A DNA stretch of 64,000 nucleotides from Nonomuraea sp. NBC_00507 (GTDB lineage Bacteria; Actinomycetota; Actinomycetes; Streptosporangiales; Streptosporangiaceae): assembly GCF_036013525.1 (NCBI RefSeq), contig NZ_CP107853.1:7192001-7256000 (forward strand), read 5' to 3'. Shown here one piece after another: positions 1 to 64,000 of the stretch; positions within the stretch are counted from its first letter, which is position 1, and the number at the start of each line of letters is the position of its first letter. The position numbers were made by a program, and so were the translations under genes. The notes beneath the pieces are model-generated. The model saw only the letters and a list, made by a program, of their open reading frames with translations, ran no database searches and had not been told where the DNA came from.

Positions 1-359
1 CCGAACGCTCCGAACGGTGTTGAGCGTTCTGGTCGAACATACGCGCGATACACGTCGGGCAAGGGCATCCGCGGCCCGAGCGGCAGGGATGGCCGCGATG
101 CCTCGGTGTTCCTTCGTTTCACCCTGGCGCCCCACCGCTTCGCGTCAGAAAGTTTCTGACTAGCTTTCCGAAAGATTACCGTGACATTGCCGAACCGTTA
201 CGGTAGGCTGCGGTCCTCAATCCTGTCAACAGTCCCCCTTGATTCAAACAAAAGGCCGATTAGCCCAGTTCAGAGAGCTAGTGGCTTTCGCGTGATTTTC
301 CGAAAGTTGTCACTCGCCGGTGTCAGCCGGATGGCGGCACCGCTACAGCGGGAGGTTCT
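1..359. promoter_or_regulatory. Non-coding region upstream of the first LacI gene
   Basis: No convincing gene is visible in this stretch; short open frames here lack coding character. It begins with an inverted repeat (arms 3-10 and 22-29, 8 bp, 11-nt loop) that could terminate a gene lying left of the window. It then carries three palindromic GAAAG/CTTTC-type elements, described separately, and a GGGAGG Shine-Dalgarno at about 350-355 serving the GTG start at 360. The region is therefore best read as the promoter and operator region of the LacI-type gene. Confidence 0.5.
144..174. promoter_or_regulatory. Palindromic operator pair upstream of the LacI gene
   Basis: Positions 144-160 form a perfect inverted repeat (GTCAGAAA-G-TTTCTGAC). 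It is followed at 164-174 by a second one (CTTTC-C-GAAAG). The same TTTCCGAAAG string recurs at 297-306. LacI-family repressors bind such short palindromes, so these are candidate autoregulatory operators for the regulator starting at 360. The assignment rests on proximity and symmetry only. Confidence 0.45.
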
Positions 360-1370
360 GTGCCCCGAGCGACGCTCGCCGACGTCGCGGCGGCCGCAGG
401 AGTGTCGGTGCCGACGGTTTCCAAGGTCCTGAGCGGTAAGAAGCACGTCTCGGCCGCCACCAGGGACAAGGTCCTCGAAGCCGTCCGGGCCTTCGGCTAC
501 GAGACGCCGCGCCCGCCGAGCACGCCCCGGGTCGGCATGGTCGACCTGCTCATCGACGGGCTCGGCTCGCCGTGGGCGCAGGTCCTCATCAAGGGCGCGG
601 AGCGGGCGGCGGCGCGATGGGGATTCTCGCTCGTGGTGACCTCGTCCGCGCGGCCCGACTTCGACCTGCGGCGCTGGATCGGGATCCTGCGCAAGCGCGG
701 CACCGACGGCATCGTGCTCGTGCTCTCCCGGCACCAGAAGGACGAGATCGCGGCCATCGGAGAGCTGCTGCACGTCCCCCTCGTGCTGCTGGACCCCGTC
801 GGGCAACGCGACCCGCGCATGTCCACGGTCGGGGCCACGAACTGGTCCGGCGGCGTCATGGCGACCACCCACTTGCTCGAGCTGGGGCACACCCGGGTGG
901 GGTTCATCGGCGGGCCGCTCGACGTGCAGTGCACACTCGACCGATACGAGGGCTACCTGGCCGCGCACCGCACGTTCGGCATCGAACCCGACCCCGCGTT
1001 GACCCGCTACGGCGACTTCCTCGTCTCCGGCGGCAAGCTGTTCGGCGCCGAACTGCTCGATCGTGACGACCCGCCCACCGCGATCTTCGCCGGATCCGAC
1101 CTGCAGGCCGCGGGCGTCTACCAGGCGGCCGCCGAGCGCGGCGTCCGCATCCCCGGCGACCTGTCCGTGGTCGGGTTCGACGACTCGCCCTTGTGCGAGA
1201 TGTTGTCGCCCCCGCTCACCACCGTGCGCCAGCCGCTCGACGACATGGCCAACGAGGCCGTACGGCTCATCTCCGAGGTGCTGACCCACCCGGGCGGGCC
1301 CGCGGGGACCCGCATCGAGCTGGCCACCTCGCTCATCGTCCGCGCCAGCAGCGAGCACCGGTCCTCATAG
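360..1370 (+). CDS. LacI/GalR-family transcriptional regulator
   Basis: This is a 336-aa DNA-binding repressor of the LacI family. The N-terminus has the typical helix-turn-helix and hinge helix (TLADVAAAAGVSVPTVSKVL, residues 5-24). A periplasmic-binding-protein-like sugar sensor domain follows, with the usual VVGFDDSPL and TTVRQPLDDM segments near the C-terminus. The GTG start is chosen because GGGAGG lies 4-5 nt upstream and the HTH begins at residue 5. No sugar transporter or glycosidase is adjacent, so its target may lie left of the window or elsewhere. Palindromes upstream suggest autoregulation. The family is certain; the effector and target are unknown. Confidence 0.92.
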   Translation: MPRATLADVAAAAGVSVPTVSKVLSGKKHVSAATRDKVLEAVRAFGYETPRPPSTPRVGMVDLLIDGLGSPWAQVLIKGAERAAARWGFSLVVTSSARPDFDLRRWIGILRKRGTDGIVLVLSRHQKDEIAAIGELLHVPLVLLDPVGQRDPRMSTVGATNWSGGVMATTHLLELGHTRVGFIGGPLDVQCTLDRYEGYLAAHRTFGIEPDPALTRYGDFLVSGGKLFGAELLDRDDPPTAIFAGSDLQAAGVYQAAAERGVRIPGDLSVVGFDDSPLCEMLSPPLTTVRQPLDDMANEAVRLISEVLTHPGGPAGTRIELATSLIVRASSEHRSS

Positions 1371-1537
1371 CAGACCGGTAAGCGCGGGAAGGATCAATTC
1401 TCCTGCGGACAGCGAACGGCGAACGCGACGACATCGCCTGCTCCTGGCCAAGGCGGTGTGACCACCCTGATTCTGTCGGTCCTGCCTGGTTTGCTGATCG
1501 GCGCGGATGCACAAGATCGGCTTTTGAGAGGTGGGCG

Positions 1538-2041
1538 ATGGACGCTGAGGAACGTTTCTGGGACATGGTGGAGGCGGCCTGGGCGCCCCTCGGCGCGGAC
1601 GTCGGCCAGGCGCGACAGGCGCTCACGGACAGGAGTCCCGGTTCCGGCGCGGACGCCGTGCTCGCCGTCATCGACGAGGCGCTGGAGGACTTCCTCGCCA
1701 ACCTCGCGGCGAGCAGCCGGGATTTGCCGGCCGAGGAGCTGACGGACCTCGATCGGGTGGTCGAGCGGAAGCTCTACGACATCGACCGCGCGGACATCCA
1801 AACGGTGACCGACGGCTCCGACGACGGCTTCCTGTACGCACGCGGCTTCGTCGTCGCCATGGGCCGTGACTTCTACGCCGGCGTGCTCCGGGATCCGCGG
1901 CTGGCCGTGCTGGACGCCTGGTGCGAGGAGATGTGTTACTTCTTCGCCCACCTGCACGACGAGCGCTACGGGACCTACCCGGAAACCGGCTCGGGAATCT
2001 CCCGCGAGTCGTGCTCGAACACCGCCGGCTGGCCCTCCTGA
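1538..2041 (+). CDS. DUF4240 domain-containing protein
   Basis: This is a 167-aa soluble protein without signal peptide or membrane segment. It opens with the FWDMVEAAW motif and continues with the aspartate- and tryptophan-rich helical pattern of the DUF4240 family (DGFLYARGFVVAMGRDFY in the middle). Family members are small actinobacterial cytosolic proteins of unknown function. The ATG has a GAGGTG Shine-Dalgarno about 6 nt upstream. It stands alone between the LacI gene and the acyl-CoA operon, about 150 nt from either, so the context gives no function. The last about 20 residues look poorly conserved in composition. Confidence 0.75.
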   Translation: MDAEERFWDMVEAAWAPLGADVGQARQALTDRSPGSGADAVLAVIDEALEDFLANLAASSRDLPAEELTDLDRVVERKLYDIDRADIQTVTDGSDDGFLYARGFVVAMGRDFYAGVLRDPRLAVLDAWCEEMCYFFAHLHDERYGTYPETGSGISRESCSNTAGWPS

Positions 2042-2192
2042 CCCACGCACGGATCATGCCGCGCCCGCGCCCGTGCACGTGAGCGGGAACGGGTGGGTAC
2101 GACGTGGAGGGCGCCTAGCTAACGGAAACGTCCTCAAAGCCGAGCTATGCGGGGTGAAACGAGCCCCCGAGACCAGGTCAGGAGACGACATA

Positions 2193-3440
2193 GTGGAGAC
2201 CGAAGGCGGGTCGGTGACGGACGGCGCCGGCGGGCGGGCGCGGCCGCTGCGCGGTCTGCGGGTCGTCGAGCTGTCCAGCTACGTGGCCACGCCGCTGTGC
2301 GGGATGACGCTGGCTCAGCTGGGCGCGGACGTGATCAGAGTGGAGCCGGTCGGCGGCGCGGTCGACCGTACCCGGTGGCCGCTGGCCGCGAGCGGCACGA
2401 GCCTCTACTGGTCGGGGCTCAACAAGGGCAAGCGCGCCATCGAGGTGGACCTGTCACGCGAGGAGGGCCGCAGGCTCGTCGCCGACCTGGTGGTCCGCGC
2501 CGGGATCGTGGTCAGCAACGCGGACCGGTTCCGCGAGTTGTCGTACGCGGCGTTGCGGGCGCGCCGCCCCGACGTGATCCACGTGCTGCTCACCGGCCGC
2601 CGCGACGGCGGGGCCGCGGTGGACTACACCGTCCAGGCGGCCACCGGATTCCCCCTCCTGACCGGCCCGCCGGACACCGCGCAGCCGGTCAACAGCGTGG
2701 TGCCGGCCTGGGACCTCGCCGCCGGGCTCTACCTGGCGGCCGGGATGCTGGCCGCCGAACGGCACCGCCTGCTGACGGGCGAAGGACAGCAAGTGCGTCT
2801 CGCGCTCGAGGACGTCGCCCTGGCGACCGCGGGCAATCTCGGCTACCTCGCCGAAGCCCAGCTGAGCACCTCACCCAGGGAACGCGACGGCAACCACGTC
2901 TACGGCACCTTCGGGCGGGATTTCGCCACCGCCGACGGCGGGCGGCTGATGATCGTCGCCCTCACGCCGCGGCACTGGCGGGACCTCCTCGCCGCGACCG
3001 GCCTCACCGACGTGGTCGCCGCGCTGGCCGCCGCACTCGGGGCCGACTTCACTGAGGAGTCGCAGCGCCACCGGCACCGCAAGGTGCTCGGCGAGCTGCT
3101 CGGGAGCTGGTTCGAGGCTCACACCCTGGCCGAGGCGGAGGCGGCGTTGCGTGACACCCGGGTGTTGTGGTCGGCGTACCGGAGCTTCGCGGAGCTCGCC
3201 GGCCTGCTGCCGGAGCACCCGCTGATGGCGCTGCTCCACCAGCCGGGCGTCGGCGATCACTGGGCGCCGGGAGCTCCCCTGATGATGGACGGGCGGCAGC
3301 CGCCTCCTGCGGCCGCGCCGCTGGTGGGGCAGCACACCGAGGAGGTGCTGCGCGGCGAGCTCGGCTTGTCCGCGCAGGACCTCGCCAAGCTGAGGGAGGA
3401 CGGCATCATTCGCAGCGCGGGAAGCGGAGAACGATCATGA
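2193..3440 (+). CDS. mct: CaiB/BaiF family CoA transferase, likely 2-methylfumaryl-CoA (mesaconyl-CoA) isomerase
   Basis: This is a 415-aa family III CoA transferase. The start is GTG 2193, with AGGAG at 2180-2184 (8-nt spacing); GTG 2214 is an alternative. The fold signature RGLRVVELSSYVATPLCGMTLAQLGADVIRVEP occupies the first about 55 residues and NKGKRAIEVDL follows. Mesaconyl-CoA isomerases of the 3-hydroxypropionate bicycle belong to this family and move CoA intramolecularly between the C1 and C4 carboxylates of mesaconate. That role is inferred mainly from the neighbours, a mesaconyl-C4-CoA hydratase-like protein and a methylsuccinyl-CoA dehydrogenase. The usual catalytic Asp of the family was not pinned down with certainty. 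A general acyl-CoA transferase is the alternative. Its stop overlaps the start of the decayed dehydrogenase remnant. Confidence 0.7.
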   Translation: METEGGSVTDGAGGRARPLRGLRVVELSSYVATPLCGMTLAQLGADVIRVEPVGGAVDRTRWPLAASGTSLYWSGLNKGKRAIEVDLSREEGRRLVADLVVRAGIVVSNADRFRELSYAALRARRPDVIHVLLTGRRDGGAAVDYTVQAATGFPLLTGPPDTAQPVNSVVPAWDLAAGLYLAAGMLAAERHRLLTGEGQQVRLALEDVALATAGNLGYLAEAQLSTSPRERDGNHVYGTFGRDFATADGGRLMIVALTPRHWRDLLAATGLTDVVAALAAALGADFTEESQRHRHRKVLGELLGSWFEAHTLAEAEAALRDTRVLWSAYRSFAELAGLLPEHPLMALLHQPGVGDHWAPGAPLMMDGRQPPPAAAPLVGQHTEEVLRGELGLSAQDLAKLREDGIIRSAGSGERS

Positions 3441-3904
3441 GCGCACTGAACCAGGACGAGCGGGACATCGTGGCCCTGACCGGTGCTTTCGTCGACGAGC
3501 GGGTCCGGCCGCGGGTGCGGGACTACGAGGCGGGGGACAGGGCCACGATGGCGCTCACCGAGCCGGGCGGCGGCGGCGGCTTGCAGGCCATGCGCACGCA
3601 CGCGGTCGCCGGCGGCGGCGACCTGCTGATCACCGGGTCGAAGACGTGGATCTCCAACGCCCGGCACTCGATAGGCCTGCTGTGCGTGACCGATCAGGAC
3701 AAAAGTCCTCCCACCAGGGCATGAGCGTGCTGCTCGTCGAGCCGCGGGACGGCCTGCACATCTCCAAGGACCTGCCGAAGCTCGGCTACCGTGGCGTCGA
3801 GGCGTGCGGGCTCGTCTTCGAGCGCATGAGAGTCCCCGCCTCTGCCGTGCTCGGTGGGTGCCACGGTGGGTACGCAACTGATCGCGCGCAACCCCATCAC
3901 GTGA
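3437..3904 (+). pseudogene. Decayed acyl-CoA dehydrogenase (internal deletions and frameshift)
   Basis: This is the remnant of an acyl-CoA dehydrogenase between the CoA transferase and hydratase genes. It starts at ATG 3437 with a genuine N-terminus (MSALNQDERDIVALTGAFVD...). It jumps after about 30 residues directly to the FAD-domain segment ALTEPGGGGGLQAMRTHAV...ITGSKTWISNARH. It shifts frame near 3700-3720 into MSVLLVEPRDGL...LPKLGYRGVEACGLVFERMRVPASAVLGG. It then returns to the first frame for a typical dehydrogenase C-terminus, VGTQLIARNPIT, ending at TGA 3902-3904. A complete family member needs about 1150 nt but only 468 nt remain. The N-terminal helical part and nearly all of the C-terminal helical domain, with the catalytic Glu, are missing. 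It cannot encode an active enzyme. Confidence 0.85.
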
Positions 3905-3917
3905 GCGAGAGAATCCG

Positions 3918-4781
3918 ATGAGCTGGGCCCCGCACACCGTCACCACCGTCGAAACGGTCGAACCCCATCCCGTGGCGGCCCTGTCGGCGCTGTTCGACGA
4001 CGGCATGCCCGTGATCGGTCCGGGAGACGCCCTGTCACCGTTGTGGCACTGGGTCGCGCTGGCCCGCTGGCCCGTCTCGTCCGTGCTCGGCGTGGACGGT
4101 CATCCTGCGCGCGGGTCGTTCCTGCCTCCGGTGGAGCTGCCGCGGCGCGTGTTCGCCGGCGGCGAGGTCGCCTTCCACGCTCCGCTCACGGTCGGTGCCA
4201 CGGTCCGGCGCGAGTCACGGGTGGAGTCGGTCACCGAGAAGTCCGGGCGCTCGGGCAGGCTGGTCGTGGTGGTCGTCGCCACCACGCTGTACGACGAGCG
4301 CGACCGGCTCGCGCTCGAAGAACGCCAGGACCTCATCTACCGTGACGCGGTGCCCGTCCCCTTCGCGGCGGACATCGAGATCCCGGCCGCCCAGGTTCCG
4401 GCCGGCCCGCCCTTGACCCGGGCGGGGGAGTGGGTGTGGGATCTCGCCACCGATCCGACTCTGCTGATGCGCTTCAGCGCCGCCACGGCGAACCCGCACC
4501 GCATCCACTACGACTGGCCGTACGCCACCCGCGTCGAGGGGTATCCGGGCCTGGTGGTGCATGGGCCGCTGATGACGATGGCCCTCGCCGAGGTGCTGCG
4601 GCTGGAGAAACATGATGCGCCGATCCTGCGCATGCGGCACCGGAACCGCAAACCCCTGTTCTGCGGCCAGCCCGCCCGACTGCGCCGGGTCGGTGCCGCT
4701 CCGCTCACGCTGGGCCTGTTCGGCGATGATTCCGGCGAGCCCTGCTCCACGTTGACGATCGAAGGGGCCCGCCATGCGTGA
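3918..4781 (+). CDS. meh: MaoC/FAS1-like dehydratase, probable mesaconyl-C4-CoA hydratase
   Basis: This is a 287-aa double hot-dog protein of the FAS1-like dehydratase (HTD2) type. The N-terminal half carries the FLPPVELPRRVFAGGEVAFHAPL region. The C-terminal half holds the active-site-type segment RFSAATANPHRIHYDWPYATRVEGYPGLVVHGPLM. Such proteins hydrate mesaconyl-C4-CoA to (S)-citramalyl-CoA in the 3-hydroxypropionate bicycle, and related ones act as 3-hydroxyacyl dehydratases. The neighbouring isomerase-like and methylsuccinyl-CoA dehydrogenase genes favour the mesaconyl role. It overlaps the next gene by 8 nt (ATG 4774), implying translational coupling. No citramalyl-CoA lyase (CitE-like) gene is present in the window. 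Confidence 0.78.
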   Translation: MSWAPHTVTTVETVEPHPVAALSALFDDGMPVIGPGDALSPLWHWVALARWPVSSVLGVDGHPARGSFLPPVELPRRVFAGGEVAFHAPLTVGATVRRESRVESVTEKSGRSGRLVVVVVATTLYDERDRLALEERQDLIYRDAVPVPFAADIEIPAAQVPAGPPLTRAGEWVWDLATDPTLLMRFSAATANPHRIHYDWPYATRVEGYPGLVVHGPLMTMALAEVLRLEKHDAPILRMRHRNRKPLFCGQPARLRRVGAAPLTLGLFGDDSGEPCSTLTIEGARHA

Positions 4782-6360
4782 ACCGGCCGCCCGCGCCCGC
4801 GCCATCGTCGAGACGTTGCAGGCCGTCGTCGGCAAGGCCGCCGCGCACGTGCAGCCGGTCGACGAGCACCAGGCCGTCGCCTACGATGTGGCGTCCGTGT
4901 CGTCGTCCGTCGCGGCCGCCGCATCACTGCTCGGCCATCAGGCCCACGCCCGCAGCCGTAGCGAGGACGACCTGGCGTTGCTCTACGCCGCCGACGTCGC
5001 CGCCGAGCTGGCCGGTCGCATCACCGGACGGGAAGGCCTGTGGGGTGTGGACCGGACCGCGCTGGACGGGATCGCCGCACACGTCGCCGCGGGACGGGAT
5101 CCTGCACTCCTGGAACGGGTGGCCGCGCGGGTCATGGCCACCGGCGAGGCGGGACCGCGACACCTGTCCGACGAGCTGCAGCTCGTCCGCACCGCCTTCC
5201 GCGAATTCGCCGCCGACCAGATCGCCCCGGCGGCCGGCCGCATACACCGCGACGACGAGGACATCCCCGACGCCATCATCGACGGCCTCGCCGACATGGG
5301 CTGCTACGGGCTGTCGATCCCCGCCGCGTACGGCGGCTACGCCGAAGGCGGCGCCGACGAGCTGCTGAGCATGGTCGTGGTGACCGAAGAGCTCTCCCGC
5401 GCCTCGCTCGGGGCCGCGGGCTCGCTCATCACGCGCCCTGAGATCATCGGTGCCGCGATCATCCGGGGCGGCACAGAGGAGCAGAAACGGCGCTGGCTAC
5501 CCGCGATCGCGTCGGGGGAGCGGCTGTGCGCCGTCGCGGTGACCGAGCCCGGCTGCGGGTCGGACGTCGCCGCCATCACCACCAGTGCGGCCAGGGACGG
5601 CGAGGAGTGGGTGCTGAACGGCGTCAAGACCTGGTGCACCTTCGCCGGCCGCGCCCACTACCTGCTCGTCCTCGCCCGCACCGACCCGGACCGCACCGCC
5701 GCCCACCGAGGGCTGTCGCTGTTCGTCGTGGAGAAACCGTCCTTCACCGGCCACACCTGGCGCCTCACCCAGGAGGGCGGCGGGAGCATCGAAGGGCGCG
5801 CCATCCGTACCCTCGGCTATCGCGGCATGCACTCCTTCGAGGTCGGGTTCGACGGCTGGCGCGTGCCCGCCGCCGACCTGATCGGCCTGGACGACGGCCT
5901 CGGGCGCGGCTTCTACCTGCAGATGCGGGCGTTCGCCAACGCGCGCCTGCAGACCGCCGCCCGGGCCGTCGGCGTCATGCAGTCGGCACTCGAACTCGCC
6001 GTGGACTACACCCGGCAGCGGCCGGTCTTCGGCCGGTCGCTCGCGGGCTACCAGCTCACCCGGGCCAAGATCGCCAGAATGGCGGCGCTGATCGCCGCGT
6101 GCCGCGCGTTCACGTTCGCGGCGGCGCGTGCGGTCGCGGCCGGCGACGGCGACCTCGAGGCCGCGCAGGTGAAGCAGGTCGCCTGCCGGGCGGCCGAGTG
6201 GGTCACCCGCGAAGCCCAGCAGCTGCACGGCGGCTACGGGTACGCCGAGGAGTACGCCGTCTCGCGGCTGTTCGTGGACGCCCGCGTGCTGTCGATCTTC
6301 GAAGGCGCCGACGAGGTCCTCGCGCTCCGGGTCATCGCCCGCCGCCTGGCACAACCCTGA
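4774..6360 (+). CDS. mcd: (2S)-methylsuccinyl-CoA dehydrogenase-type acyl-CoA dehydrogenase
   Basis: At 528 aa this is about 140 residues longer than ordinary acyl-CoA dehydrogenases. The extra N-terminal helical domain (residues 1-135, very Ala-rich) is characteristic of methylsuccinyl-CoA dehydrogenase, the FAD enzyme that oxidises (2S)-methylsuccinyl-CoA to mesaconyl-C1-CoA. The core contains CAVAVTEPGCGSDVAAI, the GVKTWCTFAG flavin/substrate segment, QLHGGYGYAEEY, and the C-terminal IFEGADEVLALRV region with the expected acidic residue. It is the last gene of the operon and ends just before a tandem repeat that separates it from a convergent TetR gene. It probably feeds mesaconyl-CoA to the two upstream enzymes. 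Confidence 0.82.
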   Translation: MREPAARARAIVETLQAVVGKAAAHVQPVDEHQAVAYDVASVSSSVAAAASLLGHQAHARSRSEDDLALLYAADVAAELAGRITGREGLWGVDRTALDGIAAHVAAGRDPALLERVAARVMATGEAGPRHLSDELQLVRTAFREFAADQIAPAAGRIHRDDEDIPDAIIDGLADMGCYGLSIPAAYGGYAEGGADELLSMVVVTEELSRASLGAAGSLITRPEIIGAAIIRGGTEEQKRRWLPAIASGERLCAVAVTEPGCGSDVAAITTSAARDGEEWVLNGVKTWCTFAGRAHYLLVLARTDPDRTAAHRGLSLFVVEKPSFTGHTWRLTQEGGGSIEGRAIRTLGYRGMHSFEVGFDGWRVPAADLIGLDDGLGRGFYLQMRAFANARLQTAARAVGVMQSALELAVDYTRQRPVFGRSLAGYQLTRAKIARMAALIAACRAFTFAAARAVAAGDGDLEAAQVKQVACRAAEWVTREAQQLHGGYGYAEEYAVSRLFVDARVLSIFEGADEVLALRVIARRLAQP

Positions 6361-6366
6361 CCTCAT

Positions 6367-6438
6367 CCGATGTGCCCGAGTCCGGCACGGTGTCCGATGT
6401 GCCCGAGTCCGGCACGGTGTCCGATGTGCCCGAGTCCG
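6367..6438. repeat. 27-bp tandem repeat, 2.7 copies, between convergent genes
   Basis: Two perfect 27-bp units occupy 6367-6393 and 6394-6420. A truncated third unit (18 bp) at 6421-6438 abuts the stop codon of the TetR gene. Each complete unit contains the inverted repeat GTGCC-N7-GGCAC, so the array can form serial hairpins. It fills the whole gap between two convergent genes, which fits a bidirectional transcription terminator expanded by replication slippage. This role is inferred from position. Confidence 0.75.
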
Positions 6439-7011
6439 TTACCCGCCCAGCACTCTGTCGAGTGCTTCCAGGAGGGCGGCACGCACTCGGGCGGGGTCGT
6501 CGAGGTCGAAGCCGACCACGAGTCCGTCCCTGAGCAGCAGGAGAATGTCGGCGGTCCGCTCCGCGTCGGGGTGGCCGTCGGCGGCGAGCAGGTCCCGGTA
6601 GAGGTCGCGGACCCAGCGGCGGTACTCGGTGATGGCCTGCCGCACGGGGTGACCGGGATCAGGATATTCGGCCGCCGTGTTGACGAAGGGACAGCCGCGG
6701 TAGGTGGGGCCGGCCCCGAACTCGCACATGAAGGCGAAAATGCCCATCAGCTTCTCGCGCGGAGAATCAGCCTGCATGGTGGCGGCCGCGGCGCGCTGTC
6801 GCGCGCTCTGCTCGGTCACGTACGCGCGGACAAGGTCGTCCTTGCTCGGGAAGTGCTTGTAGAAGGTCGCCTTGGCGACGTCCGCCTCCGCGATGATCCG
6901 GTCGATCCCGACCGTGTGCACGCCCTCCCGGTAGAACAGGCGCGCCGCGGTGTCGAGCACGCGGGTGCGCGCCGCGCTCGGGCGACGGCCTTCCAACGTT
7001 TCTGCGCTCAC
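6439..7011 (-). CDS. TetR/AcrR-family regulator, likely repressor of the adjacent ohr gene
   Basis: This is a 190-aa regulator read from GTG 7011. An upstream ATG at 7047 is in frame but would place the start inside an operator. The HTH lies near residues 12-58 (TRVLDTAARLFYREGVHTVGIDRIIAEADVAKATFYKHFPSKDDLV). The C-terminal part matches the TetR_C pattern with a CPFVNTAAEYPDP segment; the Cys there could be a redox or ligand site. The gene is divergent from the Ohr/OsmC gene, and two palindromes lie between them. Peroxide-defence genes of this type are more often controlled by MarR-type OhrR, so a TetR here is a variation. No clear Shine-Dalgarno precedes the GTG, so a leaderless mRNA is possible. 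Confidence 0.88.
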   Translation of the reverse strand: MSAETLEGRRPSAARTRVLDTAARLFYREGVHTVGIDRIIAEADVAKATFYKHFPSKDDLVRAYVTEQSARQRAAAATMQADSPREKLMGIFAFMCEFGAGPTYRGCPFVNTAAEYPDPGHPVRQAITEYRRWVRDLYRDLLAADGHPDAERTADILLLLRDGLVVGFDLDDPARVRAALLEALDRVLGG

Positions 7012-7025
7012 ATGTTGACGATACC

Positions 7026-7073
7026 AGACAGATCTGTCTACTCTCATGGCATGCGGCAGACAGACAGGTCTGT
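7026..7073. promoter_or_regulatory. Twin TetR operators in the divergent tetR-ohr promoter
   Basis: A perfect 14-bp palindrome AGACAGATCTGTCT sits at 7026-7039. A related site, ACAGAC-AG-GTCTGT, sits at 7060-7073. Both fall in the short region between the divergent TetR and Ohr genes, so one repressor could shut both promoters. Binding by the adjacent TetR protein is inference from position and symmetry. Confidence 0.75.
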
Positions 7074-7094
7074 TTACTAAGAAAGGGCATCGTC

Positions 7095-7505
7095 ATGAGC
7101 ATGTACACCGCCATCGCCACCTCCGCCGGGCGCGACGGCCGCGCGGTCTCCTCGGACGGACGGCTGGACGTCAAGCTGGCCCTGCAGAAGGAGCTGGGCG
7201 GCGACGGTGAGGGCACGAACCCCGAGCAGCTCTTCGCCGCCGGGTACGCGGCCTGCTTCGCTTCGGCGATGCGGCTGGTGGGCGCTCAGAAGAAGATCGA
7301 CGTCTCGGACGCGTCGGTCACGGCCGAGGTCGGCCTGTCGCCGAACGGCCAGGGCGGCTTCCAGCTCGAGGCCACGCTCCGGGTCGAGCTGCCCGACTCG
7401 ATCGCCCCGGAGACCGCCCGTGAGCTCGTCGAGGCCACCCACCAGGTGTGCCCCTACTCCAACGCCACCCGCGGCAACATCCCGGTCAACCTGGTCGTGG
7501 AGTAA
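7095..7505 (+). CDS. ohr: Organic hydroperoxide resistance protein, Ohr/OsmC family
   Basis: This 136-aa cytosolic protein is of typical Ohr length. It has the two redox-active cysteines of the family, C54 in GYAACFASA and C119 in [13 protein letters not shown]. It reduces organic peroxides with dihydrolipoyl or low-molecular-weight thiols as electron donor. The ATG has a GAAAGGG Shine-Dalgarno at the right distance. The gene lies divergently from a TetR regulator with two operators between them, indicating inducible expression. It lies just left of the polyketide cluster but need not belong to it. Confidence 0.92.
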
Positions 7506-7618
7506 GGAAGGCCATGTGCCGCTGGGTGACGCCGATGACGGCTCACTCAGCGGCCCTGGCTCGAAACTCGATCGGGACCGCTCATCATCGGCGCATCGTC
7601 TGGAGATGCGGAGGAGAC

Positions 7619-8800
7619 ATGGGCGGTCGCTTGTTCACATCCGAGTCTGTCACGGAGGGCCACCCCGACAAGATCGCCGACCAGATCAGCGACGCGATAC
7701 TCGACGAGCTGCTGAGTGGCGACGCCACCAGCCGGGTCGCGGTCGAGACGCTGATCGCCACCGGCCAGGTGCACGTCGCGGGCGAGGTCACGACCAAGAC
7801 CTACGCCGACATCCCGGCCATCGTCAGGAGGACGCTGCTGGAGATCGGGTACGACTCGTCGGTCAAGGGGTTCGACGGCGCCTCCTGCGGAGTGTCGGTG
7901 TCCATCGGCGCGCAGTCGCCCGACATCGCCCAGGGCGTCGACGACGCCTACGAGCACCGGGTGGCCGGCGACGGCGACGAGCTCGACCGGCAGGGCGCCG
8001 GAGACCAGGGGCTGATGTTCGGCTACGCCTGCCGGGACACGCCCGAGCTGATGCCGCTGCCGATCGCACTGGCCCATCGGCTCGCCCGGCGGCTGTCCGA
8101 GGTGCGCAAGAGCGGCGTCGTGCCGTACCTGCGGCCGGACGGCAAGACGCAGGTGACCGTCGAGTACGACGGCGACCGGCCGGTGCGGCTGGACACCATC
8201 GTCGTCTCCAGCCAGCACGCCTCCGGCGTCGACCTGGACGGCCTGCTCGTCCCCGACATCGCCGAGCACGTCGTGGCGCCGCTGCTGGCCGAGGTCGGCA
8301 TCGAAACCGAGGGCTATCGCCTGCTGGTCAACCCGACCGGGCGGTTCGAGATCGGCGGCCCGATGGGTGACGCGGGGCTGACCGGCCGCAAGATCATCGT
8401 GGACACCTACGGCGGGATGGCCCGGCACGGCGGCGGCGCCTTCTCCGGCAAGGACCCGTCCAAGGTGGACCGCTCGGCCGCGTACGCGATGCGGTGGGTG
8501 GCCAAGAACGTCGTGGCGGCGGGACTGGCCGACCGGTGCGAGGTGCAGGTGGCGTACGCGATCGGCAAGGCGCACCCCGTCGGACTGTTCGTCGAGACCT
8601 TCGGCACCGAGAAGACCGAGGTCGCGAAGATCCAGGACGCCGTGACCAAGGTGTTCGACCTCCGCCCCGCGGCGATCATCCGCGACCTGGATCTGCTGCG
8701 CCCGATCTACGCGCAGACCTCGGCCTACGGGCACTTCGGGCGCGAGGGCCTGTCCTGGGAGAGCACCGACCGCGCCGACGCTCTCGGCAGGGCCGTGTGA
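7619..8800 (+). CDS. metK: S-adenosylmethionine synthetase
   Basis: This 393-aa MetK makes SAM from ATP and methionine. The start ATG 7619 is preceded by GGAGGAG. The N-terminal motif [22 protein letters not shown] is present. So are the methionine/ATP-binding segments [12 protein letters not shown], the [26 protein letters not shown] signature and [19 protein letters not shown]. It heads a run with adenosine kinase and MetF, so it is probably a cluster-borne second copy dedicated to methylation of the polyketide. Most actinomycetes also keep a housekeeping metK elsewhere. The gap to the next gene is 14 nt, with AGGAG directly after the stop. Confidence 0.96.
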
Positions 8801-8814
8801 AGGAGCTGGCATCC

Positions 8815-9843
8815 ATGAGCATCATCGTTACCGGTTCGATCGCGATGGATCATCTGATGACCTTCCCCGGCCGGATCACCGAGCAGCTCGTCAAGGACAA
8901 GCTCGACACGGTGTCGCTGTCCTTCCTCGTCGACCGTCTCACCGTGCGCAGGGGTGGCGTCGGCGCCAACATCGCCTACGGCCTGGGCCAGCTCAACCTG
9001 TTCCCCACCCTGGTCGGCGCCGCGGGCCCCGACTTCGGCGACTACGGCAGATGGCTGCTCCAGCACGGGGTGGACGTCGAGTCGGTCAGGATCTCCGACA
9101 GCCATCACACGGCCCGCTTCTCCTGCACGACCGACCTCGACGGGAACCAGATCGCCTCGTTCTACCCCGGGGCGATGCGGGAGGCGGGGGAGATCGAGCT
9201 GGCCCCGGTCGTACGGCGCGTGGGCGGGTGCGAGCTGGTGATCGTCAGCCCGAACGAGCCGGCCGCCATGGCCCGCCACTCCGAGGAGTGCCGGGCCCGC
9301 GGATACCCGTTCGCCGCCGACCCCTCACAACAACTCGCTCTGCTCGCCGCGGACGAGATCGTCTCGTTGCTGGATGGCGCACATTACCTGCTCACCAACG
9401 AGTACGAGCGGTCTCTGCTCCTGGGCAAGTGCGGCTGGTCGGAGAGGGACGTGCTGGAGCGGGTCGAGGTCTGGGTGACCACCCTGGCCGCCGACGGCGC
9501 ACGCGTCGACCGGCGCGGCATGGAGCCGATCTTCGTGCCTGCGGTTCCGGTGAAGGAGCCGGTCGATCCGACCGGTGCGGGCGACGCGTTCCGCGCCGGG
9601 TTCTTCGCCGGGGTCGCCTGGGGATTCCCGCTGGAGCGCGCGGCTCAGGCCGGCTGCCTCATGGCCGCACTGGCGATCGAGTCGGTGGGCGGCCAGGGAT
9701 ATGAGTTCCATCTCGAGACCGCGGTGGAACGGGTGGCGGACACCTACGGGGGCGCGGCGGCCACCGAGCTCCAGCGGGCCGCGGAGGCGCAGGCCGAGGT
9801 CGCGCTGGGCAAGGTCCCCATGATGGCGCTGGTGTCGCCATGA
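8815..9843 (+). CDS. adoK: Adenosine kinase (PfkB/ribokinase family)
   Basis: This 342-aa sugar/nucleoside kinase closely follows the mycobacterial adenosine kinase pattern. The N-terminus is [20 protein letters not shown], the substrate-lid region is VSLSFLVD, and ARFSCTTD and [10 protein letters not shown] follow. The PfkB signature [13 protein letters not shown] carries the catalytic Asp near residue 262. It phosphorylates adenosine to AMP. In this context it removes the adenosine released when S-adenosylhomocysteine is hydrolysed, pulling the methylation cycle forward. It lies between metK and metF and overlaps metF by 4 nt. A SAH hydrolase gene is not in the window and must be supplied from elsewhere. 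Confidence 0.92.
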
Positions 9844-10736
9844 CGCACCTGACGATCCAGCGGAGCTCCTCGGTCCGGGAGCTGCTCGCGGCGGGCACTC
9901 CCTCCATCTCCTTCGAGTTCTTCCCGCCCAAGACCCCTCAGGGCGAACAGGCGCTCTGGCGGACGATCCGCGAGCTGGAGGCGGTGCGCCCGACGTTCGT
10001 CTCGGTCACGTACGGCGCCGGCGGATCGACCCGCGACCGCACCGTGGAGATCACTGAACGGCTCGCCGGCGATACGACGCGGCTGCCCGTGGCGCACCTG
10101 GTCGCGGTCGACCACTCGGTGGCCGAACTGCGTCACCTCGTCGGCCGGTTCGCGGCGGCGGGCGTGCGGAACCTCCTGGCGCTGCGCGGCGATCCGCCGG
10201 GCGGCGATCCCCTGGGGCAGTGGACCAAGCACCCCCAAGGGGTCGCCTACGCGGCCGACCTCGTCAGGCTGATCAAGGTCGCCGGGGACTTCTGCGTCGG
10301 CGTGGCCGCCTTCCCCTACCGCCATCCCCGCTCACCTGACGTCGAGAGTGACACCCGGCACTTCGTCGAGAAATGCCGTGCGGGCGCCGACTACGCCATT
10401 ACCCAGATGTTCTTCCGGGTCGAGGACTATTTGAGGTTGAGAGACCGCGTCGCCGCCCGCGGCTGCGACACCCCGATCATTCCCGGCATCATGCCGGTGA
10501 CCCGGATGAGCACCATTGAAAGATCGGAGCAGCTCTCGGGCGCGCCATTCCCGCCCGAACTGGCCGCTGCGTTCGACCGGGTCGCCCATGACCCTGAGGC
10601 CGTGCGCCGGCTCGGCATCGATCACACGGTGGACATGTGCGTCAGGCTCCTGGACGAGGGCGTGCCGGGAATTCACTTCATGACCTTCAACACGTCGGCG
10701 GCGACGCTGGAGGTATGCCGGCGACTGGGAATATGA
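9840..10736 (+). CDS. metF: 5,10-methylenetetrahydrofolate reductase
   Basis: This is a 298-aa flavoprotein of normal bacterial MetF length. It contains FEFFPPKT near the start with the key Glu, [23 protein letters not shown] and the [11 protein letters not shown] motif. It reduces methylene-THF to 5-methyl-THF, the methyl donor that turns homocysteine back into methionine. The ATGA overlap with adenosine kinase shows it belongs to the SAM-supply operon with metK. No methionine synthase gene is present in the window. Confidence 0.94.
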
Positions 10737-10771
10737 CAAGAGCTGTAAAGCACCCTGACAGTCTGTATCAG

Positions 10772-10817
10772 GCCTCGATCAAGCCTCGATCCGGCCTTGA
10801 GTGATCAGCGCCAGGAT
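10772..10817 (+). promoter_or_regulatory. SARP-type binding site: three heptamers at 11-bp spacing
   Basis: Heptamers GCCTCGA (10772-10778), GCCTCGA (10783-10789) and GCCTTGA (10794-10800) are spaced exactly 11 bp apart, one helical turn. SARP activators of the DnrI/ActII-ORF4 class bind heptamers with this geometry. A -10-like CAGGAT lies at 10812-10817, 11 nt after the last heptamer, which suits SARP-dependent promoters. The promoter would read into the SpaB_C gene at 10969. The cluster encodes a SARP at 13888-14676, the obvious candidate binder. Confidence 0.7.
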
Positions 10818-10968
10818 GCATCCACCCGTCGTCCGAGGGGCCGCCGATGATGCCTGCTGCTTCCGCTGGAAGAGCGCGAGCGCGTAGGCCGGTGGCGTGT
10901 TTCCGGGAGTGCCGGGGGACAGGCGGGGGCGGCAGGCAGGCAGGGAGTCGGAGCGAGGGAGGTTGAGA

Positions 10969-11880
10969 GTGGATGAGGCGAGGTGGGTCAGTGCTCACGC
11001 CTTCTACCACGATGATCTCGACCAGCTGCTGGTGGACGCCGTGGCGCCGCTGGCTGCGGAGCTGACCGAGCGTGGGCTGGCGACGGACTTCTTCTTCCTG
11101 CGCTGCTGGGATGGGGGAAATCACCTCAGGCTCCGGATACTGCCCGAGCCGGCGGTCGAGCGGGGCGACGTCGAGACGGTGATCAGCGAACGACTCGGTG
11201 AATTCTTCGCCACGCGGCCGTCCACGACCGCGGCCAGGCAGAAGGACTACGAGCGGATGGCGGCCCTGCTCGCGCGCCAGGAGCGGGTGTCCTCCTACTC
11301 TCGCAGCCTTTATCCCAACAACTCGCTGCTGCTCGTGCCGTACCGGCGGGAGCACGGGCGCCACAGGGACGGTCCGGCGGTCCGGGCGGTGGAGCGCCAC
11401 TTCGTCGAGTCCAGCAGGCTTGCGTTGGACATGCTGGTGGACGGCCTCACGCCGGGCGAGCGGGCCACGGCCGCGTACGCGATGACGTGCATCGCCTGGT
11501 TCGCCTCCGTATCCGAGCCGCAGCGGCTGACCGAGCTGGTCAGGGCCTCCGGCAGGAGCGCCGAGCAAGTGGGCCTCCTCGACAAGGGCCGCGCACTCGA
11601 GTCCCAGCGGGAGCAGGCGATCACGCTGGCGAGGCGGATCCGGACGGCCGAAAACTCCGGAGCCCTCGCGGCCTGGGCGCGGTCCGTCACCACGCTGCGT
11701 GAGACGCTGACGTCGCGGGAGGGGCGGCGCGATGCGGGCGGGAGCGCGTTCGCCGTCATGGACAGGTGCGCTCGCCTCCTCTGCAACCGGCTCGGTGTGC
11801 CCCTGGTCGAGGAGGAGTCCCTGCGCCACCTGGCGACCGAGGCCGTCGCGGCCCTGGCCAACGACGGGGCCACGGCATGA
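10969..11880 (+). CDS. Stand-alone SpaB_C / thiopeptide-type bacteriocin biosynthesis domain protein
   Basis: This is a 303-aa protein starting at GTG 10969, with AGGGAGG 6 nt upstream. It shows the domain hallmark: an N-terminal WVSAHAFYHDDLDQLLVDAV segment, then DFFFLRCWDGGNHLRLRILP at about residues 35-60. Helical segments and MTCIAWFASVSEPQRLTELV follow in the second half. The domain occurs as the glutamate-elimination half of lantibiotic dehydratases and as discrete proteins in thiopeptide pathways, including pyridine-forming enzymes. No precursor peptide, dehydratase N-terminal domain or YcaO is nearby. Its presence under an apparent SARP promoter in a type II PKS cluster is unusual and its reaction is unknown. 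Family call is firm; function is open. Confidence 0.75.
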   Translation: MDEARWVSAHAFYHDDLDQLLVDAVAPLAAELTERGLATDFFFLRCWDGGNHLRLRILPEPAVERGDVETVISERLGEFFATRPSTTAARQKDYERMAALLARQERVSSYSRSLYPNNSLLLVPYRREHGRHRDGPAVRAVERHFVESSRLALDMLVDGLTPGERATAAYAMTCIAWFASVSEPQRLTELVRASGRSAEQVGLLDKGRALESQREQAITLARRIRTAENSGALAAWARSVTTLRETLTSREGRRDAGGSAFAVMDRCARLLCNRLGVPLVEEESLRHLATEAVAALANDGATA

Positions 11881-11919
11881 CACGCGACTCGACGCCACAA
11901 CCAGGGACTTTCCGACAAA

Positions 11920-11961
11920 GGTTGACATGCGACGGTTTGATGGACATGGTTTGACTCACGT
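11920..11961 (+). promoter_or_regulatory. Three direct repeats at 14-bp spacing upstream of the histidine kinase
   Basis: The strings GGTTGAC (11920), GGTTTGA (11934) and GGTTTGA (11948) are separated by exactly 14 bp. A TTGACA at 11922-11927 could serve as a -35 box, though no strong -10 follows at 17 nt. Repeats of this kind suggest an activator or autoregulation site for the two-component system downstream. The binder is unknown. Confidence 0.4.
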
Positions 11962-12093
11962 GGCCATAAGTATCCAGGCAGAAATCTGAAATTGGCTCAT
12001 GTAAGACGGGGGCAGCACAGTTGTTGCACAGTCACTGGGTTGAGCCGCTGCGGATGGTTAAGTACGGGGTCAAACTATCCATTGGGGCGAATC

Positions 12094-13191
12094 GTGGGAC
12101 GACTCGGGCCAAGCGGCGAGGTTCGATGGTTAGTGGCGGATTTGCTGGAGTCTTCCGTGGTGGAGGTCCGCACCGCATACGAGCAGGAGCTCAATAACGC
12201 GAATAGTTCACTTTTGCGTAACCCGGAGTCCGCCGAGCAGGTGCTGGCGAGTTGTACCAGCATCGTCGCCGACGTGGTTGAAGGGCTGCGCGACTCCGCG
12301 CCCACGACGAGGGGCGAGGACATCAGCAGGGAGATCGCCGTCACGCGGGCGCGGCACGGCGTGCACCCGACCGAGTCGCTGCGCGCGGCCGAGATCCTCT
12401 TCGAGGTGGTGCTGCGCTGGGTCGACCAGCGCCTCGGACCCGAGCGTGAGGACGCGAGGCAGGCCCTGGTCGAGCTCTCGCTGCTGTTGAGCAAGAGCAT
12501 CGCGCTGCGTATCCGGGAGGCGTCGAGCTGGTACGCGAGCTTCCTGCTGCAGGAGATCCATCGCGTGCAGTCCGACGAGCGCGCCAGGCTGGCCCGCGAG
12601 CTCCACGACAGGGTGAGCTACGGGGTGACGGTCGGCCACCGGAACCTGGAGAGCCTCCAGCGCCGCGGCCGGAACCTCGATCCGGAGCACGTCAGGCGTT
12701 GCGTCTCCATGGTCCAACTCGCCCTGGAGGAGGCCATAGAGGCGATCCGAAAGCTCATCGGCGACCTGCGCGTGTCGGAGTCGGTGCCCAGCCTGGAGAA
12801 GGCGCTGCACTCCTTCCTGTTCGAGGCCGAGCCCGTGAGGGCGGTCACGTCCGTGGTCGTCAACGGGGACGAGAGCTGGGTGGACCACCAGGTGCGGGAC
12901 GAGGTGTTCCTGATCGTCAGGGAGGCACTGCGCAACGCCCTGGACCACAGCGGGGCCGGGCGGGTCCTGGTGCAGATCGACATCGCGCCGCACGAGCTCA
13001 GGGCCACGGTCGCCGACGACGGCACGGGCTTCGCCGCCACCGGCGCCAGTGACGGGGCCGGGTTGTCGATCATGGCGGAGCGGGCGGCCCTCCTCGGCGG
13101 GAACACGCTGGTCTCCAGCCGCATCGGCAAGGGCACGCGCGTGGAACTGACGGTTCCGTTGCTGAGGGACGGCAATGCCGGCACCTACTGA
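12094..13191 (+). CDS. NarL-type sensor histidine kinase (cytoplasmic)
   Basis: This is a 365-aa kinase from GTG 12094. Translation could also begin further upstream, but that part reads like non-coding sequence. The N-terminal about 140 residues form an all-helical sensor region without membrane segments. The HisKA_3 dimerisation box follows (ERARLARELHDRVSYG, phospho-acceptor H171). The HATPase_c domain contains the N box REALRNALDHSGA, the G1 box DDGTGF and the later GxG turn GKGTRVELTVP. It overlaps its response regulator by 17 nt, so the two are co-translated. Being soluble, it likely senses an intracellular signal such as a pathway intermediate. It sits inside the polyketide cluster and is presumably cluster-specific. 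Confidence 0.88.
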   Translation: MGRLGPSGEVRWLVADLLESSVVEVRTAYEQELNNANSSLLRNPESAEQVLASCTSIVADVVEGLRDSAPTTRGEDISREIAVTRARHGVHPTESLRAAEILFEVVLRWVDQRLGPEREDARQALVELSLLLSKSIALRIREASSWYASFLLQEIHRVQSDERARLARELHDRVSYGVTVGHRNLESLQRRGRNLDPEHVRRCVSMVQLALEEAIEAIRKLIGDLRVSESVPSLEKALHSFLFEAEPVRAVTSVVVNGDESWVDHQVRDEVFLIVREALRNALDHSGAGRVLVQIDIAPHELRATVADDGTGFAATGASDGAGLSIMAERAALLGGNTLVSSRIGKGTRVELTVPLLRDGNAGTY

Positions 13192-13846
13192 TCAGATCAC
13201 CGTCGTCATCGTCGATGACCACACGCTCTTCCGCGTCGGATTACGAGAGATCTTCCAGGACCAGGACGACATCGTGGTCGTGGGGGAGGCGGGTGACGGC
13301 GCCACCGCCGTCAAGCTGATCGCCGAGCTGCGGCCCGCCATCCTGCTGCTCGACGTGTCCCTGCCCGGGGAGGACGTCACCACCACGATGCGGGCCGTGA
13401 AGGCGGCCTCGCCCGGCACCCGGGTCGTCATCGTGAGCATGCAGGACGAGCCCAGGCTGATCCAGGAGCTGATCGCGCTCGGCGCGCGGGCCTACCTGCT
13501 GAAGAGCGCGAGCTGGCACGAGCTGATGGCGGCGGTCAGGATGGCGCACACCAGCTCCACCCGGGTCCTGCTGTCGATCTCCGCGGGGAGCGTGGCCGGA
13601 ATGCGCGGCTCCGCCCGCGACGACCGGCCGCCGATCGGCGTGCTGTCCGCGCGGGAGATCGAGGTGCTCAGGCTCGCCTCGGCGGCCATGAGCAATGCGC
13701 AGATCGCCAGCAGGCTGCACCTCACCGAGGCGACGGTCAAACGCCACCTGCACAGCATCTTCACCAAGCTCGGCGCGGTGTCCAGGATCGACGCGGTGAG
13801 CAAGGCCATCTCGGCCTCGCTCATCCCGAGCTGGACCGACGAATGA
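13175..13846 (+). CDS. NarL/FixJ-family response regulator
   Basis: This 223-aa two-domain regulator has a receiver domain (VVIVDDHTLFRVGLREIF at the N-terminus, phospho-acceptor D60 in LLLDVSLPG, Lys in AYLLKSAS). A LuxR-type HTH follows (LSAREIEVLRLASAAMSNAQIASRLHLTEATVKRHLHSIFTKLG). It is the partner of the overlapping kinase. Target promoters are not identified; the SARP gene that converges on it and the divergent SARP/UbiA promoter region are plausible. Transcription ends at a strong hairpin 3 nt after the stop. Confidence 0.93.
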   Translation: MPAPTDQITVVIVDDHTLFRVGLREIFQDQDDIVVVGEAGDGATAVKLIAELRPAILLLDVSLPGEDVTTTMRAVKAASPGTRVVIVSMQDEPRLIQELIALGARAYLLKSASWHELMAAVRMAHTSSTRVLLSISAGSVAGMRGSARDDRPPIGVLSAREIEVLRLASAAMSNAQIASRLHLTEATVKRHLHSIFTKLGAVSRIDAVSKAISASLIPSWTDE

Positions 13847-13848
13847 CC

Positions 13849-13876
13849 GGTAGCGCCTCCCCCGGGGGGCGCTACC
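13849..13876. terminator. Bidirectional hairpin terminator
   Basis: Perfect 9-bp arms GGTAGCGCC (13849-13857) and GGCGCTACC (13868-13876) enclose a C5/G4 core that can extend the stem. It lies between the convergent response-regulator and SARP genes, 3 nt after one stop and 11 nt from the other. There is no U-tract, as is common in actinomycetes. Confidence 0.85.
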
Positions 13877-13887
13877 GCTCGGGTCGA

Positions 13888-14676
13888 TCAGCCGGCGAAC
13901 TGCAGCTCGGGACCGGTGTCCAGGCCGGTGGTCAGGATGGCCTGGTGCAGGTCCTGCAGCTCCCGGGAGGGGTCGATGCCGAGGTCCTGGTTGAGTATCG
14001 ATCGCACGTTGCGATAGGCGTGCAGGGCCTCGCTGCGCCGTCCGCTCCTGCAGAGCGCGGAGATGAGCTGGGCATGGAACCATTCGTTGTGCGGATAGGT
14101 CGCGGCCAGCGCCTTGAGCTCGCCGACGAGCTCGCGATGCCGGCCGAGCAGGACGTCTGCCTGGATGCGCAGCTCCACAGCGCGCAGCCGCTCCTCTTCC
14201 CGGTGGACACGGTAGGCGCGCAGCAGCGATCCCTGGGAGACGTTGGCCAGGGGCGGCCCCGTCCACAGGTCGAGCGCCCTGCCGAGCTGCCGGGAGGCCT
14301 CAAGGTAGCGGCCCTCGGCCAGCGCCTTCCGCCCCTCGGCGAGCATGCGCTGGAAGACGTACGCGTCCAGTTGATCGCCGTCGACCTGCAGGACGTAGCC
14401 GAAGGGCTTGGTCACCAGCAGCTCCCCCGCGGGGGTGGCCAGCCTCTCCCGCTCAAGGGCCTTCCTGAGTTGGTAGATGTAGGTCTGAGCGGTGCTCTGT
14501 GCGGTCTTCGGCGGGTCCTCACCCCACAGCTCCTCGATCAAGGACTCGAACCCGACTATGCGATTGGCCCGGGAGAGTAACAAGGCGAGTACCTGGCAGA
14601 CTTTGGGTGTTCTCGGAGTGAATTCTCGTTCCCCGTTCATCGCCGTCAGCGCGCCCAGAATCGTGAACCGAATCAT
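13888..14676 (-). CDS. SARP-family pathway activator (AfsR/DnrI/RedD type)
   Basis: This 262-aa activator starts at ATG 14676, with GAGGTG about 5 nt upstream; the longer frame back to 14724 lacks support. The N-terminal OmpR-type winged-helix DNA-binding domain spans residues 1-95 (MIRFTILGALTAMNGER, LALLLSRANRIVGFESLIEELWGEDPP, TYIYQLRKAL). A bacterial transcriptional activator (BTAD) domain follows, with tetratricopeptide-like helices ending in LRSGRRSEALHAYRNVRSILNQDLGIDPSRELQ-type sequence. SARPs switch on antibiotic clusters by binding 11-bp-spaced heptamers, and such a site exists at 10772-10800. It is divergent from the UbiA gene. Confidence 0.93.
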   Translation of the reverse strand: MIRFTILGALTAMNGEREFTPRTPKVCQVLALLLSRANRIVGFESLIEELWGEDPPKTAQSTAQTYIYQLRKALERERLATPAGELLVTKPFGYVLQVDGDQLDAYVFQRMLAEGRKALAEGRYLEASRQLGRALDLWTGPPLANVSQGSLLRAYRVHREEERLRAVELRIQADVLLGRHRELVGELKALAATYPHNEWFHAQLISALCRSGRRSEALHAYRNVRSILNQDLGIDPSRELQDLHQAILTTGLDTGPELQFAG

Positions 14677-14889
14677 TGGCACCTCATTCGTAGCGGAATG
14701 CCTGCACCTTAGATAGCGCACCACGCCGGCGACAAGGCGGCCACATCGAAAGTGCGGCAGGCAGAGCCGGTGGTATTACATCTTCCGTCCGGAGAATGTA
14801 GTCCTTCCGGGCGGCGACGCCGCGTCGCCGGCTAACCTTGGCACTACACCTCTTTTCCGTTCACGGCCGCCGCGCATACGGTCCGGAGC
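14677..14889. promoter_or_regulatory. Divergent promoter region between SARP and UbiA, with palindrome
   Basis: This 213-nt gap separates the divergent SARP and prenyltransferase genes. It holds an imperfect 24-bp palindrome at 14777-14800 (TACAT...ATGTA outer arms, 9 of 12 pairs matching). It also holds a hairpin GGCGAC-GCCGC-GTCGCC at about 14812-14828. CTTCCG occurs twice exactly 22 bp apart (14782 and 14804), two helical turns, which could also be SARP-related. No -10/-35 pair stands out. Confidence 0.45.
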
Positions 14890-15807
14890 ATGGGGGACAA
14901 CACACCGAACCGAAGCGCAGCCCTTCGCCGAATCCCAGCCACCGCGATTTCCGATCTCGGCTTATGCCTGTCCGAGGCCCGCCCGATCGTCCAGATCATC
15001 TTCCTGTTCCGGTTCCTCACGGGAGCCGCGCTCGGCTACACCGCGGGTGAGACCGACCTCGCCGCCGTCGGCTTCGGCGCGTTCACCTGGGAGTGCGCGG
15101 TCGTGTTCGTCTATCTCCTCAACGGGGCGACCGACGTGCTGGAGGACCGCATCAACGGCTCCCGCCGCCCCATCGCCTCCGGCGTCCTGCCCAGGCACGT
15201 CGCGCTCCGATACGTGCGGCTGACCGGCGTGGGGGCGCTGGCCGGGGGCATCGTCATGGGCTGGGAGTTCCTCGTGGCCGTCGTCATCTTCATGCTGCTC
15301 GGCTACCTGTACTCCGCGCCGCCGTTCCAGCTCAAGAACAACCCCGGCGCGACGATCGCCGTGGCCGCACTCGGCGGACTGGTGACCTACCTGGCCGGAT
15401 CCGCCAGCGCCGCGTCCGGCGGCGGCCTGCCGGCGCTCGTCTGCGCGGGCGCGATGTCGCTGTGGATGGGCCTGGTCGGCGCCATCGCCAAGGACTTCGG
15501 CGACATCGACGGCGACCGCGCGGCGGGCCGCCGCACGATCGCCGTGCTGCTGGGCGACACCGCGGCGCGGCGGCTGGTCGGCCTGATCGCGCCGGCCCTC
15601 GGCGTGGCGTTCTTCCTTGCCGCCCTGCACGTGGCGCCGGTGCTCATCGTGTCCGCCGTCGTGACCCTGCTGGGAGCGATCGTGGTGGCATGGTTCGCGC
15701 TGACCCCGGCCAGGGGTGACAGGAACGCCCGGCGCAGGCCGTACCGCGCCTTCATGACCACCCAGTACGGCTCGCATGCCGGGGTGGCGCTGGCCCTGAC
15801 CGTGTGA
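14890..15807 (+). CDS. UbiA-family prenyltransferase
   Basis: This is a 305-aa integral membrane protein with about eight to nine hydrophobic helices. It has both Asp-rich prenyl-diphosphate/Mg-binding motifs of the UbiA superfamily: [17 protein letters not shown] in the first cytosolic loop and [16 protein letters not shown] in the second. Such enzymes transfer an isoprenoid chain to an aromatic acceptor, as in ubiquinone, menaquinone, chlorophyll or meroterpenoid synthesis. It heads the PKS gene run and is divergent from the SARP, so it probably prenylates the polyketide. A role in quinone metabolism linked to the cydAB pair is an alternative. The exact start is unsure because GGAG lies only 1 nt before ATG 14890. 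Confidence 0.85.
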
Positions 15808-15917
15808 GTGAGCACCGCCTCGGCCGGGCGTGGACGCGCCTCCACTCCGATCTGGATCGGTCCTGGAAGCCCGGCTTCTTCAATGTCGGCAACGGTCTCA
15901 CGAAGCAGAGGTCACAT

Positions 15918-17606
15918 ATGTCCGTCACACCGATCAGAGACAGTCACGAGATCCGGTGGGGTAAGTGCCCAGGATGCGGCCGCCTGCTGTACCTCAAGCG
16001 GCTGGCCCGCAATCTCCATGTCTGCCAGGAATGCTCGCACCACTGGCGGCTCACCGCCAGGCAACGCATCGGGATGCTGGCCGACGAGGGCAGCTTCATC
16101 GAGTTCGACAACGAGATCGCCACACGGGACGACCCGCTCGGCTTCGCCGACCGCCGGCCGTACGCCCAACGGCTGGAAGAGGCGAGGAGAGCGACCGGCG
16201 AACACGAGGCGCTGGTCAGCGGCACCGCGCAGATCGGCGGTCACCCCGTGGTTCTGGCCGTCATGGAGTTCTCCTTCATGGGCGGCAGCATGGGCGGCGC
16301 GGTCGGCGAGCTGGTCACCAGGGCGGCCGAGCACGCCGAGCGGACCCGGCACCCGCTGATCGTGGTGTGCGCCTCTGGCGGGGCGCGCATGCAGGAGGGC
16401 GCGGTGTCGCTGCTGCAGATGGCCAAGACCAGCCAGGCCTTCGCCCGCCTGGCGGAGGCCGGGGTGTTCTCGGTCTGCGTGCTCACCGATCCCACCTTCG
16501 GCGGTGTGTCGGCATCGTTCGCCATGCTGGGCAGCGTCGTGGTGGCCGAGTCGGGGGCGCTGGTCGGGTTCGCCGGGCCCCGGGTGATCCAGCAGACCAT
16601 CCGTCAGGAGCTGCCCCCCGGGTTCCAGAGCAGCGACTTCCTGCTCGAGCACGGGCTCGTCGACCGCGTCGTGCCGCGGGCCGACCTGCGCCCGCTGCTG
16701 ATCAGGCTGCTGTCGCTGCACGCGCCGGCGGGCAGCGCGGACAAGCTCGCCGGGCCTCCTATCGTGCGCCGGCTGCCGGCCCCGGACGTCGATCCGTGGA
16801 CGGTGGTGCAGCTCGCCAGAAACGCCGGGCGCCCGACCATGCTGGACTACCTGGAGGACGCGTTCGACGAGTTCGTCGAGCTGCACGGGGACCGCTGGTT
16901 CGCGGACGACCCGGCGATCGTCGGCGGGATCGCCAGGATCGGCGGACGCTCGGTCGTGGTCATCGGGCACCAGAAGGGCCACGACACCAAGGAGCTGGTG
17001 CACCGCAACTTCGGCATGCCGCACCCGGAGGGCTACCGCAAGGCGCTGCGGCTGTTCGACCACGCCGAGCGCTTCGGGCTGCCCGTGGTCACGCTGGTCG
17101 ACACGCCCGGCGCGTACCCGGGAGTGGAGGCCGAGGAGCGGGGCCAGTCCACCGCGATCGCGCAGATGATCATGCGGGCCAGCCTGCTCGACGTCCCCAT
17201 CGTCGCGGTGGTGACCGGCGAGGGCGGCAGCGGCGGCGCGCTGGCGCTGGCCACCTGCGACCGGCTGCTGATGCTGGAGAACAGCTTCTACTCGGTCATC
17301 AGCCCCGAGGGCTGCGCGGCCATCCTGTGGCGCACCGCTGACTCCGCCATCGCGGCCGCGACAGCGCTGAAGATCACCGCCACCGACCTGCTGGAGCTCG
17401 GCATCGCCGACGGCGTGGTGCCCGAGCCACCCGGCGGGGCGCACACCGACCCGGCCGCGGCGGCGGCCAACCTGCGCCGGGCCGTACTGGAGCAGCTGGA
17501 AGAGCTCGCCGAGCTCGACGAGGCGACCCTGATCGCCACCCGATACCAGCGGATCCGGCGGGTCGGCAGCACCGAACACCTGCCTGAGGAGGCCTGGAGC
17601 GCATGA
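15918..17606 (+). CDS. Fused acetyl-CoA carboxylase carboxyltransferase (AccD-AccA)
   Basis: This 562-aa protein joins both carboxyltransferase subunits. The N-terminal AccD-like half has the C4 zinc finger ([13 protein letters not shown]...HVCQEC, residues about 13-35), then [12 protein letters not shown] and [11 protein letters not shown]. The AccA-like half (from about residue 300) has [38 protein letters not shown] and [12 protein letters not shown]. It moves the carboxyl group from biotin to acetyl-CoA to form malonyl-CoA, the PKS extender. ATG 15918 has AGAGG upstream; a GTG at 15804 overlapping the UbiA stop would add 38 doubtful residues. It overlaps the BCCP gene by 4 nt. Confidence 0.93.
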
Positions 17607-18097
17607 ACGAGGAAGTCACCGGTGTCGAGGACCTGCGGGCGCTCTGGGCCGACGCCGCCGAGCTGGTCCGCAGCCAGCCGGGCAAGGTGCGCCGGATCGC
17701 GATCAGGGTTGTCGACCAGGTCGTCGAGATCGAGTGGCCGCAGGACGGCGAGCAGGCCGACGCCGGGCCGCGCCCGCCCAAGCCCGTCGTCGCCGCGACC
17801 GCGGAGCCGGTGGGGCAGGAGGAGGCCGCGGACAGCGCTCCCACGGGGCACGTGGTGACCGCGCCGCTGGTGGGGACCTTCTACCGGGCTCCCCAGCCGG
17901 GCGCCGCCCCGTTCGTCTCCGTCGGGGACGTCGTAGGCGTCGGCGAGACACTCGCGATCGTCGAGGCCATGAAGCTGATGAACAAGATCGACGCCGACGT
18001 GGCGGGCCGGATCGCCGAGATCTACCCGGCCGACGGCGAGCCGGTCCAGTACGACCAGCCGCTCGTGCGCATCGTGCCCGACGGCGACGCGGACTGA
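17603..18097 (+). CDS. accB: Biotin carboxyl carrier protein of acetyl-CoA carboxylase
   Basis: This is a 164-aa BCCP. A helical N-terminal part is followed by a Pro/Ala-rich linker (residues about 50-85). The biotinyl domain begins at [23 protein letters not shown] and carries the biotinylation motif EAMKLMN with K124. It shuttles CO2 between biotin carboxylase and the fused carboxyltransferase. Its position between those genes, with a 4-nt overlap upstream and an 11-nt gap downstream, makes a complete dedicated ACC operon. Confidence 0.95.
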
Positions 18098-18108
18098 CGG
18101 GGGCCGGT

Positions 18109-19479
18109 GTGTTCAGCAAACTCCTCATCGCCAACCGGGGCGAGATCGCCCTCCGCGTCGCCCGCGCCTGCCGCGAGCTGGGCATCGCCGTCGTCGCCGT
18201 GCACTCCACCGCGGACCGGGACTCGCCCGTGGTGCGCATGGCGGACCAGGCCGTGCACATCGGCCCGCCGCAGCCCAGCGCGAGCTACCTCAACATCGCC
18301 AACATCATCGAGGCCGCCCGCACCACCGGTGCCGACGCCATCCACCCCGGGTACGGCTTCCTGTCCGAGGATCCCGACTTCGCCGAGATCTGCGCACAGG
18401 AGGATCTGGTCTTCGTCGGTCCCCGCCCGGAGGTGATGCAGCAGCTCGGGAACAAGGCCACGGCGCGGGCGCTGATGGCCGAGGCGGGCCTGCCCATGCT
18501 GCCCGGCACGATCGAGCCCGTCAGATCCGTCAAGGAGGGCGAGGCGATCGCCGCCGAGATCGGCTACCCGGTCATCATCAAGGCCGCGGCGGGCGGCGGC
18601 GGGCGCGGGATGACGGTGGTCCACGATCCCCGGGAGTTCGCCGAGGCGTTCACCACGACGCAGGCGACCGCCCACGCGGTGTTCCGCGACCCCACCGTCT
18701 ACGTGGAGCGCTACCTCACCGGAGCGCGGCACGTCGAGGTGCAGATCATGTGCGACCTCGACGGCGAGGGCGTGCACCTGGGCGAGCGCGACTGCTCGAT
18801 CCAGCGCAGGCATCAGAAGCTGATCGAGGAGGCGCCCTGCACCCGGCTGGACGCGCGGGGGCGCGCGGAGATCGGAGAGCTGGCCCTGCGGGGCGCGCTG
18901 TCGGTCGGATACAGCGGCGCGGGCACCATGGAGTTCCTCCTGGACGACCAGGGGCGCTTCTACTTCATGGAAATGAACACCCGGATCCAGGTCGAGCACC
19001 CGGTCACCGAGATGGTCACCGGCGTGGACCTGATCAAGGAGCAGATCAGGGTGGCCGCCGGGCTGCCGCTGTCGGTCAAACAGGAGGACGTCGTCCTCCA
19101 CGGCGCGGCCATCGAGTGCCGGGTCAACGCCGAGGACCCGCGGCGCGGCTTCGCGCCCGCGCCCGGCCTTCTGGAGGTCTTCGAGCCGCCGGCGGGCCCA
19201 TGGACCAGGGTGGACTCGGGCTACACCGCCGGCATGCAGGTCAGCCCGTACTACGACTCGATGCTCGCCAAGCTCGTCGTGTGGGCCCCCACCAGGGACG
19301 AGGCGCTCGACCGCATGGACCGGGCGCTCGGTGAGTTCCGCATCGAGGGCCGCGGGGTCAGCACGACCCTCGGCTTCCACCGCGCGGTCATCGGCCACCC
19401 GATGTTCCGCGCCGGCACGCACGACCTGAAATTCCTGGAGCAATTCAACGCCGAGAACGGCGAATTCGATGGCCTATAA
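18109..19479 (+). CDS. accC: Acetyl-CoA carboxylase biotin carboxylase subunit
   Basis: This 456-aa AccC starts at GTG 18109 (FSKLLIANRGEIALRVARAC). It has the ATP-grasp features of the family: HPGYGFLSE, KAAAGGGGRGM as the glycine-rich loop, VERYLTGARHVEVQI, MEFLLDDQGRFYFMEMNTRIQVEHPVTE and the C-terminal ECRVNAEDP segment. It carboxylates biotin on the neighbouring BCCP with ATP and bicarbonate. It completes the malonyl-CoA supply module placed directly before the PKS ACP gene. Confidence 0.96.
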   Translation: MFSKLLIANRGEIALRVARACRELGIAVVAVHSTADRDSPVVRMADQAVHIGPPQPSASYLNIANIIEAARTTGADAIHPGYGFLSEDPDFAEICAQEDLVFVGPRPEVMQQLGNKATARALMAEAGLPMLPGTIEPVRSVKEGEAIAAEIGYPVIIKAAAGGGGRGMTVVHDPREFAEAFTTTQATAHAVFRDPTVYVERYLTGARHVEVQIMCDLDGEGVHLGERDCSIQRRHQKLIEEAPCTRLDARGRAEIGELALRGALSVGYSGAGTMEFLLDDQGRFYFMEMNTRIQVEHPVTEMVTGVDLIKEQIRVAAGLPLSVKQEDVVLHGAAIECRVNAEDPRRGFAPAPGLLEVFEPPAGPWTRVDSGYTAGMQVSPYYDSMLAKLVVWAPTRDEALDRMDRALGEFRIEGRGVSTTLGFHRAVIGHPMFRAGTHDLKFLEQFNAENGEFDGL

Positions 19480-19524
19480 CGACTCTGGATCGAGCCTTCG
19501 CCGGCCGCTCATAACGTCTACGCC

Positions 19525-19776
19525 ATGAGGGAATTCACGTTAGCCGAATTCATCGAGCTCATGGAGACCCACGCGGGTGAGCCGGATGAAGGCCAACTGG
19601 ACGACACCGTCATCGACGTTCTCTTCGAACAGCTCGGCTACGACTCCGTGGCCCTGCTCGAGGTTCTCAGCCAAATCAAGCATCAATACGGCATCGACCT
19701 CGCCGAAGAAATCCTGGGCGACGTGAAAACGCCCAGGCAGGCCCTGGACAAAATCAACGAGCTCATCAACGCCTAG
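19525..19776 (+). CDS. Acyl carrier protein of the type II PKS
   Basis: This is an 83-aa ACP with the aromatic-PKS attachment motif LGYDSVALLE, with S41 as phosphopantetheine site. The preceding acidic helix and the IDLAEEILGDVKTPRQALDKIN end are typical. It is smaller and more acidic than the second carrier protein at 20837 and best fits the minimal-PKS ACP that carries the growing poly-beta-ketone. The ATG start is clear. The gene lies 45 nt after accC and 11 nt before the O-methyltransferase gene. Confidence 0.93.
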   Translation: MREFTLAEFIELMETHAGEPDEGQLDDTVIDVLFEQLGYDSVALLEVLSQIKHQYGIDLAEEILGDVKTPRQALDKINELINA

Positions 19777-19787
19777 GGAGGCACCCG

Positions 19788-20840
19788 GTGGCCACGCTCA
19801 CCAACGACAAGGACCTCGTCCACAACGACCCCACCAGACTCCACGCCCAGCAGCTGCTGCTGTTGGCCTGCGGCGGCCGGCTCTCGCGCGTGGTCCACGT
19901 CCTCGCCGAGCTCGGGGTGGCGGACATCCTCGCCGACGGCCCTCTGCCGGTCGACGTCATCGCCAAGAAGGCGGGCGCGCACACCGACGCGCTGTACCGG
20001 ATCCTGCGCAACGCCGCGTCCGTGGGCATCTTCGAGGAGGGCCCGGCCAAGGTCTTCCAGCTCACGCCGCTGGCCGACGGCCTGCGCTCGGACAATGGCG
20101 ACGGTGTGCTGCCGCTCGTCAAGTACAACAACCTCGACCTGACGGCGCGGCCGTTCGACGAGATCATGCACAGCGTCCGCACCGGCGAGCCGGCCGTGGA
20201 GCGGGCGCTGGGCATGCCGTTCAACGTGTACCTCGAGAAGAACCCCGAGGTGGGGCTCTTCTTCGACGAGTTCATGTCCTTCTGGAGCCGTCAGTTCATC
20301 GAGGAGGAGCTGGAGCAGTACCACTTCGAGCGCTTCGCCAGCCTGGCCGACCTCGGCGGCGGCGACGGCTTCTTCCTCGCGCAGGTGCTGCGCCGCAACC
20401 CGCAGATGACGGCCTACCTGTTCGACTACCCGGACGTGGTGCGCAAGGCCGGGCAGGTGCTCGCCGACCACGGCGTCTCCGCCCGGGTCACCGTCGAGGG
20501 CGGCGACCTCAACCAGGCCGAGATCCCGGCCGGCCACGACGCGTACCTGCTCAAGGCCGTCCTGCACTGGATGTCGGACGAGAAGGCCGAGAACCTGCTG
20601 CGCAGGATCCGGGCGCAGATCGGCGACACCGGCGCGCGGCTGCTGGTGTTCGACTCGGTGCTCGCGCCGGACAACAAGTGGGACCACGGCAAGTTCCTCG
20701 ACGTGGACATGCTGGTGCTGTTCGGCGGGCGCGAGCGCAGCCTGGACGACTGGCGGACCCTGTTCGAGCGCTCGGGCTTCAAGCTGGTCCAGGAGCCGTC
20801 CGTTTACCACTGGACGCTCCTCGAGTGCGAGGCCGTGTGA
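19788..20840 (+). CDS. O-methyltransferase resembling the C-terminal half of TcmN
   Basis: This 350-aa SAM-dependent methyltransferase starts at GTG 19788, with GGGAGG 6 nt upstream. Residues 15-50 (RLHAQQLLLLACGGRLSRVVHVLAELGVADILADGP) form the dimerisation winged helix and closely resemble the start of the O-methyltransferase half of tetracenomycin TcmN. The SAM site is SLADLGGGDGFFLAQVL near residue 184, and a catalytic-type His lies in LLKAVLHWMSDE. It likely methylates a phenolic hydroxyl of the aromatic polyketide. In TcmN this domain is fused to the aromatase; here the aromatase is a separate gene two positions downstream. Confidence 0.88.
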   Translation: MATLTNDKDLVHNDPTRLHAQQLLLLACGGRLSRVVHVLAELGVADILADGPLPVDVIAKKAGAHTDALYRILRNAASVGIFEEGPAKVFQLTPLADGLRSDNGDGVLPLVKYNNLDLTARPFDEIMHSVRTGEPAVERALGMPFNVYLEKNPEVGLFFDEFMSFWSRQFIEEELEQYHFERFASLADLGGGDGFFLAQVLRRNPQMTAYLFDYPDVVRKAGQVLADHGVSARVTVEGGDLNQAEIPAGHDAYLLKAVLHWMSDEKAENLLRRIRAQIGDTGARLLVFDSVLAPDNKWDHGKFLDVDMLVLFGGRERSLDDWRTLFERSGFKLVQEPSVYHWTLLECEAV

Positions 20841-21085
20841 CCGCCATGACGACCGCGACCATCGATACGCACGCCCTGCGGCAGATCCTCACGGCCAACC
20901 TCGGCCTCGACGAGGACGTGCTGGATGACTCCTGGGACACCTCGCTCGCCGAGCTGGGCGTGGACTCCATCGGGGTGCTGGAGCTCCAGACGGTGATCGA
21001 GCAGAAGTACCGGGTGGCGCTCCCGGAGACGGCCGGGGAACTGAGCCCGGCCGAGATCTACGACCTTGTGGCGAATGGAGGATGA
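20837..21085 (+). CDS. Second free-standing carrier protein
   Basis: This is an 82-aa carrier protein from GTG 20837, in a GTGA overlap with the preceding stop; ATG 20846 is an alternative. The attachment motif is LAELGVDSIGVLELQTVIEQKYRV with the Ser at residue 44. The sequence differs clearly from the aromatic-PKS ACP at 19525 and is nearer to carrier proteins that work with adenylation enzymes or starter/side-chain loading. An AMP-binding enzyme lies 510 nt downstream, so the pair may activate and hold an amino acid or other carboxylic acid. That partnership is inferred. Confidence 0.85.
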   Translation: MTAMTTATIDTHALRQILTANLGLDEDVLDDSWDTSLAELGVDSIGVLELQTVIEQKYRVALPETAGELSPAEIYDLVANGG

Positions 21086-21087
21086 CC

Positions 21088-21540
21088 ATGGCCGGCAGCA
21101 CCGACAACTCCGTCTGGATCGACGCGCCGTTCGACGTGGTGTGGAAGATCACCAACGACCTGCGCAACTGGCCCAGCCTGTTCACCGAATACGCCTCCAT
21201 CGACGTGCTCGAGGAGGAGGGCAACACGGCGACGTTCCGGCTGACCATGGTGCCCGACCCCGACGGCTCGATCTGGAGCTGGGTCAGCAAGCGCACCTGG
21301 GACAAGGCCAACAAGCGCGCCGCGGCCCACCGCGTGGAGACGGGTCCCTTCGAGTACATGAAGATCTACTGGGACTACGCCGAGGAGAACGGCGGCACCC
21401 GGATGCGCTGGCAGCAGGAGTTCGCCGTCAAGCCAGAGGCCCCCTTCGACCTGGCTTCCATCACCGACCGCATCAACAAGAACACCAAGATCCAGATGGC
21501 GGTCATCAAGGAGAAGGTCGAGCAGGCGGCCGCCGCCTGA
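21088..21540 (+). CDS. Mono-domain aromatase/cyclase (SRPBCC, TcmN-N/WhiE-VI type)
   Basis: This is a 150-aa START/SRPBCC helix-grip protein. ATG 21088 is preceded by GGAGG at 6-nt spacing, and the N-terminus MAGSTDNSVWIDAPFDVVWKITND parallels the TcmN aromatase domain. The HRVETGPFEYMKIYWDY and MRWQQEF segments also match that family. It directs first-ring cyclisation and aromatisation of a non-reduced poly-beta-ketone. This agrees with the absence of a ketoreductase in the cluster. It overlaps nothing and lies 2 nt after the carrier protein stop. Confidence 0.92.
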   Translation: MAGSTDNSVWIDAPFDVVWKITNDLRNWPSLFTEYASIDVLEEEGNTATFRLTMVPDPDGSIWSWVSKRTWDKANKRAAAHRVETGPFEYMKIYWDYAEENGGTRMRWQQEFAVKPEAPFDLASITDRINKNTKIQMAVIKEKVEQAAAA

Positions 21541-21595
21541 CGCCGAGCGCGGGCCTTCGGCGGCTGCCCGCCGGAGGCCCCGGCAGGAGACTCCC

Positions 21596-23137
21596 ATGAC
21601 ACTTGATCGCACCCTGTACGACTGGTTCGCCGCGGCTGCGGCCGCGCACCCCCAGGAGATCGCCCTCCAGACGGGCGGCGACACGCTCACCTACGCCGAG
21701 CTGGAGGCGCGCGCGGCCGGGCTGGCCGAGCGGATCGTCGAGGTCAACGGCGGGGCTCCGGCCACCGTCGCCCTGCACGCCACCCGCGCGGCCGGCACCT
21801 ACGCCGGTTACCTCGCCGCCCAGCGCCTCGGCGCCGTGGTGGTGCCGCTCAACCCGGCCTGGCCGGCGGCGCGCAACGAAGAGATCGTCACCGCGGCGGG
21901 CGCGGACATCGTCCTCACAGACGGATCCGACGTCCTGCGACGGCCGGGCACGGCCGAGCTCCGCGACGGCGTCGCCTACATCCTGTTCACCTCCGGTTCG
22001 ACGGGCACCCCGAAGGGGGTCCCCATCAGCCACGCCAACGTGTCCGCCTACCTGTCCTACGTGATCCCGCGCTACGAGCTGGGACCGGGCTGCCGGGTCA
22101 CGCAGACGTTCGACCTGACCTTCGACCTGTCCGTCTTCGACCTGTTCGCCACCTGGGGCTCGGGCGCCACGCTGGTCGTGCCCACCCGCGGCGACCTGCT
22201 GGCGCCCGCCCGGTTCGCCGCCCGTGAGGACATCACCCACTGGTTCTCCGTGCCCTCCCTGGTGTCGGTGGCCATCCAGCTCGGACGCCTGCCGGAAGGC
22301 GCCATGCCGGCGCTGCGCTGGAGCCTGTTCTGCGGCGAGAGGCTCACCCTTGACCAGGCCCGCGCCTGGGGGGCGGCCGCGCCGAACTCCGTCATCGAGA
22401 ACCTGTACGGCCCGACCGAGCTGACGCTGAGCTGCACCCAGTTCCGGCTCCCCGGCAAGGTGGAGCTCTGGCCCAGGCCGGCCAACGGCACGGTCCCGAT
22501 CGGCACCCTCTACCCGGGGCACGAGGAACTGATCGTCGATGACGACGGCCTGCCCTCCGACCTGGGCGAGCTCTGCGTACGCGGTCCGCAGCGCTTCGCC
22601 GGATATCTGGACCCGGCCAGCAACAAGGGCAGGTTCGTCCGCTTCGACGGCACACGGGCGATCGTCTGCGGCGACCTGCCGGCCGCCGGTCCCGACCTCT
22701 GGTACCGCACCGGCGACCTGGTGCGCAGACAGGACGGCGGGCTGCTCCACCTGGGCCGCCTGGACCACCAGGTGAAGATTCAGGGATACCGCGTCGAGCT
22801 CGGCGAGATCGAGACGATTCTGCGCGCCCAGCCGGGCGTCGTGGAGGCCGTGGTGGTGCCCATGTCGGGCGGCGACGGGCGTACCTGGCTGGCGGCCGTG
22901 CACACCGGCGCGGACGCGGACGGCGAGGCCGGGCTCCTGGCGGCCTTGCGCTCCCGCCTGCCGAACCACATGGTGCCGCGCTCCATCAGCCGGCTGGACC
23001 GGATGCCGCTCAACACCAACGGCAAGATCGACCGCTCTGTCATCATCAAGCTCCTGGAGGACGGAAATGCAGCGGGCACTCCTCGTCATGAAAATGAGCC
23101 CGAGCGACGCGCCGCACGTAGCGCAGGCATTCGCTGA
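21596..23137 (+). CDS. Amino-acid-type adenylation enzyme (AMP-binding, NRPS A-domain-like)
   Basis: This is a 513-aa stand-alone adenylation enzyme. The A3 loop is YILFTSGSTGTPKGV and the A4 region is TFDLTFDLSVFDLFATWG; it has the Asp that binds the alpha-amino group in NRPS A domains. A5 is IENLYGPTE, A7 is YRTGDLV, A8 is GRLDHQVKIQGYRVELGEIE and A10 is PLNTNGKIDR with the catalytic Lys. It should activate a small amino or related acid as AMP ester and load a carrier protein, probably the one at 20837. No condensation domain is nearby. Its 3' end runs 71 nt into the next gene, so the last about 24 residues are unusual. Substrate not predictable here. Confidence 0.88.
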   Translation: MTLDRTLYDWFAAAAAAHPQEIALQTGGDTLTYAELEARAAGLAERIVEVNGGAPATVALHATRAAGTYAGYLAAQRLGAVVVPLNPAWPAARNEEIVTAAGADIVLTDGSDVLRRPGTAELRDGVAYILFTSGSTGTPKGVPISHANVSAYLSYVIPRYELGPGCRVTQTFDLTFDLSVFDLFATWGSGATLVVPTRGDLLAPARFAAREDITHWFSVPSLVSVAIQLGRLPEGAMPALRWSLFCGERLTLDQARAWGAAAPNSVIENLYGPTELTLSCTQFRLPGKVELWPRPANGTVPIGTLYPGHEELIVDDDGLPSDLGELCVRGPQRFAGYLDPASNKGRFVRFDGTRAIVCGDLPAAGPDLWYRTGDLVRRQDGGLLHLGRLDHQVKIQGYRVELGEIETILRAQPGVVEAVVVPMSGGDGRTWLAAVHTGADADGEAGLLAALRSRLPNHMVPRSISRLDRMPLNTNGKIDRSVIIKLLEDGNAAGTPRHENEPERRAARSAGIR

Positions 23138-23399
23138 TCACGACCGCTCGTCGCTGCCCACCGATATCGGGGCCGTGCGCCGCACGCTGTTCAGCTACCA
23201 CGGTCTGTACTTCCACCTGGTCGAGGCCCCCGACGAGCTCGACGGCGACCTCATGGACCGGATCTACGCCTGGCGCGGGCACCCGGTCTTCGCCGAGACC
23301 GCCGAGCGTGTCAAGCCCTACCTGACGCCTTACCTGCCGACGTGGCAGGGGCCCAGGGACTCCCGGGCCACCGAGTTCTACTGCTGGGAAGCGGAGTGA
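23067..23399 (+). CDS. TcmI/WhiE-VII-type polyketide cyclase
   Basis: This 110-aa protein belongs to the small ferredoxin-fold polyketide cyclases. Typical features are ALLVMKMSPSDAPHVAQAFADHDRSSLPTDIGAVRRTLFSYHGLYFHLVE at the N-terminus and HPVFAETAERVKPYLTPYLP. The last segment, PRDSRATEFYCWE, is also family-like. TcmI closes a late ring in tetracenomycin biosynthesis. The ATG at 23067 has GGAGG upstream inside the end of the adenylation gene, giving a 71-nt overlap and strong translational coupling. Confidence 0.92.
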   Translation: MQRALLVMKMSPSDAPHVAQAFADHDRSSLPTDIGAVRRTLFSYHGLYFHLVEAPDELDGDLMDRIYAWRGHPVFAETAERVKPYLTPYLPTWQGPRDSRATEFYCWEAE

Positions 23400-23401
23400 T
23401 C

Positions 23402-24415
23402 ATGGATCGTAAGCAGCTCTTCGGCATGATGAAGGCGTACCAGCAGACGAGCCTGCTGCGCGCCGCCGTCAAGCTGAACGTCTTCGAGCACCTGGCGGGC
23501 GGTCCCGTCACCCCCGAGGAGGTGGGCCGCGGCGTCGGCGCCGACGCGCGAGGCGCCCGGATCCTGCTGAGCGCGCTGGCCGCCGTGCGCCTCGTCGAGT
23601 CCGACGGCACCCGCTTCTGGCTCTCCGACGAGCACGCCGACCTGCTGGTCCCCGGCCGCCCCGACTACGCGGGCGGCATGGTGAACGTCTTCGCCAGCGA
23701 CTGGGAGTGGGACGCGCACAAGCGCATCGCCGACGCCGTACGGCACGGCGGCACGGTGCTCGCCGAGAACGCGGAGACCGCCGAGTACGAGTTCTGGGAG
23801 GACTTCGCCCGCTACGCCAACGTGGTCGCGGAGCCGACGGCCGACCTGCTCGCCGACGCGCTCCAGCCGTGGGCGGCCGGCCGGGACGAACTGAAGGTGC
23901 TCGACGTGGCCTGCGGCCACGGCATCTACGGCTACACCGTGGCCAGGCGCTACGAGCAGGCACGCGTGTGGTCCCTGGACTGGCCGAACGTGCTGGACGA
24001 GGCGCACAAGCACGCGGTCAGGCTGGGCGTGGCCGACCGGGTCGAGCGCATCCCCGGCGACATGTTCGAGACCCCGCTCGGCGGGCCGTACGACCTGGTG
24101 CTGGTCACGAACGTGCTGCACCACTTCTCCGCCGAGCGCGCCGCCGACCTGCTGGCGCGGACCGCGTCCGCGCTCAAGCCGGACGGCAGGCTGGGCATCG
24201 TGGGCTTCACCACCTCGGGCAAGACGCCCGCGGAAGACCCCGCGCCCTACCTGTTCGACCTGCTGATGCTCGCCTGGACCACCCAGGGCGAGGTTCACTC
24301 GGCGGAGACGTACGAGCAGTTGCTGGCCAAGGCGGGACTGGAGATCACCTCCAACGAGCCCGTGGCCAAGCCGGGCATCGACTTCCACGTGCTGCTGGCC
24401 AAGCGGGCGGCGTGA
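23402..24415 (+). CDS. SAM-dependent methyltransferase (O- or C-methyltransferase fold)
   Basis: This 337-aa methyltransferase has an N-terminal winged-helix dimerisation domain (QQTSLLRAAVKLNVFEHLAGGPVTPEEVGRG). The SAM-binding motif is KVLDVACGHGIYGYTVARRY near residue 165, and LVLVTNVLHHFSAERAADLL follows. It differs from the TcmN-like methyltransferase at 19788. Enzymes with this architecture in aromatic PKS clusters include both O-methyltransferases and C-methyltransferases such as those making gem-dimethyl groups, so the acceptor atom cannot be told. Its stop overlaps the next start (TGATG). Confidence 0.87.
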   Translation: MDRKQLFGMMKAYQQTSLLRAAVKLNVFEHLAGGPVTPEEVGRGVGADARGARILLSALAAVRLVESDGTRFWLSDEHADLLVPGRPDYAGGMVNVFASDWEWDAHKRIADAVRHGGTVLAENAETAEYEFWEDFARYANVVAEPTADLLADALQPWAAGRDELKVLDVACGHGIYGYTVARRYEQARVWSLDWPNVLDEAHKHAVRLGVADRVERIPGDMFETPLGGPYDLVLVTNVLHHFSAERAADLLARTASALKPDGRLGIVGFTTSGKTPAEDPAPYLFDLLMLAWTTQGEVHSAETYEQLLAKAGLEITSNEPVAKPGIDFHVLLAKRAA

Positions 24416-24825
24416 TGGCCAACAAGATCTCGTTGACGGACGTCACGCCGACCAGGCGCTTCGGCTGCGACATCCGGGCCCTGCTGACGCCCAACTCTGT
24501 CGGCTCCACCTCGGGCTTCCTCGGCACGATGAACCTGGCGCCAGGGGAGATCGTGGCCGCGCACTACCACCCTTACTCCGACGAGTACTGGTTCGTCGCC
24601 GAGGGCCGGCTGTCGGTCCGCATCGACGGCGAGGAACTCCGCGCCGCGCAGGGCGATGCGTTGTTCGTGCCGCGCGGCAAGGAACACCGGATCGAGAACA
24701 CCGGCGACGAGCCGGCGCTGGTGGTCTTCCACATCGCGCCGCTCGCCCCCAGCCCGGAGCTGGGGCACGTGGACGTCGAGCCGATGCCCTTCCCGGCCGC
24801 GCCCCCGCCATCAGTGGGAGGATGA
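24415..24825 (+). CDS. Cupin-family polyketide cyclase/stabilising protein (TcmJ/WhiE-II-like)
   Basis: This is a 136-aa single-domain cupin. Metal-binding motif 1 is GEIVAAHYHPYSDEYWFVAEGRL and motif 2 is GDALFVPRGKEHRIENTG. Cupins such as TcmJ accompany type II PKSs and improve correct folding and cyclisation of the nascent chain, probably as part of the PKS complex. The gene overlaps the methyltransferase stop and ends directly before the KS start, in the conserved cupin-KS-CLF order. Confidence 0.9.
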   Translation: MANKISLTDVTPTRRFGCDIRALLTPNSVGSTSGFLGTMNLAPGEIVAAHYHPYSDEYWFVAEGRLSVRIDGEELRAAQGDALFVPRGKEHRIENTGDEPALVVFHIAPLAPSPELGHVDVEPMPFPAAPPPSVGG

Positions 24826-24827
24826 TC

Positions 24828-26093
24828 GTGAAAAGAGCAGTCATCACCGGGATCGGCATGTGCGTTCCCGGTGGGGTCGGTCGCAAGGAGTTCTGGGAGT
24901 TCATCACCTCGGGCCGGACCGCCACCCGGCCGATCTCGCTGTTCGACGCCAGCCGGTTCCGCTCGCGCATCGCGGCAGAGGTCGACTGGGACCCGATCGC
25001 CGAAGGCTTCACCGAGCACGAGGTGGCCAAGTTCGACCGGGTGCTGCAGTTCGCGCTCTACTCCCTGCGGGAGGCGCTGGAGGACAGTGGCCTGAGCGTG
25101 CAGCCCGTCGCCCCCGAGCGGATCGGCGTGGCCGTCGGCACCGCGATCGGCGCCACCATGAGCCTGGACCGGCAGTACGCGGCCACCAGCCACACCGGCG
25201 AGCGCTGGCTGGTGGACCACACCCGCGCCGACCCGTGGATCTTCGACTACTTCGTGCCCAGCTCCATGGCCAGGGAGATCGCCTGGCGGGCGGGCGCTGA
25301 GGGGCCGGCCACCGTGGTCTCGACCGGCTGCACGTCGGGCATGGACTCGATCGGATACGCCCTGGAGCTGATCAGGGAGGGCACGTCCGACGTCGTGATC
25401 ACCGGCGCGTCCGACGCCCCGATCTCCCCGATCACCTCGGCCTGCTTCGACGCCATCAAGGCCACCACGCCGCGCAACGACGACCCGGAGCGGGCCTGCC
25501 GCCCGTTCGACATCACCCGCAACGGCTTCGTGCTGGGTGAGGGCGCGGCCATCGTGGTGCTGGAGGAGTACGAGCACGCCGTACGGCGAGGCGCGCACAT
25601 CTACGCCGAGGTCGCCGGCTTCGCCACCCGGTGCAACGCCTACCACATGACCGGCCTGCGGCCCGACGGCGCGGAGATGGCCGAGGCGATCACCGTGTCC
25701 ATGGGCCAGGCCCGGGTCAACCCGGAGGACTTCGGCTACATCAGCGCCCACGGCTCCGGCACCAAGCAGAACGACCTGCACGAGACCGCGGCGTTCAAGA
25801 CGTCGCTCGGCGCCGCCGCCTACGGCGTGCCGATCAGCTCGATCAAGGCGGCGATCGGCCATGCGCTCGGCTCGGTCGGCTCCATCGAGCTGGCCACCTG
25901 CGCGCTGGCCATCGAGCACGGCGTGGTGCCGCCCACGGCCACCCTGCACGACCCCGACCCGGAGTGCGACCTGGACTACATCCCCCGGACGGCCAGGGAG
26001 GCGCGCGTCGACGTCGCGCTCAGCGTGGCCAGCGGCTTCGGCGGCTTCCAGAGCGCGGCGGTGCTGCGCGGCCCGAGGAGCTGGTCGGCATGA
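24828..26093 (+). CDS. Type II PKS ketosynthase alpha (KS-alpha)
   Basis: This 421-aa condensing enzyme starts at GTG 24828, with GGGAGG 6 nt upstream; the ATG at 24822 is too close to it. The nucleophile C168 lies in VVSTGCTSGMDS. The catalytic histidines are in ISAHGSGTKQNDLHE and AAIGHALGSVGS. It forms a heterodimer with the chain-length factor encoded next and builds the poly-beta-ketone from malonyl-ACP. The single KS pair, with no ketoreductase nearby, places the pathway in the unreduced tetracenomycin / spore-pigment / pentangular group. Confidence 0.96.
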   Translation: MKRAVITGIGMCVPGGVGRKEFWEFITSGRTATRPISLFDASRFRSRIAAEVDWDPIAEGFTEHEVAKFDRVLQFALYSLREALEDSGLSVQPVAPERIGVAVGTAIGATMSLDRQYAATSHTGERWLVDHTRADPWIFDYFVPSSMAREIAWRAGAEGPATVVSTGCTSGMDSIGYALELIREGTSDVVITGASDAPISPITSACFDAIKATTPRNDDPERACRPFDITRNGFVLGEGAAIVVLEEYEHAVRRGAHIYAEVAGFATRCNAYHMTGLRPDGAEMAEAITVSMGQARVNPEDFGYISAHGSGTKQNDLHETAAFKTSLGAAAYGVPISSIKAAIGHALGSVGSIELATCALAIEHGVVPPTATLHDPDPECDLDYIPRTAREARVDVALSVASGFGGFQSAAVLRGPRSWSA

Positions 26094-27313
26094 GCGGCAC
26101 CACCCAGACGGCCACCAGGACCGTCGTCACCGGCCTGGGCGTGGTGGCCCCCAACGGCGTGGGCCTGGACGCGTACTGGGACGCGACGCTCACCGGGCGC
26201 AGTGGGCTGCGCCGCCTCACCCGATTCGACCCGTCGCAGTATCCCGTGCAGCACGGCGGCGAGGTGCTGGACTTCACGCCCAAGCCGGCCGTGCCCGGGC
26301 GGCTGATGCCGCAGACCGACCGGGTCACCCAGTTCTCGCTGGCCGCGACCGGATGGGCACTGGACGACGCCGCCCTCGACCTCGCCGCGCTGGGCCTGTA
26401 CGACGTGGGCATCGTCACCTCCAACGCCTGCGGCGGCTACGAGTTCGGCCATCGGGAGCTGCAGAAGCTGTGGAGCGACGGCCCGCACCGGGTCAGCGCG
26501 TACCAGTCGTTCGCCTGGTTCTACGCGGTGAACACCGGCCAGCTCTCGATCCGGCACAACGTCCGCGGACACAGCTCCGTGGTCGTCACCGAGCAGGCGG
26601 GCGGCCTCGACGCGCTCAACCACGCGCGCCGCCTGCTGCGCAACGGCACACTCAAGGTGGCGATCGCGGGGGGCATGGAGGCGCCCCTCTGCCCGTGGGG
26701 GCTGACCGGGCAGATCCCGACCGGCCGGCTCAGCCGTGCGGGCGCCTACCTCCCCTTCCACCGCGCCGCGTCCGGCTACCTGCCGGGCGAGGGCGGGGCC
26801 ATGCTCACGATCGAGGACGCGGAGGGCGCGCGGAGCCGCGGCGCCCACGTGTACGGCGAACTGGCCGGATACGCCGCCACCTTCGACCCCGCGCCGGGCA
26901 CGGGGCGCCCGTCGGCGCTGCCGCGGGCCATCCGCGGGGCGCTCGACGACGCCCGGCTGGAGCCGGCCGACGTCGACGTGGTCCTGGCCGACGCGGGCGG
27001 GCTTCCCGAGCTCGACACGACGGAGGCCCGGGCGATCAGCGAGGTCTTCGGCCCGCGTGGCGTGCCCGTGGCCGCGCCCAAGAGCCTCACCGGCCGCCTC
27101 TACTCGGGGGGCGGGCCGCTGGACGTGACCACCGCCCTGCTGATGATCCGGGACGGCGTGATCCCCGCGGTGCCCTACGAGAGCGACATTCCCGACGAGT
27201 ACGAGATCGATCTGGTCGCCGGGGAGCCTCGGCGGCACCCGGTGCGCAACACCCTCGTCATCGCCCGCGGGAACGGGGGCTTCAATTCCGCCCTCGTGGT
27301 CCGGGCCGCCTAA
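26090..27313 (+). CDS. Type II PKS chain-length factor (KS-beta)
   Basis: This 407-aa KS homologue has the nucleophile replaced by glutamine (Q169 in VVVTEQAGGLDA), the hallmark of chain-length factors that decarboxylate malonyl-ACP and set chain length. ATG 26090 overlaps the KS-alpha stop by 4 nt. The usual dimer partner segments GLGVVAPNGVGLDAYW and RGNGGFNSALVV are present. Chain length cannot be read reliably without structural alignment of the gate residues, but cyclase types suggest a long chain (decaketide or more). Confidence 0.95.
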   Translation: MSGTTQTATRTVVTGLGVVAPNGVGLDAYWDATLTGRSGLRRLTRFDPSQYPVQHGGEVLDFTPKPAVPGRLMPQTDRVTQFSLAATGWALDDAALDLAALGLYDVGIVTSNACGGYEFGHRELQKLWSDGPHRVSAYQSFAWFYAVNTGQLSIRHNVRGHSSVVVTEQAGGLDALNHARRLLRNGTLKVAIAGGMEAPLCPWGLTGQIPTGRLSRAGAYLPFHRAASGYLPGEGGAMLTIEDAEGARSRGAHVYGELAGYAATFDPAPGTGRPSALPRAIRGALDDARLEPADVDVVLADAGGLPELDTTEARAISEVFGPRGVPVAAPKSLTGRLYSGGGPLDVTTALLMIRDGVIPAVPYESDIPDEYEIDLVAGEPRRHPVRNTLVIARGNGGFNSALVVRAA

Positions 27314-27326
27314 CTAAGGAGTCGTC

Positions 27327-28946
27327 ATGGCAGACAGAGAAGTTTCCGTCCTGGTCGTCGGGGGCGGGCTGAACGGACTGGCGTCGGCCCTCTTCCTGAG
27401 CCAGCAGGGCGTGGACGTCCACCTGGTCGAGCGCAACGACAAGACGGCGCAGCTGCTGCGCGCGGCGGGCGTCAGCGCCCGCACCATGGAGTTGTTCCAC
27501 AGCGTCGGGCTGGAGCCGGAGATCCGCGAGCGCGGCCTGCGGCTGATCCCCGGTGAGCACTGGACCGAGCCCCACTCGCCGGTCGACCTGCTGCCGCGGG
27601 CCATCCTGGGCGCCAAGCGGCTGTCCGACATCGGCAACGGCCGCGCCTTCGTCATGGAGGAGGGCACGGTCGAGGTGGCCGACGCCAGCCCCATGGAGCC
27701 TGCCTGGTGCGGCCAGGACCGGCTGGAGCCGATGATGATCCGCGAGGCCGTGCAGCGCGGCGCGCGGATCGAGTTCGGCACCGAGATGGTGTCCTACGAG
27801 CAGGACGCCGACGGCGTGACCGCTGTGGTGCGCACCCTGGCCACCGGCGCCGAGCAGCGGATCAGGGCCCGCTACCTGATCGCCGCCGACGGCGTGACCA
27901 GCCCCATCCGCGAGTCCCTGGGCATCACCAGGTCGGGCAACGGCACCATCGGCCACGTGCTGAGCATCCTGTTCGAGGCCGACCTGGACTCGGTGGTGGA
28001 GGGCCGCAGGTTCCTCATCGCGTACCTGCTCAACGAGGCCGCGGGGCTGCTGCACCGGTTCGACGAGACCCGCTGGGTCTTCGGCCTGTTCTTCGACCCC
28101 GAGCGGCACGCCGAGGCCGAGACATCCAAGGACAAGGCGCTGGAGCTGCTGCGTACCGCGCTCGGCGAGCCGGACCTGCCCATCGACATCCAGCTCGTCA
28201 ACCGCTGGCGGCTGGCCCACGACGTCGCCGACACCTACCGGTCCGGCCGGATCTTCCTGGTCGGCGACGCCTGCCACGTGCACCCTCCGGCGGGCGGCTA
28301 CGGGGCCAACTCCGGCATGCAGGACGCCCACAACCTCGCCTGGAAGCTCGCCGCGGTGCTGCGTGGCTGGGCCGGCGAGAGCCTGCTCGACAGCTACGAG
28401 CAGGAGCGGCACCCGGTGGGCAAGGCGACCGCCGACCAGGCCTGGATCCGCCAGACCACCCGCAGCGAGGGCGACGGCGGGCACCCCGACCTGCGCAACT
28501 CCACCGTGATCAGCACCGGCTACCGCTACCCCGAGGGCGCGTTCGTCGGCGAGAAGGGCGGCGAGGCCCTGGAGACGGAGCTGCGCATCGACGGCCGTCC
28601 CGGGCTGCGGGTGCCGCACGTCTGGCTGGAGCGCGAGGGCGCCAAGGTGTCCACGGTAGAGCTGGCGACGGACACGTTCGTGCTGCTGGCCGCGCCCGAC
28701 GGCGCCTCCTGGGCCGACGCCGCCACGGCCGCGGCCGGCGCACTCGGCATCCCGCTGTCCGCGTACCGGATCGGCACCGACCTCGCGGACGCCGAGGGCA
28801 GGTTCCTCCAGGTCACCGGCCTCACCCCGCAGGGGGCGCTGCTGGTGCGGCCGGACGGCTTCGTCGCCTGGCGCTCGCCCGGCGCCGCCGGGGACCCGCG
28901 CGTCCTGCTCCAGGACGTGCTCGAGCAGATCACCGCACGGGCCTAG
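27327..28946 (+). CDS. FAD-dependent aromatic hydroxylase (TcmG/PgaE class)
   Basis: This 539-aa flavoprotein monooxygenase of the phenol-hydroxylase fold has a Rossmann motif VLVVGGGLNGLASALFLSQQG at the N-terminus. The middle DG motif is LIAADGVTSPIRE. The GD motif is FLVGDACHVHPPAGGYGANSGMQDAHNL near residue 315. A thioredoxin-like C-terminal domain (from about residue 410) is also seen in TcmG and related enzymes. It probably hydroxylates or rearranges the polycyclic core with NAD(P)H and O2. It follows the CLF by 13 nt with AAGGAG. Confidence 0.93.
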   Translation: MADREVSVLVVGGGLNGLASALFLSQQGVDVHLVERNDKTAQLLRAAGVSARTMELFHSVGLEPEIRERGLRLIPGEHWTEPHSPVDLLPRAILGAKRLSDIGNGRAFVMEEGTVEVADASPMEPAWCGQDRLEPMMIREAVQRGARIEFGTEMVSYEQDADGVTAVVRTLATGAEQRIRARYLIAADGVTSPIRESLGITRSGNGTIGHVLSILFEADLDSVVEGRRFLIAYLLNEAAGLLHRFDETRWVFGLFFDPERHAEAETSKDKALELLRTALGEPDLPIDIQLVNRWRLAHDVADTYRSGRIFLVGDACHVHPPAGGYGANSGMQDAHNLAWKLAAVLRGWAGESLLDSYEQERHPVGKATADQAWIRQTTRSEGDGGHPDLRNSTVISTGYRYPEGAFVGEKGGEALETELRIDGRPGLRVPHVWLEREGAKVSTVELATDTFVLLAAPDGASWADAATAAAGALGIPLSAYRIGTDLADAEGRFLQVTGLTPQGALLVRPDGFVAWRSPGAAGDPRVLLQDVLEQITARA

Positions 28947-28955
28947 GTGAGCGCG

Positions 28956-29273
28956 ATGGCGACCATCACCACGGACGAGAAGCACTACACGCTGATCAAC
29001 ATCTTCCGGGTGACTCCGGAGAACCAGCGGCGCATGTACGACATCATCCTCGACGCCACCGACGTGATCACCAAGTTTCCCGGATACGTGTCGGCGAACG
29101 TGCACCTCAGCGACGACGGCACCCGGGTGGTGAACTACGCGCAGTGGCGCACCAAGGAGGACTTCGACGCCATGCGCGCGCATCCCAGCGTCCAGGAGCA
29201 CTTCGCGGCCTGCCGGGCGCTGGCCGATATCGAGCCGATCTTCTGCCACGTGGAGTACACGCACGAGGTCTGA
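28956..29273 (+). CDS. ABM-family monooxygenase (anthrone-oxygenase type)
   Basis: This 105-aa protein belongs to the antibiotic biosynthesis monooxygenase family. It shows the ferredoxin-like pattern with PGYVSANVHLSDDGTRVVNYAQWRTKEDFDAM and a C-terminal CHVEYTHEV. Cofactor-free members such as TcmH and ActVA-ORF6 oxidise anthrones to quinones. ATG 28956 is chosen with AGGTGA 5 nt upstream; GTG 28947 would add three residues. It ends the biosynthetic run before the TetR operator. Confidence 0.88.
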   Translation: MATITTDEKHYTLINIFRVTPENQRRMYDIILDATDVITKFPGYVSANVHLSDDGTRVVNYAQWRTKEDFDAMRAHPSVQEHFAACRALADIEPIFCHVEYTHEV

Positions 29274-29283
29274 TGTTAAGGTG

Positions 29284-29309
29284 GACTCAACCAACTGGTT
29301 GGTGGAGTC
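29284..29309. promoter_or_regulatory. 26-bp operator palindrome ahead of the second TetR gene
   Basis: GACTC (29284-29288) pairs with GAGTC (29305-29309), and ACCAAC (29290-29295) pairs with GTTGGT (29298-29303). Both share one centre at 29296.5, so 22 of 26 positions are symmetric. It lies 17 nt before the TetR ATG. It probably binds that repressor and controls tetR with the cydAB genes downstream. Confidence 0.8.
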
Positions 29310-29325
29310 TCGCGGAGGTGGGGTC

Positions 29326-29856
29326 ATGAGCACGGGAAGCCGACGGCAGGCACTGGTGGAGGCCGCCTTCCACTGCGTGGCGGCCCGAGGTTTCGAAGGT
29401 CTCCGCCTCCGCGAGGTCGCCAAGGAGGTCGGCATCGACCACTCGACCGTCCACCACTACTTCCCGACCAAGGAAGACCTGGTGGCCGCGGTGGTCGACC
29501 ACGCCACCCGCCAGTTCTGGAAGACGATGCCGCCCCAGCCCAGCGCCGCCGCCACGATCAAGCATCACCTGGCGGTGCTGGCCGACATGATCCGCACCCG
29601 TCCCGAGTTGTTCGCGGTGCTGCGCGAGCTGGACCTGCGGGCCGCCAGGGACGCGCGCATCAGGGAGATCGTCGCGAGCAACGAGCGAGGCTGGCACGAC
29701 GCCCTGCGCGAGGTGCTCGCGCAGGCGGCGCCCGGCGCCGACGCGAAGGCGACGGCCGACCTCGTCATCTCCGTGGCCCGCGGCGTCAGCCTCGCCCCGG
29801 ACCTGGCGCCCGCTGTTTTCGCACAGCTCGAACTGTTGCTCGACCTGACCGACTGA
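29326..29856 (+). CDS. TetR-family regulator upstream of cydAB
   Basis: This is a 176-aa repressor from ATG 29326 with GGAGG at 7-nt spacing. The HTH spans residues about 5-50 (RRQALVEAAFHCVAARGFEGLRLREVAKEVGIDHSTVHHYFPTKEDLV). The C-terminal ligand-binding helices include RTRPELFAVLRELDLRAARD. It is directly preceded by a 26-bp palindrome and followed after 21 nt by cydA. It likely responds to the pathway product or an intermediate and derepresses the bd-oxidase genes. The ligand is inferred only. Confidence 0.9.
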   Translation: MSTGSRRQALVEAAFHCVAARGFEGLRLREVAKEVGIDHSTVHHYFPTKEDLVAAVVDHATRQFWKTMPPQPSAAATIKHHLAVLADMIRTRPELFAVLRELDLRAARDARIREIVASNERGWHDALREVLAQAAPGADAKATADLVISVARGVSLAPDLAPAVFAQLELLLDLTD

Positions 29857-29877
29857 CGCCTGACAAAGGAGTGCACC

Positions 29878-31185
29878 GTGCCGGCGGATGCGATCGTCTA
29901 CGCACGGCTTCAGTTCGCGCTGACCGCCGTCGCGCACTGGCTGTTCGTAGCCCTCACGCTGGGCCTCGTCACCTACGTCGTGATCATCCAAACCATGTGG
30001 ACGGTCACCGGAAACCCCCGTTACGAGCGGATGACCCGATTCTTCGGCCAGCTCTACCTCATCAACTACGCGCTCGGCATCGCCACGGGCATCGTGATGG
30101 AGTTCCAGTTCGGGCTGAACTGGAGCGGGCTGACCAAGGTCACCGGCAGCGTCTTCGGCGCACCACTGGCGATCGAGACGCTCGTGGCGTTCTTCCTGGA
30201 GTCGACCTTCCTCGGCATCTGGATCTTCGGCTGGAACCGCCTCGGCAAGCGGCTGCACCTGGCGATGATCTGGCTCACCGCCGTCACCGCCTGGATGTCG
30301 GTCTTCTGGGTCCTGATGGCCAACTCGTTCCTGCAGCACCCCGTCGGGCACGCCTCCGCCGCGAACGGGCGGCTGGTACTGGCGGACTTCGCCGAGTTCG
30401 TCGGCAACCCGAACTTCTGGCACGCCATCCCGCACGCGGCGGCGGCGGCGATCACCACCGGCACGTTCTTCGTCGCCGGCGTCAGCGCCTGGCACCTCAG
30501 GCGGCTGCCCGAGGGTCACGAGGACCGGGCCGCGTTCCTGCTCCTGCTGCGCATGTCTGTCTACATCGCGCCGTTCTTCGTGTTCGTCACCGCCTTCATG
30601 GGCGGCCAGCTGCTCGACGTCATCAACGTGGAGCAGCCCATCAAGGGCGCACTGGCCGACAACGACCTCGCTTTAGCGGCCCGGCTGCAGGAAGAGATGG
30701 TCGCCAAACACGGTCCCGGTGAATACATCCCGGTCCACGAGTTCATCTACATCACCCGCACGGTCATGATCTGGTCGGCCATCACTCTGCAGGCCGTGTC
30801 CGTCATCACCGCGCTCATGACCATCAAGATCTCGCTGCTGCTCACCCGGTTCGCCTGGCTGCTGCGGGTGTTCCCGTGGCTGATCCCGGTGCCGTTCCTC
30901 GCGGCCACCGCGGGCTGGCTGTTCCGGGAGGTGGGCCGCCAGCCGTGGGCCGTCTACGAGATCCTCAAGACCGAGGACGCGATCAGTCCCGGGCTGACCA
31001 GCGGCGTGCTGCTGACCTCCCTCATCGTCTTCACCCTGGTCGTCGGGGCACTGGCCGTCACCGACTGGCGGCTGCTGGCGAAGTTCGCCCGCCGCGGGCC
31101 CGACGCCGCCCAGCTGGGCTCCCAGGGCCAGGAGACGGACACTGACGAAGAAGAAGAGCTCGCGATCACCGGAGGTCGGCTGTGA
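29878..31185 (+). CDS. cydA: Cytochrome bd-type oxidase subunit I (cluster-borne paralogue)
   Basis: This 435-aa multi-helix membrane protein starts at GTG 29878 with AAAGGAG. The haem ligands are recognisable as H20 (LTAVAHWLF), H182 (NFWHAIPH) and M297 (TRTVMIWSA). The proton-path/haem-environment acids E100 and E108 lie in LAIETLVAFFLES. The periplasmic quinol loop is short and altered: the usual GDxSG element is replaced by MGGQLLD, followed by INVEQPIKGALADND. It would reduce O2 with quinol electrons. Its place in the PKS cluster behind a TetR suggests a resistance oxidase or a redox enzyme for the pathway rather than the housekeeping oxidase. Confidence 0.88.
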   Translation: MPADAIVYARLQFALTAVAHWLFVALTLGLVTYVVIIQTMWTVTGNPRYERMTRFFGQLYLINYALGIATGIVMEFQFGLNWSGLTKVTGSVFGAPLAIETLVAFFLESTFLGIWIFGWNRLGKRLHLAMIWLTAVTAWMSVFWVLMANSFLQHPVGHASAANGRLVLADFAEFVGNPNFWHAIPHAAAAAITTGTFFVAGVSAWHLRRLPEGHEDRAAFLLLLRMSVYIAPFFVFVTAFMGGQLLDVINVEQPIKGALADNDLALAARLQEEMVAKHGPGEYIPVHEFIYITRTVMIWSAITLQAVSVITALMTIKISLLLTRFAWLLRVFPWLIPVPFLAATAGWLFREVGRQPWAVYEILKTEDAISPGLTSGVLLTSLIVFTLVVGALAVTDWRLLAKFARRGPDAAQLGSQGQETDTDEEEELAITGGRL

Positions 31186-32198
31186 CCTGGCACGCTGCTT
31201 GGCTCGTCCTCACCGGGCTGATGTTCGCCGGATACCTCCTCACCGAGGGACGCAGCATCGGCATCGGGCTCATCCTGCCCGTGCTGGGCAGGAGCGACCG
31301 CGACAGGGACGCCGTCGTCGACACGATCGGGCCGTACTTTCTCGGCAACGAGGTGTGGATCGTCTCCGTGGTGGGCCTGCTCATCGGCGGCTTCCCGGTC
31401 TTCGAGGGGACGCTGCTGTCCGGGCTCTTCCCGCTCTTCGCCGCGTTCGCGCTGGGCATGGTGGTGCGCGGCGCTTCCTTCCACTTCCGCCGCCGCCACC
31501 CGTCGCCGCGCTGGCGGCGCGGCTGGGCCGCCGCCATCACCGCCGCCAGCCTCGTGATCGCGCTGGCGCTCGGCGCGATCGCCGCCGCGCTGCTCCACGC
31601 CCTGCCGCTGCGGCCGGACGGGGTGCTGCCGCTGACCGCAGGGGTGCTGTTCACCCCGTTCGGGCTGGCCTGCGCGCTCACGTCCGTGCTGTTCTTCGCG
31701 CTGCGTGGGGCGGCGTTCGCGGCGACCAGGACCCGGGGGCCGCTCGCCGGGCGGGCCATCGGGCTCGCCAGCCTGCTCACCCGGCTCGCCCTGGCCGGCG
31801 CGGCGATCTCCTTCGGCGTGGGCCTGCTGGCCGCCGACGTGCGGGCCTCCGTGCAGCAGCCGATCGTCGTGTGGGTGCTGGCCGGCGTCGTCGCCGTGGC
31901 GCTCGTGGTGTGCGACGTCTTCGCGATGCGGGCCGCGCCCCGGCGCGCGCTCGCCCTGTCGGGAGTCGTCCTGCTCGCCGCCGCGGCCGCCGTCGCCGTC
32001 GGCCGCCTGCCCTACCTGCTCGTCTCCCAGTACGGCGACTCGGCCGGCATGACAGTGGCCGAGGGCAGCGCGGATCCGGTCGTGCTGGCGCCACTGTTCT
32101 GGGTCGTGGCCGTGCTGGTCCCGTTGCTGGCCGCCCTCCAGTGGTGGGCGGGACGTCTCTACCGCACCGCCAGGACCGGCGCGCGCGCCTACTTCTAG
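31182..32198 (+). CDS. cydB: Cytochrome bd-type oxidase subunit II
   Basis: This 338-aa membrane protein has about nine hydrophobic helices. It starts at GTG 31182 within the cydA stop (GTGA overlap). The family N-terminal pattern is present: a first helix, then TEGRSIGIGLILPVLGRSDRDRDAVVDTIGPYFLGNEVWIV, equivalent to the CydB TDGFDxG and GNQVW segments. It forms the heterodimer with CydA. The CydCD assembly transporter is not in the window. The gene precedes the acyltransferase by only 15 nt, so cydAB is probably co-transcribed with PKS genes. Confidence 0.88.
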   Translation: MTWHAAWLVLTGLMFAGYLLTEGRSIGIGLILPVLGRSDRDRDAVVDTIGPYFLGNEVWIVSVVGLLIGGFPVFEGTLLSGLFPLFAAFALGMVVRGASFHFRRRHPSPRWRRGWAAAITAASLVIALALGAIAAALLHALPLRPDGVLPLTAGVLFTPFGLACALTSVLFFALRGAAFAATRTRGPLAGRAIGLASLLTRLALAGAAISFGVGLLAADVRASVQQPIVVWVLAGVVAVALVVCDVFAMRAAPRRALALSGVVLLAAAAAVAVGRLPYLLVSQYGDSAGMTVAEGSADPVVLAPLFWVVAVLVPLLAALQWWAGRLYRTARTGARAYF

Positions 32199-32213
32199 GT
32201 GGAGGAACAGATC

Positions 32214-33458
32214 ATGACCGTGCAGCTTCAGGACGTGACCGACGCGCGGGCGCTGCTCTGGTCGGGCCGCGACGAGGCCGAGTGGGAGTCGGGGCGGCGG
32301 CGGCTGGCAGAACGGCTGGCAGAGCGACCGGTTACGGCCGCGGAGTTCGCCGCCGTCGCCGGCGAGTGGAACGCCTGTGAGCGCGGCGACGGCCCGGTGC
32401 GCGGCGCGATCGTCGCGGCGGACGCGGCGGCCGCGCTGGCGGCCCTGCCGGGCGCGCGGCCGTCCGCGGCGCTGCGGCGGCCGGTCGCGCTGCTCTTCCC
32501 CGGGCAGGGTGCGCAGCACCGCCGGATGGCCGCCGGCCTGTACGGGTTCGAGCCCGTCTTCACCGCCGCGATGGACGAGCTGTTCGACCTGCTCGGTCCC
32601 GACGGGGAGGAGGTGCGGGCCGACTGGCTCGCCGACGAGCCCCGGGTCCCCGTCGACGAGGTGTCGCGGGCCCAGCCGCTCCTGCTCGGCGTCGGCCACG
32701 CGCTGGCGCGAACGCTGATCGGCTGGGGGCTGCGGCCTGGGGCGTTGCTCGGGCACAGCGTGGGGGAGACCGTCGCCGCGGTGGTGGCGGGGGTGTTCTC
32801 CCTGGAGGACGCGGTGGCCACGATGCGGCACCGCGTCGCGGCCGCCGCCTCTCAGCCGCCCGGCGGCATGCTGGCGGTCGGCGCCGCCGCCGAGGCGCTC
32901 GCCCCCTACCTGCGGGGCTCAGTCGTGGTGGGGGCGGTCAACTCGCCCCGGCAGACAGTGCTCGCCGGTCTGGCCGCGGAACTGGGCGCCGTCGCCGACG
33001 ACCTGCGGGAGGCCGGGTTCATGGTGGTCCCCGTGCCGTCGCCGCTGGGCTTCCACAGTCCGGCCGTGGACGAGCTGGCCAGGAGCGGGCTCGACGTGCT
33101 CGGCCGCGTCACGTACAGCCCACCGGGGCTGCCGCTCTACTCCGCGTACACGTGCGCGCCGCTCACCGCGGAGCAGGCCGGCGACCCGTGGTTCTGGGCC
33201 AGGCAGGTGGCCGACCCCGTGCTGTTCTGGCCGGCGCTCGACCGGCTGCTGAACGACGGCGACTTCCTCCTCGTCGAGGCGGGGCCGTCGCAGGGCCTCA
33301 TCACCGCCTGCCGCCGCCACCGGTCGGTGATCAGGAAGAAGAGCGACGTGACGGCCTTCCTGCCCGCCCGCCCCGGCACGGCGGAGGCCGACAGAGCCGC
33401 CCTGCTGACGGCCGCGGCGCGGATCTGGACGGAAGGGCACGACATCACGCCGTGGTGA
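32214..33458 (+). CDS. Discrete PKS-type acyltransferase
   Basis: This 414-aa protein has a full acyltransferase domain preceded by about 85 extra N-terminal residues. Motifs are ALLFPGQGAQHRRMA, the nucleophile elbow LLGHSVGE (Ser), and SPLGFHSPAVDELA with the catalytic His. In type II systems discrete AT-like proteins load unusual starters or edit misprimed acetyl-ACP. With no KSIII in the cluster, editing or malonyl loading is more likely. ATG 32214 follows GGAGGA. Its 3' end overlaps the convergent PPTase gene by 14 nt. Confidence 0.88.
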   Translation: MTVQLQDVTDARALLWSGRDEAEWESGRRRLAERLAERPVTAAEFAAVAGEWNACERGDGPVRGAIVAADAAAALAALPGARPSAALRRPVALLFPGQGAQHRRMAAGLYGFEPVFTAAMDELFDLLGPDGEEVRADWLADEPRVPVDEVSRAQPLLLGVGHALARTLIGWGLRPGALLGHSVGETVAAVVAGVFSLEDAVATMRHRVAAAASQPPGGMLAVGAAAEALAPYLRGSVVVGAVNSPRQTVLAGLAAELGAVADDLREAGFMVVPVPSPLGFHSPAVDELARSGLDVLGRVTYSPPGLPLYSAYTCAPLTAEQAGDPWFWARQVADPVLFWPALDRLLNDGDFLLVEAGPSQGLITACRRHRSVIRKKSDVTAFLPARPGTAEADRAALLTAAARIWTEGHDITPW

Positions 33459-34143
33459 CCCCCGCCAGGTAGGGGGCGGCGCTGCCCGCCGCCACGCGGG
33501 GCATCTCCCGCACCCCGATGATCGCGAGCGCCGCGGCGTGCCCGTCTCGCCGCGGCAGGTCCGTGAGCGCCACCCGGAGCAGCGGGCGCCCGCGGAAGCC
33601 GAGCAGGCGCGCGGGCTGATCGGGAGGGGAGACGATCACGTGCGACATGGGCACGCGCAGCCCGTCACCGGTGGCCTTCAGCACGGCCTCCTTGCGCGTC
33701 CAGTAGGCGATGAATCCGGCCACGGGGTCGGCCGTGCGCCCCAGCGCCTCGGCTTCGACATCCGCGAGCGCCGCCTCCACCAGCGCCGTGCTCCGTTCGG
33801 CGACGCGCTCCACGTCGATGCCCACGGGCCCCACGCCGCTGATCGCCACAGCCACCCAGCGGCCGGAGTGAGACACCGAGAGGTGCAGCTCGTCGCCGGG
33901 CAGGCGCGGCTTGCCGTGCGGGCGGGCACAGGCCGGGCAGTCGCGACGCAGCGGCACGTCGGCGGCAGGCACGCCCAGGCGCCTGCCGAGCATGATCCTG
34001 GTGATCGCACAGCCCAGGATGAAACGGTGGCGGTCCGCCGGGGCACGGTACTTGCCCTTGCGGAGCCGTTCCACGGGGTCGAGGAGCTCCTCATGCCAGG
34101 CCCGCACCTCGCCGAGCTCGGCCCACCACACCTCGCAGGTCAT
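33445..34143 (-). CDS. Sfp-type 4'-phosphopantetheinyl transferase
   Basis: This is a 232-aa PPTase from ATG 34143, which overlaps the upstream stop (ATGA). The two signature regions are VGPVGIDVERV (Mg-binding Asp/Glu) and FIAYWTRKEAVLKATGDGL (WxxKEAxxK). The PLRRDCPACARPHGKP region fits the broad-substrate class that modifies secondary-metabolism carrier proteins. It should convert both carrier proteins of this cluster to holo form. It is convergent with the acyltransferase and shares 14 bp with its end. Confidence 0.94.
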   Translation of the reverse strand: MTCEVWWAELGEVRAWHEELLDPVERLRKGKYRAPADRHRFILGCAITRIMLGRRLGVPAADVPLRRDCPACARPHGKPRLPGDELHLSVSHSGRWVAVAISGVGPVGIDVERVAERSTALVEAALADVEAEALGRTADPVAGFIAYWTRKEAVLKATGDGLRVPMSHVIVSPPDQPARLLGFRGRPLLRVALTDLPRRDGHAAALAIIGVREMPRVAAGSAAPYLAGVTTA

Positions 34144-34670
34144 CCGGCTCGGTCCGGGAGCGCGGCGGCCAGGCCGTCGAGCAACAGCTTCAGGCCGAAG
34201 CGGAAGCGCTCCCCGCACGGGGCGTCCGGCGCCGAGGCAAGGTGGGGATGACGCCCTTCCGGCGCGTGCCGGCACGCGGCAAGGCTGGGGTGACGTCCGT
34301 CCGGTGCGTGCTGGTACGCGGCGTCGGCGATCGCGTACAGCAGCAGCCCGGTCAGCGCCGCGGCGCGGGTCGCCTCCGGCAGACCGGCCGCACGCATGAT
34401 CGCCAGCATTCCCTCCCTGACGCGCAGCCCCTGCGGGCACACCGGAGACTCCAGCGCGGCTCGCGCCACGCCCGGATCGACCAGCAGCGCCTCGCGCAGC
34501 CCGGCGGTCGCCTCCTCCAGCTGCTCCCGCCAGCGCCGCGGGTCCGCGTCGGGCACGCGGACCCCGGCGAGAATGCCCTCGAGCGTGATCGGGGGCCTGC
34601 GGGGCGGGGTCGTGCGCGGAGGCCACCAGGCGGGCAGGCGGGCCGCCGTCGGCAGCAGGTCGGTTTCCAT
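34140..34670 (-). CDS. TetR C-terminal-domain protein lacking a DNA-binding HTH
   Basis: This 176-aa protein starts at ATG 34670, with GGAGTGA upstream. From about residue 30 it matches a TetR_C effector-binding domain (VRVPDADPRRWREQLEEATAGLREALLVDPGVARAALESP...AIMRAAGLPEATRAAALTGLLLYAIADAAYQ). The N-terminal HTH expected before this is absent and replaced by a short Pro/Arg-rich segment. It may be a truncated regulator or a free ligand-binding protein. It contains a duplicated 14-residue segment (HAPDGRHPSLAACR and HAPEGRHPHLASAP). It overlaps the PPTase gene by 4 nt. Confidence 0.65.
   Translation of the reverse strand: METDLLPTAARLPAWWPPRTTPPRRPPITLEGILAGVRVPDADPRRWREQLEEATAGLREALLVDPGVARAALESPVCPQGLRVREGMLAIMRAAGLPEATRAAALTGLLLYAIADAAYQHAPDGRHPSLAACRHAPEGRHPHLASAPDAPCGERFRFGLKLLLDGLAAALPDRAG
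34236..34319. repeat. 42-bp in-frame tandem duplication
   Basis: Units 34236-34277 and 34278-34319 are diverged copies that begin GGCAAGG and end with GCACGC or GTACGC. The period is a multiple of three, so the reading frame of the surrounding TetR_C-like protein stays open and gains 14 residues. The copies differ at several positions, so the duplication is not very recent. Confidence 0.75.
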
Positions 34671-34747
34671 CGGCTCACTCCGCTCAGTCACTCGCCCTCT
34701 ACTGTGCCGCGCCACGACCGAGAATCGATTGAGGACCGATGGAGCGT

Positions 34748-34783
34748 CCCGCCCGTGCGCCGGGGTTGCGGAGCACGGGCGGG
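34748..34783 (-). terminator. Hairpin terminator after the large glycoside hydrolase gene
   Basis: Perfect 11-bp arms CCCGCCCGTGC (34748-34758) and GCACGGGCGGG (34773-34783) lie just beyond the stop of the minus-strand glycoside hydrolase gene. They separate it from the regulator/PPTase pair downstream and mark the right edge of the polyketide cluster. Confidence 0.8.
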
Positions 34784-34795
34784 GGAGTGGGTGTG

Positions 34796-37700
34796 TCAGT
34801 CCCTGTAGGGAGCGACCGTGATCTTGTCGATGGCCGGGGCGTACTGGGAGCGGAGGAGCACTCCCGGGAAGGTCTCCGACGCGTAGGTCTTGCCGTCGAA
34901 GTTGGGCAGTTCCTCGGCGGAGAACCGCACCGTGTTCTCGCCCTTCTGCAACTGCACCGGGACCGTGAGCTCCCAGAAGTTGTTCTCGTGGAAGGAGTGC
35001 GGGAACAGGACGCGCTGCGGGGCGGCGCCGTTCACCGAGATGTCGGCGTGCCTGGCGAGCGGGTCCGGGTTGTAGTGCGTCGCGGGCGACTGCTCCGGGT
35101 TGGAGTAGCGGACGCGCATCGCGTACGTGCCTGGCTTGTCCGCCTGGACGGTGAAGGTGAGCGTGTTGGCGTTGCCCGGCGTGCCGCCGACCCCGGTGAC
35201 CGCGGCCTTGCCACTGGCCAGGGAGAGCTGCGCCGCCTTGGCGGTGCCGGCCAGCTGGGCGGACTCCGCCTCGTAGGCGGTGCCGGGCAGCGCGCCGGCG
35301 GCCGGGCGCACCTCCAGCCGGTCGACGAGCGCCGTGCCGGACGCGCCGGTGACCGTGACCTTGTTGACGCCGCCGGACAGCGACACCGTCCTGGTGGAGC
35401 CGTCGCGCCGGGCGTCCTCCATCACCTGGATGCCGTTGACGGATATCGTCGCCTGGCCGGAGCCGAGCAGCTTGAGGTCGAGGACGGCCGCGGCGTCCCG
35501 GGCGGAGTAGACCCAGAACGTCACCGACTTCCCGCGCTCGGCCGCCACGACACCCGAGCCGCCGACGCCGTCGCCCTTGACGTCGTAGGCGATGCGGGCC
35601 CCGCTCAGGTCGGCCAGCTCCGCCTCATAGATCGAGGTCGCCGCCGCCGGGTTGGCCAGCGACAGCCGGATCCGGTCCACGATCGCGTCGCCCTTGGTCG
35701 CCTTGGCGCCGTCGAGGCTCCGCGCGGCCAGGGAGATCACGTGCTTGCCCGCCTTGAGTTCCACGGTGGTGCCGGCGTGGTCCCACACGACCCACTTGTA
35801 GCCGAGGGGCAGGAACAGCTCCTGCTCGGCGGCGCCGTCCACGCGGACGAAGACGTTCGTGGGCCCCTGCTCCCGCACCCGGTCGAAGGTGTTGAGCGAG
35901 TTGGCGAAGACGCTCAGGTCGTAGCGGCCGTCCTGCGGGACCTCGACGGTGAAGTCGAGCACCCCGTCGGAGCCTGTCCGCAGCCCGCCGACGTCGTAGC
36001 GGCCGGAGGTGTAGAACTTCGACACGTCCGAGGGCGAGCCCTCGGGGCCGTTGCGGGTGTAGCCGCCGCCGGTGTACTTGGCGTCCTCGGCCTCGTAGGA
36101 CTGCTCCCACAGCTTGGGCGCGGGCGCCGTCACCGTGCCCGCGCCCTCGGGGCTGAGCACGATCTCGTACGCCGACGACTCCTTCAGCCGCGGCAGGCCG
36201 CCGCTGCCGAAGTCGAACGCCACGGTGCCGTCCTCGACCTTGACGTCACGCTCGGCGATGATCTCCGGCTGCGCCGAGTCGCCGATCTGCCCCGTCCACG
36301 GGATCTCGCGGATCCAGGCGTGAACGGTGCCGGAGCTCGCGCCGAGGACGTCGGCGGGGACGTTCTCGAAGCGGATGTGCCCGGCGCTGCTCGCGCCACC
36401 GAAGATCGTCCGGGCCTGCTTCTTGGCCGGGTCGAGGGTGGCGACGCCCTGCAGCGTGTAGTTCTGCCCTGGGAACGGCGGCGTGACCTGCACGGTGTGC
36501 CCGCTCATGCCGCCGTAGGCGTTGAGCAGCCACCACTGGCCGTTGGCGCGGTTGGCCTGCACGGCGGAGTCGGACAGGTTGCCGTCGATGTTCCAGTACG
36601 CGATGTCGGCGTCCACCTTCGACTCCTCGATGGCCGACACCCACTGGATCATCTGGCCGGGCACCGAGGTGTGGTAGTTGAAGGCGTACTCGTTGACGTT
36701 GATCGGCAGCTTCTTCCCGGCGTACTCGGTGCCGGCGAAGACCTCGGCCTCCCAGCCGCGATAGCGCTTGACGCTCTGCCGCACCTGCTCGGGGTGGCTG
36801 AGCTCGTGCCAGGTCATCACCTCGGGCACGGTGCCGGCCTGGACGGCGTGCTGCAGGAAGCCCTTCACCTGCGAGTACAGCACGCTGGTGTTGGGTCCGG
36901 CGATGCGGGCCTGCGGCATCTTGCCCTTGATGAGCGCATGGACCTCGTCCCACGCCCTGAAGTAGTCCGTCGGGTCGTTGAGCCAGCTCTTGCGGTTGTA
37001 GCTCCACTCACCGGTGCCGAACATGTTGCCCTCGGGCTCGTTGAACGGCACGAAGACGATGTTGTCCTGATATTTCGGGTCGAGCGCGAGGACCTGGTCG
37101 ACCTGCTTGGCGATCTTCTCCTTGAACAGGTCCATCTTCTCCTGCGGCGTGCTGCCCGGCCACTGGTACGGGAAGCCGCGGTGGATGTCGGTCATGTAGA
37201 TGTACACGTCGCCATCGGTGCTGTCGGCCAGCGGCTTGACCACTTCGAGGGCGTCGGCCCCCGGGTGCTGCGGGCCGTCCTGGGCCTTGGTCGAGACCGT
37301 GCGCAGGCGCATGCCCTCGATCAGGTTGTTCGTCGGCACCCCGGGCCCATACAGGCCGTAGAGCGTGCCGGACGCGCCGCCGTGGAAGGCGCCGGTGTCC
37401 TTGGCCAGGTCGATGACGAGCTGGCCTTCGCGGATCACCGTGACGTTGGCGGTGACGGGCCGCCCGCCCGCCGTGCCCGTCACGGTGAACGTCCCGGCCT
37501 TGGCGTAGTCCTCGGGGTTCACCTGCGCCCAGGTGATGGCCAGGTCGCGGTCATAGCCGTCGGAGAAGGTGGCGCGGACCGCGGCCGGCAGGGACGGCGC
37601 GGTGCCGATGAACGTCCGCACCGCGAAGGCGTCCTGGGTCAGGCCGGTCGGGGTGGGGACCTGGCCGCCGGCGAGGGCGGCGACCTGCTCGGCCGTCAGC

Positions 37701-38437
37701 GCCGCGCCGTAGACGCGGAAGTCGTCGATCGCGCCGTCGAACAGCGGGTCCGGATAGAACGAGCGGCCGATGAAGCCGGCGGACGTCGTGGCGGCGTCGA
37801 TCAGCTGCGCGGCCGTCACGTTCGTGGCGGCGGAGGCGACGGCGACGCCGTCGAGGTAGGTGGTGACGCGCTTGGCGGCCGTGTCGAGGGTGACCGTCAG
37901 CGTCTTCCAGGCGTTCGCCGGCAGCGGGGCATAACCCGTGACCTGGGCCTCGCCGCCCGCCGACGAGGCGGTGACGGCCGTGCGCAGGCGGCCGTCGCCG
38001 TTGTACGGCGTGGTGAACAGGTAGCGGCTGGTGTCCTTGCCCAGCGCGTAGATCCACTGCCAGGGGGCGGTGGTGCCGTCCCACTTCACCCGGGCAGACA
38101 CGGTCAGATCGGTCTTGCCTTGGATGGCGGCCAGCGGCAACCTCACGTAGGCGCCGTTGGAGGTGGGCGCGCCGCCGGGCAGGCTCAGCGCGTGACCTCC
38201 TCCCGAGCCGTCGACCAACGACGCGGTGGAGCCGTTGACCAGCGTCCCGTGCAGACCGTTGCCCGAGGAGTCGGTGACGGAGCCGGTGCTGACGTCGTCG
38301 GCGTCGAATTCGTAGACGAGGGCGGGAGCAGGCGGATCGGCCGCTGCCGCGACCGGGACGCCAAGGGTTAACGCGAGGGTGAGGGCGGCCGGGAGGAGCC
38401 CGGCGCGCATGGCCTTGGTGATGCTCGGAAAGGTCAT
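34796..38437 (-). CDS. Large secreted multidomain clan-A glycoside hydrolase with LamG and CBM modules
   Basis: This 1213-aa protein is exported by a Sec signal peptide (AMRAGLLPAALTLALTLGVPVAAAA, cleavage near 33). A LamG/concanavalin-like domain covers about 40-250 (VYEFDADD...DGAIDDFRVYGAALT). An Ig-like domain (about 255-325) and a (beta/alpha)8 catalytic domain (about 330-750) follow. E467 in VPFNEPEG is the likely acid/base and E583 in INVNEYAF the likely nucleophile. Three CBM35/CBM6-type modules follow (each begins YEAE: about 775, 940 and 1070). The spacing of the glutamates fits GH39-like enzymes. It is controlled by a TGTGAGCGCTAACA operator shared with the ABC operon, so its product is probably the imported sugar. 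Substrate unproven. Confidence 0.85.
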   Translation of the reverse strand: MTFPSITKAMRAGLLPAALTLALTLGVPVAAAADPPAPALVYEFDADDVSTGSVTDSSGNGLHGTLVNGSTASLVDGSGGGHALSLPGGAPTSNGAYVRLPLAAIQGKTDLTVSARVKWDGTTAPWQWIYALGKDTSRYLFTTPYNGDGRLRTAVTASSAGGEAQVTGYAPLPANAWKTLTVTLDTAAKRVTTYLDGVAVASAATNVTAAQLIDAATTSAGFIGRSFYPDPLFDGAIDDFRVYGAALTAEQVAALAGGQVPTPTGLTQDAFAVRTFIGTAPSLPAAVRATFSDGYDRDLAITWAQVNPEDYAKAGTFTVTGTAGGRPVTANVTVIREGQLVIDLAKDTGAFHGGASGTLYGLYGPGVPTNNLIEGMRLRTVSTKAQDGPQHPGADALEVVKPLADSTDGDVYIYMTDIHRGFPYQWPGSTPQEKMDLFKEKIAKQVDQVLALDPKYQDNIVFVPFNEPEGNMFGTGEWSYNRKSWLNDPTDYFRAWDEVHALIKGKMPQARIAGPNTSVLYSQVKGFLQHAVQAGTVPEVMTWHELSHPEQVRQSVKRYRGWEAEVFAGTEYAGKKLPINVNEYAFNYHTSVPGQMIQWVSAIEESKVDADIAYWNIDGNLSDSAVQANRANGQWWLLNAYGGMSGHTVQVTPPFPGQNYTLQGVATLDPAKKQARTIFGGASSAGHIRFENVPADVLGASSGTVHAWIREIPWTGQIGDSAQPEIIAERDVKVEDGTVAFDFGSGGLPRLKESSAYEIVLSPEGAGTVTAPAPKLWEQSYEAEDAKYTGGGYTRNGPEGSPSDVSKFYTSGRYDVGGLRTGSDGVLDFTVEVPQDGRYDLSVFANSLNTFDRVREQGPTNVFVRVDGAAEQELFLPLGYKWVVWDHAGTTVELKAGKHVISLAARSLDGAKATKGDAIVDRIRLSLANPAAATSIYEAELADLSGARIAYDVKGDGVGGSGVVAAERGKSVTFWVYSARDAAAVLDLKLLGSGQATISVNGIQVMEDARRDGSTRTVSLSGGVNKVTVTGASGTALVDRLEVRPAAGALPGTAYEAESAQLAGTAKAAQLSLASGKAAVTGVGGTPGNANTLTFTVQADKPGTYAMRVRYSNPEQSPATHYNPDPLARHADISVNGAAPQRVLFPHSFHENNFWELTVPVQLQKGENTVRFSAEELPNFDGKTYASETFPGVLLRSQYAPAIDKITVAPYRD

Positions 38438-38455
38438 CACGATGTCCCTAGGTCA

Positions 38456-38469
38456 TGTGAGCGCTAACA
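38456..38469. promoter_or_regulatory. LacI-type operator TGTGAGCGCTAACA, copy 1
   Basis: This near-palindrome (12 of 14 positions symmetric) lies 18 bp upstream of the start codon of the minus-strand hydrolase gene. An identical 14-mer stands before the solute-binding-protein gene at 39856, defining a shared regulon around the LacI gene. Confidence 0.85.
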
Positions 38470-38644
38470 AGTCCGAGGGAGTCGATCCGCAACGCAACCG
38501 AGGGTTTCGCGTAGGTTACGTAGCCGCGGCGCGCACGTCAATGGGGTGGTTTCCCACCGTTTCCGGCAAGTCACGATTCGGTATCTTCCGTCGCCCGCGC
38601 TCTTGACGCCTGCCTCCTGGAGGAGTGACAGTCGAGCCCAATCG

Positions 38645-38753
38645 TTGAACCGGTTCGCCGATGCCGATGAGGCACCGTCCAGGGAACTCTGGGCGCAGGC
38701 GTCGTCCGGGCGACGATATGAGGGAGTCCGCAACGCAACTGTCGAACCGGTTC
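38645..38753. promoter_or_regulatory. Inverted pair of GAACCGGTTC operators upstream of LacI
   Basis: TTGAACCGGTTCG at 38645-38657 and its exact reverse complement CGAACCGGTTCAA at 38741-38753 flank the LacI promoter 96 bp apart. The second site ends 8 nt before the LacI Shine-Dalgarno. A repressor bound to both could loop the DNA. The core differs from the AGCGCT operators, so the binder may be a different regulator or this LacI using two site types. Confidence 0.75.
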
Positions 38754-38771
38754 AATGATCAGGAGGTGAGA

Positions 38772-39815
38772 GTGGCGACGATCGGAGACGTGGCCCGGGA
38801 GGCCGGGGTGAGCCGCAGCACGGCGTCGTACGCGCTGTCAGGCAAGCGGCCCATCTCGGAGGAGGTCCGCCGGCGGGTGCTGGCGGCGGCCGAGGCGCTG
38901 GCGTACACGCCGAACGCCGGCGCCCGCGCGCTCGCCACTTCCCAGACCAAGGTCCTCGGTCTGCTCGCCCAGTTCCACGAAGACGAGTTCGCGCCCGCGA
39001 TGATGCAGTACATCCTGGGCGTCACCGACACCGCCCGCGACCTGGGCTACGACACGCTGATGGTCACCGAGGCCGACGGCGCGCGGGCCCTGCGGCGCAT
39101 CACCGATTCCCGGATGGTGGACGGCGTCGTCCTGATGAACATCGCGGAGGACGACCCGCGGCTGCCCATCCTGCGCGCCGCGCCGCAGCCGGGCGCCCTG
39201 GTCGGCCTGCCCGGCGACTGCTCGGGTCTCGACGTGTTCGACCTGGACTTCGAGGAGGCCGGCCGGGTCATGGTGGAGCACCTCCACCGCCTCGGCCACC
39301 GCGAGCTCATCCTGATCTCGCAGCCCGAGCACGTGGTCGAGCGCGGCGGCGCGTACGTGTGGCGCCTGCGGGACGCCGCGCAGGAACGGGCGCGGCAACT
39401 GGGCGTCACCCTGCACGCGGTGTACGGCGAGTCCCGGCAACCCGCCGTCGGCCGCCTGCTCAACGGCCTGCTCGACGCCTACCCGGCGGCGACCGGCCTG
39501 CTGATCAACAACGAGGCGGCCGCCGCCGCGCTGCCGTCGGTCACCTACCAGCGGGGACTGCGGGTCCCCGAGGATCTGTCGGTCATCGGGCGTTACTCCG
39601 AGGAGTTCGCCGCGACCTTCTCCCTGCCCTATTCCTTCATCGAGAGCGCACCCGACCGCCTCGGCTCCATGGCGGTGCGCCAGCTCGTGCGCCGCGTCGA
39701 ATCGGCGTCGGCCCGCGACGAGTCGTTCGTGGTGCGCTTCATCTCTCCCGAACTGGTCTCCCGAGGCAGCACCGCCGTCCCGGGAGCGCCGCTCCCGCCT
39801 CCGCACGCCCGCTGA
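38772..39815 (+). CDS. LacI-family repressor of the arabinoside-type locus
   Basis: This 347-aa repressor is taken from GTG 38772 with AGGAGG at 5-nt spacing. Earlier in-frame starts would include the operator. The HTH/hinge is ATIGDVAREAGVSRSTASYALSGKRPISEEVRRRV. The effector domain shows the family pattern (TKVLGLLAQFHEDEF, DGVVLMNIAEDDP, VIGRYSEEFAATF). It lies between a divergent secreted hydrolase gene and a downstream ABC/GH127 operon, each bearing the same 14-bp operator. It most likely represses both and is induced by a sugar released from the substrate. Confidence 0.92.
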   Translation: MATIGDVAREAGVSRSTASYALSGKRPISEEVRRRVLAAAEALAYTPNAGARALATSQTKVLGLLAQFHEDEFAPAMMQYILGVTDTARDLGYDTLMVTEADGARALRRITDSRMVDGVVLMNIAEDDPRLPILRAAPQPGALVGLPGDCSGLDVFDLDFEEAGRVMVEHLHRLGHRELILISQPEHVVERGGAYVWRLRDAAQERARQLGVTLHAVYGESRQPAVGRLLNGLLDAYPAATGLLINNEAAAAALPSVTYQRGLRVPEDLSVIGRYSEEFAATFSLPYSFIESAPDRLGSMAVRQLVRRVESASARDESFVVRFISPELVSRGSTAVPGAPLPPPHAR

Positions 39816-39855
39816 ACCCGGGCCTTTACCCCCCAAACCACCTTTGATCGCTCGA

Positions 39856-39869
39856 TGTGAGCGCTAACA
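39856..39869. promoter_or_regulatory. LacI-type operator TGTGAGCGCTAACA, copy 2
   Basis: Identical to the 14-mer at 38456-38469. It sits directly before the TGGAGGA Shine-Dalgarno of the solute-binding-protein gene, so bound repressor would block the ABC-transporter/GH127 operon. Confidence 0.85.
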
Positions 39870-39881
39870 TTGGAGGAATCG

Positions 39882-41153
39882 ATGAACCGTCCGTCGATGT
39901 CCACGAGGGCGGCGGTCTTCGGAACCGCCGTTCTGGCGCTGTCCGCTCTGTCCGCCTGCGCCTCCGCCCCCCAGGGTGGGAGCACCCCCACGGCCGCCGG
40001 CTCCGCCGGCACGGCCTACACGTGGTGGGACCCGTACCCGCAGCACGACGCGTCCTCCGCCTGGGCGAAGCGGGTGAACACCTGCGGGCAGCAGGCCGGC
40101 GTCACCATCGAGCGCACCGCCTACGACACGACCGCGCTGACCAACCAGGCGCTGCTGGCCGGGCAGGAGGGCAACGCGCCGGACGTCATCCTCCTGGACA
40201 ATCCGGCCGTCTCGACGCTCGCCGACGCCGGGATGCTCACCACCATGGCCGACTTCGGGCTGGACACCGCCAGATTCGACAAGAACCTCATCGCCGCCGG
40301 TGAGCTGGACGGCAAGACCTACGGCATCCCCATCGGCGCCAACACCCTCGCCCTGTACTACAACAAGAAGATCCTCGACGAGGTCGGCGTCGACCCCGCC
40401 TCGATCAAGGACTGGGCCTCGCTCAACGGGGCGCTGAAGAAGGTCAAGGCGGCGGGCAAGAAACCGATCACGTTCTCGGCCATCGGCACGGAAGAGGGCT
40501 CGTTCCAGTTCCTGCCGTGGTTCTGGGGCGCCGGCGCGCAGCTCACCCAGCTCGACTCGCCCGAGGCCGTGGCGGCGCTGGAGCTGTGGACGTCGTGGGT
40601 CAAGGACGGCACCGCGCCCAACTCGGTCATCAGCAACTCGCAGAACACCACCTGGGAGGAGTTCCTGACGGGCGAGTTCGCCTTCGCCGAGAACGGCACG
40701 TGGCAGATCAACAGCGCCGGGAAGGCGGACTTCCCCACCGGCATCGTGCAGATTCCCGGCAAGGACGGAGGCGTCGCACCCACGCCCACGGGCGGCGAGT
40801 TCATCACGGTCCCGGTGCAGAAGGACACCGGCCGCTACAGCGCCACCAAGAAGATCCTCGAGTGCATGACCACGCCCGAGGGCCTGGTGGAGACCGGTAC
40901 GACGTTCGCCTACTACATCCCCTCCACCGCCGACGGGCAGCAGGCGATCCTCGCCAAGGAACCCGGCCTGAAGCCGTGGGTCGAGGCCGTGCAGTCCGCC
41001 AAGGGCCGCACCAGCGACAACCTCGGCACCAAGTACCCGAAGATCTCCGAGGCGATGTGGACGGCTGTGCAGAAGTCGCTGAGCGGTTCGGCCAGCCCGG
41101 CCGACGCGCTCAAGGAGGCGCAGGCGCAGGCGAAGCAGGCCACCGGCGGCTGA
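39882..41153 (+). CDS. Sugar ABC transporter solute-binding lipoprotein
   Basis: This 423-aa family 1 extracellular solute-binding protein starts at ATG 39882 with GGAGGA. The lipobox LSALSAC gives a lipid-anchored Cys near residue 28. The body has the typical binding-protein pattern TYGIPIGANTLALYYNKKILDEVG and FLTGEFAFAENGTWQI. It captures an oligosaccharide outside the cell and delivers it to the two permeases encoded next. The ATPase is missing, as usual in actinomycetes where a shared MsiK-type ATPase serves many importers. The neighbouring GH127 gene suggests arabinofuranose-containing oligosaccharides. Confidence 0.92.
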   Translation: MNRPSMSTRAAVFGTAVLALSALSACASAPQGGSTPTAAGSAGTAYTWWDPYPQHDASSAWAKRVNTCGQQAGVTIERTAYDTTALTNQALLAGQEGNAPDVILLDNPAVSTLADAGMLTTMADFGLDTARFDKNLIAAGELDGKTYGIPIGANTLALYYNKKILDEVGVDPASIKDWASLNGALKKVKAAGKKPITFSAIGTEEGSFQFLPWFWGAGAQLTQLDSPEAVAALELWTSWVKDGTAPNSVISNSQNTTWEEFLTGEFAFAENGTWQINSAGKADFPTGIVQIPGKDGGVAPTPTGGEFITVPVQKDTGRYSATKKILECMTTPEGLVETGTTFAYYIPSTADGQQAILAKEPGLKPWVEAVQSAKGRTSDNLGTKYPKISEAMWTAVQKSLSGSASPADALKEAQAQAKQATGG

Positions 41154-41157
41154 TCCG

Positions 41158-42099
41158 ATGACCTCCGTTCGCACCCAGACGGTCACGGTGAGGAGAGCGG
41201 CGCACCAGGCTCCCCGGCGGCGCTCTCCTCGATGGACGGCCCTCGCCTTCCTCGCGCCGCTCGTCCTCTACCTGCTCCTCTTCTACGCCTATCCGCTCTA
41301 CCGCAACATCGAGCTCAGCGTGCACGACTACACGCCGCGCGCGTTCGTGCAGGGCGACCCGGAGTTCACGGGGTTCGAGAACTACGCGACCATCCTGTCC
41401 GACGACACCTTCCTGCGGGCGCTGGGCAACACGGCGGTGTTCACGCTGGGGTCCATCGCCGTCCAGTACGCCCTCGGGCTGGCGCTCGCGGTCTTCTTCC
41501 ACCGCACCTTCCGCCTGTCGGTGGCGTTGCGCGCGATGTTCCTGGTGCCGTGGCTGCTGCCGCTGATCGTCTCCGCCTCGACCTGGTCGTGGATGCTCAA
41601 CAGCGAGAACGGCATCGTCAACGCGGCCCTGCAGGCGTTCGGGATCGGCCAGATCAACTGGCTCACCTCACCCGACACCTCACTGCTGGCCGTCACCATC
41701 GCCAACATCTGGCTCGGGATCCCGTTCAACCTGGTGATCCTCTACGCCGGGCTGCAGAACATCCCGGCCGACCTGTACGAGGCCGCCGGCCTCGACGGGG
41801 CGAACGCCTGGCAGCGCTTCTGGCGCATCACGTTCCCCCTGCTGCGCCCGGTGTCGGCGATCACGCTGCTGCTCGGCCTGATCTACACGCTCAAGGTCGT
41901 CGACATCATCTGGATCATGACGAGGGGAGGTCCGGCGGACGCCTCGACGACGCTGGCCATCTGGTCCTACCGGGAGGCGTTCGGCACCGGGCAGCCCGAC
42001 TTCTCCCCGGCGGCGGCCGTCGGCAACATCCTCATCCTCATCGCCTTCGCCGCCGGGCTCGTGCACGTGCATCTGCAGCGCAGGGAGGAAGGCGCATGA
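41158..42099 (+). CDS. Sugar ABC transporter permease (MalF type)
   Basis: This is a 313-aa membrane permease with six hydrophobic helices. The cytoplasmic EAA loop is LYEAAGLDGANAWQRFWRITFPLL near residue 205. The N-terminal cytosolic tail is basic. It starts 4 nt after the binding-protein stop and overlaps the second permease by 4 nt, so the three transporter genes form one transcription unit under the operator at 39856. Confidence 0.94.
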   Translation: MTSVRTQTVTVRRAAHQAPRRRSPRWTALAFLAPLVLYLLLFYAYPLYRNIELSVHDYTPRAFVQGDPEFTGFENYATILSDDTFLRALGNTAVFTLGSIAVQYALGLALAVFFHRTFRLSVALRAMFLVPWLLPLIVSASTWSWMLNSENGIVNAALQAFGIGQINWLTSPDTSLLAVTIANIWLGIPFNLVILYAGLQNIPADLYEAAGLDGANAWQRFWRITFPLLRPVSAITLLLGLIYTLKVVDIIWIMTRGGPADASTTLAIWSYREAFGTGQPDFSPAAAVGNILILIAFAAGLVHVHLQRREEGA

Positions 42100-42914
42100 C
42101 GGTCCGCAGGTCCTGGTGGAAGACGTCGGTGGGCGTCGTCCTGGTGGGGCTGATGCTCTTCCCGGTCTACTGGATGTTCAACGTCTCGCTCACCAAGACG
42201 AGCGACATGCGGGCCGACCCGCCGCACTGGTTCCCGTGGGACGCCACGTTCGAGGGATACACCGCGGCGTTCGGCCAGCAGCTGCCGGCCCTGGCCACCA
42301 GCCTGTTCATCGGCCTCGGCACGGTCGCGCTCACGCTGGTCGTGTCGCTGCCCGCCGGCTACTCGCTGGCCAAGCTGCGGCCGCTCGGCGCGCGCGGGAT
42401 CGACTTCCTGCTCCTGGTCGCCCAGATGATCCCCGCCGTGGTCATGGCCATGGGCTTCTACGCGATCTACATCAGGCTCGGGATGCTCAACACCGTCGCG
42501 GGCCTGATCGTGGCCGACTCCACGCTGGCCGTGCCGTTCGGGGTGTTGCTGTTCCGGGCGTTCATGGCGAGCATCCCCGCCGAGCTCATGGCCGCGGCCC
42601 AGATCGACGGGGCGAGCACCTGGCGCACGTTCCGCTCCATCATCCTGCCGCTCAGCCGCAACTCGGTGATCACCGTCTCGCTCTTCGCGTTCCTGTGGGC
42701 GTGGTCGGACTTCATCTTCGCCTCCACGCTCAACCGCAACAGCGACGTCATCCCCATCACGCTCGGCATCTTCCGTTACATCGGCAACAACACGACCCAA
42801 TGGAACTCGATCATGGCGACCGCCGTGATCGCGTCCGTTCCCGCAGCGTTCCTCCTCGTCCTCGCGCAGCGCTACATCGCCGCCGGGGTCACCGCGGGCG
42901 CCGTGAAGGACTGA
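42096..42914 (+). CDS. Sugar ABC transporter permease (MalG type)
   Basis: This is a 272-aa inner-membrane permease with six helices and the EAA loop ELMAAAQIDGASTWRTFRSIILPL near residue 175. The C-terminus AGVTAGAVKD is characteristic of the MalG family. It pairs with the preceding permease. It is followed after 28 nt by the GH127 gene, which is presumably co-transcribed. Confidence 0.94.
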   Translation: MTVRRSWWKTSVGVVLVGLMLFPVYWMFNVSLTKTSDMRADPPHWFPWDATFEGYTAAFGQQLPALATSLFIGLGTVALTLVVSLPAGYSLAKLRPLGARGIDFLLLVAQMIPAVVMAMGFYAIYIRLGMLNTVAGLIVADSTLAVPFGVLLFRAFMASIPAELMAAAQIDGASTWRTFRSIILPLSRNSVITVSLFAFLWAWSDFIFASTLNRNSDVIPITLGIFRYIGNNTTQWNSIMATAVIASVPAAFLLVLAQRYIAAGVTAGAVKD

Positions 42915-42942
42915 TCGTTCCGTGATTCGAAAGGCCCACCAC

Positions 42943-44853
42943 ATGACCGACCGCTCCGTTCCCGTGCTGCCGCCGACCGGCCCGGTACGCCCTCTGGGGC
43001 TCGCCCAGGTGTCCATCACCGGCGGGTTCTGGGGCCGCAGGCAGAGCGTGAACGCGACGGCCACGCTGTTCCACTGCGAGTCGTGGATGGAGCGCCTCGG
43101 CTGGCTCGCGAACTTCGACCGCGTCGCCGACGGCACGACCGGGCCCGACCGCCCGGGCTGGTCGTTCTCCGACTCCGAGGTCTACAAGCTGCTGGAGGCC
43201 CTGGTCTGGGAGACCGGCCGGACCGGCGACCCGGACGCGGAGGCGGCCATCAAGCGGCTCACCACCCGCATCGGCCGGGCGCAGGACCCCGACGGCTACC
43301 TCAACACGTGCTTCGGGCACGGCGAGCAGCCGCCGCGCTACAGCGACCTGGAAATGGGCCACGAGCTCTACAACACCGGCCACCTCCTGCAGGCCGCCGT
43401 GGCCCGCTTGCGCACCTCCGGCGAGGACGACCTGGTACGGATCGCGCGGCGGGCCGCCGACCACGTATGCCGCACCTTCGGCCCCGGCGGCAACCCGGGC
43501 ATCTGCGGACACCCCGAGATCGAGGTCGGGCTGGCCGAGCTCGGCCGGGCCCTGGGGGAGGAGCGCTACGTCGAGCAGGCCCGCCTGTTCCTCGACCGCC
43601 GCGGGCATGGGACCCTGCGGGACATCCCGCTGGGCCGCGCCTATTTCCAGGACGACATCCCGATCAGGCAGGCCGACGTCTGGCGCGGCCACGCCGTGCG
43701 CGCGCTCTACCTCACCGCCGCCGCGGTGGACGTCGCGGTCGAGCTCGGCGACGACGAGCTGCTGGCCGCGATCGAGCGGCAGTGGGAGCGCTCGGTCGCC
43801 CGCCGCACCTACATCACCGGCGGCATGGGCTCCCGCCACCAGGACGAGGGATTCGGCGAGGACTGGGAGCTGCCGCCGGACCGGGCCTACTGCGAGACGT
43901 GCGCCGGTGTTGCCTCGATCATGGTGTCCTGGCGGCTCTACCTGGCCACGGGCGACGTCCGCTACACCGATCTGATCGAGCGCACGCTCTACAACGTCAT
44001 CGCGACCTCCCCGAGCCCCGACGGCCGGGCGTTCTTCTACGCCAACCCCCTCCACCAGCGCACGCCCGGCAAACCGGCGGACGCCACCGAGGTCAGCCCC
44101 CGGGCCGAGGCCGGCGTCCGGGCCGCCTGGTTCGACGTCTCCTGCTGCCCCACCAACGTCGCCAGGACGCTGGCCAGCCTGGACGGCTATGTCGCCACCG
44201 CCGACGACGACGGCCTGCAGATCCATCAGTACGCGCCCGGCGCCGTCCGCGCCGAGCTGCCCGGCGGGCGGCAGGTCGCCGTGGACGTCGAGACGGACTA
44301 CCCCGCGTCGGGGACCGTCCGCGTCCGGATCGCGGCCGACGCGCCCTCGCCCTGGACCCTCTCCCTGCGGGTGCCGGCCTGGGCCGCCGGCGCCACATTG
44401 ACCGAGGACGGGCAGGCACGGCCGGTCGAGCCCGGCATGCTGGAGATCCGGCGGGCGTTCCGCGCCGGCGAGGTGATCACCCTCGAACTCCCGATGGAGC
44501 CCCGCTTCACCTGGCCGGACCCCCGCATCGACGCCGTACGCGGCTGTGTCGCCGTCGAGCGCGGCCCCGAGGTCCTGTGCGCCGAGTCCCACGACCTCCC
44601 GTACCCCGGCGGGCTCGACTCCCTGGCGATCGACCCCCTGACCGGCCCTCAGGCCGAGCCTGGCGGCGCGCGGGTCCGCGCCCTCCTGCCCGCCCACCCC
44701 GACCGGCCCTGGCCCTACCGTCTCTCGGGCGTTCCCGCGGAGCGCGCCGAGTGGCTCGACCTGCCGCTGCGGCCCTACCACTCCTGGGCCCAGCGGGGTC
44801 CGTCGAGCATGCGCATCTGGTTGCCCGTGTCCACACCCCCCGAAGGAGCGTGA
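42943..44853 (+). CDS. GH127-family glycoside hydrolase, probable beta-L-arabinofuranosidase
   Basis: This 636-aa cytoplasmic enzyme starts at ATG 42943 with AAAGG. It has the (alpha/alpha)6 barrel features of GH127 and the conserved cysteine set that binds Zn and provides the nucleophile: CETC in DRAYCETCAGVAS and CC in FDVSCCPTNVART. The nearby Glu in DWELPPDRA is also conserved. Characterised GH127 enzymes remove beta-L-arabinofuranose from plant hydroxyproline-rich glycoproteins and related glycans. No signal peptide is seen, so it acts on imported oligosaccharides brought in by the ABC transporter. Other GH127 specificities cannot be excluded. Confidence 0.9.
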   Translation: MTDRSVPVLPPTGPVRPLGLAQVSITGGFWGRRQSVNATATLFHCESWMERLGWLANFDRVADGTTGPDRPGWSFSDSEVYKLLEALVWETGRTGDPDAEAAIKRLTTRIGRAQDPDGYLNTCFGHGEQPPRYSDLEMGHELYNTGHLLQAAVARLRTSGEDDLVRIARRAADHVCRTFGPGGNPGICGHPEIEVGLAELGRALGEERYVEQARLFLDRRGHGTLRDIPLGRAYFQDDIPIRQADVWRGHAVRALYLTAAAVDVAVELGDDELLAAIERQWERSVARRTYITGGMGSRHQDEGFGEDWELPPDRAYCETCAGVASIMVSWRLYLATGDVRYTDLIERTLYNVIATSPSPDGRAFFYANPLHQRTPGKPADATEVSPRAEAGVRAAWFDVSCCPTNVARTLASLDGYVATADDDGLQIHQYAPGAVRAELPGGRQVAVDVETDYPASGTVRVRIAADAPSPWTLSLRVPAWAAGATLTEDGQARPVEPGMLEIRRAFRAGEVITLELPMEPRFTWPDPRIDAVRGCVAVERGPEVLCAESHDLPYPGGLDSLAIDPLTGPQAEPGGARVRALLPAHPDRPWPYRLSGVPAERAEWLDLPLRPYHSWAQRGPSSMRIWLPVSTPPEGA

Positions 44854-44857
44854 CACC

Positions 44858-46555
44858 ATGTCCCGAATCCGAGCGATCGCCTTAGCACTGGTCACCACGG
44901 CCGCCACCGTGGTGACCGCCGCCCCTCCGGCCGCCGCGGCGGGCGCGACGCTGACCGTCAACGTCGCCCAGCCGTTCCGGACCGTCACCCACGCCGCCTC
45001 CGGCGGCCTCTACGGCCTGGCGGAGAACTCCCGCCCGGCCGACTCCACCCTGCTGCCGATCAAGGTGAACTCGCTGACCCAGCCCGCGCCCGGCGTCGGC
45101 CAGCGCCCCAACGGGCAGCCGCCCGGCGGCGACGCCCTCCTGGTCGCCCCGCAGGCCACCAGGGTCGGCGCGGGCGAGTTCATCCGCATGCCCGACATCT
45201 ACCCGGACTTCCCCTACCGGTGGGTGAGCTGGGACGACTGGCTGGCCAAGGTCAACACCATGGTCAACGCCCGGTTGTCGGCCACCACGGTCACGAACGT
45301 CATCGGCTGGGAGCTCTGGAACGAGCCCGACTACACCTGGAACACCTCTGCCGCGGGCAACTTCAACGACGGCTGGGTGCGGACGTTCCGGGCGGTGCGC
45401 GCGCTCGACACGCTCACGCCGATCGTCGGCCCCAGCACCGCCACCTACAACCGCTCCTGGATGCAGGCGTTCCTCACCCGCGCCAGGGACACCGGCACGC
45501 TGCCCGACATCATCTGCTGGCACGAGCTGACGAACCCCACCAGGATCGCCGGCGACATCGCCGACTACCGCAACCTGGAGGCGTCGCTGGGCATCAGCCC
45601 GCGCCGCATCTCCATCAACGAGTACGCCGCCCCCGCCGAGGTGGACGTCCCCGGCCGGGTCGCCAGCTACGTGGCCAAGCTGGAGCGCGGCGGCGTCGAA
45701 TCCGCGCACCGGGCCTTCTGGTACGAGTACGGCACCATGAACGGCCTGGTCGTCAACAACAACCAGCCCACCGGCACCTGGTGGCTGTACAAGTGGTACG
45801 GCGACATGGCCGGGAACATGGTCACCACGACGACCACCACGCAGACCGGCCTGGACGGGTTCGCCTCCTACGACCCCACCCGCAGGATCGTCAACGTGGT
45901 GTTCGGCAACGAGGCCGGGGCCAACACCGTCAACCTCACGGGCCTCGGCCCGCTCGGCTCCAGCGTGCGCGTCACGCTGCTGTCCACCCCGTCCAGCGGC
46001 CGCTTCACCGCCGTGACCGCGCCTGCCACCGTCTCCACCACCACCCGCACGGTCAGCGGCGGCAACCTCAGCGTGTCGGTGCCGAATATGAGCGCCACCA
46101 GCGCCTACCAGCTCATCGTCGAACCCGTCAGCGGGGTCCCGTCCTACCAGCAGCGCTACGAGGCCGAGAACGCCTCCGTGTTCCGTGCCCAGCGGCTGAG
46201 CGCCTCCAGCGCGTCGGCAGGCGGCTACGTGGGCCGGATCGACAACTCGGGCACGCCCCGCACCGACAGCTACGTCGACTTCGTCGTGAACGTGCCCACC
46301 GCCCGGGCGTACACGATGACCATCGGCTACGCCAACGGCACCGGCGCCACCGCCACCCAGGGCCTGGCCTACAACGGCGGGGCCTGGACCACGGTCAGCT
46401 ACCCGCCGACCGCGGGCTGGGGCCAGTTCGGGGCCACGATCAGCACCAGCGTCAACCTCAGGGCCGGCTACAACGTGATCCGCCTGGCGAAGGGCTCGCC
46501 GTACTTCGCGGGCGGCACCGGATACGCCGAGCTCGACTACATCCAGCTCACCTGA
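44858..46555 (+). CDS. Secreted GH39-like clan-A glycoside hydrolase with C-terminal CBM35-like domain
   Basis: This 565-aa secreted enzyme has a signal peptide (IRAIALALVTTAATVVTAAPPAAAA). The catalytic barrel has E156 in WELWNEPDY as likely acid/base and E255 in ISINEYAAP as likely nucleophile. A beta-sandwich follows, then a carbohydrate-binding module beginning QRYEAENASVF (about residue 430) and ending YAELDYIQLT. It resembles the catalytic part of the 1213-aa enzyme at 34796, so the two are probably diverged paralogues with related substrates. It is last in the transporter/GH127 operon, 4 nt after GH127, and is followed by a strong terminator. Confidence 0.87.
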   Translation: MSRIRAIALALVTTAATVVTAAPPAAAAGATLTVNVAQPFRTVTHAASGGLYGLAENSRPADSTLLPIKVNSLTQPAPGVGQRPNGQPPGGDALLVAPQATRVGAGEFIRMPDIYPDFPYRWVSWDDWLAKVNTMVNARLSATTVTNVIGWELWNEPDYTWNTSAAGNFNDGWVRTFRAVRALDTLTPIVGPSTATYNRSWMQAFLTRARDTGTLPDIICWHELTNPTRIAGDIADYRNLEASLGISPRRISINEYAAPAEVDVPGRVASYVAKLERGGVESAHRAFWYEYGTMNGLVVNNNQPTGTWWLYKWYGDMAGNMVTTTTTTQTGLDGFASYDPTRRIVNVVFGNEAGANTVNLTGLGPLGSSVRVTLLSTPSSGRFTAVTAPATVSTTTRTVSGGNLSVSVPNMSATSAYQLIVEPVSGVPSYQQRYEAENASVFRAQRLSASSASAGGYVGRIDNSGTPRTDSYVDFVVNVPTARAYTMTIGYANGTGATATQGLAYNGGAWTTVSYPPTAGWGQFGATISTSVNLRAGYNVIRLAKGSPYFAGGTGYAELDYIQLT

Positions 46556-46575
46556 TCGCTCACCGCCCATGATCG

Positions 46576-46616
46576 CGCCCGGCCGGGCCACGACGTCGAC
46601 GTGACCCGGCCGGGCG
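46576..46616. terminator. Strong hairpin terminator
   Basis: Arms 46576-46592 and 46600-46616 are complementary over 17 bp with one wobble position, around a 7-nt loop. It stands 20 nt after the hydrolase stop and closes the arabinoside operon. Confidence 0.88.
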
Positions 46617-46960
46617 GGTCTGGTCGAAGCAAAGGGCTGCGGGCGAGCGCCCCGGGAGCGTCGCGCCCGCAGCTCAGGGAATGGATGGGCAGGCCGTGGC
46701 GTTATCCCCGCAATCCCGAAGCCGGCTTTACCGCACAGGGTAGATCTTTGCCGGATTCGTGGTGTTTTATTTGCGTTTGTCCGATTCGAGTCGGTAACGT
46801 AGTTCCAGTTGCCGGGGAATGACCCGCACCTTACCTCTGAAGGGCGGTTTCCCGGATCCTCTTGCGCTCCACGTAGCGACTGTGGCCTCATGCCCGGCTA
46901 CGTCGGTCAAGCGAGTGCAACGCCTGTACGTGTCCCCTAACAAAGGACTGACCTTTAACT
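46617..46960 (+). promoter_or_regulatory. Long 5' region of the small secreted protein gene
   Basis: There is no gene here. A hairpin with 9-bp arms (46637-46645 / 46664-46672) lies early. A promoter-like pair, TTGCGT at 46771-46776 and TAACGT at 46795-46800 with 18-nt spacing, would start transcription near 46807 and give a leader of about 150 nt. That leader contains an inverted repeat ACGTAGC / GCTACGT (46871-46877 / 46897-46903). No known riboswitch class was recognised. AAAGGA precedes the ATG at some distance. Confidence 0.4.
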
Positions 46961-47518
46961 ATGACTGCCCGCATGCGCTCTATCGCCCTGCTCGCAGCCT
47001 CCACCCTCGGCGCCCTGACCATCGGCTCCGCCGCGGCCCACGCCGACACCGGCTCGGACGCCGGCAAGGCCAAGCTCCAGGGCTCCACCACGGCGTCCTA
47101 CTTCTGGGACGACTCCTCCGGTCGCGCCGGTGACACCGGCCTTCCCGCCGCCGGCAAGCCCATGCAGAAGGGTCTGGCCGCCAGCCCCAGCTGGCCGCTC
47201 ATGACCGAGGGCTACGTGATGTACAAGGGCAAGAAGCTGCCCTTCTTCGTCGGCGACCGCGGCCCCGGCGACCCCTCCAGCCGTGGCGTCATGCTCGACC
47301 TGGACGCCAAGACCTTCGCCGAGCTGACCGGCGGCACGTTCAACCCCGACACCCTGGGCGTGGACGGCGTCGACGGCGAGGGCCACATCAAGATCCAGTA
47401 CGTGGTGACCAAGTGGGGCGACGGCATCGGCCGTAAGAGCCACCCGGTCGCCTTCTCCACCCGCGCCTGGGCCGAGAAGGACACCACCTCTGTCTCCACC
47501 GTGTCGGTGAAGCACTAG
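46961..47518 (+). CDS. Small secreted protein of unknown function
   Basis: This 185-aa protein is exported by a signal peptide (MRSIALLAASTLGALTIGSAAAHA, from ATG 46961 or 46973). The mature part has no Cys and is rich in Gly, Asp and Lys. The segment LPFFVGDRGPGDPSSRGVMLDLDAKTFAELTGG recalls double-psi beta-barrel (RlpA/expansin-like) proteins, but the match is partial and not enough for assignment. It has its own long leader and a terminator immediately after, so it is a monocistronic gene. A cell-wall or plant-polysaccharide-associated role would fit the neighbourhood but is a guess. Confidence 0.75.
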   Translation: MTARMRSIALLAASTLGALTIGSAAAHADTGSDAGKAKLQGSTTASYFWDDSSGRAGDTGLPAAGKPMQKGLAASPSWPLMTEGYVMYKGKKLPFFVGDRGPGDPSSRGVMLDLDAKTFAELTGGTFNPDTLGVDGVDGEGHIKIQYVVTKWGDGIGRKSHPVAFSTRAWAEKDTTSVSTVSVKH

Positions 47519-47543
47519 GCCGGCTCACAGGTCAGTCCGTCCA

Positions 47544-47577
47544 CGAGGAGGGCACCCCATTCGGGGTGTCCTCCTCG
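47544..47577 (+). terminator. Rho-independent-type hairpin
   Basis: Fifteen-bp arms (47544-47558 and 47563-47577) match at 14 positions around an ATTC loop, followed by a short T-containing stretch. It lies 26 nt after the stop of the secreted-protein gene and insulates it from the GH43-type gene. Confidence 0.9.
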
Positions 47578-47581
47578 TCTG

Positions 47582-47595
47582 TATCGTTACAAACC
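47582..47595. promoter_or_regulatory. TATCGTTACAAACC operator before the GH43-type gene
   Basis: This 14-mer differs at one base from the operator half-site at 48564-48577 before the ABC operon. It lies 20 nt upstream of the GH43-type start codon. It is probably bound by the LacI protein encoded at 51719. Confidence 0.65.
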
Positions 47596-47615
47596 GATCT
47601 ACAGAATGGACGGTC

Positions 47616-48548
47616 ATGACAGAGGTCCCCCGGCCGCTCTACCGCGACCCCATGTTCGACGGCGCCACCGATCCCACCGTGATCTGGAACCGCGCCGAGG
47701 GCGCGTGGTGGCTCGTCTACACCAGCAGGCGGGCGACCGCCCCGCACCGCCAGGACGTCAGCTGGGTCCACGGCACCGACCTCGGTGTGGCCTCCTCCGC
47801 CGACGGCGGCGTGACCTGGCTGTATCGGGGGACCATCGAGGGTCTCGACCTCGAGTGGGGGCGGCACACGTACTGGGCGCCGGAGATCGTCGACGACGGC
47901 GCCACGTACCACATGTACGTCAGCGTCATCCGCGGCGTCCCCGAAGCCTGGCATCCCCACGAACGCCACATCCGCCACTACACCAGCCCCGACCTCGTCC
48001 GCTGGACCTACCGCTCCACCTTGGACCTGTCCTCCGCGTACGTGATCGACGCCTGTGTGGCCCCGCTGCCCGGCGGCGGCCACCGCCTCTGGTACAAGGA
48101 CGAGGCCGACGGATCCCACACCTGGGCCGCCGACAGCCAGGACCTGTATCAATGGAAGGTCAAGGGCCCGGCGGTGACGATCTCCGCCCACGAGGGGCCC
48201 AATGTGTTCACCCTCGGCGGCCACCACTGGATGATCGTGGACGAATGGCACGGCCAGCGCGTGCTCAGATCCGGCGACCTCGAGACCTGGCGGCCCCAGG
48301 GACTCATCCTCGACAAGCCGGGGACCGGCGAGCAGGACGCCGGCTACGGGCACCACGCGGACGTCGTGGTGACCGGCGAAGAAGCGCTGGTCTTCTACTT
48401 CACCCACCCGGACGGGCCGGACAGCGGACGGCGGTCGGCCGTGCACGCGGCCCGGCTGAGGGTCCGCGACGGCGTGCTGACCTGTGATCGTGACGAGCCC
48501 CTCATCGGCCCGATCCTGCCCGTTGAGGGTCCGGCAACACATCCTTGA
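47616..48548 (+). CDS. GH43-type five-bladed beta-propeller glycosidase
   Basis: This is a 310-aa cytoplasmic enzyme without signal peptide. It shows the GH43/clan-F pattern: DPTVIWNRAEGAWWLVYT with the first catalytic Asp, a middle AYVIDACVAPLPGG Asp, and HEGPNVFTLGGHHWMIVDE with the catalytic Glu. Repeated bladed segments WxxxSxDLxxW (YTSPDLVRWTY, DSQDLYQWKV, SGDLETWRP) are clear. GH43-type enzymes cleave arabinosyl, xylosyl or galactosyl links. Next to a rhamnogalacturonan lyase regulon, debranching of imported pectic oligosaccharides is likely. A LacI-type operator precedes it. Confidence 0.85.
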   Translation: MTEVPRPLYRDPMFDGATDPTVIWNRAEGAWWLVYTSRRATAPHRQDVSWVHGTDLGVASSADGGVTWLYRGTIEGLDLEWGRHTYWAPEIVDDGATYHMYVSVIRGVPEAWHPHERHIRHYTSPDLVRWTYRSTLDLSSAYVIDACVAPLPGGGHRLWYKDEADGSHTWAADSQDLYQWKVKGPAVTISAHEGPNVFTLGGHHWMIVDEWHGQRVLRSGDLETWRPQGLILDKPGTGEQDAGYGHHADVVVTGEEALVFYFTHPDGPDSGRRSAVHAARLRVRDGVLTCDRDEPLIGPILPVEGPATHP

Positions 48549-48590
48549 CATCCGCCAATTTTTATCGATACAAACCACTGTATCGATAAA
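48545..48590 (+). promoter_or_regulatory. Promoter with double TATCGATA operator before the second ABC operon
   Basis: TTGACA at 48545-48550 is a -35 box, and ATACAA-like sequence lies 17-18 nt later. The inverted repeat TTTATCGATA (48561-48570) and TATCGATAAA (48581-48590) is perfect over 10 bp, with each arm holding a TATCGATA palindrome. It overlaps the presumed -10, which is ideal for repression. The LacI gene is the last gene of this operon, so it would be autoregulated. Confidence 0.82.
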
Positions 48591-48677
48591 CCGGCGAATT
48601 CCGGCCGGTTGCCCCCCGCGTGGATGTCCATCCGCGCGTCCATCCCCCCACGGTAACGATCGCCAAAGAGGTGAGCG

Positions 48678-49919
48678 ATGTCCCTGCTCAGAAGATCAGT
48701 CGCGACGCTGGCGGCAGCGGCGGCCGTCCTGGCCGCAACGGCCGGATGCGGCTCGGGAAGTGAAGGCAGCGGCGGCGGCAAGACCAAGCTGAGCTTCTTC
48801 TCCTGGGAGAACGAGAAGACGATGAAGCCGCTCATCGACGCCTTCGAGAAGCAGAACCCCAGCATCGACATCGAGTTCTCCACCGCCCCGCCCGTGGCCG
48901 AGTACATCGCGGCGCTGCAGACCAGGCTCGTCTCGGGCACCGCGGCGGATGTGTTCGTGATCGCCGCGGAGAACAAGACCAACCTCGTTCAGGGCGGCTT
49001 CGTCAAGGACCTGACCGGCAAGCCGTTCATGGCGAACATGTCCAAGTTCAACACCGAGGCCTGGTCCGTGGACGGCAAGGCCTACGGCATGTCGATCTCG
49101 TCGTGGTCCGCCGGCATCCTCTACAACAAGGACCTCCTCGCCAAGGCGGGCGTCACCGAATTCCCCACCAAGTGGGACGACTTCATCGCGCTGTGCCAGA
49201 AGCTCAAGGCGGCGGGCACCACGCCCTACCACGAATCGGTGGCGGGCATGCCGCTCACCTTCGCGGCCCTGGTCGGCCACGAGAACGCGCGCCAGGGCGG
49301 CGACGTGGACGCCCAGATCTTCGCAGGCAAGAAGAAGTTCGGCGACCTGTGGAACGGGCCGCTGACGACCTTCAACCAGCTGTTCACCAGCGGCGTGCTG
49401 GGCAAGGACGCGGTCAGCCTGAAGGGCGAGCAGATCGCGGACGAATTCGCCAACGGCCGCGTCGCGATGATCCCCGCGGGTCCGTGGGACGTGACCTCGC
49501 TGCGGGAGAAGGCGCCGAAGATGAACATGGTCTTCGCCGGGGTGCCCACTCCCGACGGCAAGCCGTTCTGGGGCGGCGCCGCCTCGCCCGGCTGGGCCAT
49601 CAACGCCAAGACCGAGCACGAGAAGGAGGCCGAGGCGTTTCTGACGTACCTCGGCAGCAAGGAGGGCGTCACGCTGTTCAACAAGCAGACGGCCGCCATG
49701 ACCACCACGTCCGACGTCATCCCCGTGATCGACAAGGCGCTGGAGCCCAACCTCCAGGCGCTCAAGGACGGCACCTTCTACCTGCCGCAGATCGCCTGGC
49801 CGCGGGTCCAGGACGCGCTCACCACCGAGGCCGTTGCCCAGCTCCAGCTGATGGTGCAGGGCCAGGCCAAGCCGGCGGACGTCGCCGCCGCGCTGGACAA
49901 CCGGCTGGCCCAGGGCTGA
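48678..49919 (+). CDS. Sugar ABC transporter solute-binding lipoprotein (second system)
   Basis: This 413-aa family 1 binding protein has a lipoprotein signal (LLRRSVATLAAAAAVLAATAGC, lipidated Cys near 24). The mature start KTKLSFFSWENEKTMKPLIDAFEKQNP is typical, as is AYGMSISSWSAGILYNKDLL. It is the first gene of an operon with two permeases and a LacI regulator under a TATCGATA operator. With PL11 and GH43-type genes in the same regulon, rhamnogalacturonan oligosaccharides are the likely ligand. No ATPase gene is linked. Confidence 0.92.
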   Translation: MSLLRRSVATLAAAAAVLAATAGCGSGSEGSGGGKTKLSFFSWENEKTMKPLIDAFEKQNPSIDIEFSTAPPVAEYIAALQTRLVSGTAADVFVIAAENKTNLVQGGFVKDLTGKPFMANMSKFNTEAWSVDGKAYGMSISSWSAGILYNKDLLAKAGVTEFPTKWDDFIALCQKLKAAGTTPYHESVAGMPLTFAALVGHENARQGGDVDAQIFAGKKKFGDLWNGPLTTFNQLFTSGVLGKDAVSLKGEQIADEFANGRVAMIPAGPWDVTSLREKAPKMNMVFAGVPTPDGKPFWGGAASPGWAINAKTEHEKEAEAFLTYLGSKEGVTLFNKQTAAMTTTSDVIPVIDKALEPNLQALKDGTFYLPQIAWPRVQDALTTEAVAQLQLMVQGQAKPADVAAALDNRLAQG

Positions 49920-49920
49920 C

Positions 49921-50862
49921 ATGACCGCGCTCGGCAGAAGGGCGCCCGCACCGACGGGCGCCCTGTCCTGGCTCACCTCGCCGAAGAGGCTCGAAGGGCT
50001 GCGCCTGCAGGCGTTCCTGGTGCCGATCGGGATCGTGTTCGCGGTGTTGTTCGCGATCCCGCTGGCGCAGTCGCTCTACTTCAGCGTGACCGACTTCAAC
50101 GGCTACTCCACGGACGTCAACTTCGTCGGGCTGGAGAACTACCGGAAGATCTTCAGCGATCCGTCCATGCTGGCGGGGCTGGGGTTCACGCTGCTGTACG
50201 CGATCGGCACCACCGTGATCGTCACGGTGCTGGCGATCCCGCTGGCCGTGCTGCTCAACCGGCGCTTCTTCGGCCGGAACGTGGTGCGCGCGGTCTTCTT
50301 CTTCCCGGCGATCCCGAGCATCGCGATCCTCGGTCTGGTGTGGGGGTTCATCCTGTCGCCCCTCGGGTCCGGCGCGCTCAACTGGCTGCTCGACGCGGTC
50401 GGCGGGTTCGGTCCCGTGTCGTGGCTGTCGGACGGCACGCTCGCCCAGTGGTCGATCATCATGGTCGCCGTCTGGTCGTCCACCGGCTGGCACGCCATCC
50501 TCTACCTGGCGTACCTGCAGTCCATCCCGGGCGACTACTACGAGGCCGCGCGGGTCGACGGGGCCTCGCCGCGCCAGTCGTTCTTCCGGATCACGCTGCC
50601 GCTGCTCGCCCCCGCGGTCACCGTCAGCTCGCTGCTGCTGATGACCGGCGGGCTGAAGGTCTACGATCTGCCCTACACCCTCACCAAGGGCGGCCCCGGG
50701 TACGCGACCTTCACCATCACCCAGTCGATCATCCAGAGCGGCATCGCCCAGGCCAAGTTCGGCCAGGCCTCCGCGCTGGCCGTGGTCTTCATGCTGGCCG
50801 TGGGGGCGATCGTGGCGGTCCAGCTCGTCCTGTCCCGCCGCCTGGAGGGACGCCTCTCATGA
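49921..50862 (+). CDS. Sugar ABC transporter permease (MalF type, second system)
   Basis: This is a 313-aa permease with six membrane helices and the EAA loop DYYEAARVDGASPRQSFFRITLPLL near residue 205. It begins 1 nt after the binding-protein stop and overlaps the next permease by 4 nt. It forms the import channel with its partner. Confidence 0.94.
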   Translation: MTALGRRAPAPTGALSWLTSPKRLEGLRLQAFLVPIGIVFAVLFAIPLAQSLYFSVTDFNGYSTDVNFVGLENYRKIFSDPSMLAGLGFTLLYAIGTTVIVTVLAIPLAVLLNRRFFGRNVVRAVFFFPAIPSIAILGLVWGFILSPLGSGALNWLLDAVGGFGPVSWLSDGTLAQWSIIMVAVWSSTGWHAILYLAYLQSIPGDYYEAARVDGASPRQSFFRITLPLLAPAVTVSSLLLMTGGLKVYDLPYTLTKGGPGYATFTITQSIIQSGIAQAKFGQASALAVVFMLAVGAIVAVQLVLSRRLEGRLS

Positions 50863-51680
50863 GGAAACAGCGCTCCTCGCCGATCCTGTCCCTGGCCATG
50901 ATCCTGGCCGCGGCCGTGGTCGGCGTGCCCTTCTACTACATCGTCGTCAACACGTTCAAGACGCAGCAGGAGACGTCCGCCGCGCCGCTCGCGCCGCCGA
51001 CGAGCCTTTACCTGGACAACTATGTGCGGGTGCTGGAGAGCACGCCGATCCTGCAGTCGTTCCTCAACACCCTCTACGTCACCGTCGTGTCCATCGTGAT
51101 CATGCTGGTCATCGGGTCGATGGCGGCGTACGCGATGCTGCTGCGCCAGACGTTGCTCAACCGGGTGGTCGGGGTGCTCCTCGTGATCGCGTTCTTGGTG
51201 CCCGGGCAGGCCACGCTGATCCCCGTCTACCGGATCCTGGTGGGGCTGCGGCTGGTGGACAGCCTGGAAGGGCTCGTCTTCCTGTACGCGGCCGGCTCGA
51301 TCTTCTGCTACTTCCTCATCCAGGGCTACCTGCGGTCGCTGCCGATCTCGATCTTCGAGGCCGCCCGCATCGACGGCGCGGGGCCCTGGCAGATCTACTG
51401 GCGGATCGTGCTGCCGCTCATCCGGCCGATCCTCATCACCGTCGGGGTGTTCCAGACCATGTGGATCTGGAACGACTTCATCACGCCGAACGTCTTCATC
51501 AGCTCGCCCGACAAGCAGACCCTGGTTCTGCAGGTCTACAAGGCCGTCGGGGAGTACTCGGTGGACTGGCCCGCGTTCATGACGCTCAGCGTGATCGTGC
51601 TGATCCCCGTCGTGATCTTCTTCATCGTGATGCAGCGGCACATCGTCAACGGGCTCCTGCAAGGAAGCGTCAAGGGCTGA
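50859..51680 (+). CDS. Sugar ABC transporter permease (MalG type, second system)
   Basis: This is a 273-aa permease with six helices, EAA loop SIFEAARIDGAGPWQIYWRIVLPLI near residue 165 and the family C-terminus NGLLQGSVKG. The ATG overlaps the preceding stop. The LacI gene follows after 38 nt in the same operon. Confidence 0.94.
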   Translation: MRKQRSSPILSLAMILAAAVVGVPFYYIVVNTFKTQQETSAAPLAPPTSLYLDNYVRVLESTPILQSFLNTLYVTVVSIVIMLVIGSMAAYAMLLRQTLLNRVVGVLLVIAFLVPGQATLIPVYRILVGLRLVDSLEGLVFLYAAGSIFCYFLIQGYLRSLPISIFEAARIDGAGPWQIYWRIVLPLIRPILITVGVFQTMWIWNDFITPNVFISSPDKQTLVLQVYKAVGEYSVDWPAFMTLSVIVLIPVVIFFIVMQRHIVNGLLQGSVKG

Positions 51681-51718
51681 GGCCCTCCATGAGAGGATTC
51701 TCCGGTGAGGCGGCGGGG

Positions 51719-52729
51719 ATGGTGACGATTCAGGACGTCGCGCGGGCGGCAGGCGTGTCCGCCATGACCGTGTCCCACGTGATCAACGACCATCCGCACG
51801 TCAAGACCGAGACCCGGGCCCGTGTGCTGCAGGCCATCACCGACCTCGATTACCGGGTCAACGTGGCCGCGCGCAACCTCCGCACCGGCCGCACCGGCAC
51901 GATCGGGCTGGCCGTTCCCGAGGTCGACCGGCCCTACTACGGGCAGCTGGCCGCCGAGATCATCACCGCGGCGGCCCGGCACAACCTCAAGGTGGCGATC
52001 GAGCAGACCGGTGCCTCCCGCGAGGGCGAGCTCGACGCGCTCGCCCTGTCCCGCAACCGGCTCTACGACGGGCTCATCCTCAGCACGGTCGGGCTGGGAC
52101 CGGCCGACACCGATCTGCTCAAGGTCGACTACCCCGTGGTCATCCTGGGGGAGCGGATCTTCGACGGGCCGGTGGACCACGTCGCGATGCCCAACGTCGA
52201 GGGCGCGCGGGCGGCGACCGCGCACCTGATCGAGCAGGGCTGCCGCCGCGTCGCCCTGATCGACGGCGGGCCCGGGGACGAGGTCGACGTCTCCAGCCTG
52301 CGCTTCGACGGCTACCGCGAGGCGCTGGAGGAGGCCGGCATCCCCCTCGATTCGCGGCTCCTCGTCCACATCGACGGGCTCACCATGGAGCAGGGCGCCG
52401 CGGCCGCGCGGCGGGTGAGCGAGTCCGGGGTCGAGTTCGACGGCGCCTTCTGCGTGACCGACACGGTGGCGATGGGCGCGCTGCGCGGGTTCGCCGACGC
52501 AGGGGTGCGCGTGCCGCAGGACGTCAAGGTCATCGGGTTCGACAACATCGCCGAAGGCGCCTACATCGTGCCGTCGCTGTCGTCGATCGACCCCGACCAC
52601 GCGCTCATGGCGAGCACGGCCGTGCGGTTCCTGGTCGGGCGGCTGGCGGAGAAGGGGAAGAAGCGGCAGGTCGCGCGGGAGTTCATCAGCCGCTTCACGG
52701 TCGTGGCCCGCGAGTCGACCGGCGGCTGA
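51719..52729 (+). CDS. LacI-family repressor of the rhamnogalacturonan-type regulon
   Basis: This 336-aa regulator is taken from ATG 51719, where the HTH starts at once (MVTIQDVARAAGVSAMTVSHVINDHPHVK); ATG 51689 would add ten residues. The sugar-sensing domain has RTGTIGLAVPEVDRPYYGQLAAEI and VIGFDNIAEGAY. As last gene of the ABC operon it is probably autoregulated. Candidate sites with a TATCGATA/ATCGAT core occur before this operon, before the GH43-type gene and before the PL11 gene. A terminator follows 17 nt after the stop. Confidence 0.92.
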   Translation: MVTIQDVARAAGVSAMTVSHVINDHPHVKTETRARVLQAITDLDYRVNVAARNLRTGRTGTIGLAVPEVDRPYYGQLAAEIITAAARHNLKVAIEQTGASREGELDALALSRNRLYDGLILSTVGLGPADTDLLKVDYPVVILGERIFDGPVDHVAMPNVEGARAATAHLIEQGCRRVALIDGGPGDEVDVSSLRFDGYREALEEAGIPLDSRLLVHIDGLTMEQGAAAARRVSESGVEFDGAFCVTDTVAMGALRGFADAGVRVPQDVKVIGFDNIAEGAYIVPSLSSIDPDHALMASTAVRFLVGRLAEKGKKRQVAREFISRFTVVARESTGG

Positions 52730-52746
52730 CGACTCCGGCCGCTGAC

Positions 52747-52777
52747 GTCGGCCGGCGGCTGACCGCCGCCGGCCGAC
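52747..52777. terminator. Bidirectional hairpin terminator
   Basis: Perfect 12-bp GC-rich arms (52747-52758 and 52766-52777) around a 7-nt loop lie between the convergent LacI and PL11 genes, 17 nt and 10 nt from their stops. Confidence 0.88.
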
Positions 52778-52787
52778 TCGCTGGGGC

Positions 52788-55112
52788 TCAGCCCTGGGGG
52801 GTCCGGAAGCGGGGCACGGGCACCCGCGACCAGTCGATGTCCGAGCCCAGGTAGAAGCTCGGGTAGGCGGGCTGGTTGTAGCCGGTCTGCTGCCGCGCCA
52901 CCTCCACGCGGTACTGCGGGTCGTGCATCAGCGTGTACAGCTTGCGGTCCGTGACCTCCGTGCTGAGGAAGATCCGGATCGCCGAGCTGTCGGCCGTGCG
53001 CGTCAGCAGCTCCTCCCGCCAGTCGCCGAACACGTCGGCCACCAGACCCGGGTTGCCCTTCGTCCAGTTGTTGGTCAGCGTGCCCTCAGCGGTGAGCACC
53101 GTGCCGCGCTTCCAGTCGTCGATCGTCGGCGTCTGGAACACGGTGGTGGCGGTGCCGTTGATCAGCTGGGTGGTCATGTCGGGCGCCCAGCGGATGCTCA
53201 TGTTGGTGCCGGGGGTGGTCCGGCCCAGGTGGTCGCCGCGGGCCGACCACAGGCCCGCCTGGATCTCCTGGTTGGGCGGCATCGACGACCAGGCCTCCAG
53301 GCCGCGGATGGCGGGGTCGATGTCGCCGACCATGCCGCGCCCGGTGTCCCGGCCGCTGTAGCCGCCGAACAGCACCTTTCCGGTGGCGGCGTCCCGCATC
53401 GCCCATCCGTACGGAGCCCAGGCTCCGCCCTCGTGCACGGTCCAGATCTCCAGACCGGGGCGCTCGGGGTCGAGGTCGCCGACGTGCATGGCGTCGCCGT
53501 GGCCGAGCCGCACGTTCTGCCCGGGCACGTTGCTCTGCGGCGGGCCCTCGGCGAACGACGAGTACAGCAGGTCGCCGTCGTCGTCGATGGTCGCGGCCCC
53601 GTACACGATCTCCTGCCGGCCGTCAGCGTCCACGTCGGCCACGCTCATCGAGTGGAAGCCCTGGGTGGTGAGGTCGGCATATTTCGGGTTGCTTCCCGGC
53701 ACGCCGTGGGGGGAGGCGTTGAAGGGGTTCGCCATCGGCGCGTGGCCGCTGTCGACGTACCAGACCTCCTTCAGCTTCCTGCCGTTCCAGTCGTAGGCGA
53801 CCAGCGTCGTGCGCGTGTAGTAGCCGCGGGCGAAGATCGCCGACGGGCGCTTGCCGTCGAGGTAGGCGACGGCGGACAGGAACCGGTCGACCCGGTTGCC
53901 CGGCTCGACGCGGGCCATCGCGTAGTCGCCCCACAGCAGGCCGTCGTCGCCGCGGCCCGGCTTGTAGTGAATGGTCTGCAGCTCCCTGCCGGAGGCGCCG
54001 TCCAGCACCGACAGGTACTCGGGACCGGTGATGACGAACCCGGCGAACTCCCGCAGGCGGTTGTTGCCACTGCGGCCCGGGGCGTAGACGTCGACGAAGT
54101 ACGTGGCCAGGTCGACGGCGGCTTCGTGCGACAACGGGTACTGGTGCCTCGGGGCGATGCCGAAGGCCTGCTCCAGCGTCGCCGGCCAGCGTCCGGCCAC
54201 CACCTCGGGGTGCTCGTGCCACTTCTCGAACATGCCGACCACGTGGTCGAAGTAGTCCGCCGCGCTCTTGCGGTAGTCGTCGGCGTGCGAGTAGCCGGCC
54301 TTGACGTCCTGCTCCGGCATCGTGACGTAACGCTCGGAGACGACCTCGCCGCCACGTCCGTAGCGGATCATCTTCGTGCCGGGGGCGGTCTTGAGCATCA
54401 TCTCCGAGCGGCCGTCGCCGTCGAAGTCGTAGACCAGGAACTGCGTGTAGTGGGCGCCCGAACGGATGTTGACGCCCAGGTCGAGCCGCCAGCGGAGGGT
54501 GCCGTCCAGCTCGTACGTGTCGACGTAGGTGTTGCCGGTGTAGCCGCGCTGGGAGACGTCCTTGGAGTTCGACGGGTCCCATTTCACGACGTATTCGTAT
54601 TGGCCGTCGCCGTCCACGTCGCCGACGCTCAGGTCGTTGGCCGAGTAGGTGTAGGCCTCGCCGGCCGGGGTCACTCCGTCGGCCGGCTTCTTCAGCTGAA
54701 GATCATAAAACGATTTAACCCACGGCGTGGCGGCGGCGCTGCGGCGGCCCTCCCGGCCCTTGACGACGGGGGCGACGCGGTACTCGGCGGAGCCGGGGCC
54801 GGCGGCGTCGAGGTAGTTGGTGCTGTCGGTCACCGTCGCGATGGGCCGGCCGTCGCGGTACACGCGGAAGTCGGCGCCCGTCATGCCGGTGGCGCCGGCG
54901 CCGGTCACCTCGTCGCCGAGGAGCCGCCAGCTGAGGAACACGCCCTCGCTGGTGGAGGCCGCTACCAGGCCGCGGTCGAGGTGTTCGAGCCGCACGCCCG
55001 CGCCGTGGCCGCGGTCGGGGCCGGCGGCGGCCGGGGCCGCGGTCGCCGATGCGGTGAGCAGGGCGGCCAAGGCGGTGGCGAGTAAGCGGCGGACGCCGCT
55101 GGGGGATCTCAT
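52788..55112 (-). CDS. Secreted rhamnogalacturonan lyase, PL11 family
   Basis: This is a 774-aa enzyme from ATG 55112 with AGGAG at 9-nt spacing; ATG 55133 lacks one. A signal peptide (RRLLATALAALLTASATAAPAAA) is followed by an N-terminal Ig-like segment and then the eight-bladed propeller of PL11. Calcium-type loops are visible (DVDGDGQYEYVVKWDPSN, DFDGDGRSEMMLKTAPGT, DVDADGRQEIVYGAATID). The family eliminates the rhamnose-galacturonate backbone bond of rhamnogalacturonan I outside the cell, releasing oligosaccharides with unsaturated ends. An ATCGAT operator lies upstream, tying it to the neighbouring transporter and LacI regulator. Confidence 0.93.
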   Translation of the reverse strand: MRSPSGVRRLLATALAALLTASATAAPAAAGPDRGHGAGVRLEHLDRGLVAASTSEGVFLSWRLLGDEVTGAGATGMTGADFRVYRDGRPIATVTDSTNYLDAAGPGSAEYRVAPVVKGREGRRSAAATPWVKSFYDLQLKKPADGVTPAGEAYTYSANDLSVGDVDGDGQYEYVVKWDPSNSKDVSQRGYTGNTYVDTYELDGTLRWRLDLGVNIRSGAHYTQFLVYDFDGDGRSEMMLKTAPGTKMIRYGRGGEVVSERYVTMPEQDVKAGYSHADDYRKSAADYFDHVVGMFEKWHEHPEVVAGRWPATLEQAFGIAPRHQYPLSHEAAVDLATYFVDVYAPGRSGNNRLREFAGFVITGPEYLSVLDGASGRELQTIHYKPGRGDDGLLWGDYAMARVEPGNRVDRFLSAVAYLDGKRPSAIFARGYYTRTTLVAYDWNGRKLKEVWYVDSGHAPMANPFNASPHGVPGSNPKYADLTTQGFHSMSVADVDADGRQEIVYGAATIDDDGDLLYSSFAEGPPQSNVPGQNVRLGHGDAMHVGDLDPERPGLEIWTVHEGGAWAPYGWAMRDAATGKVLFGGYSGRDTGRGMVGDIDPAIRGLEAWSSMPPNQEIQAGLWSARGDHLGRTTPGTNMSIRWAPDMTTQLINGTATTVFQTPTIDDWKRGTVLTAEGTLTNNWTKGNPGLVADVFGDWREELLTRTADSSAIRIFLSTEVTDRKLYTLMHDPQYRVEVARQQTGYNQPAYPSFYLGSDIDWSRVPVPRFRTPQG

Positions 55113-55472
55113 GGCACAGGGCTCCTGGCGCATTAAATCGATAAAATCTCCCGGAGGCTATTGGCCGTCTGTGAGGTTTGTCAAGGACGCATTTCGGCTG
55201 CATTTTTCGCGAAATGAATGCACGAGTTGCAGTGAATTGAATTCCCGATCGCGCACCGGCCGCCGTGCCCCGGCTCCGGCGCGCCCCGGCCGAGATCGTC
55301 GACGAGCACGTGCGCCCGTGGGATGCTCGCTGGGCGGGGCAGGCGGGCGATCCCTGGATCTCCGGCGACACGGAATGACATGGATTGCGCGTCGCTCTGA
55401 TCACGGCGTCTTGTGTGGTTTCGTCGCTAAAACGTACGAACGAGACCGCACTTCTGATTCGTGGAGGACTTT
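55113..55472. promoter_or_regulatory. Divergent promoter region of PL11 and M14 peptidase genes
   Basis: There is no gene here. Near the PL11 end lies the ATCGAT operator (55134-55147). Further right is an A/T-richer patch at about 55185-55240 with inverted CATTTCG / CGAAATG segments and repeated GCATTT motifs, a likely promoter or operator area. The remaining sequence shows no clear signal apart from GGAGG at 55463-55467 for the peptidase. Confidence 0.5.
55134..55147. promoter_or_regulatory. ATCGAT-type LacI operator upstream of PL11
   Basis: Read on the minus strand this is ATTTTATCGATTTA, sharing the TTTATCGAT core with the double operator at 48561-48590. It sits just ahead of the PL11 Shine-Dalgarno, so bound repressor would block the lyase gene. 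Confidence 0.7.
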
Positions 55473-58046
55473 GTGCGCTTATATCCAGCCATTCTGGGCA
55501 TCGCCGTCTCGGCCGCGCTCCTCGTCCCGCCAGGGTCGGCGACAGCCGAGCCGGCCGAGCCGCCCCACCCCGCCGTACGCGACTTCGGCAACGGCCCCGA
55601 GCGGAACGAGGTGGCCGCGGGCGTCGCGGAGGGACAGCAGGCCCAGAAGCTCCGCCTCGCCCCGGAGGCCGAGCCGTACGGGCTGTCCCGGGACCGCGGA
55701 TACCCCAGGAGGACCCAGCTCCCGATCCCCGCGGAGAACCCCGCCGACGCCTCCATCAAACTGGGCCTGGTGCCGTACCACGGCATCGCCCCCAAGCTGA
55801 ACGACCTGCAGCGGCGCAGCGACCGTGTCAGCGCGGAGATCATCGGCCGCACCCACCAGGGCCGCGACCTCTACCTCGTCACCCTCACCGCCCCGGAGAG
55901 CCGCGGCCAGGCCGCCGAGCAGAGCGTCATCCGCGACCGCATCGAGAACGACCCGGCCGGCGCCGCCCGTGACCGCAGGCTGGCCGCCAGGTACAAGGCG
56001 CCGATCTTCGTCAACGCCAACATCCACGGCAACGAGTGGGAGGGCACCGACGCCGCGCTGCGTACCATCGAGGAGCTCGCGACCAGCACCGATCCCCAGG
56101 TCGCCGACCTCATGAAACGCACGAGACTCTACTTCAACATCACCGCCAACCCCGACGGCCGCGTCAACGGCGTTCGCCAGAACGGCGCCGGCTTCGACAT
56201 GAACCGCGACTTCGTCACCGCCTCCCAGCCCGAGGTCCGGGCCATGCGCCAGGTGATGATCGACACCCAGCCGGTCGCCATGATCGACCTCCACGGCTAC
56301 GTCAACGGCACGCTCATCGAGCCCACCACGCCACCGCACGGCGCCAACTACGAGTACGACGTGTTCATCAGGAACACCTACGCCAACGGGCTCGGCATGG
56401 AGGCCGCCGTCAACGGGCTCGGCTACACCCCGGCGAAGGACGGCGTGGAGCCGGTGCAGATCCCGTTCCGCGACTCCGCCGAGGGCTGGGACGACTGGCC
56501 GCCGATCTTCACCCCGCAGTACGCGCCGTTCCACGGCACCGTCGCCGCGCACACCGTGGAGATTCCGCTCCGGGTCAACAACGCCGACTACAACAACCTG
56601 CCCGTCGAGGAGTTGCGCCGGCGCTCCGCGATCAACACCGACGTGGCCGCCGCCGCGATCCGGGCCACCTACGGGTTCGTGCAGTCCAAGCACGACGCCC
56701 TGATCGCCGACCAGATCGAGGTCTTCCGGCGGGGCGCGGCCGGCGAGCCGTCCAAGGTCGTGCCGCTCGGCATCGTGCCCGGCTTCGGCCCCGAGGACGT
56801 CTACAACACCACCTTCCCCCGCGCGTACGTCATCACCGGGCAGCGCTCGGCCACCGCGGCCGCCCGCCTGGTCGACCACCTGATCGCGAACGATGTGCGG
56901 GTCGAGCGGGCCACACGCCCGTTCCGCCTGAACGGCAGGACGTACCCGGCCGGGTCCTACGTCGTGGACATGCGCCAGCCCAAGCGCGGGCTGGCCAACG
57001 TGATGCTGGAGCCGGGCGAGGACATCTCCCCACGAGTCGATGCCATGTACGACATCTCCGGCTGGAGCCATGGTCTGCTCTGGGGCGCCACCGTGGACAG
57101 CGTCCCCTCGGGACCGCTGCACGTCTCATCCGAACCGGTCAAGGCCGCCGCTCCTGCCGGATCCGTCCCGCGTACCCCCGGGCCGCTGGCGCTGAAGGTG
57201 ACCGACGCCAAGGAGGTCCAGGCGCTCAACGACCTGCTCAGCCAGGGCGTGGCCGTGACCTGGACGAACGACGGCCGTGCGATCGTGCCGGCCGCCGCCC
57301 GCCAGGCCGCAGCGACCGTGTCCGACCGCTACGGCGTGGCCTTCACCCCGGCGGGCCCGGCCACGGGCACGCCGCTGGCGCCGGTGCGCATCGCCGCGGC
57401 GGCCTCCGCGGACGAGCTGTTCACTTTGCGCGAGATGGGCTTCACCGTCACCCCGGTCTCCACCTCCGTGCTCAACGCGGGCTTCGACTGGAGCGGCGCC
57501 GACGTCCTGTACGTCTCCAGCGGGCTCAGCTACGCGGCGCTCAACCCCGCGGCCCGGACGGCGCTCGACGCCTTCCTCGCCACCGGCGGCGTGATCACCC
57601 GTGGCGGCACGGGGGCGGCGTTCAACGCCGCTGCGGGGCTGCTCACGGCGACCGCGGTCGCCGGCCGCGGCGACGCCAACGGCGTGGTCCGCGTGACCTC
57701 GTCGGCCGGCCCCGTCGGCGGCGGGTCGCCGGAGCACTCGTTCGTGTACTCGCCGCGCTGGTTCACCGCCCTCGGCGCCGAGGTCACGGTCGAGCAGTCG
57801 TACGCCACCGACGGCCCGCTCGTGTCCGGCCACTGGCGGCCGAACGCGGCGGACGGCACCGGCGGCCCGGACGCGGCCAGGGGCCAGGCGGCCGTGGTCA
57901 GCGGCCGGGACGAGCGGGGCGCGGCCGTGGTGCTGTTCGGCACTGAGCCGATGTTCCGCAACCACCCGAAGGGGGTGTTCCCGCAGGTGGCGAGGGCGCT
58001 GTACTGGTCGGCCGCGGTCACCGGCGCAACCGTCACCACCCCCTGA
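55473..58046 (+). CDS. Secreted M14-family zinc metallocarboxypeptidase-like protein
   Basis: This 857-aa protein starts at GTG 55473 with GGAGG at 5-nt spacing and has a signal peptide (LYPAILGIAVSAALLVPPGSATA). The M14 zinc site is seen as NANIHGNEWEGTDAAL (HxxE). Substrate-binding RLYFNITANPDGR, DMNRDF and MIDLHGYVNG follow, with a later His in the PFHGTVAAHTVEIP segment. The catalytic domain covers about 90-420. The C-terminal half (about 430-857) contains glutamine-amidotransferase-like or beta-sandwich segments such as GADVLYVSSGLSYAALN and GVITRGGTGAAFN. It likely trims extracellular peptides, and a peptide ABC transporter is encoded convergently next door. Confidence 0.88.
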   Translation: MRLYPAILGIAVSAALLVPPGSATAEPAEPPHPAVRDFGNGPERNEVAAGVAEGQQAQKLRLAPEAEPYGLSRDRGYPRRTQLPIPAENPADASIKLGLVPYHGIAPKLNDLQRRSDRVSAEIIGRTHQGRDLYLVTLTAPESRGQAAEQSVIRDRIENDPAGAARDRRLAARYKAPIFVNANIHGNEWEGTDAALRTIEELATSTDPQVADLMKRTRLYFNITANPDGRVNGVRQNGAGFDMNRDFVTASQPEVRAMRQVMIDTQPVAMIDLHGYVNGTLIEPTTPPHGANYEYDVFIRNTYANGLGMEAAVNGLGYTPAKDGVEPVQIPFRDSAEGWDDWPPIFTPQYAPFHGTVAAHTVEIPLRVNNADYNNLPVEELRRRSAINTDVAAAAIRATYGFVQSKHDALIADQIEVFRRGAAGEPSKVVPLGIVPGFGPEDVYNTTFPRAYVITGQRSATAAARLVDHLIANDVRVERATRPFRLNGRTYPAGSYVVDMRQPKRGLANVMLEPGEDISPRVDAMYDISGWSHGLLWGATVDSVPSGPLHVSSEPVKAAAPAGSVPRTPGPLALKVTDAKEVQALNDLLSQGVAVTWTNDGRAIVPAAARQAAATVSDRYGVAFTPAGPATGTPLAPVRIAAAASADELFTLREMGFTVTPVSTSVLNAGFDWSGADVLYVSSGLSYAALNPAARTALDAFLATGGVITRGGTGAAFNAAAGLLTATAVAGRGDANGVVRVTSSAGPVGGGSPEHSFVYSPRWFTALGAEVTVEQSYATDGPLVSGHWRPNAADGTGGPDAARGQAAVVSGRDERGAAVVLFGTEPMFRNHPKGVFPQVARALYWSAAVTGATVTTP

Positions 58047-58058
58047 TACCACTCGCGC

Positions 58059-58093
58059 GGGCCGGCGACCCGGAACAACCGGATCGCCGGCCC
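58059..58093. terminator. Bidirectional hairpin terminator
   Basis: Arms 58059-58073 and 58079-58093 match at 14 of 15 positions around an AACAA loop. It lies 13 nt after the peptidase stop and serves the convergent ABC-transporter operon from the other side. Confidence 0.87.
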
Positions 58094-58104
58094 CCGGAAC
58101 GGGC

Positions 58105-58148
58105 GGCGCCGCATACAGGTTCGGATGGCGCCGCCTACAGGTTCGGGC
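58105..58148. repeat. 22-bp tandem duplication in the convergent gap
   Basis: Two consecutive 22-bp units (58105-58126, 58127-58148) share GGCGCCGC-N-TACAGGTTCGG and differ at three positions at most. The copy pair sits beside the terminator and 17 nt from the ABC ATPase stop. It looks like a slippage duplication without evident function. Confidence 0.7.
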
Positions 58149-58165
58149 GGCGCGGGGTGAGGAGG

Positions 58166-59155
58166 TCACACCACTTTGGTGTTGACCTCCGCGAAGTGGC
58201 AGGCGGTGGGGTGGCCGATGCCGCGGTCGGTCAGGGCGGGCTCCTCGACGGCGCAGATGTCCTGGGCCTTCCAGCACCGCGAGCGGAACCTGCATCCGCT
58301 GGGCGGATCCAGCGGGCTCGGCACCTCACCGCTGAGGATGATCCGCTGCCTGCGGCGCTCCTCGCGCGGATTGGCCATCGGCGCGGCCGACAGCAAGGCC
58401 TGGGTGTAAGGGTGGGCGGGACGGTCGTAGACGTCGTCACGCGAGCCGGTCTCGACGATCTTGCCGAGGTACATCACCGCGACCCGGTCGGAGATGTGCC
58501 TGACCACCGACAGGTCGTGCGCGATGAAGATGTACGCCAGCCCGAACGCGTCCTGGAGATCCTCCAGCAGGTTGACCACTCCGGCCTGCACCGACACGTC
58601 GAGAGCCGACACCGGTTCGTCGAGCACGAGGAGCTTGGGCTCCAGCGCCAGCGCGCGGGCGATGCCGACGCGCTGGCGCTGCCCGCCGGAGAACTCGTGC
58701 GGATACCTGTTGCCGTGCTCGGGGTTGAGGCCGACCCGTTCGAGCAGTTCGGCCACCCGGGCGGGGCCGCCGTCCTGCCAGCGGCCGTGGACCTTCAGCG
58801 GCTCGGCGATGATGTCGTTGACCGGCAGCTTCGGGTGGAGCGAGGCGTAGGGATCCTGGAAGACGATCTGGATGTCCCGCCGCACCGCTCGCAGCCGTTT
58901 GGGCGGCATCGTCGTCAGCTCTTCGCCCTTGAAGAGCACCGAGCCGGACGTGGGCTTGTGGAGCTGGAGGATGGCCCGGCCCGTCGTCGACTTGCCGCAT
59001 CCCGACTCGCCGACGACGCCGAGGGTCTCGCCCTGGTCGACGTGCAGGCAGACGCCGCTGACCGCCTGGATGCGGCCGGCCACTTTGCGCAGGAGGCCGC
59101 CGCCGCGTACGGGGAAGCTCATCACCAGGTCGTTGACCTCGAGCAGGTGGGTCAT
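58166..59155 (-). CDS. Peptide ABC transporter ATP-binding protein (DppF/OppF type)
   Basis: This is a 329-aa ATPase. Walker A is [15 protein letters not shown], the Q-loop follows, the signature is [34 protein letters not shown] (Walker B included), and the H-loop is [12 protein letters not shown]. The C-terminal oligopeptide extension has the [19 protein letters not shown] cysteine cluster, a likely Fe-S site. It is the last gene of the operon and overlaps the partner ATPase by 4 nt. Confidence 0.95.
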
Positions 59156-60186
59156 CGGACGGCCTCGCTCCCGTTGCGGAACAGCGCCGTGGGGTCCGCC
59201 GCCGCGGCCACGTCGCGCCAGTGGTGGCAGGCGGCGTAGTGCCCGCCTTCGCCGGCTTCCATCAGGGTGGGCTCCTCGCTGCGGCAGGTGTCGTCGGCCA
59301 GCGGGCAGCGTGGCGAGAACGGGCAGCCCGCCGGCAGGTTGATCAAGGACGGCGGGGCCCCGCCGATCGGGCGCAGCCGCCCGCCCGAGGTCTCCAGCGA
59401 CGGCATCGAGCCGAGCAGCCCCGCCGTGTACGGCATGCGCGGCTTGTAGAAGATCGTGTCGGTGTCGCCGATCTCGACCGGCTTGCCGGCGTACATGACC
59501 AGCACCCGATGCGCGATGCCCGCGACCACGCCGAGGTCGTGTGTGATCAGCACGATCGCGGCGTTGACGGCGTCCTTGACGGCCAGGAGCTTCTCCAGGA
59601 TCTGCGCCTGGACGGTGACGTCGAGGGCCGTGGTCGGCTCGTCGGCGATGATGACGTCCGGGTTGTTGATGACCGCCATGGCGATCATCGCGCGCTGGCG
59701 CATGCCGCCGGAGAACTCGTGGGGGTAGGCGCGCAGGCGTGCCTCGGCCTGCGGGATGCCGACCAGGTCGAGCATCTCCTTGGCCCGCGCGAGCGCCTGT
59801 TTCCTCGGCACCAGGCCGTGCGCGAGCACCGCCTCGGCGAGCTGGTCGCCGATCGTGTGCACGGGGTTCAGCGCCGTCATGGGGTCCTGGAAGATCATGG
59901 CGATCTTCCCGCCGCGCAGCGCCCGCCGCCTGCGGCCGGGCAGCTTCAGCACGTCCTCGCCGCGGTACAGGATCCGGCCCCGCACGCGGGCGCCGCGCGG
60001 GAGCAGCCCCATCACGGCCAGGGAGGAGACCGACTTGCCCGAGCCGGACTCGCCGACGATGCCGAGCACCTCCCGCTCGTGCAGCGCGTAGGAGACGCCC
60101 CGGACGGCGTGGACGACGCCGTCGTCGGTCGGGAACTCGACGGTCAGGTCCTCCACGCGAAGAATCTCACTGGCGGGACTGGTCAT
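59152..60186 (-). CDS. Peptide ABC transporter ATP-binding protein (DppD/OppD type)
   Basis: This is a 344-aa ATPase with Walker [17 protein letters not shown]. Its signature and Walker B segment is [34 protein letters not shown], and its H-loop is [12 protein letters not shown]. The C-terminal [19 protein letters not shown] cysteine cluster is typical of the family. It forms a heterodimer with the DppF-type protein to power peptide import. Its start touches the preceding permease stop (TGATG). Confidence 0.95.
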
Positions 60187-61154
60187 CAGGCACGCACCCG
60201 GGTCTGTCGAGGGTCGAAGGCGTCACGCAGCCCGTCGCCGATGAAGTTGATGGACAGGGCGATCGCGATGATGAAGACGCCCGGCCACCAGAACAGCCAC
60301 GGGCGGGTGGTCATCGCGCTGCGGTAGGTGTCGATGAGCTGGCCGAGGGAGACGTCGGGCGGCTGCACGCCGACGCCGAGGAACGACAGCGCCGATTCCA
60401 GGAGCACCGCGTTGGCCACGGCCAGGGTGGCGCTGACGATGATGACGCCGACGGTGTTCGGCAGGATGTGCCGGAAGATGATCCGGCCGGCGGAGGTCCC
60501 CACCGCCCTCGCCGCCTCCACGAACTCCTTCTCGCGCAGCGACAGGAACTCGCCCCGGATCAGCCGGCCCAGCGTGGGCCAGGTCACCAGGCCGATGCAG
60601 ATGGCCAGGATGACGATGCCCGAGTCGCCGAACGCCCGTCCGACGATGGCCGCGATGATCAGGATGGGAATGGTGATCATCACATCGGTCAGCCGCATGA
60701 TGATCGATTCCGTAATTTTCCTGAAGTATCCGGCGAAGGCGCCTGCGATCGTCCCGACCGTGGTGGCGACGAAGCCGACGATGAACGCGACGATGATCGA
60801 CTGCTGGGCGCCGCGCATGGTCAGCGCGAAGTAGTCGATGCCGATGTTGTCCTGGCCGAACGGATGCTCGCCGAGGTGGATCCCCTGACCGCCGAGGAAC
60901 GCGGGGACCACACTGAGGGTCGGCCTGCCCTGGTTGACCAGTGATCCGGTGGCGAGATACGTCTTGTCCCACCAGCCGGGCACGGGCCCGAACCCGATGG
61001 AGGTGAACGCCAGCAGGACGACACCGCCGAAGACGACCATGCCGGCGAGCGCGGCGCGGTGCCGGAAGAACCGGCGGCGGACCATCTGGCTCTGGGTGCG
61101 GGCGACGACGGTCATGCCCTGCGCGGCCCCTGGAGCCTGGACGCTGATCGTCAT
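60186..61154 (-). CDS. Peptide ABC transporter permease (DppC/OppC type)
   Basis: This is a 322-aa permease with an N-terminal cytosolic OppC_N segment (SQMVRRRFFRHRAALAGMVVFGG) and about six helices. The EAA loop is EFVEAARAVGTSAGRIIFRHILPNT near residue 215. The long periplasmic stretch after helix 1 includes LGEHPFGQDNIGIDYFAL, a family feature. It pairs with the DppB-type permease encoded 13 nt upstream. Confidence 0.94.
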   Translation of the reverse strand: MTISVQAPGAAQGMTVVARTQSQMVRRRFFRHRAALAGMVVFGGVVLLAFTSIGFGPVPGWWDKTYLATGSLVNQGRPTLSVVPAFLGGQGIHLGEHPFGQDNIGIDYFALTMRGAQQSIIVAFIVGFVATTVGTIAGAFAGYFRKITESIIMRLTDVMITIPILIIAAIVGRAFGDSGIVILAICIGLVTWPTLGRLIRGEFLSLREKEFVEAARAVGTSAGRIIFRHILPNTVGVIIVSATLAVANAVLLESALSFLGVGVQPPDVSLGQLIDTYRSAMTTRPWLFWWPGVFIIAIALSINFIGDGLRDAFDPRQTRVRA

Positions 61155-61167
61155 AGGTGGTTCTCCC

Positions 61168-62676
61168 TCATGACAGCCTGATCCGCGGGTCGAGATAGGC
61201 GTAGACGATGTCGGCCAGCATGTTGAACACGACGATGGCGGTCCCCGAGACGATGAAGAACGCCATGACCGGGGCCGGGTCCACTTGCTGGAGCCCCTTG
61301 AGGAACAGGCTCCCCATGCCCTGCCAGCCGAAGACGTTCTCGGTCACGATGGCGCCGCCGATCACGCCCGCGAAGTCGACGGCCATCAGCGTGGTGATCG
61401 GGATCATCCCGTTGCGGAAGGCGTGCTTGGTGACCACCGTGCGCTCGGGCAGGCCCTTGGCTCGCGCGGTGCGCACGTAGTCGAGGTTCATCACCTCGAG
61501 CATGCTGGAACGGCTGTAGCGCGTGTACGTGGCCAGGGAGATCAGGATCAGCGCCATGGTCGGCAGCAGGAGGTGCCCGGCCGCGTCCAGGTTCGTCTGC
61601 CAGAAGTCGCCGGTGAAGTTCGGGGTGCGTGAGCCGATCGTGGAGATCGGGCGGCCGCGGACCCGCTCGCTGTAGGCGGCGAAGCCGCGCAGCATCCGGT
61701 CGAGGAAGATCAGCCCACCGGTGATCAGCCCGGTCAGCACGGCGGCGGTGATCGCCTGGCGGCGGAGCAGGCCGCCGAGGCCGTGCCCGAGTCCCGCGCA
61801 GACGGCCACGGTGACGAGCACGAGCCCGAAGATCCCCGCCCAGCCGGGGTCGGCCAGCACGGGATCCAGGACCTCGGACAGGAGCACGCCGATTCCCGCG
61901 GCGGCCAGGGCCGCGTAGAGCGGGCCGCGGTACTGCAGCCCGGAGACCAGCACGGTCAGTCCGATCGCTGTGCCTCCCGCGAGAACGGCCAGCGCGAACA
62001 GCCCGATGCCCGGATCGGCGAACCAGCGGGTCGCCGAGAGCAGCGCCAGCATCACGGCCGTGACGGCGGCGCCCGCACCGAACGCGGCCAGCCTGAGCCG
62101 CCGCTCGCCCACGGCCAGCGCCGCCCAGGCGAGGCCGCCGACCAGGGCCGCCGAGCCGATGACGGCAGGCGGGATGACGGGATCGCGGAGCCAGTCGTTG
62201 AACTCGATGGCGATGTACTGCTTGAGCATGACCGCGACCCAGAAGAGCGGGAGCGAGAAGCAGACGAAGGCGGCGAAGGTGACCGAGTAGTCGAAGGCGC
62301 TGTACTGCCGCAGCGCCGAGACGATGCCCACGATCACGCCGATGACGACCGCGAGCACGGTGGCCGCCACGACGAGCTGGAGCGTCGCCGACAGGGCCGC
62401 GCCGAGCAGCACGCCCACGTCCTGGCCGTCGCGGTTGACGCCGAGGTCACCGCGGAACAGGTTGCCGAGCCAGGCCAGATACCTCAGGGGAAGGGCGACG
62501 TCGAGGTTCATCCGATCGATGCGGTCGGCCATCCTCCTTTCCCGGTCCGGGCCCGGAAGCTCTCTCAGGTCCTCCAGCGGGTCGCCGGCGATCGCCGTCA
62601 GCCCGTAGATGACCATGGTGGCGGCCAGGAGGACGAAGAAGGAGGTGATCAATCTTCGGGAGATGAAGGCGATCAC
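61168..62676 (-). CDS. Peptide ABC transporter permease (DppB/OppB type) with large membrane insertion
   Basis: At 502 aa this permease is about 170-180 residues longer than usual. Residues 1-160 and about 335-502 form a normal DppB: the RRLITSFFVLLAATMVIYGL start, SLPLFWVAVML, and EAA-type loop DYVRTARAKGLPERTVVTKHAFRNG. Between them lies an insertion (about 165-335) with several extra hydrophobic helices, for example AVIGSAALVGGLAWAALAVG and LVLVTVAVCAGLGHGLGGLL. The insertion sits in an extracytoplasmic loop by topology and keeps the frame open. Long DppB forms exist in actinomycetes, but the purpose of the extra helices is unknown. Confidence 0.92.
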   Translation of the reverse strand: MIAFISRRLITSFFVLLAATMVIYGLTAIAGDPLEDLRELPGPDRERRMADRIDRMNLDVALPLRYLAWLGNLFRGDLGVNRDGQDVGVLLGAALSATLQLVVAATVLAVVIGVIVGIVSALRQYSAFDYSVTFAAFVCFSLPLFWVAVMLKQYIAIEFNDWLRDPVIPPAVIGSAALVGGLAWAALAVGERRLRLAAFGAGAAVTAVMLALLSATRWFADPGIGLFALAVLAGGTAIGLTVLVSGLQYRGPLYAALAAAGIGVLLSEVLDPVLADPGWAGIFGLVLVTVAVCAGLGHGLGGLLRRQAITAAVLTGLITGGLIFLDRMLRGFAAYSERVRGRPISTIGSRTPNFTGDFWQTNLDAAGHLLLPTMALILISLATYTRYSRSSMLEVMNLDYVRTARAKGLPERTVVTKHAFRNGMIPITTLMAVDFAGVIGGAIVTENVFGWQGMGSLFLKGLQQVDPAPVMAFFIVSGTAIVVFNMLADIVYAYLDPRIRLS

Positions 62677-62775
62677 TCGCTACCCCCTTGGTTCATGGCG
62701 ACGATGTGCCGGCGCATGGGCCGGGGACCTGCGGGTGCCCGGCCCACGCTCGGCTGGTTTAGGATGATCGGACGG

Positions 62776-64000
62776 CTAGGGCGCCAGTGCCCACTTGTCC
62801 ATGTTCCAGGTCACCGACGACTGCGCCGGGTTCGGCACGACGCCCTGGAGCTTCTCGTCCCACGCGAGCAGGCCCGGGTGGGCGAACAGCGGGATCGTGG
62901 CGAGGTCCGCCCAGAGCAGCTTCTCGATCTCGGCGACCATGGCGGGGTGCTTGGTCTTGTCGACCTCGCCGTTGAGCTTCTTGATGAGCTCGTCGACTTC
63001 CTTGTTGGAGTAGCAGCCGTTGTTGTTCTCCTTGCCGGCCTCGCTGCACTCCTTGGCCGTGGTGTACGTCGAGCTCCACTGGCTGACCTCGGCCGAGCCG
63101 CTCCACGCGAACAGGGCGACGTCGTAGGTGTTGGTGGCCAGCGGTCCGCCGGCCTCGAAGAACTTCTCGTCACCGGCGTCGACGATCTTGAAGCCGGCCT
63201 TGCCGCAGGAGTCCGCGATCAGCTGCACTTCCTGGGTGCGGCGGGGGTTGGGCAGGTTGTGGCCGATCTTCACTTCCATCCCGGCCTTGCCGGCCTTCTC
63301 CAGCAGCGCCTTGGCGCCCTCGACGTCGGGCTGGGCGTAGGTCTCCGAGCCACTGCCCTGCGCGACGGTGGCGTACTCGGCCTCGAACGGGAACTTGGTG
63401 CGCACCTGCAGCACCTGTGCCTGCGGCGCCAGCGGCTTGATCAGGTTGTCCACGATGAGCTGCCTGGGCACGCACTTGGCGAACGCCTCGCGCAGCGTCT
63501 TGTCCTTGAACGCACCCTCGAAGTTGAAGTCCAGGTGCTCGTAGGTGTACTGGTCGCCGGGTTTCACGGTGACGCCCTGCATGCCTTCGAGCTGGGCGAG
63601 GAGGTCGGGGTTGGGCTGCGGCTCGATGAGGTTGACCTCGCGGTTCTGCAGAGCCTGGGCCTGCTCCTCCTGCGAGATGACCCGCATGACGATGGTCGGC
63701 GTCGCCGGCTTGGGGCCCCACCACTTGTCGTTGGCGGTGAGGGTCAGCGACTGGCCGGGCTCCATGGCGGAGATCTTGTACGGGCCGGCGGCGGGGAAGA
63801 GCGACATGTCCTTGATGCCGCCCTCGATGACCCAGTCCTCGTTGTAGAACTTGATCACCGCCTCCAGCTTCTTGGTGTCCTGAGCCTGCACCGCGGCGAT
63901 GAAGTCAGCCTCGCTCATGCCCGCGGCCTTGTAGGCCACATGGGCGGGCAGCAGGTCCGCGGCGCCGGGGCCGTTGCTGTCCCAGTCGGCGAACGGCGCG
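62776..64000 (-). CDS. Peptide ABC transporter solute-binding protein (DppA/OppA type), 5' end off window
   Basis: About 408 C-terminal residues are present. The N-terminus with its lipoprotein signal lies beyond the right edge. The family 5 pattern is clear: AAGPYKISAMEPGQSLTLTANDKWWG, TYEHLDFNFEGAFKDKTLREAFAKCVPRQLIV, and GLLAWDEKLQGVVPNPAQSS near the end. It binds peptides or similar solutes for the four transporter components encoded downstream. The stop is TAG at 62776-62778, about 100 nt before the DppB gene. Confidence 0.93.
   Translation of the reverse strand, partial: APFADWDSNGPGAADLLPAHVAYKAAGMSEADFIAAVQAQDTKKLEAVIKFYNEDWVIEGGIKDMSLFPAAGPYKISAMEPGQSLTLTANDKWWGPKPATPTIVMRVISQEEQAQALQNREVNLIEPQPNPDLLAQLEGMQGVTVKPGDQYTYEHLDFNFEGAFKDKTLREAFAKCVPRQLIVDNLIKPLAPQAQVLQVRTKFPFEAEYATVAQGSGSETYAQPDVEGAKALLEKAGKAGMEVKIGHNLPNPRRTQEVQLIADSCGKAGFKIVDAGDEKFFEAGGPLATNTYDVALFAWSGSAEVSQWSSTYTTAKECSEAGKENNNGCYSNKEVDELIKKLNGEVDKTKHPAMVAEIEKLLWADLATIPLFAHPGLLAWDEKLQGVVPNPAQSSVTWNMDKWALAP

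Follow-up and report, generated by a model that had tools for sequence, protein, structure and literature searches.

Gene content and organisation of the locus

The window, the whole 64,000-nucleotide stretch of contig NZ_CP107853.1 of Nonomuraea sp. NBC_00507 analysed here, carries a type II polyketide synthase (PKS) cluster whose genes lie on the plus strand unless stated otherwise. Its core comprises KS-alpha (24858–26093; PF00109/PF02801), with the active-site cysteine in the motif STGCTSG, the chain length factor (CLF or KS-beta, 26090–27313; PF00109 in a PF00109/PF02801 scan), with glutamine at the same position, and the polyketide acyl carrier protein ACPa (19525–19776; PF00550), which aligns best with type II ACPs and with ACPa of the putative Streptomyces genome G795. 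The best PDB matches of KS-alpha and CLF are the corresponding actinorhodin subunits. The cyclases are a TcmN-type aromatase/cyclase (21088–21540; PF03364; PDB matches to the polyketide cyclases 3tl1/2kf2 and to TcmN), a TcmI-type cyclase and a cupin cyclase (24415–24825; PF07883). The TcmI-type gene lies where the initial annotation had placed it (23067–23399; PF04673, 3.7e-31) and overlaps the adenylation gene by 71 nt. Tailoring genes encode a TcmG-like FAD aromatic hydroxylase (27327–28946; PF01494 and PF21274), a TcmH-like ABM monooxygenase (28956–29273; PF03992) and O-methyltransferases 1 (19788–20840) and 2 (23402–24415), both PF00891. The short-chain dehydrogenase family had no match among the genes of 6.4–34.7 kb, in agreement with the initial view that a ketoreductase is absent, and by this gene content the core is an unreduced tetracenomycin-type type II PKS.

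Within the PKS block lie a stand-alone adenylation (A) enzyme (21596–23137; PF00501) and a second carrier, ACPb (20837–21085; PF00550). Genes for precursor supply include metK (S-adenosylmethionine synthetase, 7619–8800; PF00438/02772/02773), metF (methylenetetrahydrofolate reductase, 9840–10736; PF02219) and, between them, a PfkB-family kinase (8815–9843; PF00294) that because of this position is taken as a probable adenosine kinase (AdoK) of S-adenosylmethionine recycling. A fused accD/accA acetyl-CoA carboxylase carboxyltransferase (15918–17606; PF03255, PF01039) is followed by a biotin carboxyl carrier protein (17603–18097; PF00364) and the biotin carboxylase accC (18109–19479; PF00289, PF02786, PF02785). 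A discrete acyltransferase with an active-site serine (32214–33458; PF00698) has its matches among malonyltransferases and the AT domains of type I PKSs and apparently keeps the carboxylate-binding arginine, as judged by manual alignment with the FabD motif; it is followed by a 4'-phosphopantetheinyl transferase (33445–34143, minus strand; PF01648).

The remaining genes encode a stand-alone SpaB_C (Lant_dehydr_C) protein (10969–11880; PF14028, 1e-33), a NarL-type histidine kinase (12133–13191; PF07730/PF02518), a LuxR-type response regulator (13175–13846; PF00072/PF00196), a SARP-family activator (13888–14676, minus strand; PF03704 BTAD and PF00486), a UbiA-family prenyltransferase (14890–15807; PF01040), a TetR regulator (29326–29856; PF00440) and the bd oxidase subunits CydA (29878–31185; PF01654) and CydB (31182–32198; PF02322; TIGR00203 above cut-off). 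Pfam scans of the 6.4–34.7 kb genes thus recovered every part named in the initial annotation, both the KS-alpha/CLF/ACP core with its TcmN-, TcmI-, cupin-, TcmG- and ABM-like genes and the four additions to it, UbiA, adenylation enzyme with second carrier, stand-alone SpaB_C and cydAB. They added the metK-adoK-metF and accDA-bccp-accC genes, the histidine kinase, response regulator and SARP, the discrete acyltransferase and the phosphopantetheinyl transferase.

Every gene called in the interval that opens with UbiA (14890) and closes with the acyltransferase (33458) is on the plus strand, and the widest gap is the 110 nt between UbiA and accDA, the others being at most 55 nt or overlaps. Given the shared strand and these short gaps, a single transcription unit plausibly holds the A enzyme, UbiA, cydAB and the acyltransferase. 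This presumed unit does not include SpaB_C, which is 232 nt downstream of metF and 252 nt upstream of the kinase gene. No sigma-70-like promoter was found in 10.5–16 kb, where terminator-like matches were near chance (3, against 1.8 in shuffles, s.d. 1.7), and repeats around the SARP–UbiA gap were unremarkable. The whole cluster is present in a second genome of the same species, in which 30 genes from the TetR gene at 6439 to that at 34670, TcmI left out, are 95.5–100% identical and in the same order; the gene set is therefore not a chance assembly.

Related clusters

In the KS/CLF phylogeny (80 rows; loci without full-length KS or CLF dropped) the cluster of G795 (L201, L185, L202) is sister to the window with support of 1.0, and it is 71%, 69% and 68% identical in KS, CLF and TcmN; short fragments exceed these identities in L106 (72% over 22% of CLF) and L096 (73% over 42% of KS). 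The G795 cluster is collinear over ACPa-OMT1-ACPb-TcmN-A-TcmI-cupin-KS-CLF-ABM and also carries accDA/bccp/accC, but within its 60 kb nothing scored above 35 bits to UbiA, SpaB_C, cydAB, the acyltransferase, metK, adoK, metF, the histidine kinase or the response regulator, and in place of a close OMT2 counterpart there is a methyltransferase-like gene of 27% identity. Tetracenomycin-type clusters of Micromonospora parva, M. noduli and M. foliorum (L108, L110, L125) share metK (80% identical), SARP, response regulator, KS, CLF, both O-methyltransferases, ABM and FAD monooxygenases, TcmI (scanned in L108), cupin, ACP, TcmN and accDA-bccp-accC, whereas the A enzyme, second ACP, UbiA, SpaB_C and cydAB were not found in the 21 kb examined.

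The KS/CLF grouping with the A-containing G795 cluster bears on the product class. The initial suggestion of an unreduced tetracenomycin-like or spore-pigment-like polyphenol stands in its first part; the second is less likely, and a spore-pigment identity was rejected on this grouping, although the TcmN-type cyclase scores 190 bits against 3tl1/2kf2, the WhiE spore-pigment cyclase, and 165 bits against TcmN. At the CLF gate the window has Tyr-Gly-Leu, against Phe-Gly-Leu in 55 of the 80 rows, so that these residues single out no chain length.

No relative examined at full length combined all four additions, in line with the initial annotation, which knew of no described cluster with all of them. 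SpaB_C and UbiA were absent around the 80 best of the KS-alpha loci listed, but with 10 kb flanks and many shorter contigs this says little, since these genes sit 14 kb and 10 kb away and would mostly be out of view. Nonomuraea longicatena keeps the A enzyme (81%), UbiA (73%) and SpaB_C (61%); the contig carrying each of them is 146136 bases long and is apparently one and the same. A literature search of partial coverage found no publication recognisable as treating this cluster, which is weak evidence of absence.

Adenylation enzyme and probable glycine priming

The nine-residue pocket of the A enzyme, DLFFLCLLS (positions assigned manually from the GrsA motifs), is identical in the window, N. 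longicatena and Lcz28 of the lactonamycin Z cluster. It is not peculiar to lactonamycin, occurring in 35 of the 120 A relatives listed, the query included, from 5129 above threshold; among A enzymes of Nonomuraea loci that encode a large protein containing a KS, that of L059 carries it exactly and three differ by one residue. In the A-enzyme tree the window, G795 and Lcz28 come together only within a 30-member clade (support 0.941), and the score against TIGR01733 (303.6 bits) is below the cut-off of 317.4. ACPb, a probable glycyl carrier, matches ACPb of G795 best (score 125, the next being 85, with ten other carriers compared).

Lactonamycin clusters encode a tetracenomycin-like type II PKS, and the likeness of the window to those of lactonamycin and lactonamycin Z (lct, lcz) lies in this type of core, the A enzyme and the probable glycine starter, the KS/CLF grouping being established with G795 alone. 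Unlike the lactonamycin cluster, the window shows no match to a deoxysugar (rhodinose) or glycosyltransferase family across its 7–35 kb genes. Glycine plus nine acetates has been proposed for the goondicones, with the lactonamycins as a branch (PMC11727212), and PMC4383371 lists each non-acetate-primed pentangular or tetracenomycin training cluster with either a KSIII or a stand-alone A domain.

Because the pocket equals that of Lcz28 and the A gene lies inside the PKS block of the collinear Streptomyces cluster as well, the A enzyme and ACPb more likely supply a glycine starter than aminoacylate a finished polyketide. The amino acid of the initially proposed aminoacylated product thus probably does enter through the A enzyme, but late aminoacylation is the less likely route.

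On present evidence the cluster is probably a glycine-primed, unreduced aromatic polyketide pathway, and its product probably a nitrogen-containing multi-ring aromatic compound built from glycine. The A enzyme would activate glycine and load it onto ACPb, and the glycyl unit would prime KS-alpha/CLF. Malonyl units from AccDA/BCCP/AccC, loaded by the discrete acyltransferase, would be added on ACPa, and the TcmN, TcmI and cupin cyclases would fold the chain into rings. The ABM monooxygenase and FAD hydroxylase would oxidise the polyketide and the two O-methyltransferases, fed by MetK/AdoK/MetF, would methylate it, leaving the glycine nitrogen free for ring closure as a lactam or imine. SpaB_C could act on the amine-bearing intermediate with its eliminase-like fold lacking the eliminase histidine, the kinase, response regulator, SARP and UbiA could form a regulatory or signalling module, and CydAB could provide respiratory protection against the product.

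An acetate-primed tetracenomycin-type polyketide tailored later, the A enzyme and ACPb adding an amino acid ester or amide and UbiA a prenyl group, is favoured by the Micromonospora clusters, which have most of the core and in whose 21 kb examined an A enzyme was not found; UbiA is moreover intact by motif and upstream of the PKS genes in the presumed unit. This reading is nonetheless unlikely, given that the PKS block encloses both the A enzyme and ACPb in Nonomuraea as well as in G795, that the pocket is that of Lcz28, that no condensation domain was matched among the genes of 6.4–34.7 kb and that UbiA relatives travel with a two-component system. Another option is raised by the PDB entries that match the A enzyme best, 8k4r and 6akd (VinM/IdnL7 of macrolactam pathways), in which a protecting alanyl or glycyl group would be placed on an ACPb-borne amine and a VinK-like acyltransferase would transfer the unit to the PKS, as the stand-alone carrier and discrete acyltransferase would allow. 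It is very improbable, as no recognised beta-amino acid biosynthesis gene lies in 7–35 kb and the acyltransferase, with the malonyltransferase and AT-domain matches given above, seems to keep the malonyl-carboxylate arginine. To our knowledge few type II PKSs start from an amino acid; the gene-complete Nonomuraea lineage would add to these, and amino-acid priming can therefore be tested in a further lineage.

The stand-alone SpaB_C protein

The SpaB_C reading frame is open and its predicted fold confident (pLDDT 91), retaining the lanthipeptide-eliminase/thiopeptide-cyclase fold of LanB elimination domains and fitting TbtD/PbtD better than the LanB domains. At position 269, arginine replaces a histidine present in 70 of 70 compared relatives (proteins of 260–380 aa from P0001–P0075, with P0076–P0080 left out); the arginine is found in the window, N. 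turcica and N. longicatena, and by alignment its column matches the histidine of MadB and the tyrosine of PbtD. In NisB the corresponding eliminase histidine is H961 according to PMC4341554, where the site is labelled as glutamylation domain in a figure legend and as elimination domain in the text. The other invariant residues (R45, R54, R56, N273, R274 and E282) are kept.

The protein thus differs from TbtD/PbtD and from LanB proteins (NisB, MibB, MadB) in having arginine in place of tyrosine (PbtD) or histidine (eliminase-like), and in that no dehydratase family was matched in the window's cluster. A pyridine synthase was rejected, the score against NF045556 being 92 bits (over the first half) against a curated cut-off of 325, with arginine where PbtD has tyrosine, although this score slightly exceeds the 81 bits against TIGR03891 and the better model fit is likewise to TbtD/PbtD. 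By these residues and scores SpaB_C is neither an ordinary eliminase nor a pyridine synthase, and it probably has a new function.

That SpaB_C is instead a decaying passenger from a RiPP cluster, without a role in the pathway, is possible but rather unlikely. It lies outside the main unit behind gaps of 232 and 252 nt, its relatives of about 40% identity adjoin a large RiPP-dehydratase-like gene (judged from size and position) in the seven loci examined out of ten other Nonomuraea loci, and it has lost the invariant histidine, with further near-invariant residues lost in N. longicatena. Its dN/dS is raised, at 0.43 (22 differences), compared with 0–0.26 across the rest of the metK-to-acyltransferase interval (undefined for ACPa). 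Against decay, the ratio remains below 1, frame, fold and remaining invariant residues are intact, and in N. longicatena the protein persists, again with Arg for His, on a contig equal in length to that of its A enzyme and UbiA. A broader and speculative proposal, which we consider doubtful, is that SpaB_C is a third functional branch of the fold (His eliminase, Tyr aza-cyclase, Arg), recruited by the type II PKS for closing a nitrogen ring between the amine of the glycine starter and the polyketide, together with UbiA as part of a widespread, undescribed prenyl-signal/two-component module. If true, the exchange of a catalytic residue in a RiPP-enzyme fold, kept in such a cluster by two species, would extend the repertoire of this fold. 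No paper recognisable as describing a SpaB_C protein within a type II PKS cluster was found in the partly covered literature, which is weak evidence.

UbiA and the two-component system

UbiA has both of its Asp-rich motifs and lies immediately upstream of accDA, a position that also fits a tailoring role. Of 25 other Nonomuraea loci with a UbiA relative, 23 have a histidine kinase and a response regulator (the latter more than 45% identical) within 7 kb of it. In all nine loci of six other genera the pair is adjacent to the UbiA relative (regulator 44–51%), and an isopropylmalate-synthase-like gene is present in 31 of 34 UbiA-relative loci from Nonomuraea and other genera. In the window's own genome two of 51 response-regulator matches exceed 45% (150 of 252 candidates scored), one being the window's own. 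Since UbiA relatives sit beside the kinase and regulator, UbiA may belong to a signalling module, in which it would make a prenylated signal read by a cytosolic kinase and which would have been captured as a switch for the PKS; the kinase has no evident membrane span (maximum 19-residue hydropathy 1.06).

We hold this signalling role slightly more probable than its opposite; it is compatible with glycine priming and competes with the prenylated product initially suggested, which is weakened by the tie to the two-component system, even though UbiA keeps both motifs. The 25 loci include several that resemble a single large PKS locus recurring in different species, so that independent cases are fewer. 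The genome also has a PPTase-RR-HK-LuxR locus with no UbiA within 20 kb, the window has neither the synthase-like nor the reductase genes, and sensing of a prenyl compound by the kinase is hypothetical. The linkage in many actinomycete loci points to an apparently unreported signalling module, no recognisable paper on it having been found in the partly covered literature (weak evidence of absence), and a prenylated product should not be predicted from UbiA alone.

Cytochrome bd genes

Both subunits belong to the CydA/CydB families, and in alignment the cluster CydA has the usual GRQPW and N-terminal histidine positions, with a divergent loop region. Membership of cydAB in the UbiA module was rejected, as it lies beside UbiA in one of 25 loci (L209). 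A recent duplication of housekeeping cydAB was likewise rejected: the cluster CydA is 46–54% identical to the four other copies and at most 53% identical to matches at E 1e-115 or better in 52 other Nonomuraea genomes. By its sequence, cydAB is a divergent extra copy within the presumed PKS transcription unit.

Cluster composition and conservation

The cluster is real, and is probably glycine-primed and related both to lactonamycin-type clusters and to a cluster in a Streptomyces genome (G795), with three unusual accessories: UbiA, SpaB_C and cydAB. The parts named in the initial annotation, which had described a type II PKS joined to UbiA, an adenylation (A) enzyme, a SpaB_C protein and cydAB, were all found in the window by Pfam scans. 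The core consists of a minimal type II PKS, TcmN-, TcmI- and cupin-type cyclases, an ABM monooxygenase, a TcmG-like FAD hydroxylase and two O-methyltransferases, and no ketoreductase family match was obtained among the cluster genes scanned. Genes between UbiA and an acyltransferase (14890-33458) all run in one direction with intergenic gaps of at most 110 nt, and are presumed to form one PKS unit.

A second genome of the same species (G046) carries the complete cluster in unchanged gene order, with 95.5-100% protein identity (30 genes compared), and entries from Nonomuraea turcica are 96% (SpaB_C) and 99% (UbiA) identical to the window proteins. The full set of accessories was present in none of the relatives examined outside the window species. 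N. longicatena encodes at least the A enzyme, UbiA and SpaB_C, and may carry the remaining cluster parts too. The PPTase at the cluster edge (33445-34143) sets this genome and G046 unusually far apart, with 8 nonsynonymous and 2 synonymous changes. On both sides, the flanks of the cluster in this 12.9 Mb host genome look unrelated to it: downstream (34796-63939) lie LacI regulators as well as what by eye are sugar transporters and glycosidase-like genes, and upstream (1-6360) CoA-transferase and acyl-CoA dehydrogenase genes (Pfam for genes scanned).

Starter unit and nearest clusters

The nine pocket residues of the A enzyme, DLFFLCLLS, are the same in the window, in N. longicatena and in Lcz28, the A enzyme of the lactonamycin Z cluster of S. 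sanglieri. As this pocket recurs in 35 of the 120 best A-enzyme relatives listed and, among four A enzymes of Nonomuraea loci that hold a large KS-containing protein (L059-L062), exactly in one, with a one-position difference in the other three, it does not point to lactonamycin specifically, and argues that the predicted substrate is a very small amino acid, glycine or one like it. A published proposal builds the goondicones from nine acetates and glycine, on a route from which the lactonamycins branch off (PMC11727212), and a survey describes a type III KS or a stand-alone A domain in every pentangular or tetracenomycin training cluster with a non-acetate starter (PMC4383371).

A search with Lcz28 across 392 genomes of the Streptomyces-type genus gave 11 that matched with an E value no higher than 1e-175, six of which were examined at 20 kb (L185, L186, L189, L191, L192 and L193). 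Of these six loci, that of G795 held a type II PKS cluster, with an A enzyme and two carriers (C4 259501-319500; loci L201, L185 and L202). It is collinear with the window through ACPa-OMT1-ACPb-TcmN-A-TcmI-cupin-KS-CLF-ABM, with identities of 71% for KS, 69% for CLF, 68% for TcmN and 57% for A, and its accDA is in pieces. Full-length proteins of the best 80 named loci reach 68.5% (KS) and 59.2% (CLF) identity to the window. In a KS and CLF tree of 80 rows, the window and G795 form a clade with support of 1.0. Among the carriers compared, ACPa resembles type II ACPs and ACPb has its best match in ACPb of G795. In contrast, the tetracenomycin-type clusters of Micromonospora parva, noduli and foliorum (L108, L110 and L125), all three of which share most of the window core plus metK and have a response regulator 53-54% identical to that of the window, show, in the 21 kb examined, one ACP and no A enzyme. 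The G795 collinearity, the clade, the ACPb match and the Micromonospora arrangement together set apart an A-containing, two-carrier lineage from relatives of acetate-primed appearance.

Two further loci were observed. At the edge of the Streptomyces stretch examined in L106, a C-terminal CLF piece (12422-12697) is 72% identical to the window CLF, and a second type II PKS at that contig may be a close relative of the window's. In Nonomuraea zeae (L151), a type II PKS core lies downstream of two large A-domain proteins, a possible further hybrid of amino acid and aromatic polyketide.

Accessory genes

The host genome has five cydA places, and the cluster CydA shares no more than 54% identity with the other copies. 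Across 52 other Nonomuraea genomes, only three CydA matches at E 1e-115 or better were found, 52-53% identical to the cluster copy. Because of its position inside the presumed PKS unit, a cluster-specific role is suggested for cydAB, probably a putative respiratory self-protection. At one other Nonomuraea locus (L209; G021 C5), cydAB lies within 6 kb of a UbiA, histidine kinase and response regulator module. Three further SpaB_C domains are present in the host genome (L009, L012 and L011; G000 C1 1585830-1588685 and 10338265-10339038), two of which, close together, are possibly a RiPP locus.

The window UbiA (14890-15807) is probably an active prenyltransferase because its Asp-rich motifs are kept. 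It heads the same-strand run of PKS genes, and the initial annotation had considered a prenylated product; a tailoring role for UbiA on the polyketide is possible but is not the reading we favour. It follows a histidine kinase (12133-13191), a response regulator (13175-13846) and a SARP activator (13888-14676), and its relatives occur in 27 of 54 Nonomuraea genomes, all 25 outside the window species being examined. In 23 of these 25 loci, UbiA has a kinase and a response regulator more than 45% identical to the window's no further than 7 kb away, the two exceptions lying on short contigs. Searching 394 genomes of the class gave 11 matches. Apart from the window itself and a Nonomuraea genome included in the count above, these comprise nine from six other genera, and in all nine a kinase and response regulator adjoin UbiA (in eight, the locus ends within the regulator). 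Only 2 of 51 response regulator matches in the host genome exceed 45% identity, the window's own being one of them. Chance would therefore give far less linkage than is observed, although several of the loci seem to be one large PKS locus shared by different species.

An isopropylmalate-synthase-like gene is also near UbiA in 23 of the 25 Nonomuraea loci and eight of the nine from other genera, and an aldo-keto reductase in 21 of the 25, both families being confirmed by scan on L197 and L221. The closest UbiA relatives examined, L194 (56%) and L195 (52%), have kinase, response regulator, SARP and UbiA together, with no isopropylmalate-synthase-like gene in view at either (L195 stops at the contig end). 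We read UbiA as a predicted member of a regulatory or signalling module of UbiA, cytosolic-looking kinase and response regulator (12133-15807 in the window; L194-L200 and L203-L229 in Nonomuraea and relatives), which a large LuxR regulator and a PPTase often accompany. No published description of this module was recognised in the literature searched. A second set of PPTase, response regulator, kinase and LuxR genes occurs in the host genome (L240; G000 C1 11962326-11967897), with UbiA not found within 20 kb of it; large A-domain genes come after this set, at about 11.98 Mb (L241).
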